Source of the DNA: an uncultured Bacteroidales bacterium
GTDB taxonomy: Bacteria > Bacteroidota > Bacteroidia > Bacteroidales > Paludibacteraceae
NCBI GenBank assembly: GCA_900319645.1
Contig: ONPG01000003.1
Location: forward strand, 269,244-333,243
Reading direction: 5' to 3'
DNA: 64,000 nt
Part shown: positions 1 to 64,000 of the stretch, one piece after another
How positions within the stretch are numbered: the first letter of the stretch is position 1
Layout of the letters: each line of letters opens with the position of its first letter
Notes under the pieces: model-generated
Seen by the model: the letters and a program-made list of their open reading frames with translations, nothing else
Database searches by the model: none
Told to the model about the DNA's origin: nothing
Program-made: the position numbers and the translations under genes

Positions 1-952
1 GAAGCATGGCTAACAGCGAGTCCGCATTCTCCAGACGCTTGGCGTTGGTGTCATACTGACGCCGGCGCGTGCTCTTCGACTTGAAATGGTTAACGCTGAC
101 AATCAGTTTCTTGCCCGTAGGGCGTCCCTTGCGGTCCAACTGCTCGAATCCCTGCGCGATCATACGCGGGTGATAGTGCCCGGCGGTATCCGCATAGGCG
201 GACATCCATTCGCCGTAAGGCTGCACACGGTCGGTGCGATACACGAAACAACCGCTTATCTTGTCCTCGTTGCTCCACCCTGTCTCCACATACGCATAGT
301 GTTTGCCGGCTCTGTTAAGCGCCTCCACCAGCATCCGCGGAGCATGGTCACCTTTCTGCATCTCGCACAACGCATACACGTCGCCGTCCATCTGGCGGAT
401 AGCCTTCACCAGCTTGCGTGTCTTCATCTTCAGCTGCTCAGGAGTGGTCTTCTTCGACGCATAGCCGCCTAAATCGGCGAAATAATTCTCTATGTTCGCA
501 CCCACGATACGCAACTCGTCTTTCCCGCAGAAGGGCAATGCCGCCTTGCGCACAGGCCTCACTCTCGGAGCTTTACCCGTCACCAACTGCCTCGGAGCGG
601 TCACACGCGCTTTCAGACCTTTCACCATATCGCCCGTCTGCACGTCGTAATACGCATTCCGGCAATGCACGCAGATCGATACGGCATAGTTGTGCTGCTT
701 GATCTGCCAATAAGCCGTACTGTCGCCGTCCGCCAGCCCGAACGCTTTCTCCTCCGGGCAATAGAGCCTTTCGGGCGCCAGGATGAGCGAGTCGTAGTAA
801 TTGCCGCACACCACCAGCGGCGTCGTAATCTCCACGATCTGGTTCTGATACTTCGCCCATTCGGACTGAAGCTGACTAAGGGACACTCGCTCCACTGCCG
901 TCACCACGGCGAATGGAAGGAGCAGTAGAGCCACTAACGTACGTAAGCGCAT
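1..952 (-). CDS. Endonuclease/exonuclease/phosphatase family protein, secreted (C-terminus cut by window edge)
   Basis: Reading from an ATG at 952 down to the window edge gives an open frame of about 317 codons with no stop, so the C-terminus lies outside. The N-terminus is a signal peptide (MRLRTLVALLLLPFAVVTA). Motifs of the EEP fold are visible: GANIENYF (first strand with the metal-site Asn), DVYALCEMQ (metal-binding Glu) and VNHFKSK (His/Lys region typical of extracellular ExeM-like nucleases). The role is probably hydrolysis of phosphodiesters in exported DNA, but phosphatase or sphingomyelinase-like activity is possible within the fold. It lies 19 bases after the small secreted protein gene at 972-1568 and is probably the third gene of that operon. 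Confidence 0.75.
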   Translation of the reverse strand, partial: MRLRTLVALLLLPFAVVTAVERVSLSQLQSEWAKYQNQIVEITTPLVVCGNYYDSLILAPERLYCPEEKAFGLADGDSTAYWQIKQHNYAVSICVHCRNAYYDVQTGDMVKGLKARVTAPRQLVTGKAPRVRPVRKAALPFCGKDELRIVGANIENYFADLGGYASKKTTPEQLKMKTRKLVKAIRQMDGDVYALCEMQKGDHAPRMLVEALNRAGKHYAYVETGWSNEDKISGCFVYRTDRVQPYGEWMSAYADTAGHYHPRMIAQGFEQLDRKGRPTGKKLIVSVNHFKSKSTRRRQYDTNAKRLENADSLLAML

Positions 953-971
953 ATCTTTTACTTTTTAGGAG

Positions 972-1568
972 TTACTGATTCACTCTCCGGCATCTAAGAC
1001 GCCGCCATACACCATAAGCCAACGCCATCAGCAGCAGCACGAACGGCTCGCCCACAGGTACTCGGTCAGGAAGCACGCCGATAGGATCATCGTCTTCACC
1101 GGGAATGCCACCGCCCCACGAAGAAGGTTTGCGGAGAACTTTGTTCGCATTATTGGCGATTGATATCTCCTCGCCGGCGGGCAAATAGGCGGATGTGGAC
1201 TGGAACTGGATCACAGGCATGGATACCGCCCCGGTCCCGTACGTGATTCCCCTGCGGCTGCCGGAAGAGCGGTAACTGACTCCGCCTCCCGCATTGCCGC
1301 CGCCTCCGGCTACTGACGGACCTTGCGACGAAACACGATAGGTGAACGGAGTCGTCATCGCGCCACCGTTAGCATTGGGCTTGAACGTACGCACTTCAGG
1401 TGTGTACGTAGCCACAGGCACATGGGAACTGTAGGACACCGATGTCGAACGGAAATGGTATGTCGGAGGCGCAACACAGGATACATCCTGCAGCGCATTT
1501 GCCGGCAAGCCGCAACTCAGCACGAGCCACGCTGCCAATAAACATCTATATAATATTCGTCTTTCCAT
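972..1568 (-). CDS. Small secreted protein with Gly-rich middle and tripartite C-terminal hydrophobic tail
   Basis: 198 residues. Residues 1-26 form a signal peptide. The middle is rich in Ser, Thr, Val and Tyr with a glycine run near residues 85-95. The end reads PVGEPFVLLLMALAYGVWRR followed by more basic residues: a short Pro/Gly motif, a hydrophobic helix, then an Arg cluster. That layout resembles protein-sorting tails of the PEP-CTERM/PID-CTERM kind, although the family is not confirmed. The gene starts 6 bases after the giant secreted protein stops, so the two are almost certainly cotranscribed. No enzymatic motif is seen. The function is unknown; a surface-anchored partner of the giant protein is an inference from the operon. 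Confidence 0.7.
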   Translation of the reverse strand: MERRILYRCLLAAWLVLSCGLPANALQDVSCVAPPTYHFRSTSVSYSSHVPVATYTPEVRTFKPNANGGAMTTPFTYRVSSQGPSVAGGGGNAGGGVSYRSSGSRRGITYGTGAVSMPVIQFQSTSAYLPAGEEISIANNANKVLRKPSSWGGGIPGEDDDPIGVLPDRVPVGEPFVLLLMALAYGVWRRLRCRRVNQ

Positions 1569-1574
1569 TTTTCC

Positions 1575-4500
1575 TTACTGTATTTGCTGTCCTAACATCG
1601 TATAGACATGGCCGTCGCGCAAAATGAGCACATGTCCGTCTTTCACTATCTTAATGGCGTTCACCTCGTCTCCTCCGATCAGATCGCTTCCCGTGGTGAT
1701 CGGGTTAGTGGGTCCCTCACCCGGCGTAAAGCCTTTGCGGCGGATATAGTAGCGTGCCTGGTGGCTCACCGGAGGTGTCTCTATATCTATACGGATACCG
1801 TCCACTATCTCCCTTTCGCTTTCCATGAGCGCGTCATACAGTACTAACGTGCCGTCTATATTGTTCACGCCCGTGAACCACAGATGCGTTACCGGCTCAA
1901 ACGGCAGCTCGCTCATGTAGAACGAAATCGGCACATTCATCACTTCGTCTCGCAGGTCGATACTCAGTCCGTAGCCGCCTTCCGAAGCGTAGATATTGAA
2001 CGGAGTCGCAGGAGCGGAGGTGTTCGAGTAGTTGTCGATATTGACGGTCGTCAGCATCGCGTCCTCGCCGTCTATGACTGCGGCGTGATACCCTTGTCCT
2101 ATCAACAGACGCGAGGTGCATCGGCTCGAAGCGGGGTTCACCGCCGTCACGGTCATGATTCCTTTCTTCACGCCTTTGGCGTTCGCGCGGCGCGGTGCAC
2201 TCAGAGGTTTCACCTGACTCACTTTGGTCACCACGCGGGTCGTGTCGAGGTGTACCTCCAATCTCTGTCCTGTTGTCTCATCTGTCATCTTGACTACTAT
2301 CGCGTGCATCGGAGGCAGATAGCGTTCCGGATTAGTGATCGTGTTGGAGGTTAGCATTGCAGCGTCTCTTCCTATCGTGATATATTCGCCGGAGGAGTTG
2401 ATATAATCAAACTCGGGCTTGAGACTGTTGTCCGCTAAGAATCCCCAGATGTCGATATAGCCCATCGTCGGGTTTCCGAACACGAACATATTGGCATCCA
2501 CAGCGTTCGAGAGTGTGTAACTCTGACTTCCGGCGGTGGTTTGGTAAGCCAGTTTGCCGGCCTTGCCGCTGCCGTCTGCCTCTGTATCACGCGTGGAGCG
2601 CAGGTTGTGCTCGTACATATCTTCCACTTTCTCGCCGCTCCGGGTGTAGTAGTAATACACGTCGTCGTTCTTCGGCAGACGCACTATAGCATCCTGCCCG
2701 GAAGCCGTGCGCGTATAGATGGCCCAGCCATAAGCGGCAGGCAGCGACAGATCCATGCCGTTGGTCACGCGGGTCCAGTCGGCTTCGGCGGTATAGTTGG
2801 TGTCGTCCTCGTTGAAGTTGTTACCTTTGTGTACCGCCGAACGGTTGTATTGCGACAGCCAGAACGACGCATTGCCGGTGGTGGCGTTACGCCCGCGGGC
2901 ATCAAACGGACCCACTTCCCAGGGTGTGGTATGCCCCGTCTGGTCGGCGTTCGAGATAAACACATCGCCGCTCAACATTCCCGTCACAGGAGCAGAACGC
3001 AACGCCCATGTCTCGTTCGGGGTTGTCATATCCACCACGGCGCCGTTGTAGTTCAGCAACTGCTGATTAGCCATCGCCGTTCCGGGCATGAAGCGGATGG
3101 AATCACAGGTGTTGTACTGATATCCTGTCTTCTTCACCACGCCCACAACTTTCGGAGCGGTCAACTCGGGATAAGGCAGACCGTCTGTCATCGGAGGAAT
3201 GACCACGCTGGTTGTTGCCAACGGCACGAAATGCGCATCCTCGTGTATCGGCTGGTTATGCTGGTTGATTCCCACCCAGTTGTCCGGGTTGTTCCATTCG
3301 CCGTTTTCCGACTTCGGATCCCAGCGCACGTAGTCCGGCACTACCGACAGCGTGAACGGAACAGAACCAACGGCACAGCCACTCGGAGACAAAGTCGGGA
3401 AACCACCCCATGTCATCATCTGGATAGTGAATGTGTAGTTATATCCCGGACGCATTCTGTAGTTGCTGTTGGGAGCAGGACTCAGTTTGATGGTATCCCC
3501 TGTTTCATAATAATTCTCACGAAGCATTTCTCGCTCCCACTTGATATCCGGCAACAGACGGATGAAATGGATACCCTCGCGGTATTCCGGGTCGTTGGTG
3601 GAGAGTAACACTACGGTATCCAAAGCTGTTTGCACATCCATTGCATCAACCGGAATGGCTATCTCACTATTAGCGGTAATCTGGTCAGCCAGTATGACAG
3701 CCGGCTCTTTCTCCTCCGCCTCGGAACGCGTAAATCCGCCTAACTTCATCGGCACATCCCCTCCTAACGTCGGTTTCAGTTTGACGAATACCGGCGTCGG
3801 GCATACCTCTACCGCCATATCCAGCATCGCGTCCGAACCCGTTCCAACAATCGGGAAGATTATGTATTGAACCGAGTCTCCGGAGGCAATAGTAGCCGTC
3901 ATCTTCGACTGATACAAGGTCAGGTATCCGTTGTTCACCAGATCCGAAAGCAGCGTATAGGCAACCACACCGTCCGACAAAGTCACATGTTGTTCTCCCT
4001 GAATACGGACCATCTCGTTGCGGCTCACTTCCGACAGGTTGCGGGCAAACTGGTTGGCGTTGGTCGTTCCGTCGGGATCGCAACGCAGAATTTCGGTAAG
4101 TACTTTCTTGATATCTTTGTACTTGTAGCCGTAGCGCTCCAAACTCTTGGCGTCTGTCGTATCGGCATACAGCAACCAGTCGTCCATACACGAACCGTTG
4201 ATATCCACCGGCGCCAGACTGTCGCGCAAGAGCGAACCCTTGACACGCAGACTGATGTCATACGTAGTGTTGGCGCACATGCCCACTACCACATTCTCGG
4301 GCTCCTCCTCGCCGTTCAACACCAGCGTCATTCGGTTGCTGACCTTCAGATCGCTGGTCATCGCGCAGATACTGTTGTGCAAATCCCTATAGGATAGCGA
4401 CATACGTACTTTGTAACTTTTATTTGCCTCCGCCGTCATTACCGCCTTGTGGATCACGTACAGCACAGGACGGATACTGTCATCTACGTTCTCGTAGATA

Positions 4501-7500
4501 TAGCCCATGCGGAACTTGGTCGCGCCATCCGTATGCTCAAACCGATAGATGAGATCCGACAAATTGGAGAATATCGAGTCATCGTGTTGCGGTTCATAGT
4601 GAAACGGCGGCATTTTGATTTGTCCGTAGATGGTATCGCGCTTCGGCGATTCGGTTTTGTGCGGTACGCGGGTCTCATTGATATATCCGTCCACCATCGG
4701 CACAAAGGTAGTATCTGTTCCTTTGACCTTGTGGACGGTATAATACACGTCTTTACCGTTGTACTTATCGTTGTTGAATCCCTGGTAATCCACACGCAGT
4801 ACTACGTGGGTGAGCGAATCACTCTCGCCTTCCTCCACACACGTCGTGTTCGCCTGATAAGCTATCAACGGCGGTTTGGAAGCAAAGATACGCATGTCGT
4901 CAATAATGAAGTCGTTTCCGTCAAAATTCGATGCCATATTGTATATCCGCACGCGGAATTTCTCATACGAGCCTTTGGTGCTAATCGGGAAATAAATCTG
5001 ACTCCATTTGTTGGAGGGCTGGATATCTCCGGTCATATAGGAGGTCACATCCACCCATTTGTCTGCTTTGTCATCCCATCCCTGCACGCTGAAAAGGAAG
5101 TTCGGGTTGGCTTTATCTTTCTGGCTGGAGGGGTTGCCCACGTAGCCGGAGAAGAACATCTGCTGTCCTTCGCACAACTGGGTCTCCAGCGAGATAGCAG
5201 CCACCTGTCCGGCGGAAGCCATACCGTCGCAATAGATCATATATCCGTTCTCGGCGCCGCCGTGCTGCTCCATCTTGTGCCAGAAGTTGCTATACGGAAT
5301 GCGGTTGATGATACCATACTCACCTCCGTTCGGGAAGTTCTCCGCAAAGTCGTTGTGATAGCGGTTGTCCGGCAAGGCGGGCGTCTTCGGGTAACTATAT
5401 CCGTATGTGGCATCTGCCCACGGAAGCGGATGAGGATAAACATGATAATCGCTACCCGGCTTGTTGTAGTCGAAATCCAGATACTCCAACACCTCGTAAT
5501 TCTGCTCTATCTCGTCGTTGGTGATGATGGCTTTGTCCACACCGCCGACCTTGTTTTCCTGCAGCGGACCGTACTTGGCAGGACGGTGGTAAATCACCTT
5601 CCAGCGGCAGATATTGAAATAGTAGTCGCCATCTACCGTTTTCTCCCCGTCGCCTGTGCCGGTTGTTTTTTGGCTGCGGGCACGCAGGCAGTAGTAAACC
5701 GTGTCGGCTTCTCTGCCTTCGGCGATGCTCGATTTGGCTGGTACATCGAGGAAATCGTCGCCTTCGGTAACACGATGCGAACAGCGCTCATAGGTTTTAG
5801 TCTTCGGGTTATAGGTGTACCATAACGCTTCTGCATCCCATCCGGCTACCCAGATCATCGTATCTTTACGGGCATCGCTCCATCCTCCGGTTTCCCAGTT
5901 GTCGTCTCGCATATAGTAGCCCAGCAACGACTCCGAGTGTCCGCCTTTTCGCAGGTTGTCGTAGTTGTACCGCTGCTCGGTATTGAGCAACAGACGGTTG
6001 CCTGTCGGAGCCATGATCTCGTGGTCCTCCATATATTTTTCGTTCTCAAAGGGACCTGTCGCTGGGGATTTGTAGTTCTCCATCTGCGCCGCCATCTCGG
6101 TCCACGGTCTCAACTCGAATATCTCGCGAAGCGAGAGCGTCGGCTCGATAATATCCTCCATGGTGTCCAAACGGGCGGTATCAATCTGGTTGACATACTT
6201 CATGGATACCGGCAGGTTGTCCATATAGTTACTCAGCTCCACGGCGTACGTAACCGTCTCTTTGCCGGTGGGCGGAACCACCAGAGGCGATTTGGCAGGA
6301 GGATCTGTCTTGGAACCATAGTTTCTCGACGGATATTGGAACACCGTGTAGCGTCCCTGGGTCACCAGTTTCTTGCCTCCCTTTCCGTCGGGCACCGAGT
6401 CTCCGATAATACGGTACGGATAGTTGTACTTACCCGTGTTACGCGGCGGAGCTACCCAGTACTCATCCGCTATGTCTTGGTCCTCTGAACCCGGTGTGAG
6501 GTTGAACCATCTCCACCATCCGTAGAAACTGCGCTCGCGAACCGGCAACTCCACATCCTGGTCTGCGTAGTCGGTGGCAGCAGGGTTGTAATAGTAGAGA
6601 ATACGGCGGTTCTCGTGTACCTGCTGCATACCATTGGCGTCCAGAGGATCACCCGATGCACCCTCACTATGGTGAAGCGTTTGGTTGTTGTCATACTTGA
6701 ACAAACTGGCCTGCGAAACCGAAAGGCGGAAATTGACGTAACGGTCATGGCTGCCGTCATTCACCACATAGGCGAAATAGAGGTATGCCACACGGGGAGA
6801 ACGGATACCGTTCTCTTTGCATCGCATCGTGATCGTATTGGACGTTCTGCCGCTGATCTCACACCACGAAGGCGTGTTTCCGTATTCGTCTATGAGACGC
6901 ACCTCCGCACGGGCGATACTCGTCAGATCCATGGCATCGGTCAGATCCGCCGTGCTATCGCTATCACGGATGGAGGAAACCACGTGATTATCCACATCCA
7001 ATATGTTCTCGCCCACATGACGGAGCGTGTGAAGCGTAAATTTATGCTCATCTTCATCGACTGTGATGGTTGGGGGGAAGGCATAGTTGTACTCGTCATT
7101 CTCCACCACGCAGAGCACGGAGTCAAAAGGAACCTGGTGGTATGCCTTTCTGATCAAAGGTATCTTCAGGTGTGCGTCGTCCACGCTGGTGAACGAACTC
7201 CATTTGTCTTTGAACCGGTATTCGGGTGCGCCCGGCTGGAGCGAGATCACCACGTCCAAGGTGTCCACCACATTCGTGGTTCCCGCAGGACTGTCGCCCG
7301 AAGGAGTGATGGTCGTAATCAGAGTACTCCTGTTCGTAGTAATACTCAATCCGCTCGCGCCTTCATCAAAGCGACGGTCATGAATCTGTGTGATGCTGCA
7401 GTTGGTCTTCCACTCTTTGCCTGGGGCGGGGTCGATCAGGTCCGCTATGTCGTTCTCGTCTTCGCGGCAGCAATATACAACCTTATTGTCTAAGAGCATC

Positions 7501-10500
7501 GAATACTCTTTGTAGGCTTTGTAACGCGTCTTGATTTGCACCGGATCAAGACTGTTATAGCCGAACTCCGCTTCGCTGTGGTCCGGATAAGGGCCGTTGT
7601 TGAGCAGGTTGTATTCCTGCAGCAGATAGCCCCAGGAGAACACAGAGGCTTCTTTCTTGTTCGTCGTCAACGTGAGCGAAGGCGTCTCTCCGCCGGTGAA
7701 TTTCAGCCATTTGTCTGCGCCGAATTGGAGAATAACCTGCTCCTCGAAGTTGGCGTTGCTGTTCACATAAACGTTCGTATATTCATACGTCAGCGTGGCT
7801 GCGCCGGTGGACGCTACGTCGGGTTCCGACGAACCGTTGATAACGAAGTCTAGATTGACGTCATACTCCGTTCGAAGCGTCAACTGTTGATTTGCTTGGC
7901 TAATATAGGTATATTTCCACGGGGTGATATAACGGTTGCTGCTGTTAGCGGCATCCAGCGATCCTTTGATAAGAGCATTCTTCGTGTCACGCTGTTTGAG
8001 CGTAGAACCGTCCTGCGTATATCGGCGGAAGATCAAACCTCCTGTTCCGGCTGTGATGAAATAGCGTGTTCCGCCATCCATGACCGACCAAATAAGCTCG
8101 GCTCCTTCCAACGAGGCTTGCATCAACGGCACACGACCCCGAACCGGATAGTTTACCCCTTCTACCGTCTCGTTGGTAGAGATGATGAGTGTATCCAGGT
8201 TGTTACCCAGGGTGTTATCATCCTTGGTAACCAAGGTGATATGGTCGCTAACGGTTTTGTCTTTGTCAATCGTGAAATAGGACGAAGAGGCTCCTTCGCT
8301 GGTGAAAGAGCAAAGGGTAGAGGCCAAATGAAGCTCCGACGTGACTTCCTCGGATTCCAATATCTCTTCTCCCAACACATTCTCATCTATATCATGCAAC
8401 TGGCGGGAAAGAACTTTCGCAAGCGTGAAGTTCAACTGTTTGCTTGCGTTAGCGAGCGGGCTGAAGTTATAAACCGGATTCTCCGGAGTCAAAACCAGTT
8501 TGGTCTCAACAGCGCCATGGTGGGCAGTTTTGGTACGGACGATAATATCGCGATAGCGCGAACCGTCGGGACGGATATGCAGTCCCGGTGCACCCTCTTT
8601 CCAACGACCGTAGTACTCTTTGATTTTATTGGGACCTAAGGGGCGGAGAGTGATACGGATGGTATCGATGATATCGATATATTCGCCCTCATAGCGTACA
8701 TTCACCACCGGTGTATTCAAACCGCTGGTGACGAGACGTCCGAAATAGTTCTTTTCCAAGCGGTCGTTCATGTGCGGTTTGTCTTCATCCTGGACAACTT
8801 CTCCTAAGCTTTCCACGCGCGCATCGCGGATATATTCAAAGGTCTCATCCAAGCGGTAGTTGCTGCTAAGACGCATTTGTGTATATTCGGTAATGATCTT
8901 ATTGTCATTCGGATGGAAATACGTAATCTTGTCGCCCACCATCATCTGCAGCATCAGTTGCTTGCCGATGAGTTTGGACCATACAGGGTTTTCTATCGCT
9001 TCGTCTTGGTGAAAACCGAACGTAATCGTGTCCGTCCATTCCACCGTTGTGTCGGGCAGAACCACATAATGCTCATCTACCACGCCCACACCGGAAATGG
9101 TGAAGTTAGTAACGAGGCTTTTAGAACCATCGAAATAACCTGTCGCGGGATTATAATATACCGTATCTCCGCATTCATCGGGAAAGTCATTTTTTTGAAT
9201 TTTTCCTTCTCCATTTCTATCTAAATAGTGGGTTGTGAAGAGTTTGGTACTATCAATACAGGGAGACATAGGATCCGGCCAGCCTTTGCTGGATTTGAAA
9301 AGACCCGCCCAGGTGTTGTTGGCAAGGACTTTATTAAATTCGCCAGCCACATAATACAAACCGATATACTCCTCTTCGGCAGGCATGAAGTGCTCATAGA
9401 ACATAACGGAATCGACAGCGCCATGCACCATCTCACGTTTCGGATCCAGTACATATTCGCCGTCCGCACACTCCGCACAAACCGTATTGTTACCAACAAT
9501 CAAGTATGTACTCATGTATTTCGGATCCCGGTTCTCCGCGTTCGCCATACCTTGGTAGGTATTGGTCCAATCCGTAAAATGACGGGCTGTCGCATAACGA
9601 GGAGCGTCCGAGTTCGGGTGCGTCAGGAAATAGCGTTTGCCGTCCGTGGGGTGAATAAAGGAAAGAGCCACACTAATACCTCCTGTGTATTTGGCTTGCG
9701 CGTAGAGAATCAGGGAGTCTCCGGCGAAGGCGCTCAAATCAACCACATCGCCCGGTTTATACCACGTACCGTCTCCGGCGGTCGTATCCGCCTTCGTGTA
9801 CCATCCGCGGAAATTATAACCGTTTATCAGACGTGGTTCGCTCAATACTACCCTCGTTTCTTCCGCCTTAGCATGCGTGTTTGGAAGCGTTGCTCCGTAA
9901 TGGCCGTTGTTATCGTAGCGGACATACTTGTCTTTCTCCGCGCGTACGAACTCCAGACCGCCGTTTGCAGTACTCTTGTTGGTATAGACACGCGCCCAAC
10001 CGGTCATGCCGCCGGTAACCGTACCACCGCCGCCTGCCAAAGGTACCGTGTTTCCCACAACATACTCGCTCCATCCGTCGATATCGAAACCCTCATCTTC
10101 ATCGCTGAACTCCGCGCCGGAGTACAGCGTCGCTTTGATAGTAAGCGCTGCATATGCGTCGGTGATCGTCCACATCTCGTTACATATCCAAGAGGTATCA
10201 CCCGGCTCGGGGTGCATCTCGAGGTTACGATACCTGCCTCCACCCGCGTCCACTTTAAGGAATACACCCGCAGGACGGAATTCCACACCGAGGTTCTGCT
10301 TGCTCGTCTGCGTCGTGTCCACGATCATACGTCCGAAAGCACCTCGCGGAGCACGAATATCCATATGTTGGAGCTTCAAGGTCTGAATTGAGTCAAACTG
10401 CGAATTAAATGCATCTCCTTGGTCCGTACTGCAATACTTGTTCTTGTACCCCACATAGTAATACGTACTATCGGACATCGGCACATTCATATAATCGGTC

Positions 10501-11552
10501 ATGTAGTAGTTTGTCTCTCCAAGACGCTCCATGCACACCAAACGGTCGATGGTATAGATCTTCTTCTTTTGGGTGTATTTCTCCGGCGTTACAGCAAAGT
10601 TTGTATTGTATTGCTTATAATCCTGCTCGTCGTACGCGAAAAAATACGAATCCGGGCAAATAGAAGTCAACGGATCATTCAGTATATACAAACGGAAAAT
10701 TGTACGCGGGGTGTTATGGTGTTTATCTTTATTACCAAAAGCATACAATGCCTGACCCGGTAGAGCCTCTGCTTCATTGTTACTATACTGTATAGTTTTA
10801 AGAGTTTTATTGAAACCAACCAATGAAGCATTGGTGTAAGAATAAGGAGCGTTGCCTCGCGGGATATCCAACCAATAGACTTCGCGATAAGGCAGACCTA
10901 AGAAACCATAACCCTTCTCTCCATTGAATCGACCTTGGGCATCTTGATCCGTTCTGCCCTCCAGGGCTGTTAATCTTTTATTCGGGTCAAACGTGGTTAC
11001 GGTTGAGTAGTTCGTCGGTACGACAAAGACGGCGTTACAGATATTTTTATTATCCTTTTCTCTGGTCAAATTGCCTCGATACATGTGCGCTTTTCCCGGA
11101 TAGGTAAGCAATGTATAGGAATCTCCATCGGGGTTGGTACTCCACATCGTATAGGCGATGCCATCTATTGGATAGAGAGCACCTGAACCACTGTTGCGGA
11201 ATGGTACCGGGGCGTCTATCGTCCAGATAGAAGTAGATGACGGCTCGGTTGCGTCGGGTGCTTGAGGAATCAACTTGAGGATGTTTCCTTTTCCTTGTGG
11301 CGCATCCCCATCTACATCCCAGTTCGTGTAGTTAAAATAGCCACCCGTATAACTCGGATAATGGCACACGAAATACTCCTCTCCATTCACCATCGTGGAC
11401 AGCAAAATCTTGTCACCCGGTTTAAGATTAACCACCAAACCTCCATCCGTCGGCGTAAAATCGTAAACGGCGCCAAAACTCTTTATTGGGAACAATACAA
11501 GGGCTAACAACAACACCCGAATTCCGAAAGTGCGCAAGCGATTCTCCTTCAT
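1575..11552 (-). CDS. Giant secreted surface protein with InlB-type repeat and C-terminal tag
   Basis: About 3,325 residues. I place the start at the ATG at 11552 (MKENRLRTFGIRVLLLALVL), which gives a clean signal peptide; an in-frame start 12 codons upstream gives a poor one. Around residues 570-620 is a Listeria-Bacteroides (InlB B-type) repeat with the core NGYNFRGWYTKADTT. Around residue 2,100 is a segment that looks like a MAM/galactose-binding jelly roll (SAGQVAAISLETQLCEGQQ, then FIIDDMRIFAS). The last 30 residues form a tag (KIVKDGHVLILRDGHVYTM, then LGQQIQ) shared with other secreted proteins here. No catalytic motif was recognised, so it is probably an adhesin or matrix protein. A strong promoter lies at 11683-11714. 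It is the first gene of a likely three-gene operon. Confidence 0.85.
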   Translation of the reverse strand: MKENRLRTFGIRVLLLALVLFPIKSFGAVYDFTPTDGGLVVNLKPGDKILLSTMVNGEEYFVCHYPSYTGGYFNYTNWDVDGDAPQGKGNILKLIPQAPDATEPSSTSIWTIDAPVPFRNSGSGALYPIDGIAYTMWSTNPDGDSYTLLTYPGKAHMYRGNLTREKDNKNICNAVFVVPTNYSTVTTFDPNKRLTALEGRTDQDAQGRFNGEKGYGFLGLPYREVYWLDIPRGNAPYSYTNASLVGFNKTLKTIQYSNNEAEALPGQALYAFGNKDKHHNTPRTIFRLYILNDPLTSICPDSYFFAYDEQDYKQYNTNFAVTPEKYTQKKKIYTIDRLVCMERLGETNYYMTDYMNVPMSDSTYYYVGYKNKYCSTDQGDAFNSQFDSIQTLKLQHMDIRAPRGAFGRMIVDTTQTSKQNLGVEFRPAGVFLKVDAGGGRYRNLEMHPEPGDTSWICNEMWTITDAYAALTIKATLYSGAEFSDEDEGFDIDGWSEYVVGNTVPLAGGGGTVTGGMTGWARVYTNKSTANGGLEFVRAEKDKYVRYDNNGHYGATLPNTHAKAEETRVVLSEPRLINGYNFRGWYTKADTTAGDGTWYKPGDVVDLSAFAGDSLILYAQAKYTGGISVALSFIHPTDGKRYFLTHPNSDAPRYATARHFTDWTNTYQGMANAENRDPKYMSTYLIVGNNTVCAECADGEYVLDPKREMVHGAVDSVMFYEHFMPAEEEYIGLYYVAGEFNKVLANNTWAGLFKSSKGWPDPMSPCIDSTKLFTTHYLDRNGEGKIQKNDFPDECGDTVYYNPATGYFDGSKSLVTNFTISGVGVVDEHYVVLPDTTVEWTDTITFGFHQDEAIENPVWSKLIGKQLMLQMMVGDKITYFHPNDNKIITEYTQMRLSSNYRLDETFEYIRDARVESLGEVVQDEDKPHMNDRLEKNYFGRLVTSGLNTPVVNVRYEGEYIDIIDTIRITLRPLGPNKIKEYYGRWKEGAPGLHIRPDGSRYRDIIVRTKTAHHGAVETKLVLTPENPVYNFSPLANASKQLNFTLAKVLSRQLHDIDENVLGEEILESEEVTSELHLASTLCSFTSEGASSSYFTIDKDKTVSDHITLVTKDDNTLGNNLDTLIISTNETVEGVNYPVRGRVPLMQASLEGAELIWSVMDGGTRYFITAGTGGLIFRRYTQDGSTLKQRDTKNALIKGSLDAANSSNRYITPWKYTYISQANQQLTLRTEYDVNLDFVINGSSEPDVASTGAATLTYEYTNVYVNSNANFEEQVILQFGADKWLKFTGGETPSLTLTTNKKEASVFSWGYLLQEYNLLNNGPYPDHSEAEFGYNSLDPVQIKTRYKAYKEYSMLLDNKVVYCCREDENDIADLIDPAPGKEWKTNCSITQIHDRRFDEGASGLSITTNRSTLITTITPSGDSPAGTTNVVDTLDVVISLQPGAPEYRFKDKWSSFTSVDDAHLKIPLIRKAYHQVPFDSVLCVVENDEYNYAFPPTITVDEDEHKFTLHTLRHVGENILDVDNHVVSSIRDSDSTADLTDAMDLTSIARAEVRLIDEYGNTPSWCEISGRTSNTITMRCKENGIRSPRVAYLYFAYVVNDGSHDRYVNFRLSVSQASLFKYDNNQTLHHSEGASGDPLDANGMQQVHENRRILYYYNPAATDYADQDVELPVRERSFYGWWRWFNLTPGSEDQDIADEYWVAPPRNTGKYNYPYRIIGDSVPDGKGGKKLVTQGRYTVFQYPSRNYGSKTDPPAKSPLVVPPTGKETVTYAVELSNYMDNLPVSMKYVNQIDTARLDTMEDIIEPTLSLREIFELRPWTEMAAQMENYKSPATGPFENEKYMEDHEIMAPTGNRLLLNTEQRYNYDNLRKGGHSESLLGYYMRDDNWETGGWSDARKDTMIWVAGWDAEALWYTYNPKTKTYERCSHRVTEGDDFLDVPAKSSIAEGREADTVYYCLRARSQKTTGTGDGEKTVDGDYYFNICRWKVIYHRPAKYGPLQENKVGGVDKAIITNDEIEQNYEVLEYLDFDYNKPGSDYHVYPHPLPWADATYGYSYPKTPALPDNRYHNDFAENFPNGGEYGIINRIPYSNFWHKMEQHGGAENGYMIYCDGMASAGQVAAISLETQLCEGQQMFFSGYVGNPSSQKDKANPNFLFSVQGWDDKADKWVDVTSYMTGDIQPSNKWSQIYFPISTKGSYEKFRVRIYNMASNFDGNDFIIDDMRIFASKPPLIAYQANTTCVEEGESDSLTHVVLRVDYQGFNNDKYNGKDVYYTVHKVKGTDTTFVPMVDGYINETRVPHKTESPKRDTIYGQIKMPPFHYEPQHDDSIFSNLSDLIYRFEHTDGATKFRMGYIYENVDDSIRPVLYVIHKAVMTAEANKSYKVRMSLSYRDLHNSICAMTSDLKVSNRMTLVLNGEEEPENVVVGMCANTTYDISLRVKGSLLRDSLAPVDINGSCMDDWLLYADTTDAKSLERYGYKYKDIKKVLTEILRCDPDGTTNANQFARNLSEVSRNEMVRIQGEQHVTLSDGVVAYTLLSDLVNNGYLTLYQSKMTATIASGDSVQYIIFPIVGTGSDAMLDMAVEVCPTPVFVKLKPTLGGDVPMKLGGFTRSEAEEKEPAVILADQITANSEIAIPVDAMDVQTALDTVVLLSTNDPEYREGIHFIRLLPDIKWEREMLRENYYETGDTIKLSPAPNSNYRMRPGYNYTFTIQMMTWGGFPTLSPSGCAVGSVPFTLSVVPDYVRWDPKSENGEWNNPDNWVGINQHNQPIHEDAHFVPLATTSVVIPPMTDGLPYPELTAPKVVGVVKKTGYQYNTCDSIRFMPGTAMANQQLLNYNGAVVDMTTPNETWALRSAPVTGMLSGDVFISNADQTGHTTPWEVGPFDARGRNATTGNASFWLSQYNRSAVHKGNNFNEDDTNYTAEADWTRVTNGMDLSLPAAYGWAIYTRTASGQDAIVRLPKNDDVYYYYTRSGEKVEDMYEHNLRSTRDTEADGSGKAGKLAYQTTAGSQSYTLSNAVDANMFVFGNPTMGYIDIWGFLADNSLKPEFDYINSSGEYITIGRDAAMLTSNTITNPERYLPPMHAIVVKMTDETTGQRLEVHLDTTRVVTKVSQVKPLSAPRRANAKGVKKGIMTVTAVNPASSRCTSRLLIGQGYHAAVIDGEDAMLTTVNIDNYSNTSAPATPFNIYASEGGYGLSIDLRDEVMNVPISFYMSELPFEPVTHLWFTGVNNIDGTLVLYDALMESEREIVDGIRIDIETPPVSHQARYYIRRKGFTPGEGPTNPITTGSDLIGGDEVNAIKIVKDGHVLILRDGHVYTMLGQQIQ

Positions 11553-11588
11553 AATCATAACTTTTTCAATCATACAATCTATAAACAA

Positions 11589-11852
11589 TACTAATACTCA
11601 AAACTCTCTGTTTGCTCCTTTTTACAGGCAAACAAGAGAGGCGAAACTTTATATACTTAGGTATATACAAAGAAATTTGCCGCAAAGTTACGACATTTTT
11701 TTGACCAATGCAAATATTTTTGTCGAAAAATGCGTAATAATGTCATATTGCAACATAGACTTGTCAATTTTTCACACTTTTTTTCTTTTTGTAGAAACAA
11801 ATTGAAGACAAAATAAAAAGTGAGCGAAATCGGAAAGAGAGAAAAACAAAAA
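11589..11852. other. Gap between giant gene and tRNA operon
   Basis: No protein gene is supported. The stretch holds the AT-rich leader and promoter of the giant gene (11683-11714) and the poly-T tail of the tRNA operon terminator (11841-11852). The rest is A/T-rich with no further signal I can identify. Confidence 0.6.
11683..11714 (-). promoter_or_regulatory. Bacteroidetes-type promoter for the giant secreted protein
   Basis: On the minus strand TTTG (11714-11711) is followed after exactly 20 bases by TAACTTTG (11690-11683), matching the -33/-7 consensus of Bacteroidetes. Transcription should begin near 11676, giving a leader of roughly 120 bases with a small hairpin (TATATAC/GTATATA near 11648-11671). 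Confidence 0.75.
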
Positions 11853-11880
11853 GTGAGACGATTCTCACGAACCGTCTCAC
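11841..11880 (-). terminator. Rho-independent terminator of the tRNA operon
   Basis: GTGAGACG (11853-11860) and CGTCTCAC (11873-11880) form an 8-bp perfect stem with a 12-base loop, followed on the minus strand by TTTTTGTTTTT. It lies about 40 bases after the last tRNA. Confidence 0.75.
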
Positions 11881-11918
11881 CCCATCAGTATGAAACAAAA
11901 ACTTTACTTTCTCTTGCG

Positions 11919-12002
11919 TGCGCAGGATGAGACTCGAACTCACACGATCTTGCGACCACTACCCCCTCAAAGTAGCGTGTATACCAATTTCACCACCTGC
12001 GC
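11919..12002 (-). tRNA. tRNA-Leu(GAG)
   Basis: 84 bases folding as a class II tRNA. The acceptor stem is GCGCAGG/CCTGCGC with discriminator A. The anticodon loop TTGAGGG carries GAG between CTACT and GGTAG. There is a long variable arm and the T-loop GTTCGAGTC. CCA is not encoded. It is the last tRNA of the three-gene operon. Confidence 0.93.
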
Positions 12003-12129
12003 GTCGCGTTCGGCAACAAGGTCGCATTGACTGACCGCGCAGCGGTCATTAGGGCGACTTGTGCCTCCGCTCTCCCCAAAAATTAAAATTTTCGGGGACC
12101 CCATAAAGGGGCAATTTAAAAGATCACTG

Positions 12130-12211
12130 TGCCCAGAACAGGACTCGAACCTGCACACCTCGCGGCATGCGCACCTGAAACGCACGCGTCTACCAATTCC
12201 GCCATCTGGGC
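12130..12211 (-). tRNA. tRNA-Leu(CAG)
   Basis: 82 bases, class II. The acceptor is GCCCAGA/TCTGGGC with discriminator A; the anticodon loop TTCAGGT carries CAG between TGCGT and GCGCA. The variable arm and T-loop GTTCGAGTC are present, and CCA is not encoded. It is the middle gene of the tRNA operon. Confidence 0.93.
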
Positions 12212-12327
12212 GCGCTTGCATCAATACTTCGCGTGACTCGCGGCATGCCGCTCGATTACGCCTATGTATTGTGCTACGCTTTTCGGTCTGCAAAACTGCG
12301 TTTTACATCCCGAGGTTTGTTGGACCC

Positions 12328-12352
12328 TTTTTTGTCGTACGACAAAAAAAAA
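12328..12352. terminator. T/A-flanked palindrome between tRNA genes
   Basis: A perfect dyad centred on GTCGTACGAC is flanked by T6 on the left and A9 on the right. It sits just 3' of tRNA-Gly on the minus strand and could act as a weak terminator or a processing site between tRNA-Gly and the tRNA-Leu pair. Confidence 0.4.
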
Positions 12353-12354
12353 GG

Positions 12355-12429
<75 letters not shown>

Positions 12430-12515
12430 AACTTTCTTTTAAAACTACTCTCTAAAAGATCGCTTGCCTTCGTCCTTTCGAGAGGTAAAAACTCCTTCAT
12501 TTCCGAAAGCGGGTG

Positions 12516-12547
12516 CAAAAGTACTGCTTTTTTTTGACATGACCAAA
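12516..12547 (-). promoter_or_regulatory. Promoter of the tRNA operon
   Basis: On the minus strand TTTG (12547-12544), a 20-base spacer, then TACTTTTG (12523-12516). It is correctly placed about 85 bases upstream of tRNA-Gly. It shares the element GGTCATGTCAAAAAA with the rpsF promoter region 200 bases away. Confidence 0.75.
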
Positions 12548-12746
12548 TATTTTTGAAAAAAAATGCAAAAAAAATGCATTTTCTTGTTTTTTTGCCCCAA
12601 AATCGGGTAAAAAAGGGTGTTTTCGGGTCCAATTTGTATCCACTCGTCCTCCGCTCATCGTCGGCTTAACGTCGGCTCCATGTTATGTTGTTAACCAACA
12701 AAAGATGCTAAAAAAAGATGTCAAAAACAAAAAAAATGCGAAAAAA

Positions 12747-12778
12747 TTTGGTCATGTCAAAAATTTGTTGTAATTTTG
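12747..12778 (+). promoter_or_regulatory. Promoter of the rpsF operon
   Basis: TTTG (12747-12750), 20 bases, TAATTTTG (12771-12778). The predicted transcription start is near 12785, giving a leader of about 83 bases before rpsF. Confidence 0.75.
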
Positions 12779-12784
12779 CACGCT

Positions 12785-12867
12785 TTTTCGCCACGTGTGC
12801 ATACACATACACGGGCGGATACGCACAAGTAAACATTATTAATAATTAAATCATCCAATTTACTACA
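12785..12867 (+). promoter_or_regulatory. rpsF leader, candidate S6:S18 autoregulatory structure
   Basis: The leader contains CGTGT and ACACG arms separated by about ten bases, followed by GGGCGG. S6:S18 complexes are known to bind structured rpsF leaders in many bacteria with a stem flanked by C/G-rich unpaired bases. The match here is by position and general shape only. Confidence 0.3.
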
Positions 12868-13218
12868 ATGGTAAATCATTATGAAGCTGCCTTCGTTTTG
12901 ACACCCGTTTTGTCTGAGCCGCAGACAAAGGAGGCAGTAGAAAAATTCGAGAATCTTCTCACGCAGAACGGCGGTACCGTTTTGAACCGTGAGGAGTGGG
13001 GCTTGAAGCAGCTTGCTTACCCTATCCAAGGTAAAAATTCGGGATTCTACTTCATTCTTCAGTTTGACGCAGAGCCCGCAGTAATCGCTACCCTCGAGAC
13101 CGAGTTCCGTCGTGACGAGCGCGTGATCCGCTTCCTGACGACCCGTCTTGACAAGTACGCATTTGAGTACGCCGAGAAGCGTCGTGGTAAAAAACAATCT
13201 AACAATGAGGAGGCTTAA
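12868..13218 (+). CDS. rpsF: 30S ribosomal protein S6
   Basis: 116 residues. The S6 fold is recognisable: an N-terminal [17 protein letters not shown] strand, [20 protein letters not shown] in the middle, then the helix with [16 protein letters not shown]6 binds the central domain of 16S rRNA together with S18. The family is usually 95-135 residues, so the length is normal. The C-terminus is a basic/acidic tail ([14 protein letters not shown]). rpsR follows after 2 bases, consistent with translational coupling. The promoter at 12747 drives the cluster, and a structured leader may give S6:S18 feedback. Confidence 0.97.
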
Positions 13219-13220
13219 TC

Positions 13221-13487
13221 ATGGCACAGAATGACGAAATCCGCTATCTGACTCCGCAACAGACGGACCAGAAAAAGAAAAAGTACTGCCGTTTCAAGAA
13301 GAGCGGCATCAAGTACATCGATTACAAAGATCCTGAGTTCCTCAAGAAGTTCCTGAACGAGCAGGGCAAGATCCTTCCCCGCCGTATCACCGGTACTTCG
13401 CTGAAGTTCCAGCGCAAAGTGGCTCAGGCGGTTAAGAAAGCACGCCACCTGGCTCTGCTGCCTTACGTAACCGATATGATGAAGTAA
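13221..13487 (+). CDS. rpsR: 30S ribosomal protein S18
   Basis: 88 residues. The typical S18 core is present: [20 protein letters not shown], then [20 protein letters not shown] and [13 protein letters not shown]18 forms a heterodimer with S6 on the 30S platform. It is placed 2 bases after rpsF and 33 bases before rplI, the standard bacterial order. The N-terminus carries a short Gln/Lys-rich extension (about residues 1-18). Confidence 0.97.
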
Positions 13488-13520
13488 TTGTTTAACCGAC
13501 TTAATTGAAAGGAAAAAATT

Positions 13521-13964
13521 ATGGAAGTAATTCTGATTCAAGACCTTGCAAACCTCGGTTTCAAGAATGACATCGTAAAAGTACGCGACGGCTACGGACG
13601 CAACTACCTTCTGCCGCAGAAGATTGCTATCATCGCCAACGAGAGCAACCGCAAGCAGTTGGCAGAGAACCTGAAACAGCAGGCTCACAAAGCCGCAAAA
13701 ATCCTGGCTGACGCTCAGGCACTCGAGGCTAAACTGGCTGAGACCGTAATCGAGGTAAAAGTAAAAGCAAACGAAGACGGCAAGATCTTCGGTACCGTTA
13801 CCACGCAGAACATCTCTGACGCACTCAAAGCACAGGAGATCCTGATCGACAAGAAGGTGATCACCATCGCCGAGCCGATCAAGCAACTGGGTGAGTACAC
13901 CGCACAGGCTCGTCTCCATCGTGAGGTTAAAGCTGACATCAAACTGAATGTAGTAGCTGAGTAA
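13521..13964 (+). CDS. rplI: 50S ribosomal protein L9
   Basis: 147 residues. The N-terminal domain begins MEVILIQDLANLGFKNDIVK, with the conserved VRDGYGRNYLLPQKIA rRNA-binding loop. A long connecting helix (about residues 41-75) and a C-terminal domain containing KIFGTVTTQNI and HREVKADIKLNVV follow. Length matches the family (about 148). L9 binds 23S rRNA near the L1 stalk and affects frame maintenance. It is the third gene of the rpsF operon. Confidence 0.97.
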   Translation: MEVILIQDLANLGFKNDIVKVRDGYGRNYLLPQKIAIIANESNRKQLAENLKQQAHKAAKILADAQALEAKLAETVIEVKVKANEDGKIFGTVTTQNISDALKAQEILIDKKVITIAEPIKQLGEYTAQARLHREVKADIKLNVVAE

Positions 13965-13969
13965 AATTG

Positions 13970-14102
13970 ATTTACGATAGGACGATTGACGATTGAACGA
14001 ATGATTGTTCAATTGAAGAAATTGTTCGATGATCCGCTATAAATCGTCAATAAAATAAAATCGTCAATAAATCGTAAATCGTAAATCGTTAAATCGTCAA
14101 TT
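13970..14102. repeat. Degenerate AATCGTCAAT-type short tandem repeats
   Basis: The gap between rplI and rpmE2 is largely built from variants of ATCGTCAAT, ATCGTAA and ATTGTTCAAT in tandem, with spacing of about 7-12 bases. Related ATCGTC repeats fill 21551-21648. No gene or clear promoter was found in it. Confidence 0.7.
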
Positions 14103-14118
14103 AAAAATTTGATTTTTT

Positions 14119-14373
14119 ATGAAAAAAGGAATTCATCCGGAAAACTACCGCGTAGTGGTTTTCAAAGATATGTCTGACGGTACTCAGTTCTTCAGCCGCT
14201 CTACTGCTGCCACGAAGGATACCATCGAAATCGACGGCGTTCAGTATCCGCTGATCAAGCTCGAGATCTCGAACACGAGTCACCCGTTCTACACCGGTAA
14301 ATCCAAACTGGTGGACACCGCTGGTCGTGTGGACAAATTTATGTCTCGCTACGGCAATCGCACTCGCAAGTAA
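14119..14373 (+). CDS. rpmE2: 50S ribosomal protein L31 type B
   Basis: 84 residues. It begins MKKGIHPENYRVVVFKDMSD and contains DGVQYPLIKLEISNTSHPFY, then TGKSKLVDTAGRVDKF. This is the zinc-free (C-minus, type B) L31: the Cys residues of the type A protein are absent, and there is the usual type B insertion before the SHPFYTGK segment. It contacts 5S rRNA and the 30S head. It is followed by a strong terminator (14386-14422). A repeat-filled gap separates it from rplI, so it may have its own promoter, though I see no good consensus. Confidence 0.96.
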   Translation: MKKGIHPENYRVVVFKDMSDGTQFFSRSTAATKDTIEIDGVQYPLIKLEISNTSHPFYTGKSKLVDTAGRVDKFMSRYGNRTRK

Positions 14374-14385
14374 TCATTGCGACCA

Positions 14386-14422
14386 AATACGGGCGGGCAT
14401 TTTGTCCGCCCGTATTGTTTAT
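14386..14422 (+). terminator. Rho-independent terminator after rpmE2
   Basis: AATACGGGCGG (14386-14396) pairs perfectly with CCGCCCGTATT (14406-14416) around a 9-base loop; GTTTATTTT follows. Confidence 0.85.
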
Positions 14423-14466
14423 TTTCACTTACCAACACATCGTTATTCCGGTAAAACGTAATCGCT

Positions 14467-15255
14467 ATGCAAAACACACAACTCTGGCGCGCCCTCGGCC
14501 GCAATTTCATCATCTCCATCATCCTTTTCGGAGCCTTGTTAGGACTCCTCTGGCTCGTGGAATGGATCCTCAATTGTCAATTGTCAATTGTCAATTATCA
14601 ATTACTCAAGTGGAGCAATCCCGCCTGGGTGGTCGGTATTCCCGCCTCCGTCATCGGCGTAGCCTATATCCTTACCGTGCGCGACCCGCACAACTACACC
14701 GGCTTCTATGCCGGCATCGTCATGTCTTTCCTGCTGGGCATTCAGTTCCTGCTGCAACAGCAATACGATAGCACTTTCCTCTATTTCTTCGTCTTCATCC
14801 CCTTCCAGATGATGTCGATCTACAAATGGAGCCGCAACAAAAACGACGGAGGAGCCAGCTTCGAGCCGAAGTTCCTCGACACCCCGCGTCTGATACTCTC
14901 TGTCGCCATGCTCATCTTCATCACAGCAGGCGACTTCCTGATTATGAACTACGCCATCAACGGCTCACTCTCCTTCAGCAACGGACGCGAAGTGATCATC
15001 CTGCTCCTCAACGGACTGCTCATCTCCTCCTCTTTCCTCGCCAACTACTGGCTCATCTACCGCAAAACCGACTCGTGGATATACTGGCTCATCTATAGCC
15101 TTGCCGGCATCGGGCTGTTTATCCTCATCGGAAACGTCTTCTCCATCGTCCTCTTCACGTTCTTCCTCGTCATCAACATGACAGCAGGACTCGCCTGGAT
15201 CAAGGCCACCAAACCGGAGAATATGGGCTGGCTGGCAATGTTTAATAAAGAATAA
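14467..15255 (+). CDS. pnuC: PnuC-family vitamin/nucleoside transporter
   Basis: 262 residues with about seven hydrophobic segments. PnuC-family features are visible: a membrane-embedded FFVFIPFQMMSIYKWSRN motif after the fourth helix (aromatic/Gln region and the conserved W), and a TDSWIYWLIYSLAG segment. Members import nicotinamide riboside, riboflavin or thiamine by facilitated diffusion driven by intracellular phosphorylation; the substrate cannot be told here, and no TPP or FMN riboswitch was seen upstream. The first helix is followed by a tract of CAATTGT 7-mers (14570-14604) read in frame as LNCQLSIVNYQLL, which is not a family feature. Confidence 0.85.
   Translation: MQNTQLWRALGRNFIISIILFGALLGLLWLVEWILNCQLSIVNYQLLKWSNPAWVVGIPASVIGVAYILTVRDPHNYTGFYAGIVMSFLLGIQFLLQQQYDSTFLYFFVFIPFQMMSIYKWSRNKNDGGASFEPKFLDTPRLILSVAMLIFITAGDFLIMNYAINGSLSFSNGREVIILLLNGLLISSSFLANYWLIYRKTDSWIYWLIYSLAGIGLFILIGNVFSIVLFTFFLVINMTAGLAWIKATKPENMGWLAMFNKE
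14570..14604 (+). repeat. 7-bp tandem repeat inside pnuC
   Basis: Units CAATTGT, CAATTGT, CAATTGT, CAATTAT and CAATTAC occur in tandem. The tract keeps the pnuC frame open and adds a hydrophilic loop after the first membrane helix. The same AATTGTC/TTGATAA family recurs in intergenic DNA and inside ileS and the MATE gene. Confidence 0.85.
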
Positions 15256-15309
15256 ATCGAAATATCGGTATATCGACATATCGGTATATCGAAATATCGA
15301 AATATCGAA
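15254..15309. repeat. 8-bp tandem repeats of AAATATCG/GTATATCG
   Basis: Six units of the form NNATATCG lie between the pnuC stop and the rluA-type start. The tract begins within the pnuC stop codon region. Confidence 0.85.
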
Positions 15310-15313
15310 GATT

Positions 15314-16285
15314 ATGATAAAACGCAAACAAGACACCGTATTGAAAGTCACCGAACCGGCTGCACTCATGGATTTCCTGATTGCCAAAATGGGCGGTATG
15401 GCCAAGTCCTCAGTCAAACAACTGCTCGGACAGCGTCGCGTCAAAGTGGGTAACGCCGTACAGACCCGGCACGACTACGCCCTCCAACCCGGCGACACCG
15501 TTACCGTCTCTTCCGGACGCGGCAACTCCCAACTCACCCACCCCAAACTGCGCATCGTCTATGAGGACGACGACCTCATCGTGGTCAACAAACAGCCGGG
15601 CCTGCTTACCGTAGCCGCTACGCCCGGTTCCTCCGAGACCACCGCGTTCTCTATCCTGCGCGCGTACGTAAAAAAACAGAACGCGCGCGCGGGCGTGTAC
15701 GTAGTGCACCGGCTCGACCGTGAGACATCCGGCCTGCTCGTCTTCGCGCGCTCCGAACAACTGCAACACTATATGCGCCAATATTGGCGTGATTTGGTCA
15801 CCGAGCGAACCTATATAGCCCTCGCCGAAGGAGTCCTCACACCTCCCGAAGGCAAGATCACCACATGGCTCACCGAGGACAAACGCAACGCCGTGGTCTA
15901 TTCCTCGCCCGTGGACGACGGTGGCGACATCGCCATCACCAACTACAAGGTACTCAAAACTTCACAAACCCCACCTCAACCCTCCCCACAAGGGAGGGAG
16001 AATGGGCGGCTCATCTCCTCCCTTGAGGGGAGGTCGGGAGGGGTTGTTTATTCCCTCGTCGAATTGCATTTGGAAACAGGCCGTACCAACCAGATCCGCG
16101 TCCACCTCGCTTCCAAAGGTTGTCCCGTGGTGGGTGACCGCAAATACGGCCACGGCAACGAATCCAGCCCTATCGACCGCCTCTGCCTGCATGCCAAAGT
16201 GCTGGAGTTCATCCACCCCGTGACTGAGAAGAAAGTCCGTTTCGAGTCACCCGTACCTAAAGAATTCAACAGAGTGTTACAATAA
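15314..16285 (+). CDS. RluA-family 23S/tRNA pseudouridine synthase
   Basis: 323 residues. An S4 RNA-binding domain is present near residues 15-65 (KMGGMAKSSVKQLLGQRRVK), then the catalytic domain with HRLDRETSGLLVFARS (catalytic Asp near residue 134) and later ETGRTNQIRVHLASKGCPVV and GDRKYG. It converts uridine to pseudouridine in rRNA or tRNA; the exact site cannot be predicted. Between about residues 217 and 243, in a loop before the last conserved block, sits an in-frame insertion (KTSQTPPQPSPQG, then SSLEGRSGG) formed by a G/C-rich inverted-repeat element. SGNH esterase follows after 11 bases. Confidence 0.9.
   Translation: MIKRKQDTVLKVTEPAALMDFLIAKMGGMAKSSVKQLLGQRRVKVGNAVQTRHDYALQPGDTVTVSSGRGNSQLTHPKLRIVYEDDDLIVVNKQPGLLTVAATPGSSETTAFSILRAYVKKQNARAGVYVVHRLDRETSGLLVFARSEQLQHYMRQYWRDLVTERTYIALAEGVLTPPEGKITTWLTEDKRNAVVYSSPVDDGGDIAITNYKVLKTSQTPPQPSPQGRENGRLISSLEGRSGGVVYSLVELHLETGRTNQIRVHLASKGCPVVGDRKYGHGNESSPIDRLCLHAKVLEFIHPVTEKKVRFESPVPKEFNRVLQ
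15957..16047. repeat. G/C-rich inverted-repeat element inserted in frame in the pseudouridine synthase gene
   Basis: Contains CCTCCCCACAAGGGAGGGAG and CTCCTCCCTTGAGGGGAGG as nested inverted repeats with outer arms AACCCC/GGGGTT. The length is compatible with the frame and no stop is introduced. A related hairpin (CTTCCCTCTCC/AGAGAGGGAAG) lies in the LD-carboxypeptidase gene. Confidence 0.7.
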
Positions 16286-16296
16286 TTCAAACCACT

Positions 16297-17634
16297 ATGC
16301 GCAAAATCCTCTCCTTCGTACTTTGTACCTTGTCCCTTTGTACCTTATCCGCGGCTCCGCGCCGCGTACACACCATCGGCGACAGCACGATGTCTGACTA
16401 CAAACCCGCCGCCACACCCAAACGCGGATGGGGTATGTATCTCCAGGCGTTCTTCAACCCCGACTCCGTCGAGGTCAACAACCGCGGCAAATCCGGCGCC
16501 TCCACCCGTACGTTCTACGAGACCGATAACCTCTGGCCCTCCGTCAAGACCCAGATGCACGCCGGTGACTACCTCATCATCCAGTTCGCCCACAACGACG
16601 AGAAATGCAAAGGCGAAGATGTCTTTGTCCGGAACGCCCAACTGCGCGCCGAAGGCAAAGATACCCTGACCGACATGCGCGGCACGGAACCCAACACCAC
16701 CTATAAGGAATACCTCCGTACGTTCATCCGCGAGGCACGCAGCATGGGCGTCACTCCCGTGCTGATGGCTCCTATCTGCCGCGCGTATTTCAAGGACGGC
16801 AAGATCAACCCCGAAGGCCGGCATGATTTGACAAATGCCAATTCTCAATTACCCGTAAATAAAAACTACGTTCGCTGTATGCGCGAAGTGGCACAGGAGA
16901 TGAACGTCCCCTTCCTGGATATGACCGCCCGCAGCTGCGAGATGTACGAGACTGCTGGCAAAGACTACTGCATGGCAAACTATTTCAACTGCGGCGACAA
17001 AACCCACACCTCCGCCGCCGGTGGCATGGCTATAGCCCGTCTGGCTTTCCAACTCATCAGCAACGCTCCCGAACTCGCGGCGATGCGCCCCTGGCTCGTC
17101 TCCCCCGAAGAGGATGAGTTGCAGGCTTATGCACAGCAGATAGAGGAATCAGGCAAACAGGCGGCTTTCGCCGCCAAAGGCAAGCCCTTCAGCGAGACTC
17201 TTCCGGTCTCCGGTTTGTCGAATATGCAGACTTCCAAAAAAGGCTGTATAGCCGCAGGAGGCGCATGGCCCGCCGGAGAGATCGACGAAGTGGCTAACCG
17301 CTACATCGAATACACGATTGCGGCAGAGCCGAAAAAAGGCCTCGTCATCGAGACCATCACCCTGCCCGTTCGCGCCAAAGGTTCTGACGGCATGAACCTC
17401 CATATCAACTACGGCTTCGGCGAGGACTTCAGCGGTGTCACCACTATCTACGAGAACACCGCCCTGCCCAAAGGCAAATGGCTCACCATCACCCTCGACC
17501 AACCTATCCTCGTGCCGGCCGGACAGACCCTTCATCTCCGTATTCTCCCCTGGCACGACTCCAACGGACGACCGCAAACCAAACGCTACCTCCAGCTCGG
17601 AGACCTCCGCCTTACCGGCAAGCGCCTTTTCTGA
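16297..17634 (+). CDS. SGNH/GDSL hydrolase, rhamnogalacturonan acetylesterase-like
   Basis: 445 residues. After a signal peptide, the SGNH blocks are in order: IGDSTMSDY (nucleophile Ser near residue 29), NNRGKSGASTR (Gly), IIQFAHNDEK (Asn) and GDKTHTSAAGG (Asp/His pair near residue 230). The GDSTMS and AHND forms point to the rhamnogalacturonan acetylesterase branch, which removes acetyl groups from pectin. Residues about 280-445 form an extra beta-rich domain without recognised function. The signal peptide core (FVLCTLSLCTLS) is encoded by a CTTTGTAC 7-mer repeat. It fits a plant-polysaccharide diet together with the GH53 enzyme at 26.6 kb. Confidence 0.85.
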   Translation: MRKILSFVLCTLSLCTLSAAPRRVHTIGDSTMSDYKPAATPKRGWGMYLQAFFNPDSVEVNNRGKSGASTRTFYETDNLWPSVKTQMHAGDYLIIQFAHNDEKCKGEDVFVRNAQLRAEGKDTLTDMRGTEPNTTYKEYLRTFIREARSMGVTPVLMAPICRAYFKDGKINPEGRHDLTNANSQLPVNKNYVRCMREVAQEMNVPFLDMTARSCEMYETAGKDYCMANYFNCGDKTHTSAAGGMAIARLAFQLISNAPELAAMRPWLVSPEEDELQAYAQQIEESGKQAAFAAKGKPFSETLPVSGLSNMQTSKKGCIAAGGAWPAGEIDEVANRYIEYTIAAEPKKGLVIETITLPVRAKGSDGMNLHINYGFGEDFSGVTTIYENTALPKGKWLTITLDQPILVPAGQTLHLRILPWHDSNGRPQTKRYLQLGDLRLTGKRLF

Positions 17635-17725
17635 GCCGTTCAAGAGACTTTTTCCGAACCGAACATAGACTTTTCTGCGCTCAGAAAGCGCCTCCTCCGT
17701 GCGGTAAAACAGGACATTTCCACGC

Positions 17726-17747
17726 GACCATCACGGGACCATGTCCT
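17726..17747 (+). repeat. Dispersed repeat GACCATCACGGGACCATGTC (copy 1)
   Basis: The same 17-base core occurs at 42501-42519, inverted at 42453-42471, and at 62543-62559. All copies are intergenic, and three are followed by TCCT-type sequence with AGAAAG or similar. No known element was recognised. Confidence 0.7.
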
Positions 17748-17835
17748 TAGAAAGACCCAATATACAACATTCCTGATCCGCTCCGGCAAGAGGCAGACAA
17801 AATCTCCATTCCGCTCCGGCTCACCGCCACCAACC

Positions 17836-17863
17836 AAAAACAGACGCCCGTCAGGCGTCTGTT
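17836..17863 (-). terminator. Terminator of gap
   Basis: CAGACGCC (17841-17848) and GGCGTCTG (17854-17861) form a stem; on the minus strand it is followed by TTTTTGG. A second small hairpin (CCGCC/GGCGG, about 17871-17887) lies between it and the gap stop codon. Confidence 0.75.
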
Positions 17864-17908
17864 TCCGTATCCGCCGTACATGGCGGATTTTCCATTACAA
17901 GGCCGGTA

Positions 17909-18976
17909 TTACTTCAGCTCTGCGAGGTACTTGATAGTACGTACCATCTGGCTGGTGTAGCTGTTCTCGTTGTCGTACCAGCTAACTACCTGTACCTGAT
18001 AGGTGTCCTCGTCGATCTTGGCTACCATGGTCTGGGTTGCATCGAAGAGCGAACCGAACTTCATACCGATTACATCGCTCGAAACGATCTCGTCCTCGGT
18101 GTAACCGAAGCTCTCGGTCTGAGCAGCCTTCATAGCTGCGTTGATGCCCTCTTTGGTGATGTCTTTGCCCTTAACAACAGCTACCAGGATAGTGGTCGAT
18201 CCGGTCGGAGTCGGAACACGCTGTGCGCTACCGATCAGTTTGCCGTTCAGCTCAGGGATAACCAAACCGATGGCCTTGGCTGCACCGGTGCTGTTCGGAA
18301 CGATGTTCTGTGCACCTGCACGGCTACGACGCAGATCACCCTTACGCTGCGGACCGTCGAGAATCATCTGGTCACCGGTGTAAGCGTGGATAGTGCTCAT
18401 GATACCGCTCTGGATCGGAGCGTATTTGTGCAGAGCAGCTGCCATAGGAGCCAAGCAGTTGGTAGTGCAGGATGCTGCGGAAATAACGGTATCTGCCGGA
18501 GTCAGGGTCTTGTGGTTTACGTTGTAAACGATGGTCGGCAGGTCGTTGCCGGCAGGAGCCGAGATAACAACCTTCTTTGCGCCGGCCTGGATATGAGCCT
18601 CAGCTTTAGCTTTGCTGGTGTAGAAACCGGTGCACTCCAATACTACATCGATGCCCAGCTCGCCCCAAGGCAGCTCGGCTGCGTTCGGCTTAGCGTAGAT
18701 AGTGATCTCCTTGCCGTCAACGGTGATCGAACCCGGAGTTACTACAGTCTTGCCGTCCTCTGCGAGAACTGCGTCTTTGTAAGCAACAGTGTGCTTGCCC
18801 TCACCGAACTTGCCTGCGAAACCACCCTGAGCGGTGTCGTATTTCAGAAGGTGTGCCAACATCTTCGGGCTGGTCAGGTCGTTGATTGCAACTACCTCGT
18901 AACCCTCAGCTTCAAACATCTGACGGAATGCCAGACGACCAATACGGCCAAAGCCGTTAATTGCTACTTTTGTCAT
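17909..18976 (-). CDS. gap: Glyceraldehyde-3-phosphate dehydrogenase, type I
   Basis: 355 residues. The NAD-binding motif [10 protein letters not shown] is at residues 6-15. The active site is [12 protein letters not shown], with catalytic Cys near residue 170 and the His in [12 protein letters not shown]. The conserved C-terminal [14 protein letters not shown] is present. It oxidises glyceraldehyde 3-phosphate to 1,3-bisphosphoglycerate in the cytoplasm, the central step of glycolysis. Length is slightly longer than the usual ~335 residues, the extra lying around residues 56-85. Monocistronic: it has its own promoter at 19033-19063 and a terminator at 17836-17863. Confidence 0.97.
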
Positions 18977-19032
18977 AATTGTGTTTTTTATTAGTTTGTT
19001 AGTAAAAAAATCCTTTTCTTTGAAAAGCGGTA

Positions 19033-19063
19033 CAAAGTTACACTATTTTTTTGACATACAAAA
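19033..19063 (-). promoter_or_regulatory. Promoter of gap
   Basis: On the minus strand TTTTG (19063-19059), 18 bases, TAACTTTG (19040-19033). Predicted start near 19026, giving a leader of about 50 bases. Confidence 0.7.
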
Positions 19064-19145
19064 ATAAATCGTAATTTTTTCTTAATTTTGTCACTTTTAT
19101 TTACCAAAACGCGCACGCAAAAGCGCACGCGAACATTTTTTAGTG

Positions 19146-19793
19146 TTATTTTCGTCCAAAATCAGCCGGAATCTCTCCCCATTTCTTGGTGTCCCATTTA
19201 TAGATCGGAGTAGTCCAACTGTTGTCATGCAGCCACTGCTCGGCCTTGCGGAGCATAAAAAACAAATCCTCGTTTCCGGCATTCCACTCCAACTTGGTAT
19301 CCGCATGTTTCTTTTTGAGCCACGCCAACGCCGTACGGCTGTCCGAATAGAGCACCCACGGCAGGTTGTTCTGTTTCAGGTATGCCAAACCCAATACGAT
19401 TGCCAAAAACTCTCCGATATTGTTCGTTCCGCCGTTGAACGGACCTCTGTGAAAAACCTCGGTGCCCGTATCGGCTATCACGCCGCGAAACTCCATAACG
19501 CCCGGATTGCCGCTGCACGCAGCATCCACCGCCAGAGCGGGAAGAACCGGTTGGGTGGAGCTTCCCCCCGGAAAGAGAGAGGGATTGCCGGCTGTGGGAG
19601 ATTTGGGTTTGCGGATGATATATTGTTCCGGAGAAGAGGCAAAGGCCTTTTCGGCTTCAGCCTTCGTGGCAAATCCTTTGTACGCAGCTCCTGCCTGACC
19701 TTTCACCTGCGCCTCACACTCACTCCACGAGTCATAGATGCCCGGCTTCAAACCACGCCACACCACGTAATATTCGCTTTTTTTCTTTGCCAT
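19146..19793 (-). CDS. rnhA: Ribonuclease H with viroplasmin domain
   Basis: 215 residues. An N-terminal caulimovirus viroplasmin (RNase H1 hybrid-binding-like) domain occupies residues 1-60 (YYVVWRGLKPGIYDSWSECE, then YKGFATKAEAEKAF). A Pro/Ser-rich linker follows, then the RNase H fold from about residue 85, with the acidic residues seen in VDAACSGNPG, NNIGEFLAI and YSDSRTAL. It degrades RNA in RNA-DNA hybrids. This two-domain form is typical of Bacteroidetes. The gene lies just downstream of tRNA-Arg on the same strand. Confidence 0.9.
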   Translation of the reverse strand: MAKKKSEYYVVWRGLKPGIYDSWSECEAQVKGQAGAAYKGFATKAEAEKAFASSPEQYIIRKPKSPTAGNPSLFPGGSSTQPVLPALAVDAACSGNPGVMEFRGVIADTGTEVFHRGPFNGGTNNIGEFLAIVLGLAYLKQNNLPWVLYSDSRTALAWLKKKHADTKLEWNAGNEDLFFMLRKAEQWLHDNSWTTPIYKWDTKKWGEIPADFGRK

Positions 19794-19804
19794 TTGCTGA
19801 TTGG

Positions 19805-19876
19805 TGACTCGCCCGGGAATCGAACCCGGATTTGAGCTTTAGGAGAGCCCCGTTCTATCCATTGAACTAGCAAGTC
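19805..19876 (-). tRNA. tRNA-Arg(CCT)
   Basis: 72 bases. The acceptor is GACTTGC/GCGAGTC (with one G-T pair) and discriminator A. The anticodon stem-loop GGGCT CTCCTAA AGCTC carries CCT. T-arm CCGGGTTCGATTCCCGG. CCA is not encoded. Confidence 0.93.
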
Positions 19877-19888
19877 AATATATACCCC

Positions 19889-19921
19889 TTTCAGTTTTCA
19901 GTTTTCAGCTTTCAGTTTTCA
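19889..19921. repeat. 7-bp tandem repeat TTCAGTT
   Basis: Four units of TTCAGTT/TTCAGCT plus a partial unit. The stop codon of the DUF2461 gene (19919-19921) lies inside the tract. The same family (GAAAACT read on the other strand) occurs at 23877-23898, 26385-26409, 32380-32408 and 36925-36946. Confidence 0.85.
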
Positions 19922-20632
19922 ACATCTACTGGGAAATTCCCCGTACTCCTCAAAGGTGTAGTTGAGAAAATCGTTCATCGGTTTGGCGGCGGCAGCGATG
20001 TCCGTGACGATATCGATGAAATCAGGCGAACTGACTGTTTCGTCGCTCAGCGGACAACTCACTGTGTACATCTTGTGCTTCAGCCATTCCGCATGCACGA
20101 AATTCGGGTCAAAACCTGCCGGCACTTTCTTCAAACCGGTTCCCCAATAACTGTCAAAATCCTGTCCGAAGTATTTCTTCCAGTGTTTCGACCCCATAAT
20201 CGTTTCCACCTCTTCGTAGTTGGCTTCTATCTCGCTCCGGAGTGCTTTCAGCAACTCCTTTCCCGGATCCCATATACCCGCGGCGAACATACACTGCCCC
20301 GGCTGGATATGTACGTAATATCCGCCCCGCATGGATTTCTTGCCCCAGGTCTTCGGCTGCCCCGGCACACCTGCGGCGGGAAAACAACCGAACCACTCTT
20401 TGTACGGTCTTTTGTCGGTTGAGAAACGGATGTCACGGTTGATTCGCCAGATACAATCCTTGGGCTGCAGCGGTGCAAGCACAGGATCCATCTCCGTCAG
20501 ACGGCGCAGATACTCCTCCGTGAACGCCACAAAGCGGTCACGGCAAGCTTGGTACCATGCTCGGTTGGCATCAAACCACTCTTTGTTGTTGTTCACCGCC
20601 AACTCGCCCAGAAATCGTAATGTATCTTTCAT
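19919..20632 (-). CDS. DUF2461 domain-containing protein
   Basis: 237 residues. Matches the DUF2461 (TIGR02453) pattern: LRFLGELAVNNNKEWFDANR at the start, IWRINRDIRFSTDKRPYKEW, then GGYYVHIQPGQCMFAAGIWD. The biochemical role of the family is unknown. No signal peptide or membrane segment is seen, so it is probably cytoplasmic. The stop codon lies inside a TTCAGTT repeat tract, so the exact C-terminus may vary between strains. Neighbours are tRNA-Arg and the dTDP-rhamnose genes; no functional link is obvious. Confidence 0.88.
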   Translation of the reverse strand: MKDTLRFLGELAVNNNKEWFDANRAWYQACRDRFVAFTEEYLRRLTEMDPVLAPLQPKDCIWRINRDIRFSTDKRPYKEWFGCFPAAGVPGQPKTWGKKSMRGGYYVHIQPGQCMFAAGIWDPGKELLKALRSEIEANYEEVETIMGSKHWKKYFGQDFDSYWGTGLKKVPAGFDPNFVHAEWLKHKMYTVSCPLSDETVSSPDFIDIVTDIAAAAKPMNDFLNYTFEEYGEFPSRC

Positions 20633-20692
20633 TGAACTATTGAACTCTTTAACGTCGCATAGCGACCATTTTAACGTTTTAACATTTTAACG
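20631..20692. repeat. TTTTAACG/TTGAACT short tandem repeats with GTCGC/GCGAC hairpin
   Basis: TTGAACTAT and TGAACTC are followed by GTCGCATAGCGAC, then TTTTAACG, TTTTAACA and TTTTAACG. The rfbD stop codon (20679-20681) is within the tract. Confidence 0.75.
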
Positions 20693-21542
20693 CCTTTATG
20701 CATCGCATCAAAGCCTCCTCCCAATGCGGAATCGACACGCCGAACGTCTTTTTGAACTTCGATTTGTCCAGCACGCTATAGTGCGGACGGGGTGTCTTGT
20801 ACGCATATTCCTCCGACAGAATAGGCCGAACCTGACAATCGATACCTCCGTACATCCGGTGGATGGCTATCGTGAAGTCATACCACGAGCACACACCTTC
20901 GTTGGTGAAATGGTAGATACCGGGATGCCACACCGGCGACTCGATAACCGTGAACACCGCCCACGCCAAATCCGCCGCATAAGTCGGTGTGCCTATCTGG
21001 TCAAACACCACGCCTAATTCCTTACGCTCGCTGCCCAGACGGATCATCGTCTTCACGAAATTGTTTCCGAAAGAGGAATAGAGCCACGCCGTGCGGATAA
21101 TAACCGCATCGGGACACTCTGCCAACAGACGTTTCTCACCCTCGTATTTCGTGCGTCCATACACGGTACGCGGCGCCACCTGATCCGATTCGCGGCAGGG
21201 CACATGCTCGTTGCCTGAGAAAACGTAGTCCGTACTGATGTGGATCACGCGCACGCCTTGCGAACCCAAAACCGTCAGCGCCCCGGCGTTGATCTTCATC
21301 GCGGTCGCCTCATCCTCTTCGGCTTTATCCACATTCGTATATGCCGCGCAGTTGACGATCAGATCAATCGCATTCGCCTCCACAAACGCCGAAACGGCTG
21401 CGCGGTCGCAGATATCCAGTTCATACGTATTCTCCGCCACAAGCACATCCGTGAAGAAATACCGGTGCTTTGGATGCTTCGCGCTCAGCACACGCATCTC
21501 GTTCCCCAATTGTCCGTTACTGCCGGTTACAAGTATATTCAT
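20679..21542 (-). CDS. rfbD: dTDP-4-dehydrorhamnose reductase
   Basis: 287 residues. Rossmann motif TGSNGQLGNEMR at the N-terminus, catalytic YGRTKYEGEKRL (YxxxK of short-chain reductases) and IIRTAWLYSSFGNNFVKTM. It reduces dTDP-4-keto-L-rhamnose to dTDP-L-rhamnose with NAD(P)H, the last step of the nucleotide sugar pathway for surface polysaccharides. The next upstream gene on this strand is the epimerase rfbC, so two of the four pathway genes are here; rfbA and rfbB are not in the window. The last codons are inside a TTTTAACG repeat. Confidence 0.95.
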   Translation of the reverse strand: MNILVTGSNGQLGNEMRVLSAKHPKHRYFFTDVLVAENTYELDICDRAAVSAFVEANAIDLIVNCAAYTNVDKAEEDEATAMKINAGALTVLGSQGVRVIHISTDYVFSGNEHVPCRESDQVAPRTVYGRTKYEGEKRLLAECPDAVIIRTAWLYSSFGNNFVKTMIRLGSERKELGVVFDQIGTPTYAADLAWAVFTVIESPVWHPGIYHFTNEGVCSWYDFTIAIHRMYGGIDCQVRPILSEEYAYKTPRPHYSVLDKSKFKKTFGVSIPHWEEALMRCIKALKC

Positions 21543-21550
21543 AATTATTA

Positions 21551-21648
21551 TTTACAATTTGACAATTTACAATTTTCATTCAATTGAACAATCAATCGTA
21601 CCTCGTCAATCGTCCAATCGTCAATTGATTCGTCCATTCGTCAATCAA
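21551..21648. repeat. ATCGTC/AATTGAC short tandem repeats between rfbC and rfbD
   Basis: The ~100-base gap is made of TTTACAATTTGACAATTTAC and then ATCGTCAATCGTCC-type units with a period of 7-8 bases. The rfbC stop codon (21645-21647) lies inside the tract. Confidence 0.8.
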
Positions 21649-22193
21649 AACGGAGAATCAAACTCCGCCATCGTCGGGTGTTTCTTGTCTTTCTCGCTAA
21701 GGATACGCAGGTCAGCCGGCACTTGCCAGTCGATGTTCAATGCCGGGTCGCTCAGCAGCAGACCGCCGTCCGCCTCCGGGTGGTAGAGGTTATCGCATTT
21801 ATAGGTAAAAATAGCCGTTTCGCTCAGCACGGAGAAACCATGCGCAAAACCCCGCGGGATAAAGAACTGACGTTTGTTCTCTTCGCTCAGTTCCACGCCA
21901 TACCATTTGCCGAAGGTCGGGCTGTCTTTCCTCAGATCAACGGCCACGTCCAACACCCTTCCCGCAGTGCAGCACACCAACTTGGCTTGGGTGTAAGGCG
22001 GACGCTGGAAATGCAGACCGCGCACTACGCCGTACGACGAACACGACTGATTGTCTTGCACAAAGACCGCATCTATACCTGCTTCCTGATAACGCGCTTG
22101 GTTGTAGGTCTCTACAAAATACCCGCGTGCGTCACGGAAGACCTGCGGCTCTATCACCAACAGGCCCTCAATGGGAGTTTTTATTACATTCAT
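21645..22193 (-). CDS. rfbC: dTDP-4-dehydrorhamnose 3,5-epimerase
   Basis: 182 residues, the normal length for RmlC. A cupin fold with GVVRGLHFQRPPYTQAKLVC (catalytic His in RGLHFQ), DLRKDSPTFGKWYGVELS and FIPRGFAHGFSVLSE. It epimerises dTDP-4-keto-6-deoxyglucose at C3 and C5. It precedes rfbD on the same strand with a 100-base repeat tract between, so they are probably cotranscribed. The flotillin gene lies upstream on the same strand after 39 bases. Confidence 0.96.
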   Translation of the reverse strand: MNVIKTPIEGLLVIEPQVFRDARGYFVETYNQARYQEAGIDAVFVQDNQSCSSYGVVRGLHFQRPPYTQAKLVCCTAGRVLDVAVDLRKDSPTFGKWYGVELSEENKRQFFIPRGFAHGFSVLSETAIFTYKCDNLYHPEADGGLLLSDPALNIDWQVPADLRILSEKDKKHPTMAEFDSPF

Positions 22194-22232
22194 TATTATA
22201 TCTGTAATTCCTGATTTTTAATTCGTCAATTT

Positions 22233-23738
22233 TTAATTCTTTTTGATCTTTGCCTCGCCGGCTATTACTTGGCTGTTGTTCTGCATGATACTTGCCATAT
22301 CCACACCGGTCGCCTCTTTGATCACTTCCATCGTCTGGCGCATCACTACGGGCACATTGCCGCTGATACCTGCCGCCTCGCTTCCGCTGGTTCCATACAC
22401 ATGCACATCATTGATGCTGGTGAGCGGCTCAGCCACTTTGGCTGCTACGTCCGGCAATATCTTCACCATCATCTCCGCGATAGCGGCGCCGTTATATTTC
22501 TTGTACGCCTCGGCTTTCTTGTCCATAGCCGCCGCTTCCGCCTCACCTTTGGCTTTGATGGCAGCTGCTTCGGCTTTACCGACGGCCTCTATACCGGCGG
22601 CCTTCTGTTGCTGGGCGAACAAATCGGCTTCTGCCTGAGCTTTCACCGCCGCGGCTTTCTGCTCCGCCTCATAGCGTTCCGCCTCCGCCTTGCGTTTGCG
22701 TTGCTCCAGCTCAGCCGCTGCGTTGATCTCTTTCTGATACTTGTCCGCATCGGCCTGTTTGTTGATCTGCGCATCCAGCAACTTCTCCTGAATAGCAATC
22801 TCCTGTTCGCGCAACAACTGCTCTTGTTTGGCTTTCTCCACCTCTGCCTCAATCGTCAGACGGTTGATCTCTTTCTGACGCTCTTGCAGACGGATCGACT
22901 TGGCTGCCTCCGCCTCAACGGTCTTCACGTTGATCTCCTTGGCTTGCTCTTGCTTCTGGATCTCGTATGCCGCGTCGGCTATAGCCGCCTGGGTGTCCGC
23001 TTGTTTCTTCAGGTCCGCCTGCTTGACGGCCAACTCCGTGTTGCGTATCGCTATCTCAGTCTCCGACTGCACGCGTGCGTCGTTGGATTCTTTAGCCGCT
23101 ATAGCGCGGGCGATAGCCACGTCACGCTCCGCGTTGGCTTTGTTGATAGAAGCTTCTTTGGTGATCTTGCAGGTGTTGTCTGCGCCTAACGCGTGAATCA
23201 ACCCCTCGTTATCCGTGATCGACTGGATGTTACAACTCAGTATCTCGATTCCTAATTTCGCCATGTCCGGCGCAGCCTTCTCCTGTATCTGGTTCGAGAA
23301 TCCGTCACGGTCCACGTTGAGCGAACGCAGATCCTGCGTACCGATGATCTCACGCATGTTTCCTTGCAGCGAGTCGCGGATTTCTTTGGCGATCTCCTCA
23401 CGGTCTTTGCCCAGGAAGTTAGCCGCGGCCACGTTGATCAGGTTCGGATCGATCCGCACTTTTGCTACGGCATCCACATCCACATTGATAAAGTCGGACG
23501 TGGGAACCGACGAATCGGTCTTGATATCCACACTCAGCTGCCCAAGATACAACCGGTCCACTTTCTGCAAACCGGGAATCCGCAATCCACCGGTTCCGAT
23601 GAGATACTTGGGGTTTCTACGCGGCCATCCGGAGATAACCAGAGCTTGGTTTGGCGATGTTTTCACATACGAGACAACAATCAACAGAATCAGCACACCC
23701 AGCGCGATTCCGATACCGATCAGCATAGATTCGTCCAT
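22233..23738 (-). CDS. floA/yqiK-like: Flotillin-family SPFH membrane scaffold protein
   Basis: 501 residues. One N-terminal membrane helix (about residues 5-26, IGIALGVLILLIVVSYVK), an SPFH/band 7 domain to about residue 200, then a long Ala/Glu/Lys-rich coiled coil (about 200-400) with many EAEKAKQE and KAEAA motifs, and a short globular end. Flotillins oligomerise on membranes and organise domains. The gene has its own promoter (23779-23809). It is monocistronic or leads into rfbC. The assignment to flotillin rather than a generic SPFH protein rests on the long EA-rich repeat region. Confidence 0.9.
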   Translation of the reverse strand: MDESMLIGIGIALGVLILLIVVSYVKTSPNQALVISGWPRRNPKYLIGTGGLRIPGLQKVDRLYLGQLSVDIKTDSSVPTSDFINVDVDAVAKVRIDPNLINVAAANFLGKDREEIAKEIRDSLQGNMREIIGTQDLRSLNVDRDGFSNQIQEKAAPDMAKLGIEILSCNIQSITDNEGLIHALGADNTCKITKEASINKANAERDVAIARAIAAKESNDARVQSETEIAIRNTELAVKQADLKKQADTQAAIADAAYEIQKQEQAKEINVKTVEAEAAKSIRLQERQKEINRLTIEAEVEKAKQEQLLREQEIAIQEKLLDAQINKQADADKYQKEINAAAELEQRKRKAEAERYEAEQKAAAVKAQAEADLFAQQQKAAGIEAVGKAEAAAIKAKGEAEAAAMDKKAEAYKKYNGAAIAEMMVKILPDVAAKVAEPLTSINDVHVYGTSGSEAAGISGNVPVVMRQTMEVIKEATGVDMASIMQNNSQVIAGEAKIKKN

Positions 23739-23778
23739 AAGTTAATCAGATTTATAGGGTTAATTCCAAATCTGCTGC

Positions 23779-23809
23779 AAAATTACAACAAAAATTGCAC
23801 ATACGCAAG
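23779..23809 (-). promoter_or_regulatory. Promoter of the flotillin gene
   Basis: On the minus strand TTG (23809-23807), 20 bases, TAATTTTG (23786-23779), about 40 bases upstream of the ATG. Upstream sequence CTTGCGTATGTGC is shared with the GH53 promoter. Confidence 0.7.
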
Positions 23810-23878
23810 AAAAAGTCCAACTTTTTTTGAGAAAGTGGCATTTTTTACCTTTTTCCTAAATCACCCATTCCCAAGTTT

Positions 23879-24319
23879 TCAGCTTTCAGTTTTCAATTGG
23901 TTACGGATGTCGTCATAGGAGAAGCCGCGCTGGAGGAGGAAACGGAGAAGACGGTCGCCCTCGCGGCCGGAGGAGTCGATGAGACGGGTGAGGATACGGA
24001 AATAATCGGTTTCATCGATAGAATCGAGGGCTTCGCGGATAGAAGATTCGGGCAGTTGGAGCGCACGAAGACCCGCCTGAATCTTGAGTTTGCCCCAGGA
24101 TTGGTATTCGAGTTTGTCATGCACATAGGCGTGGCAAAAACGATCGTCGTTGAGAAAGTCGTTGGCATAGAGACTTTGCCCGATTTCATCGAACAAATCC
24201 GCAGGTGCGCCCCATTCAAAAAGCTTGCGGCGGACATCAGCGGCACAATGTTCCGCACGGGCACAATAGGCTTCGGCTTTATCAAGCCATTCGGCCTTGG
24301 ACAATTCTCGGTTTGCCAT
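23879..24319 (-). CDS. recX: RecX-family regulator of RecA
   Basis: 146 residues of helical repeats typical of RecX: KAEAYCARAEHCAADVRRKL, DLFDEIGQSLYANDFLNDDR, FCHAYVHDKLEYQSWGKLKI and the C-terminal LLRFLLQRGFSYDDIRNQL. RecX modulates RecA filaments. It starts 38 bases before the end of prmC (overlap 24282-24319), so the two are translationally linked. The last residues (QLKTES) are coded by a 7-bp TTCAGTT tract. recA is not in the window. Confidence 0.85.
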   Translation of the reverse strand: MANRELSKAEWLDKAEAYCARAEHCAADVRRKLFEWGAPADLFDEIGQSLYANDFLNDDRFCHAYVHDKLEYQSWGKLKIQAGLRALQLPESSIREALDSIDETDYFRILTRLIDSSGREGDRLLRFLLQRGFSYDDIRNQLKTES

Positions 24320-25193
24320 AGATATCGTTGTGAATGTGTATATCGGTATAACCTAATCGTTTGAGCATGGCAGAAACTTCTGCGGGATAAGCCTCGTTGA
24401 TCTCGAAAAACAATGCTCTTTCCTGCCGGTCGGGGATGGATGCTTGGGGATTGCTAAAGAGTTCAGCTATGCGGCGATAGAAACGGAGCGGATCAGCGTC
24501 CGGGACAAAGAGCGCAGAGGAGGGTTCGTAGTCCAAAACATTCGGTCTCATCGAGGATTTTTCGCTTTCGCAGATATAGGGAGGATTGGAGACAATTAAG
24601 TTGAAAGATGAAAACTGAAAGTTGAAAGATACGCTTTCTGCGAAGATGTCTGCAACCCGGAAGTTGACCTCGACATGGTTACGGATAGCGTTTTGGCGGG
24701 CGACTTCGATAGCCTCGGGTGATATATCGATACCCGTCACCTGCCAGTTCGGATGGGCTTTCTTGAGGGCGATCGCAATACAGCCGCTGCCTGTGCCTAT
24801 ATCCAGAACATGTACACATTTGCTCATTTGCTCATTTTCACATTTACTCATTTGCCCATTTTCACATTTGCTCATTTCCGTATTGATTCGCTCTACTAAC
24901 TCAGCGGTTTCGGGACGAGGGATGAGCGTCGCAGGAGTGACCAGAAGATCCAAACCGTTCCACAAAGTGTGACCGAAAATATACTGAATCGGTTCATTTC
25001 GCAGCAAACGCGCGATTATTTGGTCAATTGTTTGCGTATTCGGTATATTTTTTGTATCTTTGCAGCCGAATTGCAGTTGTGTACGGCTTTTGCCGGTGAG
25101 TTCTTCGAGTATCCACCACGCCAAAGCGACTGCCTCGTCGGCGGGATAGACGGGCATCAAACGCGTTTTGATATAAGCGATTATTTCTTTCAC
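24282..25193 (-). CDS. prmC: Release factor glutamine methyltransferase (PrmC/HemK)
   Basis: 303 residues. N-terminal helical substrate-binding domain, then the class I methyltransferase with VLDIGTGSGCIAIALKKAHP (SAM loop) and IVSNPPYICESE (catalytic NPPY near residue 204). It methylates the GGQ glutamine of peptide release factors. The start is GTG at 25193. The predicted -7 box ends only 5 bases upstream, so the mRNA may be nearly leaderless. Two in-frame repeat tracts are present: 8-mers coding for MSKCENGQMSKCENEQMSKC (24816-24879), and TGAAA heptads coding for FNFQFSSFN (24599-24630) just before the NPPY motif. Confidence 0.93.
   Translation of the reverse strand: MKEIIAYIKTRLMPVYPADEAVALAWWILEELTGKSRTQLQFGCKDTKNIPNTQTIDQIIARLLRNEPIQYIFGHTLWNGLDLLVTPATLIPRPETAELVERINTEMSKCENGQMSKCENEQMSKCVHVLDIGTGSGCIAIALKKAHPNWQVTGIDISPEAIEVARQNAIRNHVEVNFRVADIFAESVSFNFQFSSFNLIVSNPPYICESEKSSMRPNVLDYEPSSALFVPDADPLRFYRRIAELFSNPQASIPDRQERALFFEINEAYPAEVSAMLKRLGYTDIHIHNDIYGKPRIVQGRMA
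24599..24630 (-). repeat. 7-bp tandem repeat (nnTGAAA) inside prmC
   Basis: Units GTTGAAA, GATGAAA, ACTGAAA and GTTGAAA on the plus strand; on the coding strand it is read in frame as FNFQFSSFN, shortly before NPPY. Confidence 0.8.
24816..24879 (-). repeat. 8-bp tandem repeat inside prmC
   Basis: Eight near-identical units of CATTTGCT/CATTTTCA/CATTTACT are read in frame as repeats of MSKCEN. The tract is inserted just before the SAM-binding loop (VLDIGTG). Confidence 0.88.
25031..25062 (+). promoter_or_regulatory. Candidate ribD promoter embedded in prmC
   Basis: TTTG (25031-25034), 20 bases, TATCTTTG (25055-25062) is a full consensus match within the prmC coding region, reading toward ribD. 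It would give a leader of about 150-160 bases. Confidence 0.5.
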
Positions 25194-25197
25194 GCTG

Positions 25198-25230
25198 CAA
25201 AATTACAAAAAAAAAATGATATACACAAAT
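25198..25230 (-). promoter_or_regulatory. Promoter of prmC-recX
   Basis: On the minus strand TTTG lies about 20 bases before TAATTTTG (25205-25198). The GTG start of prmC is at 25193, so the leader would be zero to a few bases. The promoter overlaps the 5' end of ribD. Confidence 0.6.
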
Positions 25231-26313
25231 ATGGATTACGAAAAATACATCAAACGATGCCTTGAGTTGGCTCAACGAGGCGAGTATTGGGTGGCTCCGA
25301 ACCCGATGGTGGGCGCAGTATTGGTACATGAACAAAGGAACAATGTACAAAGTACAAAGGAGGAGATTATTGCGGAAGGCTGGCACGAACGGTTTGGAGA
25401 AGGACATGCGGAAGTCAACTGTTTCCGGAATGCGGAAAACAAGCTACAAAGGGACAATATACAATGTGCAAAGGATTTTTATAAAGACTGCACGCTGTTT
25501 GTTTCTTTGGAGCCGTGCAGCCATTACGGGAAGACGCCGCCTTGCGCGAAACTGATTATCGAGAAAGGTGTCGGGCGCGTAGTGGTCGGCATGCCGGATC
25601 CGAATCCGTTGGTGGCAGGCAGAGGAGTGCAGATGCTACGCGAGGTGGGAATAGAAGTGGTAGTGGGTGTGTGCGAGAAAGAGTGCCGCGAACTGAACAA
25701 GCGCTTCCTGTGTCTGCATGAGAAAAAAAGACCATACGTGATCCTTAAATGGGCGCAAACCGGCGACGGGTTTATTGATGTACTAAGGGACAAGGGACAA
25801 AGTAAAACGGCACATCTGAACGGGGCGTTGGCTATCTCGACGGAAAAGACGAAGGCGATCGTACATAAAATGCGGGCAGAGAACATGGCAATCATGGTGG
25901 GAACCAATACCGTACTGATGGACAACCCGCGTCTGCTGAACACCCATTGGGAGGGCAGAAACCCCATTCGCGTGACGGTGGACAGACACGGTATTTTGCC
26001 GATGGAATCGAGGATTTTTGCTCCTACTGAGAGCGACTACAAGGGGATTGATCCTGTGATTGTTTATCGCGAACGGACCGACTGGCCGTTTATTACCGAA
26101 GACTTGGGCAAACGAGGTATTCATTCTATTCTGGTGGAAGGCGGGACACGTCTGTTGGAACATATTTTAGAGACAGGAATCTGGGACGAGATCCATGTGG
26201 AAGTAGCACCCGAATTGCGCATAGGCGAAGGCGTGAAAGCACCCGAGATCACATTGCCTGATACCTTTGAAGAGGTCAATGGGCATCGTTTATACACGCT
26301 TTTTTCCCGTTAA
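25216..26313 (+). CDS. ribD: Riboflavin biosynthesis bifunctional deaminase-reductase
   Basis: 365 residues. The deaminase domain (1-150) has the zinc motif HAEVNCF and EPCSHYGKTPPCAKLI. The reductase domain (from about 170) has PYVILKWAQTGDGFI, NTVLMDNPRLL and SILVEGGTRLLEHI. It catalyses two successive steps of riboflavin synthesis. ATG 25231 (MDYEKYIKR) is an equally good start. Three in-frame tracts of ACAAAG-type 7-mers interrupt the deaminase and linker (EQRNNVQSTKEE, KLQRDNIQCAK, LRDKGQSKT), making the protein slightly longer than usual. It is divergent from prmC with 22 bases between start codons. Confidence 0.94.
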   Translation: MIYTNMDYEKYIKRCLELAQRGEYWVAPNPMVGAVLVHEQRNNVQSTKEEIIAEGWHERFGEGHAEVNCFRNAENKLQRDNIQCAKDFYKDCTLFVSLEPCSHYGKTPPCAKLIIEKGVGRVVVGMPDPNPLVAGRGVQMLREVGIEVVVGVCEKECRELNKRFLCLHEKKRPYVILKWAQTGDGFIDVLRDKGQSKTAHLNGALAISTEKTKAIVHKMRAENMAIMVGTNTVLMDNPRLLNTHWEGRNPIRVTVDRHGILPMESRIFAPTESDYKGIDPVIVYRERTDWPFITEDLGKRGIHSILVEGGTRLLEHILETGIWDEIHVEVAPELRIGEGVKAPEITLPDTFEEVNGHRLYTLFSR

Positions 26314-26321
26314 CGAGTCAC

Positions 26322-26367
26322 GAATCACGCTATAATCACGCTATAATCACGCTATAATCACGCTATT
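26322..26367. repeat. 11-bp tandem repeat ATCACGCTATA
   Basis: Four units after the ribD stop codon, differing by at most one base. The same 11-base period is seen inside ileS with a different unit. Confidence 0.88.
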
Positions 26368-26492
26368 TTTACCAACGATTTAGAAAGTTGAAAGATAAAA
26401 ACCGAAAGTCCATCCTCATGATTAAAATAGCGCAAAGAAAGAATAAAAGATAGAATAAAATTCTATTTTTCGCAGTTTTTTTGCTAAAAGGC

Positions 26493-26523
26493 TTGCGTAT
26501 GTGCGTTTTTTTTTGTACTTTTG
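26493..26523 (+). promoter_or_regulatory. Promoter of the GH53 galactanase gene
   Basis: TTG (26493-26495), 20 bases, TACTTTTG (26516-26523). The predicted start is near 26530 and the leader about 120 bases. Confidence 0.7.
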
Positions 26524-26545
26524 CAGGCTCAAAAGGCGAACAGAC

Positions 26546-26606
26546 TAAAAAAGACACAAGCTTAGCTAAAAAAGACACAAGCTATTCACGAAAAAGACAC
26601 AAGTAT
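26546..26606 (+). repeat. Three direct repeats AAAAAGACACAAG in the galactanase leader
   Basis: The copies are separated by about 20-22 bases and lie within the predicted 5' untranslated leader. They may mark protein or small RNA binding; no function is known to me. Confidence 0.7.
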
Positions 26607-26650
26607 ATACAAAACAACACAACCATACACACAAAACACGACCAAACGAC

Positions 26651-28414
26651 ATGAAAAAAACATTATTGACAATCCTTTTATGCGCGGGCGCATTGAGCGT
26701 GAGCGTGTCAGCCGCTGAGAAAGCGGACTGGTATCTATATGTGTGGGCTCAGGATGGTCCGCAAGGCGATTTGGGTCAGTTTGAGACCACCGAAGAAGCG
26801 AATATATTCGTGATTCCGTCATGCGAGGTGACCGTACAAGGTATCGGTTTTTGCGTTCGCAACGGCAGTTGGTCGTCCCAATACGGCTGGGACAGCGAGA
26901 GCGTGAGCACAACGGGAACGGATGTGCGTCTTGCCACCTCCACCCAAGCCAACGGCTGGCTGGCATTGCCGGCAGGCACCTACAAAGTGACATGGAACAG
27001 CACGGCTCTCACCATCCGTTTTGACACGCCGGACGAGGAAGAGCCGGGTGAACCGGAAGAACCGGAGACCAAAACAGGCAAGTTCCTGCGCGGAGGCGAC
27101 CTGAGCATGGTGACCTATCTGGAAGACTGGGGAACAGTATATAAATACAAGGACGGGACAGCCGGAGACGTGTTTGAGATCCTGGAGAAATACGGCGTTA
27201 ACCTCGCCCGTTTGCGTTTGTACAACACGCCGGGAACAGCCGTCAAGAGTGGCAGCACGACCTATCGTACGCCGGTCAAGTCTCCGCGTAACAACTGGCA
27301 AGGCTATGCCTATGCCGGACCGGATGACGTGCTGGAACTGGCGAAACGCGCCAAGGCTCATCACATGCAGATATGTCTGTCTATCTACCTGAGCGATTAC
27401 TGGGCAGGAGCCACCGAGCAATATATCCCGCAAGCATGGAAAAACGTGACGAGCAACGACGTGCTGGCCGACTCAGTTTACAACTATGTGTATGCGTATA
27501 TGCAACGGCTTGCCGCTGAGGATATTTACCCAGAATATGTGTCTGTGGGCAACGAGACGAACTACGGTATTCTCTACACCAGCCTTAACGGAACGAAAGT
27601 GGGCTTCGGCGGTCATACGGACAACATCAGCCAATGCGTCAAACTGTTCAACAAAGCCTATGACGCCATCAAAGCCGTTTCGCCGGAGAGCAAGGTGATC
27701 ATCCACCACAGTTACGGCGACGCAGGGAAAATAGGTGTATGCCGCAATTTCTTCAAGAACCTGCAGAACAACGGTTGCAAGTTCGACATAGTGGGCGGAT
27801 CGTACTACCCCCACTGGTCGCAAAACCACGGAGCAAGCGACGACACACCAACCGGCATGCTGGCCTGGGCACGTGACATGGAAACGAATATCGGCAAGCC
27901 TGTGATGCTGATGGAAGTGGGTTACTCGTGGACCCAATACCGTCCGAACGAGAAAAACGGCGGAGACTACGAAGGCCAACTGCACATGAACGGCAGTTAC
28001 AACGAGGCATCGGAGGCAGGTCAGGAAGCATTTATCAAGAGTCTGCACGAGGCATTGGACAGCGACGAGAACATCTTGGGCTACATGTACTGGGATCCTG
28101 TTTTCGTGGATCAGAAAGTGAGCGGAAGCTGGACCGAGGTATGCTGGGCGGAGAAATACGACTCGGGCTATGACACCTGGTGGCAGGACGGCAACATCAT
28201 CTCCAACACCACGCTGTTTGACTACAACGGCATGCCGCTGAGTGCGTTGTGGCGCGAGACAGGAGCCTATTACCAGCCGGGGACCACAACCGGGAACCCC
28301 AGCCGGGAAATCCCATCAAAAGAGGGCGTGAAAATTCTTCGGGACGGACAACTCTATTTGATGTACGAAGGAGCGATGTACAACGTACAAGGAACGAAAG
28401 TAATTGGAAATTGA
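26651..28414 (+). CDS. Secreted GH53 arabinogalactan endo-beta-1,4-galactanase
   Basis: 587 residues. Signal peptide 1-22; N-terminal beta-sandwich resembling SusE/SusF-type starch-binding modules (about 24-125); acidic Pro/Glu linker (EEEPGEPEEPET); then a GH53 barrel (about 145-540) starting RGGDLSMVTYLEDWGTVYKY. The catalytic acid/base is in YVSVGNETNYG (Glu near residue 301) and the nucleophile in VMLMEVGYSW (Glu near 421). It cuts beta-1,4-galactan side chains of pectin. The end carries the shared C-terminal tag (LRDGQLYLMYEGAMYNVQG), suggesting surface display. Its stop overlaps a TTGATAA repeat that also supplies the next start codon. Confidence 0.93.
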   Translation: MKKTLLTILLCAGALSVSVSAAEKADWYLYVWAQDGPQGDLGQFETTEEANIFVIPSCEVTVQGIGFCVRNGSWSSQYGWDSESVSTTGTDVRLATSTQANGWLALPAGTYKVTWNSTALTIRFDTPDEEEPGEPEEPETKTGKFLRGGDLSMVTYLEDWGTVYKYKDGTAGDVFEILEKYGVNLARLRLYNTPGTAVKSGSTTYRTPVKSPRNNWQGYAYAGPDDVLELAKRAKAHHMQICLSIYLSDYWAGATEQYIPQAWKNVTSNDVLADSVYNYVYAYMQRLAAEDIYPEYVSVGNETNYGILYTSLNGTKVGFGGHTDNISQCVKLFNKAYDAIKAVSPESKVIIHHSYGDAGKIGVCRNFFKNLQNNGCKFDIVGGSYYPHWSQNHGASDDTPTGMLAWARDMETNIGKPVMLMEVGYSWTQYRPNEKNGGDYEGQLHMNGSYNEASEAGQEAFIKSLHEALDSDENILGYMYWDPVFVDQKVSGSWTEVCWAEKYDSGYDTWWQDGNIISNTTLFDYNGMPLSALWRETGAYYQPGTTTGNPSREIPSKEGVKILRDGQLYLMYEGAMYNVQGTKVIGN

Positions 28415-28437
28415 TAATTGATAATTGAAAATTGAAA
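28411..28437 (+). repeat. 7-bp tandem repeat TTGATAA spanning a stop and a start codon
   Basis: Units TTGATAA, TTGATAA, TTGAAAA and TTGAAAG. The galactanase stop (28412-28414) and the TTG start of the next gene (28432) both lie within it. Confidence 0.85.
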
Positions 28438-29388
28438 GAAAAAAGAATCATATTTATTTGGCTGGCAGCGGCGGTATGCCTGTGCAGCTGTGACGTGCTG
28501 GAGCGGAAACACCAGGCAGGTGTAGCCGTTGAGTTGAACGGACACTATCTCTATCAATCGACCTTGGATTCGCTGACCTTGGGTTTGAACAGCACGGATA
28601 GTGCCGATGTAGCAACCCGTTTTATCCGCCAATGGGCGGAAGACATGCTGGTTTACGACGGCGCACAGAGCCGACGCAACGATGCGATAGAGAAAATGGT
28701 GAACGACTACCGCAACAGTCTGTATATACAAGCCTATGAACAATGGTTGATCAGCAAGAGGATGCCTAAAGAAGTGAATGACAGCATATTGCAGGCTCTC
28801 TATGACCAACTGAGCGACCGGTTGAAACTGAAAGAAAGTATTGTCAAAGGCATCCTGGTGGTCGTGCCGAACGAAGCTCCGGGCATGGATGATCTGCGCG
28901 ACTGGCTTCGCATCGCCAACGGCGAGCAAGTACCCGTGAGACACGAGAAGCACAAAAACAGAACCAGACGAAACATTCTGCTCAAGAAAGAGCCCAAAGA
29001 GGAAGAGAAAAGCGAAGAGGAAGTGCGTTCGGATGCCTTGGACAACATCGAGAAATACGCTTATCAGAACGCCAGCGGCTACGAGCTGTTTACCGACGAA
29101 TGGAAAACCACCACGGAACTGCAAGCTCTGATGCCCTTCGAGCGCAACGAGATCGACCAGATGTTGCGCAAAGACAGCCACATCGAGTTAGCCGACTCCA
29201 CCAACACCTATCTGCTGCAAGTAACCGACAAATATATCGTCGGAGAACTGATGCCGCTCGACTACGCCCGGCCTCAGTTGGAGGAATACATACTCACCAC
29301 CCGCCAGGTGGAATTCCTCCGCAACGAACGCGGACGGATGTATGACGAAGCAATACAACAAGGAAAAATAGTGTTTTACGAAAACTAA
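28432..29388 (+). CDS. Lipoprotein upstream of SurA, PPIase-like
   Basis: 318 residues. The only possible start in frame is TTG at 28432, inside a TTGATAA repeat; it gives a lipoprotein signal peptide (IIFIWLAAAVCLCSC, lipid-modified Cys near residue 20). The body is mostly helical with a charged Lys/Glu stretch around residues 165-200 and no complete PpiC signature. In Bacteroidetes a degenerate PpiC/SurA-like lipoprotein commonly precedes the SurA-type chaperone, and that is the context here: SurA begins 6 bases later. The likely role is outer-membrane protein folding in the periplasm. The assignment comes mainly from position. Confidence 0.7.
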   Translation: MKEKRIIFIWLAAAVCLCSCDVLERKHQAGVAVELNGHYLYQSTLDSLTLGLNSTDSADVATRFIRQWAEDMLVYDGAQSRRNDAIEKMVNDYRNSLYIQAYEQWLISKRMPKEVNDSILQALYDQLSDRLKLKESIVKGILVVVPNEAPGMDDLRDWLRIANGEQVPVRHEKHKNRTRRNILLKKEPKEEEKSEEEVRSDALDNIEKYAYQNASGYELFTDEWKTTTELQALMPFERNEIDQMLRKDSHIELADSTNTYLLQVTDKYIVGELMPLDYARPQLEEYILTTRQVEFLRNERGRMYDEAIQQGKIVFYEN

Positions 29389-29394
29389 TCAAGC

Positions 29395-30744
29395 ATGCAA
29401 ACAAAAAGGAAATATATCCTTGCGATGGCTCTGCTGCTCAGTTTGGGCAGCATGGCGCAAGGTGTGATCGACGAAGTGATCTGGGTCATCGGCGACGAAG
29501 CTATCCTCCGCAGTGAAGTGGAGGAAGAACGGCTTCGGGCTCAGTACGAGGGTCAGCAGATCAAAGGTGACCCCTATTGTGTCATTCCGGAACAACTGGC
29601 CGTGCAGAAACTGTTTCTCCACCAGGCGGAGATAGACTCGGTCACCGCCAACGAATCGAGTGTGAGTCACCAGGTGGATATGCGTATCAACTACTATATC
29701 AACCAGATAGGATCGAAAGAGAAGATGGAGGAGTATTTCCGCAAGACGAGTAGCGACATCCGCGAGGAGATGATGACGACGGTGCGCAACCAGATGATCA
29801 TCCAGCAGATGCAGAGCAAACTGACGGAGAACATCAAACCCACTCCTTCGGACATCCGCCGTTTCTACAACTCGCTTCCCGCTGATTCCATTCCGCTGAT
29901 GCCGGCACAAGTGGAAGTTCAGATCCTGAGCTTCGAGCCTCCTGTTCCGATAGAAGAGACCGAACGTATCAAACAGCGTCTGCGCGAGTTCACGGAACGT
30001 GTGCAGAACGGAAGTGCTGATTTCGCCATGCTGGCACGCTTGTATTCCGAGGACACAGAGAGTGCCAAACGCGGCGGCGAACTGGGATTCGTGGGCCGTG
30101 GCCAGCTGGTGACGGAGTTTGCCGACGTGGCGTTCAACCTCAACGACCCGAAGCGTGTGAGCCGTATCGTACAAACCGAGTACGGATACCATATCATCCA
30201 GTTGATCGAGAAAAAAGGCGAGCGTATCAACTGCCGTCATATCCTTCTCCGTCCGCGTATCAGCGCCAACGACAAGATCCGCGCCATCGAACGTCTGGAC
30301 AGTATCGCACAACTGATCCGCAACGATTCTCTGCAGTTTGAGCAAGCCGTGATCATCTATTCGCAGGACAAGAACACGGTAATGAACGCCGGTCTGATGA
30401 TCAACGCCAACTCGGGCAGCAGCCGGTTTGAATATCAGGATCTGGCACCCGAGATAGCCAAGCAGATCTACAACATGCAAGAAGGCGACATCTCCCAGCC
30501 GTTTGTGATGATGGACCCGCAGAAAAACAAAGAGGTTTGCGCCATCGTACGGCTGAAGAAAAAAACCGATATCCATCGTGCTAACCTGACCGATGATTTC
30601 CAAGCCATCAAAACGATGCTGGAAGACAAACTGAGTCGCGAGTTTATTCACAACTGGATTCTGAAGAAACAAAAAGAAACATATGTGCAGATCGCCCCGG
30701 AATGGCGAGGCTGCGATTTCGAGTACCCGAATTGGCTGCATTGA
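29395..30744 (+). CDS. surA: SurA-like periplasmic peptidylprolyl isomerase
   Basis: 449 residues. Signal peptide 1-22, N-terminal SurA chaperone helices, then two parvulin (PpiC) domains. The first (about 175-275) has DFAMLARLYSEDTESAKRGG, ELGFVGRGQLVTEFADVAF and TEYGYHIIQLIEKKGER; the second (about 280-390) starts CRHILLRPRISANDK and is less conserved. It helps fold outer-membrane barrels. It is preceded by the PPIase-like lipoprotein and followed by the OstA-like gene, forming an envelope-biogenesis run. Confidence 0.93.
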   Translation: MQTKRKYILAMALLLSLGSMAQGVIDEVIWVIGDEAILRSEVEEERLRAQYEGQQIKGDPYCVIPEQLAVQKLFLHQAEIDSVTANESSVSHQVDMRINYYINQIGSKEKMEEYFRKTSSDIREEMMTTVRNQMIIQQMQSKLTENIKPTPSDIRRFYNSLPADSIPLMPAQVEVQILSFEPPVPIEETERIKQRLREFTERVQNGSADFAMLARLYSEDTESAKRGGELGFVGRGQLVTEFADVAFNLNDPKRVSRIVQTEYGYHIIQLIEKKGERINCRHILLRPRISANDKIRAIERLDSIAQLIRNDSLQFEQAVIIYSQDKNTVMNAGLMINANSGSSRFEYQDLAPEIAKQIYNMQEGDISQPFVMMDPQKNKEVCAIVRLKKKTDIHRANLTDDFQAIKTMLEDKLSREFIHNWILKKQKETYVQIAPEWRGCDFEYPNWLH

Positions 30745-30767
30745 TGTGCAGCGTTAGGTTGTAAAGG

Positions 30768-32387
30768 GTGGCTATGCCACGTGAGAGTGTCAAGATGGTT
30801 TTACGGCGTAAAACGTTATACATAGTAGTTCTGTTGAGTTGCTGTTTCGGCGTATATGCGCAGGAGCAGCAGAAAAAGACGATGGTGTATCTGGAGCGGT
30901 CGGAGACGCTTAATTTCGACGAGAAACGTATAGCCGACGCACAGATACTGGTCGGCGATGTGGTGTTCCGCCACGAGGACGCGCTGATGTATTGCGACAG
31001 CGCATATTTCTACGAGAAAAGCAACTCGCTGGACGCTTTCGGTCACGTGCGGTTTGTGCAAGGCGACACGCTGCAGGGTTTCGGCGACCTGCTCTACTAC
31101 AACGGCAACACCAAACTGGCGAGAATGCGGCGCAACGTGCGTCTCGTACACGGCAGACCGGACGAGAACCCGACCATCCTCACCACCGACAGTCTCAATT
31201 ACGACCGCAACCGAGGTATCGCCTATTACTACACCGGCGGCACAGTAAGCGACTCGCTGAACACACTCACGTCGGTCAAAGGCACCTATACGCCCAACAC
31301 CAAGAAAGCCGTTTTCAGCAAGGAAGTCCAACTGGTGAATCCGAATTTCGTGCTGACGAGCGACACGTTGCTGTACAACACCGCCACCAAAGTGACGGAC
31401 ATCATCAGTCCGACCACTATCGTCTATGACAAAGAGACGGATATCTACACTTCGCGCGGATGGTACAACACCGAGACCGAACACTCGATGCTTTTAGACC
31501 AGTCGCTGATCGTCCACAGCGACGGCCAGACCCTGACAGGCGACACCATATACTACGACAAGCATATCGGTTACGGTCAGATCATCGGTCACATGGAGAT
31601 GCACGACTCCACCCAGCATGCTACGCTGTATGGCCAATACGGCGAGATGTGGGAAGAAGACAACCGCGGTTTCGCCACCGACAGCGCACTGATGGTGGAT
31701 TGGTCGGACAGTCTGCATTGGGCTTATATCCATGCCGACACGCTGTTTACCGAGGCGTTGCACTACACCGACAGCGCGATGAACGACACCTCTTACCGCC
31801 GCGTACGTGCGTACTACGGCGTGCGCGTCTATAGAGACGACATGCAGATGGTGTGCGACTCGCTGGTCTATCTGAGTATGGACTCGACGATCCACCTCTA
31901 TCAGATGCCCGTCTGCTGGAGCGGCAGGCAGCAAATCAGTTCCGACAGCATCTGCGTCTATCTGAAAAACAACATAGTGGATCATGCGGAGTGTATGGTG
32001 GATGCGCTATGCGTCATGGAGGACTCGCTGGGGCAGTTCAACCAGATGAGCGGCAAGGAGATGATCACCTATATGGAGAACGGCGAAGTCAAACTGGTTG
32101 ATATGAGCGGCAACGCCCAGACCGTTTACTACCCACTGGAGGAGGACGGCAGTATCGTTGGCATGAACACCACCGAGAGCAGTTTTATCCGGGTCTATGT
32201 CGAGAACCAGCAGGTGCAACGAATGAGGTTTACCAAGAACACCACCGGGATCCTTTACCCCATGGACCAGATTCCTTCGGGCGCAGACCGGCTGATGACG
32301 TTCTTCTGGGCAATCACCCACCGTCCTACGGACAAAAATGACGTGTTCCGCAAAACAGACCTTAGCAAGATGAAAACGGAAAGGTGA
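30768..32387 (+). CDS. OstA-like (LptA/LptD N-domain) envelope protein
   Basis: 539 residues. A signal peptide is present; Met10 (30795) would give a more compact one (MVLRRKTLYIVVLLSCCFG). The body is a series of OstA-type beta-jelly-roll repeats: VGDVVFRHEDALMYCDSAYF, GHVRFVQGDTLQGFGDLLYY, SDGQTLTGDTIYYDKHIGYG, DDMQMVCDSLVYLSMDST and ISSDSICVYLKNN. These domains carry lipopolysaccharide across the periplasm. In Bacteroidetes, OstA-like proteins without a C-terminal barrel are common next to SurA. The last codons (MKTER) run into a GAAA heptad tract. Confidence 0.85.
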   Translation: MAMPRESVKMVLRRKTLYIVVLLSCCFGVYAQEQQKKTMVYLERSETLNFDEKRIADAQILVGDVVFRHEDALMYCDSAYFYEKSNSLDAFGHVRFVQGDTLQGFGDLLYYNGNTKLARMRRNVRLVHGRPDENPTILTTDSLNYDRNRGIAYYYTGGTVSDSLNTLTSVKGTYTPNTKKAVFSKEVQLVNPNFVLTSDTLLYNTATKVTDIISPTTIVYDKETDIYTSRGWYNTETEHSMLLDQSLIVHSDGQTLTGDTIYYDKHIGYGQIIGHMEMHDSTQHATLYGQYGEMWEEDNRGFATDSALMVDWSDSLHWAYIHADTLFTEALHYTDSAMNDTSYRRVRAYYGVRVYRDDMQMVCDSLVYLSMDSTIHLYQMPVCWSGRQQISSDSICVYLKNNIVDHAECMVDALCVMEDSLGQFNQMSGKEMITYMENGEVKLVDMSGNAQTVYYPLEEDGSIVGMNTTESSFIRVYVENQQVQRMRFTKNTTGILYPMDQIPSGADRLMTFFWAITHRPTDKNDVFRKTDLSKMKTER

Positions 32388-32413
32388 AATAAGAAAACTG
32401 AAAACAATAGAAT

Positions 32414-33175
32414 ATGAAAAAAGGAATTTTAACATTGATGGCGATGTGCCTTGCATTGAGCGCAAGTGCGGTAGATCTGCCCAAACAAGGTTTCGGAATC
32501 CAGATTGGCTGGGCACAGCCTATTCTCCGGTTGAATGACGCGAACACCGCCTACCCGAAGGATTCGATGGTCAACACCGTCCGTCTGAAAGGTTTCAAAA
32601 TCGGATTGGTTTATGACGCCAGTTATATCGCCGGACTGGGAAGCAGCATGGGAATCAACTACACATTTGGTGCCCATACGGAGAAATGGCACAACGTGGA
32701 TCCCCGCCAGCAGGCTATCTATCCGCGTCAGCGGGAGTTGTTCACCTATCACGAAGTAGAACTGTTCGTGGATTGGCAGTACAAGTTCGAGGTAGCCAAA
32801 GAGACCTATCTGATGCTTTATACAGGTCCTACCATACAATGCGGTCTCGGATTCAATCTGCGCGTCGATCAGCAGGCGATAGACAACACGACCTTGGACG
32901 TGGAAACCCTGCACGGTGTGCGCAAATACAGCGCCTATACCACCGAAGACAGACCTAACGATTCGTTGAAACGTCTGAATGTCACATGGGGCGTAGGAGC
33001 CGGATTCCAATACAAGCGCTATTTCCTGCGCGGCGGATACGACTTCGGATTGATCAACCCGCACAGGTACGGCCAGTTTGTCAATGCGGCAGGCGAGACC
33101 ATCGACCGCAACACCCGCGGACGATTTGACCAGTGGAGTATCAAGATAGGCATGTACCTGATTTACGCCGACTGA
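32414..33175 (+). CDS. Outer-membrane beta-barrel protein
   Basis: 253 residues. Signal peptide MKKGILTLMAMCLALSASA, then alternating amphipathic strands rich in Tyr, Gly and Asn (GFGIQIGWAQPILRL, KGFKIGLVYDASYIAGLG, FQYKRYFLRGGYDFGLINP) ending in SIKIGMYLIY, a typical final barrel strand. About eight to ten strands are predicted. The specific function is unknown. The stop codon overlaps the dnaG start by one base (TGATG), so the two are translationally coupled. Confidence 0.8.
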   Translation: MKKGILTLMAMCLALSASAVDLPKQGFGIQIGWAQPILRLNDANTAYPKDSMVNTVRLKGFKIGLVYDASYIAGLGSSMGINYTFGAHTEKWHNVDPRQQAIYPRQRELFTYHEVELFVDWQYKFEVAKETYLMLYTGPTIQCGLGFNLRVDQQAIDNTTLDVETLHGVRKYSAYTTEDRPNDSLKRLNVTWGVGAGFQYKRYFLRGGYDFGLINPHRYGQFVNAAGETIDRNTRGRFDQWSIKIGMYLIYAD

Positions 33176-35142
33176 TGATCCCCAAAGAAACCATAGACAA
33201 GATCTACTCCGCGGCGAAGATTGAGGAGGTGGTAAGCGACTACGTGACGCTGCACAAACGCGGCGCCAACCTGATAGGTCTGTGTCCTTTCCACAACGAG
33301 AAGACCGGTTCGTTCACCGTCAGTCCGTCCAAAGGTATCTACAAATGTTTTGGTTGCGGAGCCAGCGGTCACTCGGTAGGTTTTATCATGGAGATAGAGC
33401 AATGCAGCTACGTGGAGGCTCTCAAGCAACTGGGCAAGAAATACCATATTGAGGTGGAGGAGCGCCAGTTGAGTGCCGACGAGCAGCAACGGCAGGACGA
33501 CCGGGAGTCGATGTTTGTGGTGAACGACTACTGCAACCAGTGGTTTCAGCAGCAGTTGTGGGAAACGGAAGAAGGCAAAGCTATCGGTCTCAGCTATTTC
33601 CGCGAACGCGGACTGAGAGACGATATCATCCGCAAATTCCAATTGGGTTACTCACCCGAGAAAGGCAATCCGCTTGCTCTCTCGCTGAAGAAGAAAGGCT
33701 TCGACGAGAAATATATCACCAACAACGTGGACACCAAGATCGGTTGCGGCGTGTGCGGCAAGAGCGAAGACGGACGGCTGTACGACCGTTTCCGCGACCG
33801 GGTGATGTTCCCTATTTTCACCGTCAGCGGCAAACCCGTTGCGTTCGCCGGACGTATTCTCAAGAAGAAAGAGAACGTAGGCAAATACGTTAACTCGCCG
33901 GACTCGATTATCTATAGCAAGACCAACGAGTTGTACGGCATTTTCCAAGCCAAACAAACGATTGCGCGCAAAGACCTGTGCTATCTGGTGGAAGGCCAGA
34001 TGGACGCTATCTCCATGCATCAGTCGGGCATCGAGAACGTGGTGGCGAGCGGCGGAACAGCGTTGACCAAACCCCAGATACGGCTCATCAAACGATTCAC
34101 GAGCAACATCACCGTCCTCTATGACGGCGATGCAGCGGGAATCCATGCTGCACTGCGGGGTATAGACATGTTCCTGGAGGAGGGATTCAACGTCAAGGTG
34201 GTGTTGCTGCCGGACGGAGAAGATCCCGACAGCTACGCACAGAGCCACGACGCCAGCGAGTTTATCCGCTATATCGAATCCAACCAGACGGATTTTATCC
34301 GTTTCAAATCCGCCTTGCTGAGCAAGGACGCCGGCGACGATCCGCATAAACGCGCCGAACTGATCAAAGACATCACTTCCTCCATCGCAATTATCCCCGA
34401 CCAAATCACCCGACAGGTGTATGTGAAAGATACCGCAGACCGCCTGCATATGGACGAACAGCTGCTCACACGCGAGGTAATCCGTCTGCGCCGCGAGAAA
34501 GTAGCCGAAGCAGAGAAACGGCGCAACAGCGAGACGGAGAACAGCACACCGGCAGAAACGGTTTCTCCGGCGTTTCCGGGCACACGGAACACCCCGGTTT
34601 CATCGGGCAAAAAGGAGGAGCCTGTCTCCCGTCTGGAGAAGAACTACTACAATCTCATGCAGATGATTGTGCAGTTTGGCGAGCAGCCGGTGGAGATAGA
34701 GGAGACGATACTCAGTATCGGCGACGTGATTATCCTCACGCTGGAGAACGACGAGATCAAGCCGCCTAAAGCGGTTTACCAGCATATTATCGACGAATTC
34801 AAGCGTCACAGCAAAGACGAAGGATTCCGCGCGGAGACCTTCTACAAGTTCCACCCGGATCCGGAGATCAGCAGCATGGCGGTGGAGATGATCGCCTCAC
34901 CCTACCGCTGGGTGGAAGCGCACGACGAGAACCGCCTTGGCGAACTGGTGATCCAACTGCTGTTCGAGATCAAACTGACAGTCATCGAGACGCAGATTGA
35001 GGAACTGAACACAGGACTGAAAGAGGCACAGCAGACCGGCGACTGGGAGCGAATGAAAACACTGCTGTCCTACCAGCCCGAACTGCTTCAGCGCCGCAAC
35101 GAGATCAGCAAGCAACTGGGCAACCGGATTATTACACTATAA
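33175..35142 (+). CDS. dnaG: DNA primase
   Basis: 655 residues from the ATG at 33175, which overlaps the stop of the barrel gene; an upstream in-frame ATG (33133) would run through that gene. The N-terminal CHC2 zinc finger is CPFHNEKTGSFTV to IYKCFGCGASGHS (residues about 37-65). The TOPRIM core has YLVEGQMDAISMHQSG (acidic Glu near 272) and VLYDGDAAGIHAALRG. The C-terminal helicase-binding region extends from about 440. It makes RNA primers for replication. A Ser/Pro/Thr-rich linker lies around residues 445-480. Confidence 0.96.
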   Translation: MIPKETIDKIYSAAKIEEVVSDYVTLHKRGANLIGLCPFHNEKTGSFTVSPSKGIYKCFGCGASGHSVGFIMEIEQCSYVEALKQLGKKYHIEVEERQLSADEQQRQDDRESMFVVNDYCNQWFQQQLWETEEGKAIGLSYFRERGLRDDIIRKFQLGYSPEKGNPLALSLKKKGFDEKYITNNVDTKIGCGVCGKSEDGRLYDRFRDRVMFPIFTVSGKPVAFAGRILKKKENVGKYVNSPDSIIYSKTNELYGIFQAKQTIARKDLCYLVEGQMDAISMHQSGIENVVASGGTALTKPQIRLIKRFTSNITVLYDGDAAGIHAALRGIDMFLEEGFNVKVVLLPDGEDPDSYAQSHDASEFIRYIESNQTDFIRFKSALLSKDAGDDPHKRAELIKDITSSIAIIPDQITRQVYVKDTADRLHMDEQLLTREVIRLRREKVAEAEKRRNSETENSTPAETVSPAFPGTRNTPVSSGKKEEPVSRLEKNYYNLMQMIVQFGEQPVEIEETILSIGDVIILTLENDEIKPPKAVYQHIIDEFKRHSKDEGFRAETFYKFHPDPEISSMAVEMIASPYRWVEAHDENRLGELVIQLLFEIKLTVIETQIEELNTGLKEAQQTGDWERMKTLLSYQPELLQRRNEISKQLGNRIITL

Positions 35143-35185
35143 AAAACACACCCTATCCATAAGAGGGAGAAGAATATACCGAATT

Positions 35186-35953
35186 ATGTTATTCAAGGAA
35201 ATAGCCTACGGGCCTATACACAGCCGGCGTCTGGGCACAAGCCTGGGAATGGAGATTATGCCGCTGGACCACAAACTCTGCACGTTTGACTGCGTCTATT
35301 GCGAGTGCGGGTGGAACCAACCGGTCAGCCACCCTACTCTTCCTACGCGAGACGAAATACGCACCGCATTGGAAGCCAAACTGCAAGCCTTGACGGCGGA
35401 AGGTACGAACCTGGATGTAATCACTTTCTCCGGAAACGGAGAACCGACGTTGCACCCTGATTTTCTGCCGATTATCAAAGACACCTGTGCATTGCGCGAC
35501 CAGTATTGCCCGCAGGCGAAAGTGAGTGTGCTGAGCAACTCGACCCAACTGGGCAGAGCCGATGTGGTGGAAGCCTTGCGGATGTGCGACAACCGTATTC
35601 TCAAACTGGACGCAGCCACCGACACGATGATGCGACGGATTGACCAGCCGGTGAATAAGGCACTGGATGTGCGGACGCTCATCGGATGGCTCCAGCAGTT
35701 CGACGGCGATTTTACGCTGCAGACCTGTTTTCTGCGGGGGGAACATGCCGGAGCGGTCATCGACAACACCACCGGGGCGGAACTCCGCCAGTGGTATCAG
35801 GCAGTGGAGGAGTTGCGTCCCAAACAGGTGATGATCTATGTCATTGACCGCCAGACGCCGGAGGAGCATCTGGAGAAGATCACCCGCGAGGAGATGGAGC
35901 GTATCGCTGCTCCGCTCCGCGAAAAAGGAATAGACGTTATTGTCAGTGCCTAA
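35186..35953 (+). CDS. Radical SAM protein
   Basis: 255 residues. The [4Fe-4S]/SAM motif CTFDCVYCEC lies at about residues 32-41 (CxxxCxxC). FSGNGEPTLHPDF is the GGE-like motif that binds the SAM amino group, and LSNSTQLGRADV follows. It resembles the COG0731-type group (IYGPIHSRRLGxSLG), found as stand-alone genes in many Bacteroidetes; the substrate is unknown. No signal peptide is present. A GT28-like transferase follows after 12 bases. Confidence 0.88.
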   Translation: MLFKEIAYGPIHSRRLGTSLGMEIMPLDHKLCTFDCVYCECGWNQPVSHPTLPTRDEIRTALEAKLQALTAEGTNLDVITFSGNGEPTLHPDFLPIIKDTCALRDQYCPQAKVSVLSNSTQLGRADVVEALRMCDNRILKLDAATDTMMRRIDQPVNKALDVRTLIGWLQQFDGDFTLQTCFLRGEHAGAVIDNTTGAELRQWYQAVEELRPKQVMIYVIDRQTPEEHLEKITREEMERIAAPLREKGIDVIVSA

Positions 35954-35965
35954 GATACATTTTCC

Positions 35966-36940
35966 ATGAAGATTCTCGTAGCACCGCTGAACTGGGGTCT
36001 GGGTCATGCCAGCCGCTGTATCCCGCTCATCCGCCAGTGGCTGAGCGAGGGGCATGAGGTGGTTCTGGCAGGTGACGGCGACAGTCTGACCCTTCTGCGC
36101 AAGCATTTCCCGAGACTGAGGTATGCCTATCTGGCGCCACTCCATCTGCGTTACGGCAAAGGTAAGAGCCAGGTCTGGGCGATTGTCCGGTCGCTGCCGC
36201 AACTGATCAGATGGTCGATTCAGGATCACACGATGTTGGCCGCACTGCTGCGCGAGGAACATTTCGACCGCGTGGTGAGCGACAATCGTTTTGACCTTTG
36301 GTCACGTCAGACCGAGTGCGTCTATATCACCCACCAGCTGCATATCCGTCTGCCCCGGGGCTGGCGGTGGGCGGAGGGGCTGATGACACGCTGGCACCGG
36401 CGTATATGGCGAAACTACGACCAAGTGTGGGTGCCCGACTATGCGGACGAGGCGGAGAGCCTCAGCGGATGGCTCGGACACTTAGGAGAAGATATGTCTC
36501 CCCTCGGCGAGCAAAAAATCCGCTATATAGGTCCGCTAAGCCGGTTTGGAAAAGGACAAGGGGACGAAGGACAAAGTACAAAGGAGCAAATTGTGGCTGT
36601 TTTGAGCGGACTGGAACCGCAGCGGACACAACTGGAGCGGGAGATCATCAGCCGCTATAGGGGAAAAGAACAGAGAGTGCTGGTGGTTCAGGGTCTGCCG
36701 GGCAGGCCGATGACGCGGATCCAACGCGGAAATATCACCGTTGTGCCCTATATGGCGGACGAGGAACTGAAGCATGCGTTGCTCGGAGCAGAGCGGATCA
36801 TCGCCCGTTCGGGCTATTCAACCATCATGGATCTGCATGCCTTGGGAGTGCTCAACAAGGCGGAACTCATCCCTACTCCGGGGCAGAGCGAACAGGAGTA
36901 TCTGGCGGAATGGATGAGGAAACAGAAAACTGAAAACTGA
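35966..36940 (+). CDS. Glycosyltransferase of the MurG/GT28-like fold
   Basis: 324 residues. The N-terminal nucleotide-sugar fold begins ILVAPLNWGLGHASRCIPLI (GxGH acceptor loop of the GT-B fold), and the C-terminal domain has VVQGLPGRPMTR and IARSGYSTIMDLHALGV, near the donor site. It probably transfers a sugar in cell-envelope or glycolipid assembly; the acceptor is unknown. A tract of GGACAAA 7-mers (36549-36585) is inserted in frame between the domains (GKGQGDEGQSTKEQ). The C-terminus (KQKTEN) is coded by ACTGAAA repeats. Confidence 0.83.
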   Translation: MKILVAPLNWGLGHASRCIPLIRQWLSEGHEVVLAGDGDSLTLLRKHFPRLRYAYLAPLHLRYGKGKSQVWAIVRSLPQLIRWSIQDHTMLAALLREEHFDRVVSDNRFDLWSRQTECVYITHQLHIRLPRGWRWAEGLMTRWHRRIWRNYDQVWVPDYADEAESLSGWLGHLGEDMSPLGEQKIRYIGPLSRFGKGQGDEGQSTKEQIVAVLSGLEPQRTQLEREIISRYRGKEQRVLVVQGLPGRPMTRIQRGNITVVPYMADEELKHALLGAERIIARSGYSTIMDLHALGVLNKAELIPTPGQSEQEYLAEWMRKQKTEN

Positions 36941-36962
36941 AATCTATAAAACTACTATAACC

Positions 36963-37694
36963 ATGCGTAAGATTTTTTTACTGCTGCTGGCAGTCGCCAT
37001 TCTTCCGGCTTGCCAGAGAACCAAACAAGTGTGTTCGTTCACCACAGAGGCGATAGCTGTCAATGCGTCATCCGACAGCATACAAGACAGCGCTTATCTC
37101 GCTGATCTGCAGCCCGTCAAAGAGAGTCTGGAGCAGGAGATGAGTGTGGCGTTAGGCTATGCACCGGAGCGAATGTGGGTAGCCTCTCCCGAGTGCCCGA
37201 TGCTCAACTGGGCAAGCGATGCGTTGTGGGAAGCCGCGAAGCGGGTGTCTCCCAAGCGTGTGGATTTTGCGGTGGTGAACATCGGCGGTATGCGTTGCGA
37301 GTGGCAGGCAGGCAACGTGACACGTCAGTGCGTGTTCGAGCTCATGCCGTTCGACAACCGCTTGGTTGTGCTGACACTCAGAGGCAGCGATGTGCTGGAT
37401 CTGTGTCAGTCGTTTGCCAACTGCGGCGGCCAGGGTGTTGCCGGACTGAGGATGAAAGCGGTGGACGGACGGCTGGCGGAAGTGCTGATTGACGGCAAAG
37501 CCGTACAACCGGACAGTCTGTACACGATAGCCACCAGCGATTACCTGTCCGGCGGAGCCGACCATATGGAGGCTCTGACGCGTTATACGGACTATTGGAA
37601 CAGCGATCTGCTGATCCGCGATCTGTATCTGGACGCCGTGAAAGAGCAAGGCACTATCACCGCTAAGATTGACGGGCGGATGACGCTGCTGTAG
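36963..37694 (+). CDS. 5'-nucleotidase C-terminal domain lipoprotein
   Basis: 243 residues. Lipoprotein signal (LLLAVAILPACQR, Cys near residue 18). The rest is the 5'-nucleotidase C-terminal domain: LNWASDALWEAAKR, VNIGGMRCEWQAGNVTRQCV, ELMPFDNRLVVLTLRGSDVL and TIATSDYLSGGADHM. The N-terminal metallophosphatase domain is absent. In Bacteroidetes the two domains are often separate neighbouring genes, but no metallophosphatase is next to this one here. The last 32 bases overlap the convergent LD-carboxypeptidase gene. Confidence 0.85.
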   Translation: MRKIFLLLLAVAILPACQRTKQVCSFTTEAIAVNASSDSIQDSAYLADLQPVKESLEQEMSVALGYAPERMWVASPECPMLNWASDALWEAAKRVSPKRVDFAVVNIGGMRCEWQAGNVTRQCVFELMPFDNRLVVLTLRGSDVLDLCQSFANCGGQGVAGLRMKAVDGRLAEVLIDGKAVQPDSLYTIATSDYLSGGADHMEALTRYTDYWNSDLLIRDLYLDAVKEQGTITAKIDGRMTLL

Positions 37695-38598
37695 ATAGGG
37701 GCATAGACTTGATGACGGCGCCGTCGGACGTGACGGAAAGCACGGAGGGAGTGTTCAGCCACAGCGGCAGATTGTGCTCCACATGGCCCACAGGAGCATT
37801 GAATAAAACGGGGTAGTTGTATTCGGCAACTGCCTCTTTTATTGTTTCATAGACGGTTCCGGGCATAGAAGGGTCGTCGTCGCAATCGGAGAACTGACCT
37901 ACGATGAGACCGCTGATGCTCGCCAGCACTCCGCTAAGCCGCAGGTTGCGGATCATGCGGTCGATATGGTAGTGCCGTTCACAGATGTCCTCTATCAAAA
38001 GAATAGGAGAAACTCCTTTCCTTCCCTCTCCGCAAGAGAGGGAAGACGCAGCGGCTTGCAGTCCGTAAGGCGTGCCTTGCAGTCCGTAGAGCACGGACAG
38101 GTTGCCGCCGACGACAGGTGCGCACACGGTGCCCGGACGATTGAGCGGGTGCGCCGGAAGGGTATATTCCAGCGGCTCACCGCGGAGTATCCGGCGCAGG
38201 GCACGAATCGGTTCACTCTCCTCGGGCAGCGTGGCAATGTGCTTGCACATGATGCCGTGTATCGTGGCGCAACCGCTGAGGGCGGCTGCCTGATGAAGGG
38301 CGGTGATGTCACTGAAACCGAGAACAGGTTTGGTAATAGCCGGGACACGGTCGATGATACGTTGTAGTCCGTAACCTCCGCGGCTGCAAAGGATGAGATC
38401 GACAGAGGTATCCGTCATCGCTTCGCTCAGGTCAGCGAGACGGTGGTCGTCGGTACCGGCGAACCGTCCCCATTCGTCGCGCGCGTGCGCGCCCACGCTT
38501 ACCTTATATCCCCACGCGCGCAAGCGTGCGGAAGCAGCATCGATGAGTGCCGGATCCAGATGACCGGAAGGAGAGACTATACGTATATGACTGATCAT
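37663..38598 (-). CDS. ldcA: LD-carboxypeptidase (peptidase S66 family)
   Basis: 311 residues. S66 motifs: LILCSRGGYGLQRII, VLGFSDITALHQAA (nucleophile Ser in GFSD, near residue 117), ILLIEDICERHYHID (catalytic Glu) and APVGHVEHNLPL (catalytic His). It trims the terminal D-alanine of peptidoglycan tetrapeptides during recycling. Around residues 185-200 (SSLSCGEGRKG), a CTTCCCTCTCC/AGAGAGGGAAG hairpin has been inserted in frame just before the Glu block. The 3' end overlaps the facing 5'-nucleotidase gene by 32 bases. Confidence 0.9.
   Translation of the reverse strand: MISHIRIVSPSGHLDPALIDAASARLRAWGYKVSVGAHARDEWGRFAGTDDHRLADLSEAMTDTSVDLILCSRGGYGLQRIIDRVPAITKPVLGFSDITALHQAAALSGCATIHGIMCKHIATLPEESEPIRALRRILRGEPLEYTLPAHPLNRPGTVCAPVVGGNLSVLYGLQGTPYGLQAAASSLSCGEGRKGVSPILLIEDICERHYHIDRMIRNLRLSGVLASISGLIVGQFSDCDDDPSMPGTVYETIKEAVAEYNYPVLFNAPVGHVEHNLPLWLNTPSVLSVTSDGAVIKSMPLSTAASSARQS
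38012..38046 (-). repeat. Inverted-repeat element inside the LD-carboxypeptidase gene
   Basis: CTTCCCTCTCC, GCA, then AGAGAGGGAAG form a near-perfect hairpin read in frame. It is related in composition to the element in the pseudouridine synthase gene at 15957-16047. Confidence 0.65.
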
Positions 38599-38674
38599 TG
38601 CTTTTTAATCACATCAGCCCCGCCCAATAGGAGCGAGGCTGAAATTATCGGTTTATCGGTTGTTGAAGAGCATT

Positions 38675-39865
38675 TTATCCCACATATTCAGGCACACCCT
38701 CTTTGAGGACACGTGCGATGATTTCCACAGCCTCGTCAATGACGGGCTCAGTGTGCGTGGCCATGAGCGTGGTACGCAGCAGGCACTCGCCTTCGACGCA
38801 CGCAGGAGCCATAACCGGATTGACGTACACACCTTCGTCAAACAGTTTCTTGCCGAAATACAGAGTATCGAGTGTCTTGTAGGTGAAGATCGGCACGATA
38901 GGTGTCGGCGCTTCGATGATCTTGATACCGGCTGCCAGAAGCTGTTTCTGGAAATACTTGGCGATGTTCATCAGTCGTGTGGGACGTTCAGGATCGAGGA
39001 TAAGCTGATGCAGTGCCTCGAGAGCCGTAGCTGCGGAGCAGGGCGTGATGGAAGCGGAGAAGATGAACGGACGGCTCACGTGGCGCAACCAGTCGGCTAC
39101 GCGGTGAGAAGTCAGCATACAACCTCCGATGGAAGCCAGCGACTTGGAGAAAGTCAGCATGGTGATATCCACTTTGTCGGTCAGTCCGAAATGCGCGGCT
39201 GTGCCTCGTCCGCCGGGACCCAGAACTCCGAAACCATGCGCATCATCGACCATCACGCGGGCGTTGTATTTCTCAGCCAACGCACATATCTCCGGCAGTT
39301 TGCAGATGTCACCGCGCATGGAGAACACTCCGTCGGTGATAATCAGTTTGCCTGCCTCCTCGGGGATGGACTTGAGCTGGCGCTCCAAATCCTGCATATC
39401 CGAGTGACGATAGCGAAGCACCTTGGCATAGCTCAAACGGCAAGCATCGTAGATAGAAGCGTGGTTCTCGCGGTCGTTGAGGATATAGTCGTCCTTGCCG
39501 GCGATAGCGGAGATAATAGCCAGGTTGGTCTGGAAACCCGTGGAGACGGTCATCGCCTCCTCGTATCCAGTGAACGCAGCTATCTCGCGCTCCAGTTGCA
39601 GGTGCAGGTCCAGCGTACCGTTGAGAAAACGGCTGCCGCTCACGCCTGTACCGTATTTGTCGAGCGCCGCATGGCCGGCCTTGATCACCTCTTCGTTCTC
39701 CGTGAAGCCGAGGTAGTTATTGGAGCCGAGCATAATCACGCGGTGGTTCTCCATCTGCACAATAGGTGCCTGACGGCTCTCCAGCTCGTGGAAGTACGGA
39801 TAGATACCTAATTGGCGAACCTGTTTGAGGGTCTCAAAATGGTCGCATTTTTCGAATAAATCCAT
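38675..39865 (-). CDS. spt: Serine palmitoyltransferase-like PLP-dependent acyltransferase
   Basis: 396 residues from the ATG at 39865; a TTG ten codons upstream lies in repeat sequence and is less likely. Alpha-oxoamine synthase family: SNNYLGFTENEEVI, GTGVSGSRFLNGTLDLHLQL, DDAHGFGVLGPGGRGTA and TMLTFSKSLASIGG (PLP lysine near residue 240). The N-terminal LGIYPYFHELESRQAPIV form is the Bacteroidetes serine palmitoyltransferase type rather than glycine C-acetyltransferase (inference). It condenses serine with palmitoyl-CoA to start sphingolipid synthesis. Confidence 0.85.
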   Translation of the reverse strand: MDLFEKCDHFETLKQVRQLGIYPYFHELESRQAPIVQMENHRVIMLGSNNYLGFTENEEVIKAGHAALDKYGTGVSGSRFLNGTLDLHLQLEREIAAFTGYEEAMTVSTGFQTNLAIISAIAGKDDYILNDRENHASIYDACRLSYAKVLRYRHSDMQDLERQLKSIPEEAGKLIITDGVFSMRGDICKLPEICALAEKYNARVMVDDAHGFGVLGPGGRGTAAHFGLTDKVDITMLTFSKSLASIGGCMLTSHRVADWLRHVSRPFIFSASITPCSAATALEALHQLILDPERPTRLMNIAKYFQKQLLAAGIKIIEAPTPIVPIFTYKTLDTLYFGKKLFDEGVYVNPVMAPACVEGECLLRTTLMATHTEPVIDEAVEIIARVLKEGVPEYVG

Positions 39866-39879
39866 AGAATATAATAGTA

Positions 39880-39993
39880 TAAAGTCGAAAGACAAAAGAC
39901 CGTAACCTATGGTTACTCAAAGCATAATCGGCTTTGAACGATAGTGGTCTTTGAGCGTTAGCGGTCTTTTATCTTTGAGCGTTAGCGGTCTAA
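39880..39993. repeat. Repeat tract TCTTTGAGCGTTAGCGG and GTCGAAAGAC between spt and mdh
   Basis: Holds GTCGAAAGACAAAAGACCG and then TCTTTGAGCGTTAGCGGTCT twice, plus a diverged third copy (GGCTTTGAACGATAGTGGTC). It reaches the mdh stop codon. Confidence 0.75.
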
Positions 39994-40935
39994 CTAAAGA
40001 ACGTTGAGTTCTTTGAGGATAGCGGTTGTTTTGCGGACTGCTGCTTCGCTGTCACGCAGTTTCTGCATTTCTGCATCGGAGATCTTCAGCTCGAGGATCT
40101 TCTCGATACCGTTCTTTCCGATGATACAGGGCACACCGATGGTGATGTCCTTCATGCCATACTCGCCCTCGAGAGCAGCGGAGCAAGGGATCATCTTCTT
40201 CTGGTCCTTGATGATAGCCTCAGCTACGGAAGCAGCGGCAGCACCCGGAGCCATCCATGCGCTGGTGCCGAGCAGACCGGTCAGCGTAGCACCGCCTACC
40301 ATCGTGCTCTTCACTACGTTCTCCAGCTCCTCCTGGCTCAGGAACTCGCTGACGTTGATACCTTTATAGGTGGTGTAGCTGGTCAGAGGGATCATCGTGG
40401 TGTCGCCGTGACCGCCGATTACGAAACCGTCCACATCGTTGGCGTTGCACTTGAGAGCCTGGCTCAGGAAATATTTCAGACGTGCGCTATCCAACGCACC
40501 ACCCATACCGATCACGCGGTTACGCGGCAGACCGAGTGCGTGCAGGGTGAGGTAAGCCATCGTGTCCATCGGGTTGGAAACAACCACGAGGATTGCGTTC
40601 GGGCTGTATTTCAGCACCTGATCGCAAACGCTCTTGACGATACCGGCGTTTACACCGATAAGCTCCTCACGCGTCATACCCGGTTTGCGCGGCAGACCCG
40701 AAGTGATGATCACTACGTCCGATCCGCTGGTCTTCGAGTAGTCGTTGGTCACACCTTCCACTACCGTGTCGAAGCCCATCAGCTGGGCGGTTTGCATAAT
40801 ATCCATGGCTTTGCCCTCAGCAAAACCCTCTTTGATGTCAATCAGACATACCTCGTTGGCTACCTCGTTTACGGCCAACACGTTTGCGCAAGTAGCACCT
40901 ACGTTTCCTGCGCCTACAACAGTTACTTTACTCAT
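39994..40935 (-). CDS. mdh: Malate dehydrogenase, LDH-like type
   Basis: 314 residues from the ATG at 40935 (MSKVTVVGAGNVGATCANVL); upstream in-frame starts would lie in the leader. Motifs: the NAD loop GAGNVGA; ITSGLPRKPGMTREELIGVN (mobile loop with the Arg pair of malate enzymes); ANDVDGFVIGGHGDTTMIPL (catalytic His near 177). It interconverts malate and oxaloacetate. The normal length is 310-315. Promoter at 41020-41051, with a leader of about 80 bases. Confidence 0.96.
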   Translation of the reverse strand: MSKVTVVGAGNVGATCANVLAVNEVANEVCLIDIKEGFAEGKAMDIMQTAQLMGFDTVVEGVTNDYSKTSGSDVVIITSGLPRKPGMTREELIGVNAGIVKSVCDQVLKYSPNAILVVVSNPMDTMAYLTLHALGLPRNRVIGMGGALDSARLKYFLSQALKCNANDVDGFVIGGHGDTTMIPLTSYTTYKGINVSEFLSQEELENVVKSTMVGGATLTGLLGTSAWMAPGAAAASVAEAIIKDQKKMIPCSAALEGEYGMKDITIGVPCIIGKNGIEKILELKISDAEMQKLRDSEAAVRKTTAILKELNVL

Positions 40936-41019
40936 AGTATTTGAAATTTTAATGTATATATTCCTTATTATGCTTTTGAGTTTTGAGTTCCGTCTTTCCT
41001 CTTTTCTCAAAATAGCGTG

Positions 41020-41051
41020 CAAATTTACAATTTTTTTTTCATATATGCAAA
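41020..41051 (-). promoter_or_regulatory. Promoter of mdh
   Basis: On the minus strand TTTG (41051-41048), 20 bases, TAAATTTG (41027-41020). It faces and overlaps the aroB promoter region. Confidence 0.75.
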
Positions 41052-41059
41052 ATTTTTTG

Positions 41060-41067
41060 TACTTTTG
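41060..41067 (+). promoter_or_regulatory. -7 box of aroB
   Basis: TACTTTTG followed by CAGCGTG. The -33 box is poor (TTTC about 20 bases upstream). The predicted transcript starts near 41074, six bases before the aroB ATG. Confidence 0.6.
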
Positions 41068-41079
41068 CAGCGTGTTTCT

Positions 41080-42126
41080 ATGATTTGTACAGATTTACAT
41101 AGTTGTTTGTCGCCGATTTTGGTGAAATACGACCCTTCGCAAGTGGTTGTAGTCCGTGACAGCAAGGTGGAGTTGAGTCCATCCGTATCGGCTCTTTTCT
41201 CCGCGCATCTGGTGCTGGAGACAGATGAGTCGCGCAAAGGGATAGAGAGCGTCGAGCGTATCTGGGATTTTCTGCTGGAGCACCATGTCACGCGCAGCGG
41301 CGTGCTGGTGGCTGTCGGCGGCGGTGTGCTGACGGATATGGCGGGTTTTGCGGCTGCCACCTACAAACGCGGTATCGCGTATGTGAATGTGCCTACCACC
41401 CTGTTGGCGATGGTGGACGCCTCTACCGGCGGCAAGACCGGATTCAACTACGGCGGGCTGAAAAACAGCATCGGTGCGTTCTGTCAGCCGGTAGCCACGG
41501 TGATCTATCCGCCGTTCCTCAAGACCCTCCCTCCGCATGAGTTCCTCAGCGGTTTTGCAGAGATGCTCAAAACGGGATTGTTGGAGAGCGAGGGAACAAC
41601 TCCACGTTTATGGGACAGGTTGCTGCAATATGATCTGGATCAAGTCGAAAGCGATGAGGGGTTATCACCCTTAATCGCCTCCTGTATCGCTGTGAAGGAA
41701 CGTATCGTGGCGGCCGATCCGACGGAGAAGGGACTCCGCAAAGCACTCAATTTAGGGCACACTTTCGGTCACGCTTTGGAGGAAATCCAAATGGTAAATG
41801 GTCAATGGTCAAATGGTAAATGGCTTCACGGCTATGCCGTGCTCTACGGCATGATTGCAGAGCTTTATTTGTCAGTGAGTTTGTTAGGCTGCCCGCGCGA
41901 GCCCTTGCAGCAACTGACCCAACTGATGCTGCACTATTACGGCAAACCGCAATGCAAGTGTTCCGACCGCGAACAACTCATCGCGCTCATGCGCCAGGAC
42001 AAAAAGAACGAGCGCACAGCCGAGATCAACTGCACGCTCCTGCGCCGCATAGGCGAACCGGTTATCAACCAAGTCATTACACCTTCCCAAGCCGCCGAAG
42101 CATGGGATTACCTCTTCAGTCTGTAG
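41080..42126 (+). CDS. aroB: 3-dehydroquinate synthase
   Basis: 348 residues from the ATG at 41080, chosen because the -7 box lies at 41060-41067, so an upstream in-frame start at 41017 would not be transcribed. Motifs: VAVGGGVLTDMAGFAAATYK (NAD loop), YVNVPTTLLAMVDASTGGKT, FAEMLKTGLLES and LNLGHTFGHALE (zinc His pair). It cyclises DAHP to 3-dehydroquinate, the second step of the shikimate route. AATGGTA/AATGGTC 7-mers are inserted in frame right after the HTFGHALEE motif (QMVNGQWSNGKW). Confidence 0.95.
   Translation: MICTDLHSCLSPILVKYDPSQVVVVRDSKVELSPSVSALFSAHLVLETDESRKGIESVERIWDFLLEHHVTRSGVLVAVGGGVLTDMAGFAAATYKRGIAYVNVPTTLLAMVDASTGGKTGFNYGGLKNSIGAFCQPVATVIYPPFLKTLPPHEFLSGFAEMLKTGLLESEGTTPRLWDRLLQYDLDQVESDEGLSPLIASCIAVKERIVAADPTEKGLRKALNLGHTFGHALEEIQMVNGQWSNGKWLHGYAVLYGMIAELYLSVSLLGCPREPLQQLTQLMLHYYGKPQCKCSDREQLIALMRQDKKNERTAEINCTLLRRIGEPVINQVITPSQAAEAWDYLFSL
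41788..41823 (+). repeat. 7-bp tandem repeat AAATGGT inside aroB
   Basis: Units AAATGGT, AAATGGT, CAATGGT, CAAATGGT and AAATGGC, read as MVNGQWSNGKW. Confidence 0.85.
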
Positions 42127-42255
42127 GAAGTGGTTGGGAGTTGGCAATAATCGCAATCATTTGGCCTCCATATTTCCCCGGATTTCCCCCAAGAGAAAGA
42201 AAAAAGAAAAAGAAAAGAACCAAAAGAATAAATAAAAAAGAAAGCCCAGCCCCGC

Positions 42256-42305
42256 CCACCACCGTAGGTGGTAGTCTGACTACCACCTTTAAATAAAGGT
42301 GGTGG
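42256..42305. repeat. Nested inverted repeats (CCACCACC...GGTGGTGG)
   Basis: The outer arms are 8 bases (42256-42263 and 42298-42305). The inner perfect arms are 9 bases (42266-42274 and 42280-42288). The two stems can also pair in alternative ways. Confidence 0.75.
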
Positions 42306-42452
42306 ACTGCGCGTACACGCGCGGAAGCGCGCGACACGCCGGCATGGCACGGCGTGGCGGTCGGACGGACTTATTTTTCAGAAAAGATTTTTAGAACCAT
42401 CTTATGGTTCGGTCAGGCTTGGGGCTTGGGGCTTGATCCGGCTGTCCATAGG

Positions 42453-42519
42453 AGATGGTCCCGTGATGGTCTTGTGCTGTGCCGCACGGACCAAGCACTT
42501 GACCATCACGGGACCATGT
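42453..42519. repeat. Inverted pair of the GACCATCACGGGACCAT repeat (copies 2 and 3)
   Basis: ATGGTCCCGTGATGGTC (42455-42471) pairs perfectly with GACCATCACGGGACCAT (42501-42517) around a ~29-base loop. Confidence 0.8.
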
Positions 42520-42579
42520 CCTAAGAAAGTCCTAAGAAAGTCCTTACCAAATCCCCCTTGACATTCCGGAAGACGTTTG

Positions 42580-42714
42580 TCAATCACCGAGCCTGTAACC
42601 TTGTACGTTGTACATGATACCTTTGTACATGAGATAGAGTTGTCCGTCACGGAGGTGTGTGGTGGCGGAACGAATTATAGTATGACAGTCAGGGAACACA
42701 AAAACTATTAGTTT
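42580..42714 (-). pseudogene. Orphan C-terminal tag of a vanished secreted protein
   Basis: On the minus strand an open frame with no start ends in TTHLRDGQLYLMYKGIMY, then NVQGYRLGD and a stop at 42582-42580. The last ~24 codons nearly match the end of the GH53 galactanase (LRDGQLYLMYEGAMYNVQG), including 15- and 17-base stretches of identical DNA. Upstream, the frame is blocked by stop codons at the end of the AT-rich 245-residue gene. It is most simply the tail of a deleted secreted protein gene at the edge of the accessory cassette. A frameshift fusion to the upstream gene is less likely given the composition change. Confidence 0.6.
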
Positions 42715-43445
42715 TTATTTTTATCGCCCATGTTATTTATCATGTCAGTCATTGTCATATGATAAAAAGATAAATTGTTACACCTAATAATAGGATTGCC
42801 TAGAATTGTGAGTTTTACATCAGTTCCATTATTCAACCATAGACTTCCTGTAACATGTAGATTAATAAGACTTAACACACCGCAATCTATATGTAAATCT
42901 TTTATTTTGAGTTCCGCTAAGTCTAGTAATGATCTTTCAGGTCCTACAAATCCATTGAATTGGATAGAGGCCTCCTTGACAAGACCATTGAGTCTTGCGT
43001 GTTCTCCTTCGTATCTGAAATCTAAATGATTCGTTTGAAGACGAAAGTCTAAATTGGTATCAAATGTGGTAATACACATCGCATTTTCTTTGATTGTATC
43101 TTGGCAAAAAATAGATTTTACGCGTGAACAATAGATATACTGGTAAGAGGGAGAAAAAATATCTAAACGAACAGAATCACCGAACTCTTCTGCATCGATG
43201 GTAACAAACAAGACTGAATCAGCTGAATTTGCATGAATGTTTTCGATAGCAGTTCCATTTACCTTTATTTGTGTTTTTGCACTTTGGTAAAGAACAATAT
43301 CCGCATTGTTTTTCCCTAATAGTATCAGTTTCTGAAATGGTGGAATATTTATATAAGAAGTTTCTTCTAATGCGTTTTGAGCATAAGTGAAATTCGATAT
43401 AAACAATAATATACCCATTGTCAGTAAGAAATAGATGTATTTCAT
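42708..43445 (-). CDS. Secreted GIN/DUF2807-like protein of the AT-rich cassette
   Basis: 245 residues. Signal peptide 1-22 (MKYIYFLLTMGILLFISNF). The body has the look of head GIN/DUF2807 domains, which are right-handed beta-solenoids: INIPPFQKLILLGKNNADIV, VNGTAIENIHANSADSVL, then repeated short strands with Asn/Asp turns (ELKIKDLHIDCGVLSLINLH, VTGSLWLNNGTDVKLTILG). Family assignment is tentative. Base composition is strongly AT-rich compared with the flanks. It lies 29 bases after the 335-residue lipoprotein gene and is probably the last gene of the cassette operon. Confidence 0.65.
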   Translation of the reverse strand: MKYIYFLLTMGILLFISNFTYAQNALEETSYINIPPFQKLILLGKNNADIVLYQSAKTQIKVNGTAIENIHANSADSVLFVTIDAEEFGDSVRLDIFSPSYQYIYCSRVKSIFCQDTIKENAMCITTFDTNLDFRLQTNHLDFRYEGEHARLNGLVKEASIQFNGFVGPERSLLDLAELKIKDLHIDCGVLSLINLHVTGSLWLNNGTDVKLTILGNPIIRCNNLSFYHMTMTDMINNMGDKNKN

Positions 43446-43474
43446 AATCTAATATTAGAAAATAGGCAACATGA

Positions 43475-44482
43475 TTAATGACCACAGCATGCTCTAAATT
43501 GTTCTTCTATTACCTCCATTGCTTGAGCATGTCGTGCGATCTCTATCAATAAAGCTTCTTTGCATCTCCTTATTGTTTCCGTGTCTGTAGACGATCGTGC
43601 ATGATTACTAATATTTTCCAATTCTTGACTATGTAGTTGTCTCTCAGCATTACAGGCACTCATATAGGCAGCTAAGCAATCAGCATATGCTTCTGCCGTC
43701 AGAATTCCAGATGCATGTGAAAGCATAATGCTATTCAACAGCATTTGTTTAGTTTCATATGTTATAGTGTCGCAATGAATATATGTTCCTGATAATATAA
43801 TGGATGGAATACTTTCAAATACAATATCTGAAAGACTCTCTTCAATATAATATTCGAAGATAGTACAAGAATCTATGTAGGGAAAATCTGGATATTCAGA
43901 CAAAGAGAATATTTCTAATTGTCTTTCCGAGCCGTCATTAATAATAACATAAGCTTTTTTATGGATTTCATCTGTATATTTACATGTAGCGTTATAATAT
44001 AACAATAATATTGTTTCGTATTCATTAAGTTCGTATTCTTCTACCCATGTATAGATTTGTCCAACACTTACATATCCTTGATCTAATATCTCAATGATCA
44101 AATCCCAAAAAACATCAGCAGTTTCCGCATTATATGTTTCAATGTCTGTACTGAAAAAATTATGAGCAATACTATTCAATTCTTGCCATATATATGTATC
44201 ATGGAGGAATGATAGACAATTGCAGTTTTCCCAATCAATGGTTGAACCATAATCATTTTCGAAACATTCACCAAACAAGTAAATAAAACTTGAATCTCCT
44301 ATTTGGTTAATTACAGCATTATAAATATCATCGTTAAGCTCAGCAAACATTATGCTATCGCCGTAATAATATGCAGGTAGCTTATTATGCGAACTATGAG
44401 TTTGATTTATAAGATTTCTTTCACTACAAGAAATCATACACATGCCAATAAGAGCAATAATTGAAATTTGAATCTTTTTCAT
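43475..44482 (-). CDS. Hypothetical lipoprotein of the AT-rich cassette
   Basis: 335 residues; no family was recognised. The N-terminus is a lipoprotein signal (KIQISIIALIGMCMISCSER, lipid Cys near residue 19). The first two thirds are acidic and rich in Tyr, Asp and Ile (DSSFIYLFGECFENDYGSTI, EYELNEYETILLLYYNATC). The last 75 residues are helical with several Cys (AYADCLAAYMSACNAERQ, RRCKEALLIEIARHAQ, EQFRACCGH). Strong AT bias, as in its neighbours. The context, between a small secreted protein and a GIN-like protein and downstream of a membrane regulator, suggests a surface or periplasmic role. No function is assigned. Confidence 0.75.
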   Translation of the reverse strand: MKKIQISIIALIGMCMISCSERNLINQTHSSHNKLPAYYYGDSIMFAELNDDIYNAVINQIGDSSFIYLFGECFENDYGSTIDWENCNCLSFLHDTYIWQELNSIAHNFFSTDIETYNAETADVFWDLIIEILDQGYVSVGQIYTWVEEYELNEYETILLLYYNATCKYTDEIHKKAYVIINDGSERQLEIFSLSEYPDFPYIDSCTIFEYYIEESLSDIVFESIPSIILSGTYIHCDTITYETKQMLLNSIMLSHASGILTAEAYADCLAAYMSACNAERQLHSQELENISNHARSSTDTETIRRCKEALLIEIARHAQAMEVIEEQFRACCGH

Positions 44483-44498
44483 AATAATAAAAATTTAG

Positions 44499-44799
44499 TT
44501 ATTGTACAATAAATTGTCCGATCAAGTCGCCGCCGGCGGTGTGGATGCGGAGGGCATATACACCCGGAGTGGAAATCTGTTGAGTGATGGACGTTGTAAA
44601 CGGTTGGTTAACAACGATGCTTCCGGTTGAAGCGTGGAGGAAGAATAGGGGGATTGCTGCTATCATCTAACGGATTATCCCCTGGGAGAAGAATGACTTC
44701 AACCATTTCATAGAGTTGGATTTCAATTTCTTCTGCGCGCACTACGCATGGCATTGTTAATAGTAAGCTCAATGCCAAAGCAATCATTTTAGGTTTCAT
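44499..44799 (-). pseudogene. Small secreted DUF3244-like protein with T9SS-type end, split by a frameshift
   Basis: Frame 0 from 44799 gives a signal peptide (MIALALSLLLTMPCVVRA), EIEIQLYEMVEVILLPGDNP, and stops early at 44608. Shifting by one base in a run of five C (near 44650) continues as IPLFFLHASTGSIVVNQPF and ends GVYALRIHTAGGDLIGQFIV, a typical type A-like sorting end. The joined protein of about 99 residues matches the size and layout of DUF3244 proteins, which often neighbour TPR regulators in Bacteroidetes. It could be a disabled gene, a phase-variable gene or a sequencing error. It is the first gene after the promoter at 44870-44901. Confidence 0.65.
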
Positions 44800-44826
44800 T
44801 GCATTTGATTTTAAAATTTATTAATC

Positions 44827-44870
44827 GGTGCTAATGAAAGCACCATCAAACCAGTTTGATTTGACGGTGC
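44827..44870 (-). promoter_or_regulatory. Overlapping inverted repeats at the cassette promoter
   Basis: GCACC(A)TCAAA (44840-44850) and TTTGA(C)GGTGC (44860-44870) form an 11-bp dyad next to the -7 box. GGTGCT (44827-44832) and AGCACC (44839-44844) form a second perfect 6-bp dyad sharing one arm. These are candidates for an operator or alternative leader hairpins. Confidence 0.5.
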
Positions 44871-44901
44871 AAAATTACTGCTTTTTAATAATATGAGCAA
44901 A
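44870..44901 (-). promoter_or_regulatory. Promoter of the accessory cassette
   Basis: On the minus strand TTTG (44901-44898), 20 bases, TAATTTTG (44877-44870). It reads into the small secreted protein, the lipoprotein and the GIN-like gene. Confidence 0.75.
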
Positions 44902-44976
44902 TTTTATATTGGGAATTTTAATATCGCAATGTGCTTATTTTTAGCCATTTACATTTTTAGCTATTGGGAAATTGCA

Positions 44977-46458
44977 TTATCGGCATGGAGAACTCACCAT
45001 TTTAAGTATAAAAGAACGCATATCTGCGGTGTTTGTTCCCAGTTTTCGAGCTGTTGTATATTTAAATTTTCCAAGTCCACTTTGGGCATATGGGAGCAAT
45101 TCTACCATTTGCGAAGTAGATACTTTAAGCAAAATCAAAATACAAAGCCTTGTTTCTTTTTCTGATAGATTATACTCGTGCAAACGCGAAACTATATTAT
45201 ACATGTAATGGTCTGCTAATGCACACATTTCTAAATAGTTATTCCAGTGGAGAAAATCCTTAATATCTTTATTAGTGTGAATGGATAGACATAAGTTATC
45301 TATATCTTCTATAATTGCATTATAATGTATCTCTTGCATTTGCGATAAATCATCTATATTCTTTGCAAGTGCTGATTTTTGTAATTCTTTATTACGAATG
45401 TCTTGAATGATTTGCTGATGATGTTTGCGCTTTCTCCATATATGGCATAGAAGAGTCAATGCAATCATGAATAATATTCCAGCCAGTATCGAATATAGCC
45501 ATCTCCAATCATATTTTTTGTTTAAATCCTGCTGTAATAGTAATACCGCGTTCGCGTAATAACCATTTTGAACTGCCCATTCTTTTTGTGCATCTGCACG
45601 TTTATATGTAAGGGATAATATACTGTCATGTGTTAACGTATTGTTATCATGCAGCAGAATATAATATGCCGGTATCAGAAATCTATTGTTGGAAGTACTT
45701 TGGCTGATTAAGTGCGCATATGCAATTGCAGAGTCCATTTTGTTTAAGTGCTCAAATGCTTGCGCTTTCATCAAGAAATAGAATAAATCATATATTCCAT
45801 TGGATAACATAGAATCAATGGCTTGTATTGCTTTTTCATATTCCTCGCAGCGTAAGTATAAGAGAGCTCTTGTTTCTAGAGATTTGGAGATAATTGCTTG
45901 ATCATTAAACTTTTGTATGGGATCTAATAGCAGGTTGGTGTTTAGAATATTACCTTGCTCTGCCAACGCAAATGCCATGTTATTAATATCATAATAATAT
46001 AATAATGTGTCTCCATTTCGGAGATACATCTCCGAGGACTTTTCGTACATATCATAAGCAAGATCAAACTCACCCGCCAAGTGACAAATATCTCCCATAT
46101 TGCTATAGACCCGACCTAATATATGGTAATCGCGTGTGCGGGAATGGGTGGCAGCGAGGAAAGCCTGCATGGCTTCCACGGGGTTGTCTTTCTTGCGCAG
46201 AAGACGACCGTAGTGGTAGCAACTATGCGCGAATTCATCGGGAAAAATCGTCTGTGCACGGTCTAATTTTTGGTACGCCTCTGCGAGCGTGACGCTGTCG
46301 CCGGCATCGATGCCGTACATCTGCCCCCCGCGCCACACGCTGTCCGCTTCCGCTACTACTGTCTCAGCCTCGCGTACAGAAAGGGGCACACACGCCATAA
46401 GGAGAAATCCTAACAGCATGTATGCCCCTAACTTGCTCAGATGACGATAATCATTCAT
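44977..46458 (-). CDS. Membrane TPR sensor with C-terminal HTH, mosaic gene
   Basis: 493 residues. Signal/lipobox near residue 23 (LLGFLLMAC). TPR helices from about 35 to 310 are probably periplasmic; a membrane helix lies at about 324-345 (ILAGILFMIALTLLCHIW). A cytoplasmic coiled coil follows, then a LuxR-like HTH (LSEKETRLCILILLKVSTSQ to TARKLGTN). Bacteroidetes one-component regulators have this layout. The first ~110 codons (46458 to about 46125) have the composition of the neighbouring core genes, while the rest is AT-rich like the downstream cassette, which suggests recombination inside the gene. Its ATG overlaps the asmA stop by one base (TAATG). The likely target is the promoter at 44870-44901. 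Confidence 0.85.
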   Translation of the reverse strand: MNDYRHLSKLGAYMLLGFLLMACVPLSVREAETVVAEADSVWRGGQMYGIDAGDSVTLAEAYQKLDRAQTIFPDEFAHSCYHYGRLLRKKDNPVEAMQAFLAATHSRTRDYHILGRVYSNMGDICHLAGEFDLAYDMYEKSSEMYLRNGDTLLYYYDINNMAFALAEQGNILNTNLLLDPIQKFNDQAIISKSLETRALLYLRCEEYEKAIQAIDSMLSNGIYDLFYFLMKAQAFEHLNKMDSAIAYAHLISQSTSNNRFLIPAYYILLHDNNTLTHDSILSLTYKRADAQKEWAVQNGYYANAVLLLQQDLNKKYDWRWLYSILAGILFMIALTLLCHIWRKRKHHQQIIQDIRNKELQKSALAKNIDDLSQMQEIHYNAIIEDIDNLCLSIHTNKDIKDFLHWNNYLEMCALADHYMYNIVSRLHEYNLSEKETRLCILILLKVSTSQMVELLPYAQSGLGKFKYTTARKLGTNTADMRSFILKMVSSPCR

Positions 46459-49400
46459 TATTCTATACGGACATTCCGCTCCATCGACTGTTTGATGCGC
46501 TGACGCAATTCGAGCGATTGGGTATCAACTTTCTGATACCAGTGCGGTTTGAAGTCCTTGGCGAACTTGCACTTGGCGAGTTTGATTTTCAGATTGTCGA
46601 TGTTACCGCTCACGTTCACGCCCAGATAGATCGGGCTGAGGACGTTGATGTCGTAGTCAAAGGTCATGTCGGTGTTGTGCCGTCCTCCGAGAGCCACCAT
46701 ATAGTTGTCCATCTGGACGCAGAGCGGATAGATGTCGATCTCGTTCTTGTAAACGGTCATCTCGGCATTGATAGAGTCGATCTTGTTCTCGGTTTTCTTC
46801 TTGAAGAGCAGCATTTTGCTGATCTGGTCGAAGGTCTCGCCATCCAGCACCACGAGGTCCTTACCGGTGAGTGAAGCGGCTCCACGGAGCGTGCTCATCT
46901 TCGGTTCGTAGCGGCTGTTGAGGTAGGTCTCCGCCGCCAGATGGAACTCGGCAGCTCCCTGGAAGGAACTGAGCATAGGAACCATCTCCTCGAGGTTGGG
47001 AATCATGGTTAACAACTCGTCGATGTCCACATCGAGCATGTGATAATCCAAGCCCAGATAGAGGTGGTTGCGACGTGGTGTGCGATACATAGCCGTCAGT
47101 TGCAGTTTGGCAGCCCGACAGACGAATCCCATCTCGTCCAGAATGAGTGTGCCATCCTTGACGTACAAACCGCCCTTGAGGTCTTTGGCTACCTGATTGA
47201 AGATAGCCACCTCACGCATGTGGGTGTTCAGCGCCAGATCGACGTCTGTAGGAACGAGGAAGGGGTCGGGGTCGGCATTGGCGGTGGTGTCGGCGTTGGC
47301 ATTGGCGTTGGCATTGGCGGTGGCGGTGGGGTCGGCGGTGGTGTCGGCGTTGGCATTGGCGGTGGCGATGTTTTCTTTCTCTTCTTTGGGTGTTTCTTCG
47401 GAGCCGCTGTCAGCGGAGAACCACTCCAAGAGCTGGTTGGCGTCGCAGTGGTCGGAGACAATATCCAACTCGCCTTGCAGCACCGCCTGATGGCGGAACC
47501 ATCTGCCTATATTGCGTACATTTCCCTTGAGGTTCAGATCGCTGTTACCCAACTCCACGCGGGCGTTGTTGATAGCCATCTCGCGGTTGGAATAGCTGAA
47601 ATCGATAGAGGGTATCTTGACCGTCTCCGGAAGTCTCTCGGGCATCGTGAGCGCACCGCTGTTCAGGTTCACTTTGAGTTTCGGATTCCATTTGAGGAGT
47701 ACGTTCTCACCGCGTTTGTTGTATCGTGCGCCGACCTCCAGAGCCAGGTCCTTGGTTCGAGCTTGCAGTTCCTGCCCCATCGCGGCATCGAGTGCGGTGG
47801 TACGCAACTGAGCCGTCAGGCGTTTTCCTCCGCTCACAGCCGCGCTGAGTTGCGATTGTCCCAGCGTAGCTTTTATCTCATTGGCAAAGCCGTTGAGTGC
47901 ATTGCAAGCCAACGCCATCTCCGCCTTGTGGAGTCTTACGGTGTCCTTGGTGTTATACTCCGCATAGAGTTGCAGTTGCGGCGCATCGAGCTGACCTCCC
48001 ATCGAGTCCAGTTCGGCTACGACCTGTTGCTCGGTCTGCAAACCGACAGAGGCATAGATCATCGGATCGTTCGAAAGGACATTGCTTGCCTCCAACTGGA
48101 CAGCCGAAGTCCGGAGGTTGGCTTTCAGTTGGTCGATCATCTCAAAATCCACTCCCTGCGCCTGCAGATCAAGACGTACCCAGTTGGCTTTGGTTTTTGA
48201 GGGGTTGGGGTTAGGAATATGGAGGACAGCACGCGTAGCAGGCAGATACGCCAGCATCGAATCCATAGCGTAGTGAATATCTGTCAGCTGGAGATCGGCG
48301 TTGATCTTACCTTTGTGCAGACGCATCTGAGTCAGATCTGCCAGACGTCCCCGCACCTTCATCGTACCTTGTGCTTTCCCGTCCAAGGCCATTTCCTCAG
48401 GCAGGAAATAGGCGAAATCCGGCAGGTTGGCATCGAGTTTCAAAGCCAGGTCAAGGAACATATCTCCCAAGATGTCAGACACTTGCGCATTGAGAACAGA
48501 CAATTGAGAATTGCGTGTAGCGGCGTGGAGTTTATGAATGACGGCGTTGGATTTCTGCCCTTTGTTGAGGTTGAGATCCGCCTCCACATCCAGGGTCAGA
48601 TCGCGCAGGGTGTAAGGCAGGGGTTCGTAGCTTCCCACACCTTCGTCCAGTGTCAGACGGGCTTGCACCAGCGGCATCCTGTTTTCGGAGAGGTAGCCTT
48701 GGATAGTAGCATCCAGCGTTGCCCTGCCGTCTATATCGAGGTCCTGAAGCGCCTCGGTGAACTTATCCGGCACCAGCGCCAGAAGGGGTTTGATCTGCCA
48801 TTTGCCGGTTTGTATGTTCGCATTGAGCGCGATGCTATCGCCGAGTGTCACGTCTCCCTGAAGCCGAATGTCGAACTCATTGACCGCCAGCTTTGCGCCA
48901 TCGAAGGCAAAGTGCATGGTGTTGAGGTCCATCGCCATCGGGGCAATCAGTTCCAAGTGGAGGTTGTCGGCGTAGGTGTCTCCCTGGAGCGAAGCGCAGA
49001 CATCGTGTGCGTCAAGCGCAATAAGCATGTCGTCCCAACTCTCTGCTTTGGCTGACAAGACGGTCTGTCCCAAAGAGGCGCTGATGGTGTCTTTGGCATC
49101 CACAAAAGTGATGTAGTCGGCTTGCAGGCTGAGACCATCAACACGCAGGGCGTTGAAAGGCAGCGAGAAAGCCGAAGTATCCTCGGCTGTGGTGTCCGGC
49201 TGGGAGAGGAAGATGTCCGTCAGGTTGGTTGTTCCATCCTCCGCGATGAAGAAATTGACACGTGTACCCTCCAAAACCGCCTCGTGGACGTGCAGATTGC
49301 TGTTGTTGAGAAACTCCATGACGTCCACTATGGCAATCAGGGTACGCGCCTCGAGCACGGTATCGTTCCGGCTTCCGGCTTTGGGGTTGATGATCAGCAA

Positions 49401-49619
49401 GCCGTCGGCACGCAGACCAAAACGCGGGAAAGTGGAGATAAAAGTGAGATCCACTTGCCCTATCTCATGCTCGCATGTCAGATAGGCATCCGCCGCTTTG
49501 CGGGCAATAGGCGTAAGGCGCTCGGGCGTGAAAATAACGTAGCAGGCGATAGTGACCGCAGCCACTACCGCCAGCACAATGCCCAGAAGCGTCCAGCCGA
49601 TAATTTTAAGGGCTTTCAT
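46458..49619 (-). CDS. AsmA-family outer-envelope lipid transport/assembly protein
   Basis: 1053 residues. An N-terminal membrane helix (ALKIIGWTLLGIVLAVVAAV) is followed by the AsmA N-domain (ARKAADAYLTCEHEIGQVDL, TFPRFGLRADGLLIINP), a long beta-rich groove and a C-terminal AsmA-like region (LRGAASLTGKDLVVLDGETF, PIYLGVNVSGNIDNLKIKLA). AsmA-like proteins are thought to form lipid bridges between the membranes. A low-complexity repeat (ANANAD/ATAN, around residues 750-785) is coded by GGCATTGGC/GGCGTTGGC hexamers. It is third in the ileS operon, 15 bases after the lipoprotein gene. Confidence 0.88.
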   Translation of the reverse strand: MKALKIIGWTLLGIVLAVVAAVTIACYVIFTPERLTPIARKAADAYLTCEHEIGQVDLTFISTFPRFGLRADGLLIINPKAGSRNDTVLEARTLIAIVDVMEFLNNSNLHVHEAVLEGTRVNFFIAEDGTTNLTDIFLSQPDTTAEDTSAFSLPFNALRVDGLSLQADYITFVDAKDTISASLGQTVLSAKAESWDDMLIALDAHDVCASLQGDTYADNLHLELIAPMAMDLNTMHFAFDGAKLAVNEFDIRLQGDVTLGDSIALNANIQTGKWQIKPLLALVPDKFTEALQDLDIDGRATLDATIQGYLSENRMPLVQARLTLDEGVGSYEPLPYTLRDLTLDVEADLNLNKGQKSNAVIHKLHAATRNSQLSVLNAQVSDILGDMFLDLALKLDANLPDFAYFLPEEMALDGKAQGTMKVRGRLADLTQMRLHKGKINADLQLTDIHYAMDSMLAYLPATRAVLHIPNPNPSKTKANWVRLDLQAQGVDFEMIDQLKANLRTSAVQLEASNVLSNDPMIYASVGLQTEQQVVAELDSMGGQLDAPQLQLYAEYNTKDTVRLHKAEMALACNALNGFANEIKATLGQSQLSAAVSGGKRLTAQLRTTALDAAMGQELQARTKDLALEVGARYNKRGENVLLKWNPKLKVNLNSGALTMPERLPETVKIPSIDFSYSNREMAINNARVELGNSDLNLKGNVRNIGRWFRHQAVLQGELDIVSDHCDANQLLEWFSADSGSEETPKEEKENIATANANADTTADPTATANANANANADTTANADPDPFLVPTDVDLALNTHMREVAIFNQVAKDLKGGLYVKDGTLILDEMGFVCRAAKLQLTAMYRTPRRNHLYLGLDYHMLDVDIDELLTMIPNLEEMVPMLSSFQGAAEFHLAAETYLNSRYEPKMSTLRGAASLTGKDLVVLDGETFDQISKMLLFKKKTENKIDSINAEMTVYKNEIDIYPLCVQMDNYMVALGGRHNTDMTFDYDINVLSPIYLGVNVSGNIDNLKIKLAKCKFAKDFKPHWYQKVDTQSLELRQRIKQSMERNVRIE
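47262..47370 (-). repeat. Hexanucleotide repeat (GGCATT/GGCGTT/GGCGGT) inside the AsmA gene
   Basis: About fifteen units code for alternating Ala-Asn/Ala-Thr/Ala-Asp. A short related tract (GGCGTTGGCATTGGTATTG) is found inside ileS at 52556-52577. Confidence 0.85.
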
Positions 49620-49634
49620 ACTAAAAGGGGGTTA

Positions 49635-50075
49635 TTATTTCTCGACTACTTTAGAGAAGAAGAACTTGTTGGATTTCTTGTCTTTCTCGTAATACTCCAG
49701 GTCGGTGGAGGTCAGTTTGCTGACGATATACTCCTTCGGAATTTCGGCGCCATGGTTATCCATCAGATGCAACTCATGCAGGTCGCCGGTGGTCTCAAAC
49801 CAGTATTTGAACCAGCCGTTGCCGGGGAAACCGTATTTCTGACGAGCGTCGATCAGGTCCTGCTCTGTCATCTCTTCTGCTTCGTCCCACTCGCGGCCCA
49901 AGAGATATTTGACTTCGTCGGATTGCTCTGTAGTGAAACGCACGAAGTGCTCGGTGTTGTTCTCCTGCCAGAGTCCTTGCAGGTCACTCAGTTGATACGA
50001 CGGCTTGTTGTTCATCATGTTACAACTTGCCAATGCTACGCCAAGAACGGCGATCAGTAAAAATTTATTCTTCAT
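49635..50075 (-). CDS. Hypothetical lipoprotein, lipocalin-like
   Basis: 146 residues. Lipoprotein signal MKNKFLLIAVLGVALASCN (Cys near residue 18). The body begins LSDLQGLWQENNTEHFVRF, a pattern (G-x-W near the start followed by beta-strands) seen in lipocalin-like Bacteroidetes lipoproteins, and ends with a Lys-rich stretch. The function is unknown. It sits 3 bases after ileS and 15 bases before asmA on the same strand, so it is probably cotranscribed. Confidence 0.75.
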   Translation of the reverse strand: MKNKFLLIAVLGVALASCNMMNNKPSYQLSDLQGLWQENNTEHFVRFTTEQSDEVKYLLGREWDEAEEMTEQDLIDARQKYGFPGNGWFKYWFETTGDLHELHLMDNHGAEIPKEYIVSKLTSTDLEYYEKDKKSNKFFFSKVVEK

Positions 50076-50078
50076 AAT

Positions 50079-53000
50079 TTATGCTTTTTTGATGTTAATT
50101 TTTACGTTGTAACCATCCATCTCGATTAATTGACAATTGCCAGTTGATAATTGACAATTCAGGTCTAACTTAGTGGCGAGGACTTGTGAAGCGATATAAT
50201 CGCCGCAATGGAGGACTGCATTGTGGATCTCGGGGCGGTCTTCGAGTTCGATCTCGATACGGTCGGTAATCTCGAGTCCGGAGGATTTGCGGAGATTCTG
50301 GATGCGGTTGATGAGTTCGCGCGCAATACCCTCTTCGATGAGTTCGTCCGTCAGTTCGATATCAAGGGCGATAGTAAGGATACCATTGTTCGCCACGAGC
50401 CAGCCCGGCATGTCTTCGGTCAGGATCTCGACGTCCTCGGGCACTATCGTGTAGTCGAAAGTCGAAAGTCGAAAGTCGAAAGCACCTTCGGTTTCCATCT
50501 TTGCAATCTCGTCCTGAGACATAGCGTTGATAGCGGCAGCAAGGGCTTTCATGTTTGCGCCTACTTTCTTGCCAAGGACTTTGAAGTTCGGTTTGATCTT
50601 CTTGACGAGACGGATCTCCGATTGCTCGGCAGGAACGATGACGAGTTCCTTGACGTTGACCTCTGATTTGATAAGGTCAGCAACGTGGAGGAGCGCATCG
50701 GTTGTCTCCTGATCAGGCGTCGGTATAACGGCTTTCTGGAGCGGCTGACGGACGTTCTTCTCGGCGCGTTTGCGGAGCGAGAGGATAGTGGAAGTCGCTT
50801 GCTGGGCGAGGTACATCTGACGCTCCAAGACTTCGTCTATGGCTTCGGCATCGGCTTTGGGCCACGTGCTAAGGTGCACCGTTTCGCCCGTGAGGTCACG
50901 ATAGAGCCGGTCGGCATAGAACGGAGCGTTAGGCGCCATGAGTTGCGCTACGGTCTTGAGGCAGGTGTAGAGCGTATCGTAAGCCGCCTGTTTGTCGGCG
51001 TTCATCTCGCCTCCCCAGAAACGTTTGCGGTTGAGACGCACGTACCAGTTGGAGAGGTCATCCTGGACGAAATCGGAGATAGCACGTCCGGCCTTGGTGG
51101 GCTCGTACGCCTCATAGGCTTCGGTAACCTCACGGATGAGGGAGTTGAGTTTGCTCAGTATCCACAGGTCGATCTCAGCATATCCCTGCGATTCGTTTTC
51201 GTCTCGTTTTCGACTCGTTTTCGTCTCGTTTTCGTCTTTGACCGCTGGTTGCCAGCCATCGACGTTCGCATAGAGTGCGAAGAATCCGTAGGTGTTATAG
51301 AGCGTTCCGAAGAACTTACGGCGGACTTCATCAACGCCTTCGGGATCGAACTTGAGGTTCTCCCACGGCGAAGAGTTGGTGAGCATATACCAGCGGACAG
51401 GATCGGCTCCGTATTTGTCGAGCGCTCCGAAGGGATCGACGGCGTTGCCGAGACGTTTGGACATCTTGTTGCCGTTCTTGTCGAGGACAAGACCGTTGGA
51501 GATGACGTTTTTGTAGGCTACGGTTCCTTCGATCATGGTGTGGATTGCGTGGAGGGTGAAGAACCATCCGCGGGTTTGATCCACGCCTTCGGAGATGAAA
51601 TCGGCGGTACGCGGGGCGTCTGCATTCTCGAAGGGATAGTGGTTCTGTGCGTACGGCATAGCGCCGGAGTCGAACCAGACGTCGATAAGGTCAAGTTCGC
51701 GCTTCATCGGTTTGCCGGACGGCGAGACGAGGATGATCGAGTCCACATACGGACGGTGAAGATCGATGACGGAAGGATCGTAGTTGGCTTTGGAGTAGTC
51801 GCCCACGATGTGTTTCGGCCAAGGATTAGCCGGCATAAAGCCCGCCTTCACAGATTTGTCGATTTCCGTGAAGAGTTCAGCGATGGAACCGATACACATC
51901 TCTTCGCTTCCGTCCTCGGTACGCCAGATAGGCAGTGGTGTACCCCAATAACGCGAACGGGATAGGTTCCAGTCGTTGAGGTTGTTAAGCCACTGGCCGA
52001 AACGTCCTGTTCCGGTGGATTCGGGCTGCCAGTTGATGGTCTTATTGAGGGCAATCATCTCGTCACGCGCCATAGTGGATTTGATGAACCACGAGTCGAG
52101 CGGATAATAGAGAACCGGTTTGTCGGTACGCCAGCAATGCGGATAGGAGTGTACGTGCTTCTCCGTGCGGAGGAGACGTCCGTCGGCTTTCATCTCCAGA
52201 CAGAGATGGAGGTCGAGTGTCTCGGCTTTAGCCGCAGCGGTTTCGTCGTACTTGCCGTCGATAGTGAACTGCGGGTCGTAGGCGTTCTTGACCCAACGAC
52301 CTGCGTAACGGCGGTAGAGTTCGTCGTTGACATTGGATTTGTACCAATCTTGGTCCAAATCTTCCACACGCCAATATTTGCCGGTGAAATCGACCATCGG
52401 ACGCGGCCCGTTGTTCTTGGTTTGCATATAGAGCCCCGGCACTCCGGCTGCGTCGGCTACTTTCTTATCGTCGGCACCGAAAGTAGGCGCAATATGCACG
52501 ATACCTGTTCCGTCTTCGGTGGTGACGTAGTCTCCGGGGATGACGATATAGGCTTTGGCGTTGGCATTGGTATTGCCGAGGGGATTGACCCAGGGAAAGA
52601 GGGGTTCGTATTCAAGACCGACGAGGTCAGCACCTTTGTAGCGGGCTACAATCTTCGGCTCAACGGGTTTGCCTTCTTCGTCTGTTCCGCAGAGGTCTTT
52701 CTGATAAGCCGAGAGACGAGCTTCAGCGAGAATGATATGGTCGCCGGCAGGTGTCTCCACTTCCACGTAGTCGATCTTCGGTCCCACGCAGAGAGCCGTG
52801 TTGGAAGGCAAGGTCCAAGGCGTGGTGGTCCAAGCGATGATATAAGTAGAAAGACCGCTACGCTCAAAGTCGAAAGCCGAAAGACCTTTTCCTTTCACCT
52901 TGAAACGGGCGGTGCAGGTCAGGTCTTTGACGTCACGATAACAGCCGGGCTGGTTGAGCTCGTGGGACGAGAGACCTGTTCCGGCAGCCGGCGAATAGGG

Positions 53001-53540
53001 CTGGATAGTGTAGCCCTTGTAGAGGTAGCCTTTCTTGTACAACTCTTTGAGCAGATACCAAAGGGTCTCGATATACTTGTTGTCGTAGGTGATATAGGGG
53101 TTGTCGAGATCGACCCAGTAGCCCATCTGCTTGGTGAGGTTGGTCCACTCCTTGGTATATTTCATCACCTCACGTCGGCACGCGGCGTTGTATTCATCCA
53201 CGGAGATCTTCTTGCCGATATCCTCCTTGGTGATACCCAACATCTTCTCCACGCCCAGCTCCACCGGCAGACCGTGGGTGTCCCATCCGGCTTTGCGGCG
53301 GACCTGGAAGCCCTGCATGGTTTTGAAACGGCAGAACGTATCCTTGATGGTACGCGCCATCACATGGTGAATACCCGGCATTCCGTTCGCCGAGGGCGGT
53401 CCCTCGAAGAAAAGGAACTGCGGATGTCCCTCACGGGTCGTGATACTCTTCTCAAATAATCCTTCTTGCTCCCATTGCTCCAAGATTTCGCGGCTCAATT
53501 GAGGCAAGTTCAACTGTTTGTACTCGTTAAATTTCTTCAT
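50079..53540 (-). CDS. ileS: Isoleucyl-tRNA synthetase
   Basis: 1153 residues, class Ia synthetase of the longer (IleS2-like) group. HIGH-type motif in PPSANGMPGIHHVMARTIKD, editing domain with YCxP-like TWTTTPWTLPSNTALCVGP, and KMSKS loop in DKNGNKMSKRLGNAVDPFG. It charges tRNA-Ile. Four or more short tandem repeats are inserted in frame: SAFDFERSGLS (near 52,860), NTNANA (52556-52577), DENETKTSRKRDENES (51191-51238), DFRLSTFDY (50453-50482) and NCQLSTGNCQL (50128-50160). Strong promoter at 53581-53612. It is the first gene of an operon with the lipoprotein, asmA and the TPR regulator. Confidence 0.96.
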   Translation of the reverse strand: MKKFNEYKQLNLPQLSREILEQWEQEGLFEKSITTREGHPQFLFFEGPPSANGMPGIHHVMARTIKDTFCRFKTMQGFQVRRKAGWDTHGLPVELGVEKMLGITKEDIGKKISVDEYNAACRREVMKYTKEWTNLTKQMGYWVDLDNPYITYDNKYIETLWYLLKELYKKGYLYKGYTIQPYSPAAGTGLSSHELNQPGCYRDVKDLTCTARFKVKGKGLSAFDFERSGLSTYIIAWTTTPWTLPSNTALCVGPKIDYVEVETPAGDHIILAEARLSAYQKDLCGTDEEGKPVEPKIVARYKGADLVGLEYEPLFPWVNPLGNTNANAKAYIVIPGDYVTTEDGTGIVHIAPTFGADDKKVADAAGVPGLYMQTKNNGPRPMVDFTGKYWRVEDLDQDWYKSNVNDELYRRYAGRWVKNAYDPQFTIDGKYDETAAAKAETLDLHLCLEMKADGRLLRTEKHVHSYPHCWRTDKPVLYYPLDSWFIKSTMARDEMIALNKTINWQPESTGTGRFGQWLNNLNDWNLSRSRYWGTPLPIWRTEDGSEEMCIGSIAELFTEIDKSVKAGFMPANPWPKHIVGDYSKANYDPSVIDLHRPYVDSIILVSPSGKPMKRELDLIDVWFDSGAMPYAQNHYPFENADAPRTADFISEGVDQTRGWFFTLHAIHTMIEGTVAYKNVISNGLVLDKNGNKMSKRLGNAVDPFGALDKYGADPVRWYMLTNSSPWENLKFDPEGVDEVRRKFFGTLYNTYGFFALYANVDGWQPAVKDENETKTSRKRDENESQGYAEIDLWILSKLNSLIREVTEAYEAYEPTKAGRAISDFVQDDLSNWYVRLNRKRFWGGEMNADKQAAYDTLYTCLKTVAQLMAPNAPFYADRLYRDLTGETVHLSTWPKADAEAIDEVLERQMYLAQQATSTILSLRKRAEKNVRQPLQKAVIPTPDQETTDALLHVADLIKSEVNVKELVIVPAEQSEIRLVKKIKPNFKVLGKKVGANMKALAAAINAMSQDEIAKMETEGAFDFRLSTFDYTIVPEDVEILTEDMPGWLVANNGILTIALDIELTDELIEEGIARELINRIQNLRKSSGLEITDRIEIELEDRPEIHNAVLHCGDYIASQVLATKLDLNCQLSTGNCQLIEMDGYNVKINIKKA
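50453..50482 (-). repeat. 7-bp tandem repeat GTCGAAA inside ileS
   Basis: Four perfect GTCGAAA units (plus strand), read in frame on the coding strand as DFRLSTFDY. Confidence 0.88.
51191..51238 (-). repeat. 11-bp tandem repeat inside ileS
   Basis: Four units of NCTCGTTTTCG in tandem, coding DENETKTSRKRDENES. It lies between the catalytic and anticodon-binding regions. Confidence 0.88.
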
Positions 53541-53580
53541 TATAGTGGTTTTATTTTAGTCGTCAAACATAATTAGCGTG

Positions 53581-53612
53581 CAAATTTACTACTTTTTTTT
53601 GACATGTGCAAA
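53581..53612 (-). promoter_or_regulatory. Promoter of the ileS operon
   Basis: On the minus strand TTTTG (ending 53609), 20 bases, TAAATTTG (53588-53581). Its -33 region overlaps that of the MATE promoter on the other strand. Confidence 0.75.
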
Positions 53613-53628
53613 ATTTTTTGTACCTTTG
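53598..53628 (+). promoter_or_regulatory. Promoter of the MATE gene
   Basis: TTTG (53598-53601), 19 bases, TACCTTTG (53621-53628). Predicted start near 53635. Confidence 0.75.
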
Positions 53629-53651
53629 CACGCAAAATCGCAAATCCCACT

Positions 53652-55115
53652 TTGTTACTGAGCAAATTTCTCACATATTATCCCTATTACAAGCGCAACC
53701 TGAAGGTGGCTTTCCCTGTTATGCTGACCCAGCTGGGCGCCGCGTTGGTGGGTCTGTTCGACTCGATCATGGTGGGTCACTACGGGACAGCCGATTTGGC
53801 GGCGGTATCGTTCTCGAACGCCATCTTCTTCACGGTGATGGTTTTTGCGATGGGCGCGCTGATGGGTATCACTCCGCTGGTGGGACACGAAGTGGGCCGC
53901 ATCGAGCAACGGTTGTCCAAAGCCTCGCTCACGCCGGACGATGAGCAGTACATAGCCGAGAAACACCGGAAGATCACCACTATTCTGGCAAACGGATTTG
54001 TGTTCATGGCGCTTATGTGCCTGCTCTCGTTAGTGTTGCTCGCGCCTTGTATCCCGTTCCTTGACGCTTTCGGTCAGGAGCCGGAGGTAGTCACCTGCGC
54101 GCGCCCGTACTATACTCTAATTGTACTGTCCATCGTGCCGTTTTTGCTGTTTTGCATGTTCAAGCAGTTTCTGGAGGGGTTGGGCAACACGATGGTAGCG
54201 ATGCTGATCACGCTCGGCTGCAACCTGCTGAATATCTTCCTCAACTGGGTGTTTATCTTCGGTCATTTCGGTTTGGAGGCGATGGGTGCGGCAGGGGCAG
54301 GATTAGCCACACTCATTTCCCGGACGCTGATGCCCGTCTGCTTCTTGATTGTGATGCTATGCCGAACCGACTGGAGACCTTACCTCACGCGTATCAACCG
54401 GTTCATGTTCAGCCGTCGCGAGACCGACAACCTCTTCGTCATCGGCACCCCTATCGGCTTGCAGACGTTCGTTGAGGCATTTCTTTTCACCGCCTCGTTC
54501 ATCATCATCGGCTGGATCAGCAAGGAAGCTCTTGCCGCTCACCACATCGCCAACCAGATGTGCGACCTCACGTTCATGCTTGCGCAGGGTATCGGAGCCG
54601 CTACCACCATCCGCGTCTCTCACCAATTAGGCAAAGGTGACCTGCATGCCGTGCGAATGGCCTCGAACGCATCTGTCCACCTGTGTCTTCTCATGAACAC
54701 TATAGGAGCAGCTTTGATGATTGTTTTCCGCAGACAGATACCGTATATCTTCACAGACGACCCGAACGTGATACCTATCGCCTCGTCGCTACTGCTGATA
54801 GGCGGACTCTTCCAGTACGCCGACGGTCTGCAGACAGTTGGCGGAGCGATGCTGAGAGGCATACAGGACGTACGCGTACCGATGCGTATCGCCGTATTCG
54901 CCTATATCGGGATTGCCCTGCCGCTGGGCATCTACCTGACGTTCTTCGCCCCGCAGATATCCATTGTCAACTGGCAATTATCCATTGTGAATGATTCACC
55001 CGGCTACGGCGTGCAAGGAATGTGGGCGGCGTTTGTGATAGCTCTGGCTATTCCCGCTGTGGCTTTCCACATCCGATTCCGCCGCCAACTCCGCCATATG
55101 GAAAACCGGAAATAA
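53652..55115 (+). CDS. MATE-family multidrug/sodium antiporter
   Basis: About 488 residues with twelve hydrophobic segments. MATE hallmarks: AFPVMLTQLGAALVGLFDSI, MGALMGITPLVGHEVGR, MGAAGAGLATLISRTLMPVC, IGTPIGLQTFVEAFLFTASF. It exports drugs or metabolites using H+ or Na+ gradients. I place the start at TTG 53652 (LLSKFLTYYPYYKRNLKVAF), because the ATG at 53604 lies upstream of the promoter's -7 box; the ATG at 53721 would cut into the first helix. A repeat of ATCCATTG/TGTCAACT 7-mers (54958-54996) inserts ISIVNWQLSIVND in a loop near the C-terminus. Confidence 0.88.
   Translation: MLLSKFLTYYPYYKRNLKVAFPVMLTQLGAALVGLFDSIMVGHYGTADLAAVSFSNAIFFTVMVFAMGALMGITPLVGHEVGRIEQRLSKASLTPDDEQYIAEKHRKITTILANGFVFMALMCLLSLVLLAPCIPFLDAFGQEPEVVTCARPYYTLIVLSIVPFLLFCMFKQFLEGLGNTMVAMLITLGCNLLNIFLNWVFIFGHFGLEAMGAAGAGLATLISRTLMPVCFLIVMLCRTDWRPYLTRINRFMFSRRETDNLFVIGTPIGLQTFVEAFLFTASFIIIGWISKEALAAHHIANQMCDLTFMLAQGIGAATTIRVSHQLGKGDLHAVRMASNASVHLCLLMNTIGAALMIVFRRQIPYIFTDDPNVIPIASSLLLIGGLFQYADGLQTVGGAMLRGIQDVRVPMRIAVFAYIGIALPLGIYLTFFAPQISIVNWQLSIVNDSPGYGVQGMWAAFVIALAIPAVAFHIRFRRQLRHMENRK
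54958..54996 (+). repeat. 7-bp-type tandem repeat inside the MATE gene
   Basis: TCCATTG, TCAACTG, GCAATTA, TCCATTG and TGAATGA are read in frame as SIVNWQLSIVND. Confidence 0.75.
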
Positions 55116-55134
55116 CTTAAAAATACACAAAGAT

Positions 55135-56574
55135 ATGGAACCCAAAGCAGTATTTGACATTTTTGCTCAGATCAACCAGGTGCCTCGTCCGTCGAAGCAC
55201 GAGGAGCGTATCAGCCGCTGGTTGCAGGATTTTGCCGCAGAGCACGGCATCGAGTGTGTGACCGACGAGGCGATGAACGTGATCATGCGTGTACCCGCTA
55301 CACCCGGCTACGAAGACCACGAGGGTGTGATCCTTCAGGCGCACATGGATATGGTGTGCGAGAAGAACGGCGATGTGGAGCACGATTTTATGAGTGACCC
55401 TATCCAGACCTACGTGGACGGCGAGTGGCTCAAAGCCAAAGGAACGACCCTCGGCGCTGACGACGGAATAGGTATCTCGATGGCACTCGCGGCTATCACC
55501 GACAAGACCCTTCCCCACCCGGCTATCGAGTGTCTCTTCACAGTAGACGAAGAGACCGGACTCACGGGTGCGATGAAACTGCAGGACGGCATGCTCCGCC
55601 ACAAACGCCTCATTAACATCGATTCCGAGGACGACGGCCAGATCTTCATCGGCTGTGCCGGAGGTATCGACACCCTCGCCAAGATGCACTATGAGCCCGT
55701 ATCAGCTATCAGTGATCAGCCATCAGCCATCGCCATCCGCCTCTCAGTCAGCGGATTGATGGGCGGTCACTCCGGCGACGACATCAACAAAGGTCGTGCG
55801 AACGCCAACCAGATCCTGGTTTGGTTCCTCGCACGTCTCTGGCCGCAGACCGAGGTGCAACTCGCTTCTATCCAAGGCGGCAACCTCCGCAACGCGATTG
55901 CCCGCGAGGCGGAAGCCGTCATCGCTATCCCGATGGCATACAAAGAGCAGATCCGCATCGAGTGGAACCATTTCGTAGCGCAGATGGAAGGCGTGTTCGG
56001 CGAGGTAGAGAAAGACATGCGGCTCGATCTGGAGACCTGCGACATGCCCGAACTCTTTATCCCTGCCGAGAAAGCGTATCGTCTGGTGATGGCGCTTTGC
56101 GAGTGTCCGCACGGAATGATTGCCATGAGCAAAGACATGCCGGGACTCGTAGAGACATCCACCAACCTCGCCTCGATCAAGATGAAAGAGGGATTTATCG
56201 AAGTCAACACCTCGCAGCGTTCGTCGATCGAAGCCAGCAAACACCACCTCAAATGGGCGGTAGAGCAGGCTCTCTCGATGGCGTGCGACGAGGTGACGCA
56301 CGGCGACGGTTATCCGGGTTGGGCTCCCAACACCCACTCGGCGCTCCTGGAGGTTACCAAAAAGGCATACAAAGACCTCTTCCACGCCGAGCCGCAAGTG
56401 CTGGCTATCCACGCCGGACTGGAGTGCGGACTCTTCCTGGAGAAATATCCGTATCTTGACATGGTTTCTATCGGCCCGCAAATGTACGGCGTTCACTCGC
56501 CGCAGGAGCGCCTTTCGATTCCTTCCACCGAGCGCTGCTACCGCTGGCTCTGCCAGGTATTGAAAACATTGTAA
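55135..56574 (+). CDS. pepD: Aminoacyl-histidine dipeptidase (M20)
   Basis: 479 residues. M20C metallopeptidase: VILQAHMDMVCEKN (metal His/Asp), TTLGADDGIGISMALAAI (bridging Asp) and CLFTVDEETGLTGAMKLQ (catalytic Glu pair), then DSEDDGQIFIGCAGG. It hydrolyses Xaa-His and other dipeptides in the cytoplasm. Length and order match family members in Bacteroidetes. A tract of ATCAGCT/ATCAGCC heptads (55700-55735) is inserted in frame (AISDQPSAIAI) at the start of the dimerisation (lid) domain. It is 19 bases after the MATE gene and ends at a bidirectional terminator. Confidence 0.95.
   Translation: MEPKAVFDIFAQINQVPRPSKHEERISRWLQDFAAEHGIECVTDEAMNVIMRVPATPGYEDHEGVILQAHMDMVCEKNGDVEHDFMSDPIQTYVDGEWLKAKGTTLGADDGIGISMALAAITDKTLPHPAIECLFTVDEETGLTGAMKLQDGMLRHKRLINIDSEDDGQIFIGCAGGIDTLAKMHYEPVSAISDQPSAIAIRLSVSGLMGGHSGDDINKGRANANQILVWFLARLWPQTEVQLASIQGGNLRNAIAREAEAVIAIPMAYKEQIRIEWNHFVAQMEGVFGEVEKDMRLDLETCDMPELFIPAEKAYRLVMALCECPHGMIAMSKDMPGLVETSTNLASIKMKEGFIEVNTSQRSSIEASKHHLKWAVEQALSMACDEVTHGDGYPGWAPNTHSALLEVTKKAYKDLFHAEPQVLAIHAGLECGLFLEKYPYLDMVSIGPQMYGVHSPQERLSIPSTERCYRWLCQVLKTL
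55700..55735 (+). repeat. 7-bp tandem repeat ATCAGCC inside pepD
   Basis: Units ATCAGCT, ATCAGTG, ATCAGCC and ATCAGCC plus a partial, read as SAISDQPSAI. Confidence 0.85.
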
Positions 56575-56622
56575 GGAAGATCGACATAACGATTTATCAA
56601 AATAACGACATCCCCCCCCAAC

Positions 56623-56659
56623 AAAAAACCTCCCGCACGTCGCTGTGCGGGAGGTTTTT
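56623..56659. terminator. Bidirectional terminator between pepD and the 994-residue secreted protein
   Basis: CCTCCCGCAC (56629-56638) pairs perfectly with GTGCGGGAGG (56645-56654); A6 on the left and T5 on the right make it usable on both strands. Confidence 0.88.
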
Positions 56660-56677
56660 ATTGATTGGTTGCCGATT

Positions 56678-59662
56678 TTATTGCAGCAGGAACTTCTTGC
56701 CTTTCTGGATCACAATGCCTTTGTAGGTGGCATCCACGCGCTGACCGGAGATGTTAAACATCGGTTGCGTCAGGTCGATACCCATCTGCTCAAGCACTTC
56801 CTCGATGGCGTGCGGTGCGTTCGGCTCCTCGTCCCACATAGCTACGTGGTCGCGAACTGTGCTGCCATACGTGGAGAAATTGAACGAGTTGCAGAACATC
56901 TCCATGAACTTACCCACGTAGGTCTTGCCGTCTGCACCTACCAGGCGGAACGAACCGGTATAGTAGCCATAGCCGTAGCCCTGCTCCAGATACTCCTCGT
57001 CGAAACCGTCAAACTGCAGACGCAGTTCCGCGTCAGTGGCCATGATAGCGTCCGACTGACGACCGTTCAAGTTGATATAGCAGGACTCGGCATCAATACC
57101 CTGGCGAGCTACGTTATATACGCCCGAGATAGCCAGCTCTTTGTCGGTATAGATCAGGAAGGTAGGCATCGGGAAACCTGTTCCGCCCTCTTCGCCCGTA
57201 GCGAAGGTGATGTACCAGCCGTACTTGCCCTCCGGGAACTGATCTGTGTATTCATCCAGATAGGCAGCCTCCATTCCCCAGACATCCATGACGATAGCAT
57301 CCTCCGGCACATCAGCCGCCTTGGTGGTGTAGTCAGGTCCGGCTACAACGTTGCTTACCGGGAAATACTTGCCGTTCGTACCTTTGGTGAAAGCCTGAAC
57401 GGTCCACGACCATTTGCCGTCCTTCGGCATCGTAGTGGTCTTGGTATTGGTGGTCACATTCAGAGAAGCATAATAAGCACCCTCCAGATAGAGCATCACC
57501 TCATAGATATCAGCAGCCTGCGCTACCTCCCAGGAGAAAGTCACATTATCGCCTCCGAAGACCTCAGCCTTGAGGTTAGTAGGCTCGTATTTGTTCACGC
57601 CCACGGTGAAGAGACACTCTATCTCACGGCCGATCGGGTTGTTTTTCTTGTCAACCACCTGCACGGTAGCGGTATAGGACTTGCCTTCCTCCACGTTCAC
57701 GATAAGCGGGCTGGTAGCCACCTCTTTGGATTCGAAATTGTCGTAAGCCACACTCTCGCCGGCACGCACACTGACGTAGAGACGCTCACCGTTGGTCAAC
57801 TCAGGTTCATCCCAGCTCAGTTCAGCTGTCTTCTTGTCGCCCGACACTTCCACTCTCAGGTTAGACACCTCTTTGGAAACCAACTCAAACGGAATAGATG
57901 CCAGCAAAGAGCCTTGACCTGTAGCAGTACTATAAGGATAGATCTGCACCTGATACTTACCGGCTTTCAGCGCCAAGACAGGCGAAGTAGCGGTACCGAT
58001 ATTGATGACGCACTTGCTCCAGGAGTCACCTTTCGCCAAGCCGCCGTCAGCGTCGCTGGCGTTCACGATCCACTTGGTGGAGCAGTAATAGTGGTTCTCG
58101 TAGTCGTCGTCCTCCTTGAATCCGTCGAACTCGCCTGTCTGGATATCCTCATAAGCGAAACGGTCGCACTCGCTGGTGGTCACTACTATACCTGCTACCA
58201 GAGCCTGTGCCTCGGCGTCAAACAGACCGATAGCGAATGCCTCGTTGTTGTAGGAATACCATGTGAACGAAGCCTGGCAGTAGGTCTGCGACCAGATAGC
58301 CTCATCGGGCACGTCTTCCTTGCTCGGATCCACATCTTTAGACTTGCCAATCTCGGCTACGATGAAGTTATCCATTGCCAACGATCCGTATTCGCTGGTA
58401 CCACCGGCAAAGCGGAAAGCAATAAACTTAGCAGTAGCCGGCAGATCTTCCAAGGTCACTACGGCGTGCGTATAGTCCAATACCGGTTGCAACGTCTGCA
58501 GCGATACGAAAGTCGATGCCTTGGACGGATTAGTCATATAACCCACTTCCAATGTGCCGCAATTCGGGCTACTCAAGTTAGTCTTGTAATCAAAGGCAAC
58601 TTCTAATGTGTTGAGCTGAGCGTCAAATGCCGGCATAGCAAATACCTGCACACTGTTAGCTCCGCCTCCCATTGCTTGAAGGTGTGCCTGACCGTATTGT
58701 ACCTGAGCGCCGCCTTCTTCGTCATAAGTCTTGTCGGCTACTACGCTGATGAGCGGATTCTCCGATGCAATGGTCCAACACTCCGGCTCAGCTACTACAA
58801 AGCCCGATCCGGTTTTGTCACGGGTGAAGGTCTCTAACCAAGGAATAGCCTGCAATGCACAGGTGGTCTTGAAGGCCACTTTCGGCTCCAGACTCTGTAC
58901 ATCCGCTGAACAATAGGAGCGAACGTAGAACACGTAAGACTGATCCTCGTCCAAGGTGGTGAATGTGACGTTTTTGTCGCTGGTCAGTACGGCGTTGTTC
59001 CAGTTCAAGGATTCGCCGTCTGCTACCAATACGTACTGATATTGAGCCGCATCTCCATCCCATGTAAGGGTAGCACCTTTGTCGGTGATGTTGCTTGCTT
59101 TCAAGTTGGTCGGTGCATTGCAGTCTGCATTGCCGGCTAAAGTCACGCCTTTTACATCATCAATACTCAAACCACCGTTGCCAATTTCGCCGGCTTGATG
59201 GAAAGCTACATAGATGCGCTGGTTCTTATAGGCGCTCAGATCTACCGTAAACTCATGCCACTCTAACCATAAACGATGAGCCTCGTCGCCTTTTTTGCTG
59301 GAAGTATAAAAAGTCTCCACTACATCGAAGGACTCTTTTTCTGTTCCGGCGAGCGAAACCTCAATACGCAATTCTCCGGATGCTGTATTTTCCTTGATGC
59401 GGGCGGAGAAGGTTAACTTCTCGCCTGCTGCGGGTTTCAGTTGCGGAGTAATAAGGTAGTTTTCAACACCATAGCATGCCGGTACTTGGGCGCAATTCTG
59501 ACCAACTGCTACACCTTTCTTCCAACAAGATGTCGGACTTCCATTCACTACTTCCCAGCCTTCAGGTGGAAAGTCATCGCCCTCAAAGCTCTCGTTAAGC
59601 TGCTGGGCATTGATTGTTGCGCAGAACAACGCTGCTGCAACGAAAGAAAAGATCTTTTTCAT
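56678..59662 (-). CDS. Secreted choice-of-anchor/FN3 repeat protein A
   Basis: 994 residues. Signal peptide 1-19 (MKKIFSFVAAALFCATINA). The N-terminal choice-of-anchor J-type domain runs LNESFEGDDFPPEGWEVVNG to FHQAGEIGNGGLSIDDV. A fibronectin type III repeat (DCNAPTNLKASNITDKGATL) and a second anchor J-like domain (around 270-430) follow; later come FN3-like segments. The end is MFNISGQRVDATYKGIVIQK plus GKKFLLQ, a C-terminal tag different from its neighbours'. Probably a surface adhesin or peptide-binding protein. Two similar genes lie upstream, suggesting tandem duplication and divergence; the 880-residue gene is 43 bases upstream and probably cotranscribed. Confidence 0.85.
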   Translation of the reverse strand: MKKIFSFVAAALFCATINAQQLNESFEGDDFPPEGWEVVNGSPTSCWKKGVAVGQNCAQVPACYGVENYLITPQLKPAAGEKLTFSARIKENTASGELRIEVSLAGTEKESFDVVETFYTSSKKGDEAHRLWLEWHEFTVDLSAYKNQRIYVAFHQAGEIGNGGLSIDDVKGVTLAGNADCNAPTNLKASNITDKGATLTWDGDAAQYQYVLVADGESLNWNNAVLTSDKNVTFTTLDEDQSYVFYVRSYCSADVQSLEPKVAFKTTCALQAIPWLETFTRDKTGSGFVVAEPECWTIASENPLISVVADKTYDEEGGAQVQYGQAHLQAMGGGANSVQVFAMPAFDAQLNTLEVAFDYKTNLSSPNCGTLEVGYMTNPSKASTFVSLQTLQPVLDYTHAVVTLEDLPATAKFIAFRFAGGTSEYGSLAMDNFIVAEIGKSKDVDPSKEDVPDEAIWSQTYCQASFTWYSYNNEAFAIGLFDAEAQALVAGIVVTTSECDRFAYEDIQTGEFDGFKEDDDYENHYYCSTKWIVNASDADGGLAKGDSWSKCVINIGTATSPVLALKAGKYQVQIYPYSTATGQGSLLASIPFELVSKEVSNLRVEVSGDKKTAELSWDEPELTNGERLYVSVRAGESVAYDNFESKEVATSPLIVNVEEGKSYTATVQVVDKKNNPIGREIECLFTVGVNKYEPTNLKAEVFGGDNVTFSWEVAQAADIYEVMLYLEGAYYASLNVTTNTKTTTMPKDGKWSWTVQAFTKGTNGKYFPVSNVVAGPDYTTKAADVPEDAIVMDVWGMEAAYLDEYTDQFPEGKYGWYITFATGEEGGTGFPMPTFLIYTDKELAISGVYNVARQGIDAESCYINLNGRQSDAIMATDAELRLQFDGFDEEYLEQGYGYGYYTGSFRLVGADGKTYVGKFMEMFCNSFNFSTYGSTVRDHVAMWDEEPNAPHAIEEVLEQMGIDLTQPMFNISGQRVDATYKGIVIQKGKKFLLQ

Positions 59663-59705
59663 TTGTTGAGTTAATTATTGTTGTGATATTTATGATTTTG
59701 TGTGA

Positions 59706-62348
59706 TTAGAGTTTCCGACCAGTAGCATCAAATTTCGTGCCATTATACTCCAGAATGAGCACTCCGTTCTCGATTCGTTTGGTTGTTTGGCTTTGGACGT
59801 GCGTGTTGCCGAGTGCCGTAGCCGCGGAAACGGAGAGACTGATGTTGTCCACGTGCGCCGAGTTCCACTGGCTGGCGGAGGTATAGCGGATAGCGAGATA
59901 CAAAGCCTCAGCGGGCAGTTCTTTCAGCTCCAGCTGGTACGGCGCACTCCCGTAAGCGTACACAGTATTGTCTAAGATAACCAACTGCTGAGGTGCTCCG
60001 TAGAGGCTGGTGAGGTAGCAAACCTCCATATTCACGGAGCTGGCGCTGAGTTTGTAGAAGAACTCAAGGGTCAGTCCGTTCAGTTGGGTATCGAACGCAG
60101 GCAGGATCACCATCTGTTCTCCTTCGCCCTTGAAGACCAAGCAGTTGGCTACACTATCCTCGCCTACTCCGTACGCACCTTTCGTAGCTTCCACCATCGG
60201 GTAGTCGCCTTCGGTGCGGCGCGCCCAGCAGTCGGGAAGCAGTGTGGTGAGATCGTCAAAGTTCTCGGTGTAAGGAATAGCATCACTGAGCGGTCCGCAA
60301 GCCGTGGTGAAGGTACGCGAAGCCGTCCACTCGCCGTCGCAAGCCGACTGCACTTGCACCTCATAGGTGGTTGATGCCGCAAGAGCAACAAGAACGTATT
60401 CTTTCGCTTCGATATTGGCAACCGGGATCCACTCCTCCGTGCCCTTCTCGCGGTACTGCAGGTTGTATTTCTCTTCGGTTCCGTCCCATGTGATCGTAGC
60501 CTCGTCAAAGGTGATCATCGAGGCAGCGGGTTTGCCGGGCACAGGGCATTGCGGAGTGAAGGTAGCCGAAGCGGTCCAATCGCTTTGTTTCTCTGCCGCG
60601 CAGGAAGCCTGCACCTGCACCTCGTATTCGGTACCGGATGTCAGGCCGGTGAGGGTATAGGCGGTTTCGGTCAATGACTCCATGGTGGTCCAGTCGTCCG
60701 TTCCGGTAGCACGATAGCGGAGATTCCACAGCGTCTCGTCGCTGCCTGCTGTCCACGTTACGACTGCTCCTGTAGAGAAAGCCTCCGCCTTCAGTTGTTT
60801 GGGCAGTTCGCAGGGTTTGAGCACTACAGACAATTCGTCCATGTAAATGGTTCTGTTGGAAGAAAGGGTATTGGACGCCACGAAATAGAACGTCACCGTC
60901 TCGCCTTCGTATGCCGACAAGTCGATAGTCTTCTCAACGAGCGTACTTTGTGTAGCAGAGAGGTCTGTGTCGATATCGGTTTTGGAAGATCCGCCGTTGG
61001 TAGAAATCTGCAGTTTCACCGAGATAGCTGAGGCGTTCTTCCAATAGAACTTCAACAAAGCTTTGTCAGAAAGTTCGATAGCGGGTGTTTTGAGCGTAGC
61101 GGTAGCACCGTTTCTGCCGGAGAACTGCAAGCAATTGCCGCTATAGCCTTCGTCACCGAAGGTGTACATTTTCCAGGCAGCGTTGGTTACATTGTCAGCC
61201 TCCCAGCAAACGGGCAGTGTTGTTGCTTTGTCAAAGGTCTCGCTGTAGGGCAGCGTTGCAGCCACACAGTTAGTGGTGAAGGTTGTCTTTGCTGCCTCGC
61301 TCTGGGTCTCTGCGTTGAAGTACGAGCGCACATAGAAATTATAGGTTGTGCTCGGCTGCAGCGTGTCGATAGTCACCGTCAGGGTCTCTGTCGCCTGAAC
61401 GGTAGCCCAGTCGGGCGTAGAATCAGCACGCAGGCACACGAACTGGTAGCGGCTGACACCAGCCACTTCGCTCCAGGACAAGGTAGCCGTGTTGTGGGTC
61501 AGTTCGGACAACTCTGTTTGAGCCGGCGCAAGGCAAGCTGGAGTGAAGGTCTGCTTGATCTCAACGCTCTGTTCGGTCTCGGAACAATAGGTGCGGACGT
61601 AAGCGTCGTACGCATTGCCGGCAATCAGGCCTGTAGCGGTATAGGCAAACACATCCTGGTTCAGCAGTTGCCATCCGGCAGGGGTCTCTCCGGCTGCCAC
61701 GATGCAGCATTGGTATTGCGAGCCCTCTTCACCTTTCCACGCCAGTTGTGCTCCGTCGGGAGTAGCAGTAGCAACGAAATCCAAGGGTTTAGCGCAGGAT
61801 ACCGGCGCAATAATGGACACGTCGTCCACATAGATATTTCCGCCGTTATTATCTATTACGTGGAAAGCCACATATATCTGTTTTCCTGCATAAGCGGTCA
61901 GCGACAACTCTTTGGCTTCGCCCCAATTATTGGTGATATCCACATTGGATTGATAGGTGGCCAGCACTGTGGTGAAGTCCGCTGCGTCCGTATTCGATGC
62001 TTCCGATACCTCAATAGTCACCGTCGTACCGGTATAAATCTGGGAAGCCAGATAGAACTGCAACACCTCGCCTGTCACCGGAGTCAAGAGAGGAGTAACC
62101 AGATAGTTATCCGCTCCGCCCGAATAGGCATAAGACACCATCGCCGAGTACTCTCCGCTGTGAGGAGCCACGTAGTAGTTATTGCGTACTGTCTGCCATG
62201 TAGGAGAACCGCTCACATGGATTGTGGTCCATGTCTCAGGCAGAGAGGAAGACTCGAACCCCTCCGTGAAAGGAGCGGTCGCATTGGCGAGCCAAGGCAT
62301 AGAAAGCATCAGCAGCAATGCCATCAGTTTGTAGGAAAAATGTTTCAT
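59706..62348 (-). CDS. Secreted choice-of-anchor/FN3 repeat protein B
   Basis: 880 residues. Signal peptide 1-24, then an anchor J-type domain (TEGFESSSLPETWTTIHVSG to VAFHVIDNNGGNIYVDDVSI). Several FN3 domains follow (CLAPAQTELSELTHNTATLS, CELPKQLKAEAFSTGAVVTW, CPVPGKPAASMITFDEATIT), with two more anchor-type domains between them. The end, RIENGVLILEYNGTKFDATG plus RKL, belongs to the shared C-terminal tag family. Paralog of the two neighbouring genes. Promoter at 62408-62439. Confidence 0.87.
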   Translation of the reverse strand: MKHFSYKLMALLLMLSMPWLANATAPFTEGFESSSLPETWTTIHVSGSPTWQTVRNNYYVAPHSGEYSAMVSYAYSGGADNYLVTPLLTPVTGEVLQFYLASQIYTGTTVTIEVSEASNTDAADFTTVLATYQSNVDITNNWGEAKELSLTAYAGKQIYVAFHVIDNNGGNIYVDDVSIIAPVSCAKPLDFVATATPDGAQLAWKGEEGSQYQCCIVAAGETPAGWQLLNQDVFAYTATGLIAGNAYDAYVRTYCSETEQSVEIKQTFTPACLAPAQTELSELTHNTATLSWSEVAGVSRYQFVCLRADSTPDWATVQATETLTVTIDTLQPSTTYNFYVRSYFNAETQSEAAKTTFTTNCVAATLPYSETFDKATTLPVCWEADNVTNAAWKMYTFGDEGYSGNCLQFSGRNGATATLKTPAIELSDKALLKFYWKNASAISVKLQISTNGGSSKTDIDTDLSATQSTLVEKTIDLSAYEGETVTFYFVASNTLSSNRTIYMDELSVVLKPCELPKQLKAEAFSTGAVVTWTAGSDETLWNLRYRATGTDDWTTMESLTETAYTLTGLTSGTEYEVQVQASCAAEKQSDWTASATFTPQCPVPGKPAASMITFDEATITWDGTEEKYNLQYREKGTEEWIPVANIEAKEYVLVALAASTTYEVQVQSACDGEWTASRTFTTACGPLSDAIPYTENFDDLTTLLPDCWARRTEGDYPMVEATKGAYGVGEDSVANCLVFKGEGEQMVILPAFDTQLNGLTLEFFYKLSASSVNMEVCYLTSLYGAPQQLVILDNTVYAYGSAPYQLELKELPAEALYLAIRYTSASQWNSAHVDNISLSVSAATALGNTHVQSQTTKRIENGVLILEYNGTKFDATGRKL

Positions 62349-62407
62349 ATATCGTAATTTAATTATTACTTTGTTTTATGCTAAAACTTTGATTTTCAAA
62401 TAGCGCG

Positions 62408-62439
62408 CAAAGTTACAATTATTATTTCAATTATGCAAA
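62408..62439 (-). promoter_or_regulatory. Promoter of the secreted protein B-A pair
   Basis: On the minus strand TTTG (62439-62436), 20 bases, TAACTTTG (62415-62408). Confidence 0.75.
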
Positions 62440-62542
62440 TTTATTTAATTAAATTACATAAAAATCGAAAGAATTTGACCGTTTTGATATATTTTTATCG
62501 TTTCCGGCACTTCCGATGCTGTCTTCGTCAGGCTTTCCGCCA

Positions 62543-62560
62543 GACCATCACGGGACCATC
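62543..62560 (+). repeat. Dispersed repeat GACCATCACGGGACCATC (copy 4)
   Basis: The same core as at 17726 and 42501, here followed by TCCTACCCAAGTCCTAC. It lies between two paralogous secreted protein genes. Confidence 0.7.
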
Positions 62561-62607
62561 TCCTACCCAAGTCCTACAGACCGTCTCTCGAAATCATCAT
62601 AAACCAA

Positions 62608-62641
62608 CAAGAGGGTGCGCCGGTAACGACACACCCTCTTG
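62608..62641 (-). terminator. Hairpin terminator after secreted protein C
   Basis: CAAGAGGGTG (62608-62617) pairs with CACCCTCTTG (62632-62641). The T-run on the minus strand is weak (TTGGTTTATG). Confidence 0.55.
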
Positions 62642-62676
62642 CAATGAACATTATTAACTATCAGTTGAGTTTCTTA

Positions 62677-64000
62677 TCAGTTGAGTTTCTGTCCCTGAGC
62701 GTTGTACTTCACGCCGTCACGGATAATGACGATCTGGTCGTTCTCGATGAGCTTGACAGCCTTGTTAGCAGCGTTGCTGTTGTCGAGAGCAGTAGGATTC
62801 TCAACAGGAATGAAAGTAGTCATCACAGCAGCACTCTGGTTAGCAGCTCCGCAGTAAGCACGAACATATACATCGTAGGACTTACCTACCTGCTTGCCTG
62901 TGATAGTAACCGACTTCACTTCGCTCTCCAGCAGAACCCAGCCTGCAGGGTCGTTGCCAGAATTCACTACACAGTATTGATACTGGTCTTCATCACCTTC
63001 CCAGGTAACCTCAGCGCCGTCAGATGTAGCTGTTGCTGCCAGATTAGCCGGCTTTTGGCAAACTTGTGCAATCTCGATATCATCAATTGCCAGCGAGGAA
63101 TTTTCAGAAGTACCTACACCTTGTGCGTGGAAGGTGATCGTCACGGTCTTGCCGACAAACGCTTCGTTGAGGTCAATCTCCTGGAGGGTATTGAAGTTGT
63201 TGCCGGTAGTCTTGAGCGCTACAACCTGTGTCTCTACCTCATCCGCAGCAATACGCACTTCTCCGGTTACCTCATAGTTGTTCTTGATATAGAAGAGCAA
63301 CTTAGCAGCCTTGTCAATCGCGATACGCGGCATTGTGATGTCGGCAGAGTTATCCGTGCTGGTCTTGGAGTTGTAATAGAGCGCATAGTTGCCTTGATGA
63401 GTAGTGCTTCCGTAGCGGTTGCTCCACTTGTTGCCGGTAGAACCTTGGCTGAAAGTCTCAGCCCAGTTCGCTTCTGCTACTTCCCAGCAGAGCGGTTTGC
63501 CTGCGGACTCGAAGCTCTCTGCGTATGGCATATCATATACATCGCAAGCCGTTGAGAATGCCAAATTGATAGCGGCACTATACTTGCCCTCCGCGTAGTA
63601 CGAACGTACGTAGAAGGTGTACGAAGTACCTGCGGTCAAACCGGTAGCCGTAGCGGTGAGCTCTGTCTGAGCATCGCTCCAGTTGGTGTTATCCGTGCTC
63701 CATTGATACTGGGTAGCAGCGCCATTAGCTTCCCAAGTGAAGGTAGCCGTGGTGGTTGTGATCTCTCCAGCCGTCAGGTTCTTCGGAGCGATAGTAGAGG
63801 TAGTGAACGAAAACTTGGAATCAGAACTATAATACTGACCATACTTGGTAACTACATGCAAGTCATACTCCGTTGCAGCCTCCAAGTCGGAAAGCGTGGC
63901 AGTCAGTTCTGCTGTTTGCGTTGCTTTATTCCATGCGGGCTCAGCATCTTTAGCAGATACGACATACAAGTATCCATCCGGTGCATCAGCTACAGCATCC
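62677..64000 (-). CDS. Secreted choice-of-anchor/FN3 repeat protein C (N-terminus cut by window edge)
   Basis: At least 440 residues; the frame stays open to the window edge, so the start is outside. FN3 domains (KDAEPAWNKATQTAELTATL, APKNLTAGEITTTTATFTWE) flank an anchor J-type domain (YAESFESAGKPLCWEVAEAN to SENSSLAIDDIEIAQ), with another FN3 (CQKPANLAATATSDGAEVTW) before the end. The last residues (VKLIENDQIVIIRDGVKYNA, then QGQKLN) belong to the shared C-terminal tag family. Closest relatives in the window are proteins A and B downstream. Confidence 0.85.
   Translation of the reverse strand, partial: DAVADAPDGYLYVVSAKDAEPAWNKATQTAELTATLSDLEAATEYDLHVVTKYGQYYSSDSKFSFTTSTIAPKNLTAGEITTTTATFTWEANGAATQYQWSTDNTNWSDAQTELTATATGLTAGTSYTFYVRSYYAEGKYSAAINLAFSTACDVYDMPYAESFESAGKPLCWEVAEANWAETFSQGSTGNKWSNRYGSTTHQGNYALYYNSKTSTDNSADITMPRIAIDKAAKLLFYIKNNYEVTGEVRIAADEVETQVVALKTTGNNFNTLQEIDLNEAFVGKTVTITFHAQGVGTSENSSLAIDDIEIAQVCQKPANLAATATSDGAEVTWEGDEDQYQYCVVNSGNDPAGWVLLESEVKSVTITGKQVGKSYDVYVRAYCGAANQSAAVMTTFIPVENPTALDNSNAANKAVKLIENDQIVIIRDGVKYNAQGQKLN

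Follow-up and report, generated by a model that had tools for sequence, protein, structure and literature searches.

Repeat Arrays in the Window

The window, that is, the whole stretch of 64,000 nucleotides that was analysed, comes from the genome of an uncultured member of the Paludibacteraceae (G000 in what follows), and short tandem arrays lie both between and inside its genes. Five genes host in-frame arrays, where an earlier note on this DNA had placed them. In pnuC, a TCAATTG/A 7-mer array at 14570-14604 (plus strand) encodes residues 35-46 (NCQLSIVNYQL). The prmC gene, on the minus strand, has an 8-mer array, AAATGAGC/AAATGTGA, at 24817-24877 (residues 106-126, MSKCENGQMSKCENEQMSKC) and a degenerate 7-mer tract of the TTTCAAC/TTTCAGT type at 24598-24628 (residues 189-199). 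An AAATGGT array occupies 41789-41823 in aroB (plus strand, residues 258-269), and an ATCAGCY array occupies 55700-55731 in pepD (plus strand), where it lies in a hairpin loop, residues 189-199. In ileS, read from the minus strand, an 11-mer array of four AGACGAAAACG units, one with a GTCG variant, fills the loop of residues 768-783 (51193-51237), and 4.3 copies of TTTCGAC fill the hairpin of residues 1020-1030 (50453-50482). Two further ileS tracts are absent from the earlier note's list: an AATTGAC-type 7-mer array in the C-terminal hairpin, residues 1128-1138 (50128-50159), and an in-frame insert derived from TTTCGAC-type repeats at residues 217-232 (52845-52890), where many relatives have just D-G-R.

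Other proposed tracts fared less well. The one in ribD exists, as 2.9 copies of ACAAAGT at 25340-25359 (plus strand) and as a second tract of 2.3 copies at 25785-25800, both weak; likewise, the GGACAAA-type tract at 36551-36590 (plus strand) in a predicted glycosyltransferase ORF is degenerate, with 73% matches, and that ORF has no Pfam match at E<=1e-5. TCCATTG, attributed to the MATE gene, has no two adjacent copies anywhere in the window. Comparison with NCBIfam and Pfam profiles upholds the names PrmC, RibD, IleS, MATE and PepD; AroB scores slightly under its NCBIfam cut-off (296.8 vs 305), and PnuC is under its own (38.1 vs 42.45) and clear in Pfam.

Between genes, 7-mer arrays of TAAATCG (14068-14101), TTTCAGT (19889-19921) and AATTGAT/AATTGAA, a composite (28402-28437), were found, together with 8-mer arrays of ATCGAAAT (15256-15309) and of ATTGAACT and TTTTAACG (20631-20692), an array at about 21550, and an 11-mer element of exactly four AATCACGCTAT units with the right flank TTTTACCAAC (26323-26366, plus strand). 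At these places the earlier note's arrays between genes are confirmed. An AAACTGA array (36920-36942) runs across the 3' end of the ORF at 35966-36940. A supposedly intergenic array at 13970 falls instead within a called minus-strand ORF (13215-14012), towards its 5' end, and near 39880, where another had been suggested, the repeat finder gives just a 17-mer at 39932. At gathering threshold, the RNA families found in the window were tRNAs alone.

Array Population of the Genome

The window is a sample of a larger population. In 464 kb of G000 there are 57 period-7, 27 period-8 and 36 period-11 arrays, against 0 in two order-3 Markov simulations; in the window itself, runs of at least 10 matches number 8 at lag 7 and 5 at lag 11, where 20 order-2 Markov simulations give means of 0.1 and 0.0. 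The excess of period 7 over simulated sequence, on which the earlier note had made its proposal depend, is therefore present at both scales. Period 7 is also the most frequent short period across the loci of 80 relatives. Periods 6, 9 and 12, as expected of protein repeats, are confined in the 464 kb to called ORFs or their edges.

Although called ORFs cover 94% of the bases, 33 of the 57 period-7 arrays fall outside them; the ORFs were called with a simple longest-ORF script, which makes coding density look higher than it is, and the coding share is therefore an overestimate, and both this split and the gene contexts are approximate. Those contexts are near background, with 23 of 34 period-7 arrays between tandem genes (54% of intergenic bases), 6 convergent and 5 divergent. 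Copy number clusters as well: 10 of the 18 in-ORF heptamer arrays have 4.3-4.7 copies, and 12 of the 25 11-mer arrays outside ORFs, mostly of one family, have 4.0-4.2; heptamer arrays other than those in ORFs range from 2.6 to 10.3, a spread to be read with the finder threshold in mind, which excludes shorter arrays. The G000 assembly has 48 contigs and a completeness of 84%, the named relatives are metagenome-assembled genomes (MAGs), and one genome per species was compared. Judged by its IleS relatives, G000 itself is one of the uncultured gut Paludibacteraceae.

Loops of Core Enzymes across the Genus

What happens at these loops in other species? Of 412 sequences from seven loops of ileS, prmC, aroB and pepD, 138 contain an array. 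Synonymous recoding leaves 3.9, and control windows in these genes, a number of them overlapping other array loops, give 50 of 3819. The units turn over: 13 different units among 17 arrays in pepD, 8 among 11 in aroB and 26 among 39 in the ileS loop at residue 768. One loop thus carries different units in different congeneric species, and since recoding abolishes nearly all of the arrays, a peptide-level cause is rejected: the cause lies in the DNA.

The arrays also keep to particular places. Among in-ORF arrays, 111 of 118 are in blocks of variable length, which make up 15% of residues; this count covers three families near ileS with at least 10 orthologs (3 of 9 ORFs tried), takes 102 of its 118 arrays from ileS itself, and includes a contribution of the arrays to block variability. 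In the predicted models, in-gene arrays fall in loops or hairpins (PepD, mean pLDDT 78.1 and pTM 0.66; IleS, poorer at 64.4 and 0.47 and used for local secondary structure alone), and their peptides alternate hydrophobic and polar residues, as suits hairpins. The hosts include ileS, prmC, aroB and valS, with arrays in frame in relatives. Collectively, these data establish that arrays occur between and inside genes, and that those in genes fill loops or hairpins, in frame and free of stops. The block counts and models also back the earlier suggestion that a genome-wide process may place 7-, 8- and 11-bp arrays in tolerant loops.

That note had regarded the tracts as insertions. This suits the ileS insert at residues 217-232, and it does not suit every case. 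In most congeners the pepD loop is about 10-13 residues long whether or not it contains an array, which indicates that an old loop was overwritten. No clean empty site revealing an insertion junction was seen. Arrays also appear to decay through point changes, as the pepD loci L241 and L236 suggest.

Heptamer Families

One common heptamer family is present in 72 of the 81 genomes of the genus, G000 included; counts within the genus run from 0 to 564 matches per genome, with G443 and G444 at the high end and G422, G432, G442 and G467 at zero. The consensus TNTCARY fits 36 of the 57 period-7 arrays of G000 (null mean 2.0, maximum 7), with units so similar that repeated local birth may also account for them, and in ORFs of at least 150 aa all eight such arrays are in the stop-free orientation. 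The reversed control YRACTNT (29+12 matches in G000, against 108+124 for TNTCARY) is not a clean null, as it matches rotations of the real TTTCGAC family; in G401, G403 and G462 it outnumbers TNTCARY, which is the main family of G000 and not of every congener. TTTCAGT is the most frequent period-7 unit of the 464 kb (20 arrays), and a 17-base probe for it has 50 matches genome-wide.

Are the units private to each place? Among heptamer arrays of G000, 13 of 18 in ORFs and 31 of 39 others have a unit that recurs elsewhere in the 464 kb; for distinct arrays from other species, 73 of 223 have a unit that is also found there (13/18 vs 73/223, Fisher p 0.0014); the foreign arrays come from anywhere in the relatives' loci and those of G000 from ORFs, so the sets are not fully matched. 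Such sharing, together with the copying of whole arrays described below, argues that the units are not private. Between ileS arrays and their own flanks the excess is weak, at 6 common units against 3.3 by permutation (30 loci, P 0.07). Genome-specific repertoires were probed with AAATCAC, a unit of the pepD loop in three genomes (in one mixed with AAATCAT): it has 7 matches in G440 (two of them in pepD), 3 in G426 and 0 in G421, and 23 other genomes have some.

Outside ORFs, 9 of 24 TNTCARY arrays are nearest a start codon, and all 9 are on the strand opposite to the gene; among the 15 nearest a stop codon both strands occur (10 opposite, 5 same). Arrays in the reverse orientation contain no stop and would become part of the called ORF, so that ORF calling would also be expected to produce the bias at start codons. 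A regulatory role would predict that 9/9 orientation too.

Copied 11-mer Blocks and Probable Exchange between Species

The 11-mers tell a sharper story. The AATCACGCTAT family has nine intergenic arrays in the 464 kb, each of 44 bp and exactly four units: five are identical over the 44 bp, including a variant unit 2, one has the variant at unit 3, and the other three consist of perfect units. Seven of the nine have TTTAACCAAC exactly as their right flank, and the window's own copy has the different flank given above; a 22-base probe finds the family at 19 places genome-wide. The 45-bp 11-mer array of ileS recurs exactly, among the 81 genomes, at two places in G000 (ileS and RNase R) and one in G457, and with at most 2 mismatches at four further places in G000. 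Six of these seven are in ORFs (IleS, RNase R, a DHODB/glutamate synthase fusion, ValRS, an AroA-like/glycosyltransferase ORF and an amidase), all on one strand and in one frame, with a peptide ending ..RKRDEN; copy L114 lies between ORFs, and L166, an eighth place, has a shorter, degraded copy.

Two 11-mer arrays therefore occur at unlinked sites of a single genome as blocks that match exactly or almost exactly, down to their internal variants. The fixed length of four units, the common flank and variants, and the recurrence of the 45 bp mean that purely local expansion does not explain everything. Whole-array copying is established in these two 11-mer families only, and for the heptamers the argument is one of unit sharing. 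Neither 11-mer element folds as RNA better than shuffles (z -0.23 for the ileS array, +2.48 for the AATCACGCTAT element), nor does the pnuC array; the TTTCGAC array is slightly better (-1.57).

Probable exchange between species comes into view at ileS near residue 1020. In three windows, the sequence L030 is 64-70% identical to its sisters L029 and L036, while in the same windows it is 94-97% identical to the sequence of G000 and 88-97% to L037. In this one clear case, a switch of unit, the array looks like part of a short tract acquired from another species by homologous recombination.

Origin of the Arrays

How, then, do the arrays arise? Are they born where they stand, or brought there? The reading that we prefer, with a probability of roughly 0.48, combines the two: dispersed short tandem arrays (mostly of 7 and also of 8 or 11 bases, usually with 3-5 units) would be born by slippage-like events, copied as blocks, exchanged between species and kept where harmless. 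The arrays may first be made by slippage, or by iterated template switching, in steps of 7 bases; template switching or ectopic conversion, perhaps with microhomology landing in a multi-copy repeat, may then copy whole blocks elsewhere; and selection would retain only copies that stay in frame within a tolerant loop, the older arrays there being overwritten, perhaps, by later events. A bolder version is unlikely: that an undescribed genome-writing process takes arrays, typically of about four units and stepping by 7 or 11 bases, from a source present in many copies and writes them to arbitrary sites, overwriting 30-50 bases so often that tolerant loops of core enzymes change between sister species, and that the heptamers of Cyanobacteria, Beggiatoaceae and Xanthomonas, some of which favour four units, are products of it as well.

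Birth could also be purely local, with polymerase slippage preferring 7 bases at each site and with birth and decay so fast that species differ. The lead of period 7 in the relatives' loci, the very many units hosted by one loop, the third of foreign period-7 units that occur in G000 too, the apparent decay in pepD and the lack of correlation between arrays and any tested mobile enzyme all favour such an origin, which we nevertheless hold to be possible and rather doubtful, as it leaves aside the identical arrays with internal variants and a common flank at unlinked loci and the single consensus that takes in 36 of 57 arrays. Moreover, a 7-base step shifts the frame, so that in essential genes stepwise slippage would pass through a lethal state. 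Loss of mismatch repair was considered and rejected: 79 of the 81 genomes have a MutS match (E<=0.001), and the protein is complete in G000, G443 and G444. Loops of 7 to 8 bases are outside the usual range of MutS repair.

A dedicated mobile system, be it a REP/RAYT-like transposase, an IS200/IS605 element or a reverse transcriptase, would account for the fixed four units and conserved right flank of the AATCACGCTAT family, for in-frame copies across many genes and for the uneven counts in the genus. It is improbable nonetheless: Y1_Tnp is found in just 26 of 81 genomes, many of which are only partly assembled, and its presence does not follow the array counts (Mann-Whitney p 0.21), G444 has 353 array matches without a detected Y1_Tnp, and the two 11-mer elements and the pnuC array fold no better than shuffles. 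We give equally little credence to arrays as functional sites, whether regulator binding sites or phase-variable switches. TNTCARY does include TATCAGT, a rotation of TAACTGA, for which translational regulation was suggested, and the nine arrays near starts are oriented like TAACTGA upstream of starts (MacGregor 2015, PMC4679880); on the other side stand the orientation bias that ORF calling may produce, the near-background gene context, the mixed strands at stop codons, the poor phase switches that essential genes make, and the different units that one site holds by species. That these are protein-level repeats or ordinary conserved loops, as their hairpin-compatible peptides might suggest, is very hard to maintain given the recoding result, the similar arrays between genes and the orthologs that differ at these positions. 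Least credible of all is an assembly or binning artefact: G000 is incomplete and its relatives are MAGs, yet the pattern is repeated, in intact reading frames, in many separately assembled genomes.

What do the arrays offer? The genus becomes a natural experiment, in which loops of essential enzymes are refilled by differing arrays and arrays that bear variants can be followed between sites, so that the origin of period-7 repeats becomes testable. Core proteins carry spacer loops that are rewritten at the DNA level more quickly than other parts of the protein change, with consequences for aligning the sequences of these gut bacteria, for their phylogenies and for predicting their protein structures.

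Comparison with Known Repeat Systems

Short repeats are familiar in bacteria. The cyanobacterial STRR repeats are likewise recurrent heptamer families between genes, and we know of no in-gene loop colonisation by them. Rickettsia palindromic elements place one short element in frame in many unrelated genes, as the 11-mer array does in six ORFs, but they are longer and form hairpins, whereas the arrays here are non-palindromic, 44-45 bp long and, by the folding values above, not hairpin-forming. Unlike what REP/RAYT systems would require, the Y1 transposase was found in just 26 of the 81 genomes.

Lists of heptamer repeats in bacterial genomes go back to 2007, and slippage has been the usual conjecture since then, according to the citations in MacGregor 2015 and Rehm 2015; it was proposed for the heptanucleotide LSSRs (Mrazek 2007, as cited in MacGregor 2015, PMC4679880). 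The arrays described here resemble LSSR and TAACTGA repeats in their 7-base units, their short dispersed arrays and their abundance between genes: tandem units of 5-11 nt are far above chance, 7 being the most frequent, and period-7 arrays are over-represented outside genes. TAACTGA, a rotation/complement of TATCAGT, fits TNTCARY, and TATCAGT arrays are present in some congeners, G464 among them. The nine arrays nearest a start have the TAACTGA orientation, which ORF calling may also produce, and 15 of the 24 are nearest a stop. For TAACTGA, related heptamers are rare as direct repeats, while the 464 kb of G000 hold 61 different period-7 units, AAAACTG foremost. The arrays here differ further in occupying internal loops of core enzymes genus-wide, with different units at a given site in different species, many coexisting families and some block copies.

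The earlier note knew of no described family that enters core genes in this way in Bacteroidetes, a statement in need of correction. Arrays have been described from Beggiatoaceae, Cyanobacteria and five Bacteroidetes, Paludibacter among them, with a few inside ORFs in several lineages, mostly at protein ends (MacGregor 2015, PMC4679880); filling of core-enzyme loops and unit replacement by species were absent from the literature searched. The heptamers GGGNATC in Xanthomonas and GGGGAYT in Nostoc, linked to G-quadruplexes (Rehm 2015, PMC4692102), are similar in being dispersed, enriched in non-coding DNA, variable between relatives and preferentially of four units; as units such as TTTCGAC have no G-tracts, a four-unit length need not imply G-quadruplex formation. 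Dispersed heptamer repeats are known (MacGregor 2015; Rehm 2015), and it is their behaviour inside genes that none of the papers searched describes.

Short-period arrays in the genome

A lag analysis of the window gives peaks at periods 7 and 11, and the same peaks recur in other stretches of contigs C20 and C15 of the source genome, as well as in the loci of 80 relatives. The latter are the best 80 of at least 524 found by an IleS search, with one genome per species; the closest among the IleS matches listed are MAGs of uncultured Bacteroidales/Paludibacteraceae from ruminant and other guts, with about 91% identity. The own-genome counts cover 464 kb, about 18% of the source assembly (G000; 2.64 Mb, 48 contigs, 84% complete): the window (C20, 269244-333243) plus 400 kb, of which 240 kb come from C15 and 160 kb from C20. 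In this sample a scored array finder returned arrays of period 7 (57), period 8 (27) and period 11 (36), together with some of period 6 (9) and period 9 (11), while two simulations gave none at any of these periods. Many arrays lie outside called ORFs (33 of period 7, 15 of period 8 and 21 of period 11) and others well inside them (18, 11 and 11, respectively); periods 6, 9 and 12 are confined in the sample to called ORFs or their edges. Most of the tracts listed in the earlier note are real, apart from those in ribD and a glycosyltransferase, which are weak, and one in MATE, which was not found.

Two other features of the window were recorded. A Gly/Val/Ile-coding 6/42-base repeat (47274-47367), within a 1053-residue ORF (46458-49619), is apparently an ordinary in-frame protein repeat, and an open reading frame of 3337 residues occupies the minus strand at 1575-11588.

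The recurrent units of the sample are AAAACTG (20 arrays), AATTATC (9), AAAATTG (9) and AATTGAC (6). At least two units of the consensus TNTCARY are present in 36 of the 57 period-7 arrays; permuting the unit positions leaves 2.0 such arrays on average and never more than 7. Because its reverse strand has TGA, a TNTCARY array can code in one orientation only, and inside ORFs of at least 150 residues the stop-free orientation is found in 8 of 8 cases (elsewhere the split is 11 and 17). TTTCGAC, another heptamer family, has no stops on either strand and is present in ORFs in both orientations. Of 395 Bacteroidota genomes, 133, the source genome among them, carry three TNTCARY units in tandem, and the source genome has the most (232 hits); the reversed pattern gives 41 hits in it and, being itself a real family there, is an unclean null. 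Within the genus, such runs of three units are present in 72 of 81 genomes, again counting the source genome, and the number of hits per genome ranges from 0 to 564. Three genomes from a different Bacteroidota family (G193, G233 and G378) abound in heptamer arrays of the TNTCARY type as well as of the reversed type, and represent a second heptamer-rich lineage.

Arrays in enzyme loops

Seven loops were compared in best-matching loci, not drawn at random and with near relatives counted separately, and 138 of these 412 sequences hold tandem arrays. Synonymous recoding of the loop peptides yields 3.9 arrays, and control windows in the loop-bearing genes hold them in 50 of 3819 cases. In IleS, arrays occupy the loop near residue 218 in 16 of 81 sequences (11 distinct units), that near residue 768 in 39 of 81 (26 units), that near residue 1020 in 32 of 81 (8 units) and the C-terminal loop in 13 of 81 (7 units); the counts are 10 of 28 for prmC (8 units), 11 of 30 for aroB (8 units) and 17 of 30 for pepD (13 units).

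Other species have a short, non-repetitive loop at the array-bearing positions. The tracts had been proposed as insertions absent from orthologs, and this holds for ileS-218 and aroB, where the non-repeat forms are much shorter and the array therefore adds residues. It fails for pepD: in most species the loop is about 10-13 residues long, with or without an array, and a Vibrio-type PepD structure (3mru) that aligns there is only a few residues shorter, so the loop has been overwritten and not enlarged. The suggested location in loops fits the predicted structures, in which the pepD array sits between two strands and the four ileS arrays, in a low-confidence model, sit in hairpins or loops.

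Palindromic inserts of the CCCTCCC..GGGAGGG type, coding for SLPLGEGRGE-like peptides, occur in ileS, prmC and aroB loops of seven loci (L033, L037, L043, L044, L066, L117 and L213); these loops hold heptamer arrays in other species.

Proposed copying, exchange and origin

How do such arrays arise and spread? The nine AATCACGCTAT arrays of the sample are all outside ORFs and have exactly four units each; five are identical, variant second unit included, the right flank TTTAACCAAC is exact in seven of the nine, and the left flanks resemble one another. A 22-base probe places this family at 19 sites in the source genome. The 45 bp ileS 11-mer array has one exact copy in an RNase R gene of the source genome and another in G457, a different genome, where it lies in an amidase gene; four further copies with at most two mismatches are in the source genome, three of them in ORFs. 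Counting the ileS array, six of the seven copies lie in ORFs of differing families, on one strand, with the peptide end RKRDEN. In the ORF L113 (G000, contig C12 near 47.4 kb), this 11-mer array stands between an AroA-like domain (Pfam 183-298) and a glycosyltransferase domain (355-559), and may bridge two genes into a single reading frame. The gene ileS and locus L019 carry identical 30-bp TTTCGAC arrays, and the ORFs L013 and L020 share a TTTCGAC array with a matching variant unit. Of the source genome's own in-ORF heptamer units, 13 of 18 recur elsewhere in that genome, a higher share than for foreign units (73 of 223); two further tests of unit repertoire gave a weak or mixed signal.

Exchange between species is suggested by three loci, L029, L030 and L036, whose IleS proteins are 97-98% identical, whereas their units at residue 1020 differ, being TTTCGAC in L030 and TATCAAC in the other two. 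By sliding identity, the short L030 tract at this site is 94-97% identical to the window and 88-97% to L037, versus 64-70% to L029 and L036. Judged from these sequences, the array most simply moved between species via homologous recombination.

As for causes, loss of mismatch repair was rejected, MutS being intact, and Y1 transposases are sparse and without correlation to the arrays. The simplest account fitting the results is that short arrays would be born by a slippage or template-switch process in 7-base steps, that whole arrays would then be copied within the genome and exchanged between species, and that selection would let them stay in genes only where they lie in a spacer loop, keep the reading frame and add no stop. 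Stepwise 7-base slippage would pass through a frameshift in essential genes, which would favour block copying there.

Relation to gene ends and to known heptamers

The gene contexts of intergenic arrays are near background. Among the 24 TNTCARY arrays outside ORFs in the 464 kb, 15 are closest to a stop codon and 9 to a start. Eleven of the 15 lie within 15 bases of the stop, so that arrays often reach gene ends or form them; where TGA falls on the coding strand, an array may itself provide the gene's stop. All nine start-side arrays have the orientation which MacGregor (2015, PMC4679880) reports for TAACTGA upstream of starts. ORF calling favours this outcome, because the opposite orientation is stop-free, and the nine of nine thus counts only as a hint of a regulatory role.

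No description of in-gene arrays of this type in Bacteroidales core genes was found in the openly accessible literature. A preference for four units in heptamer repeats, which Rehm (2015, PMC4692102) ascribes to G-quadruplexes, is partly paralleled here, in units without G-tracts.
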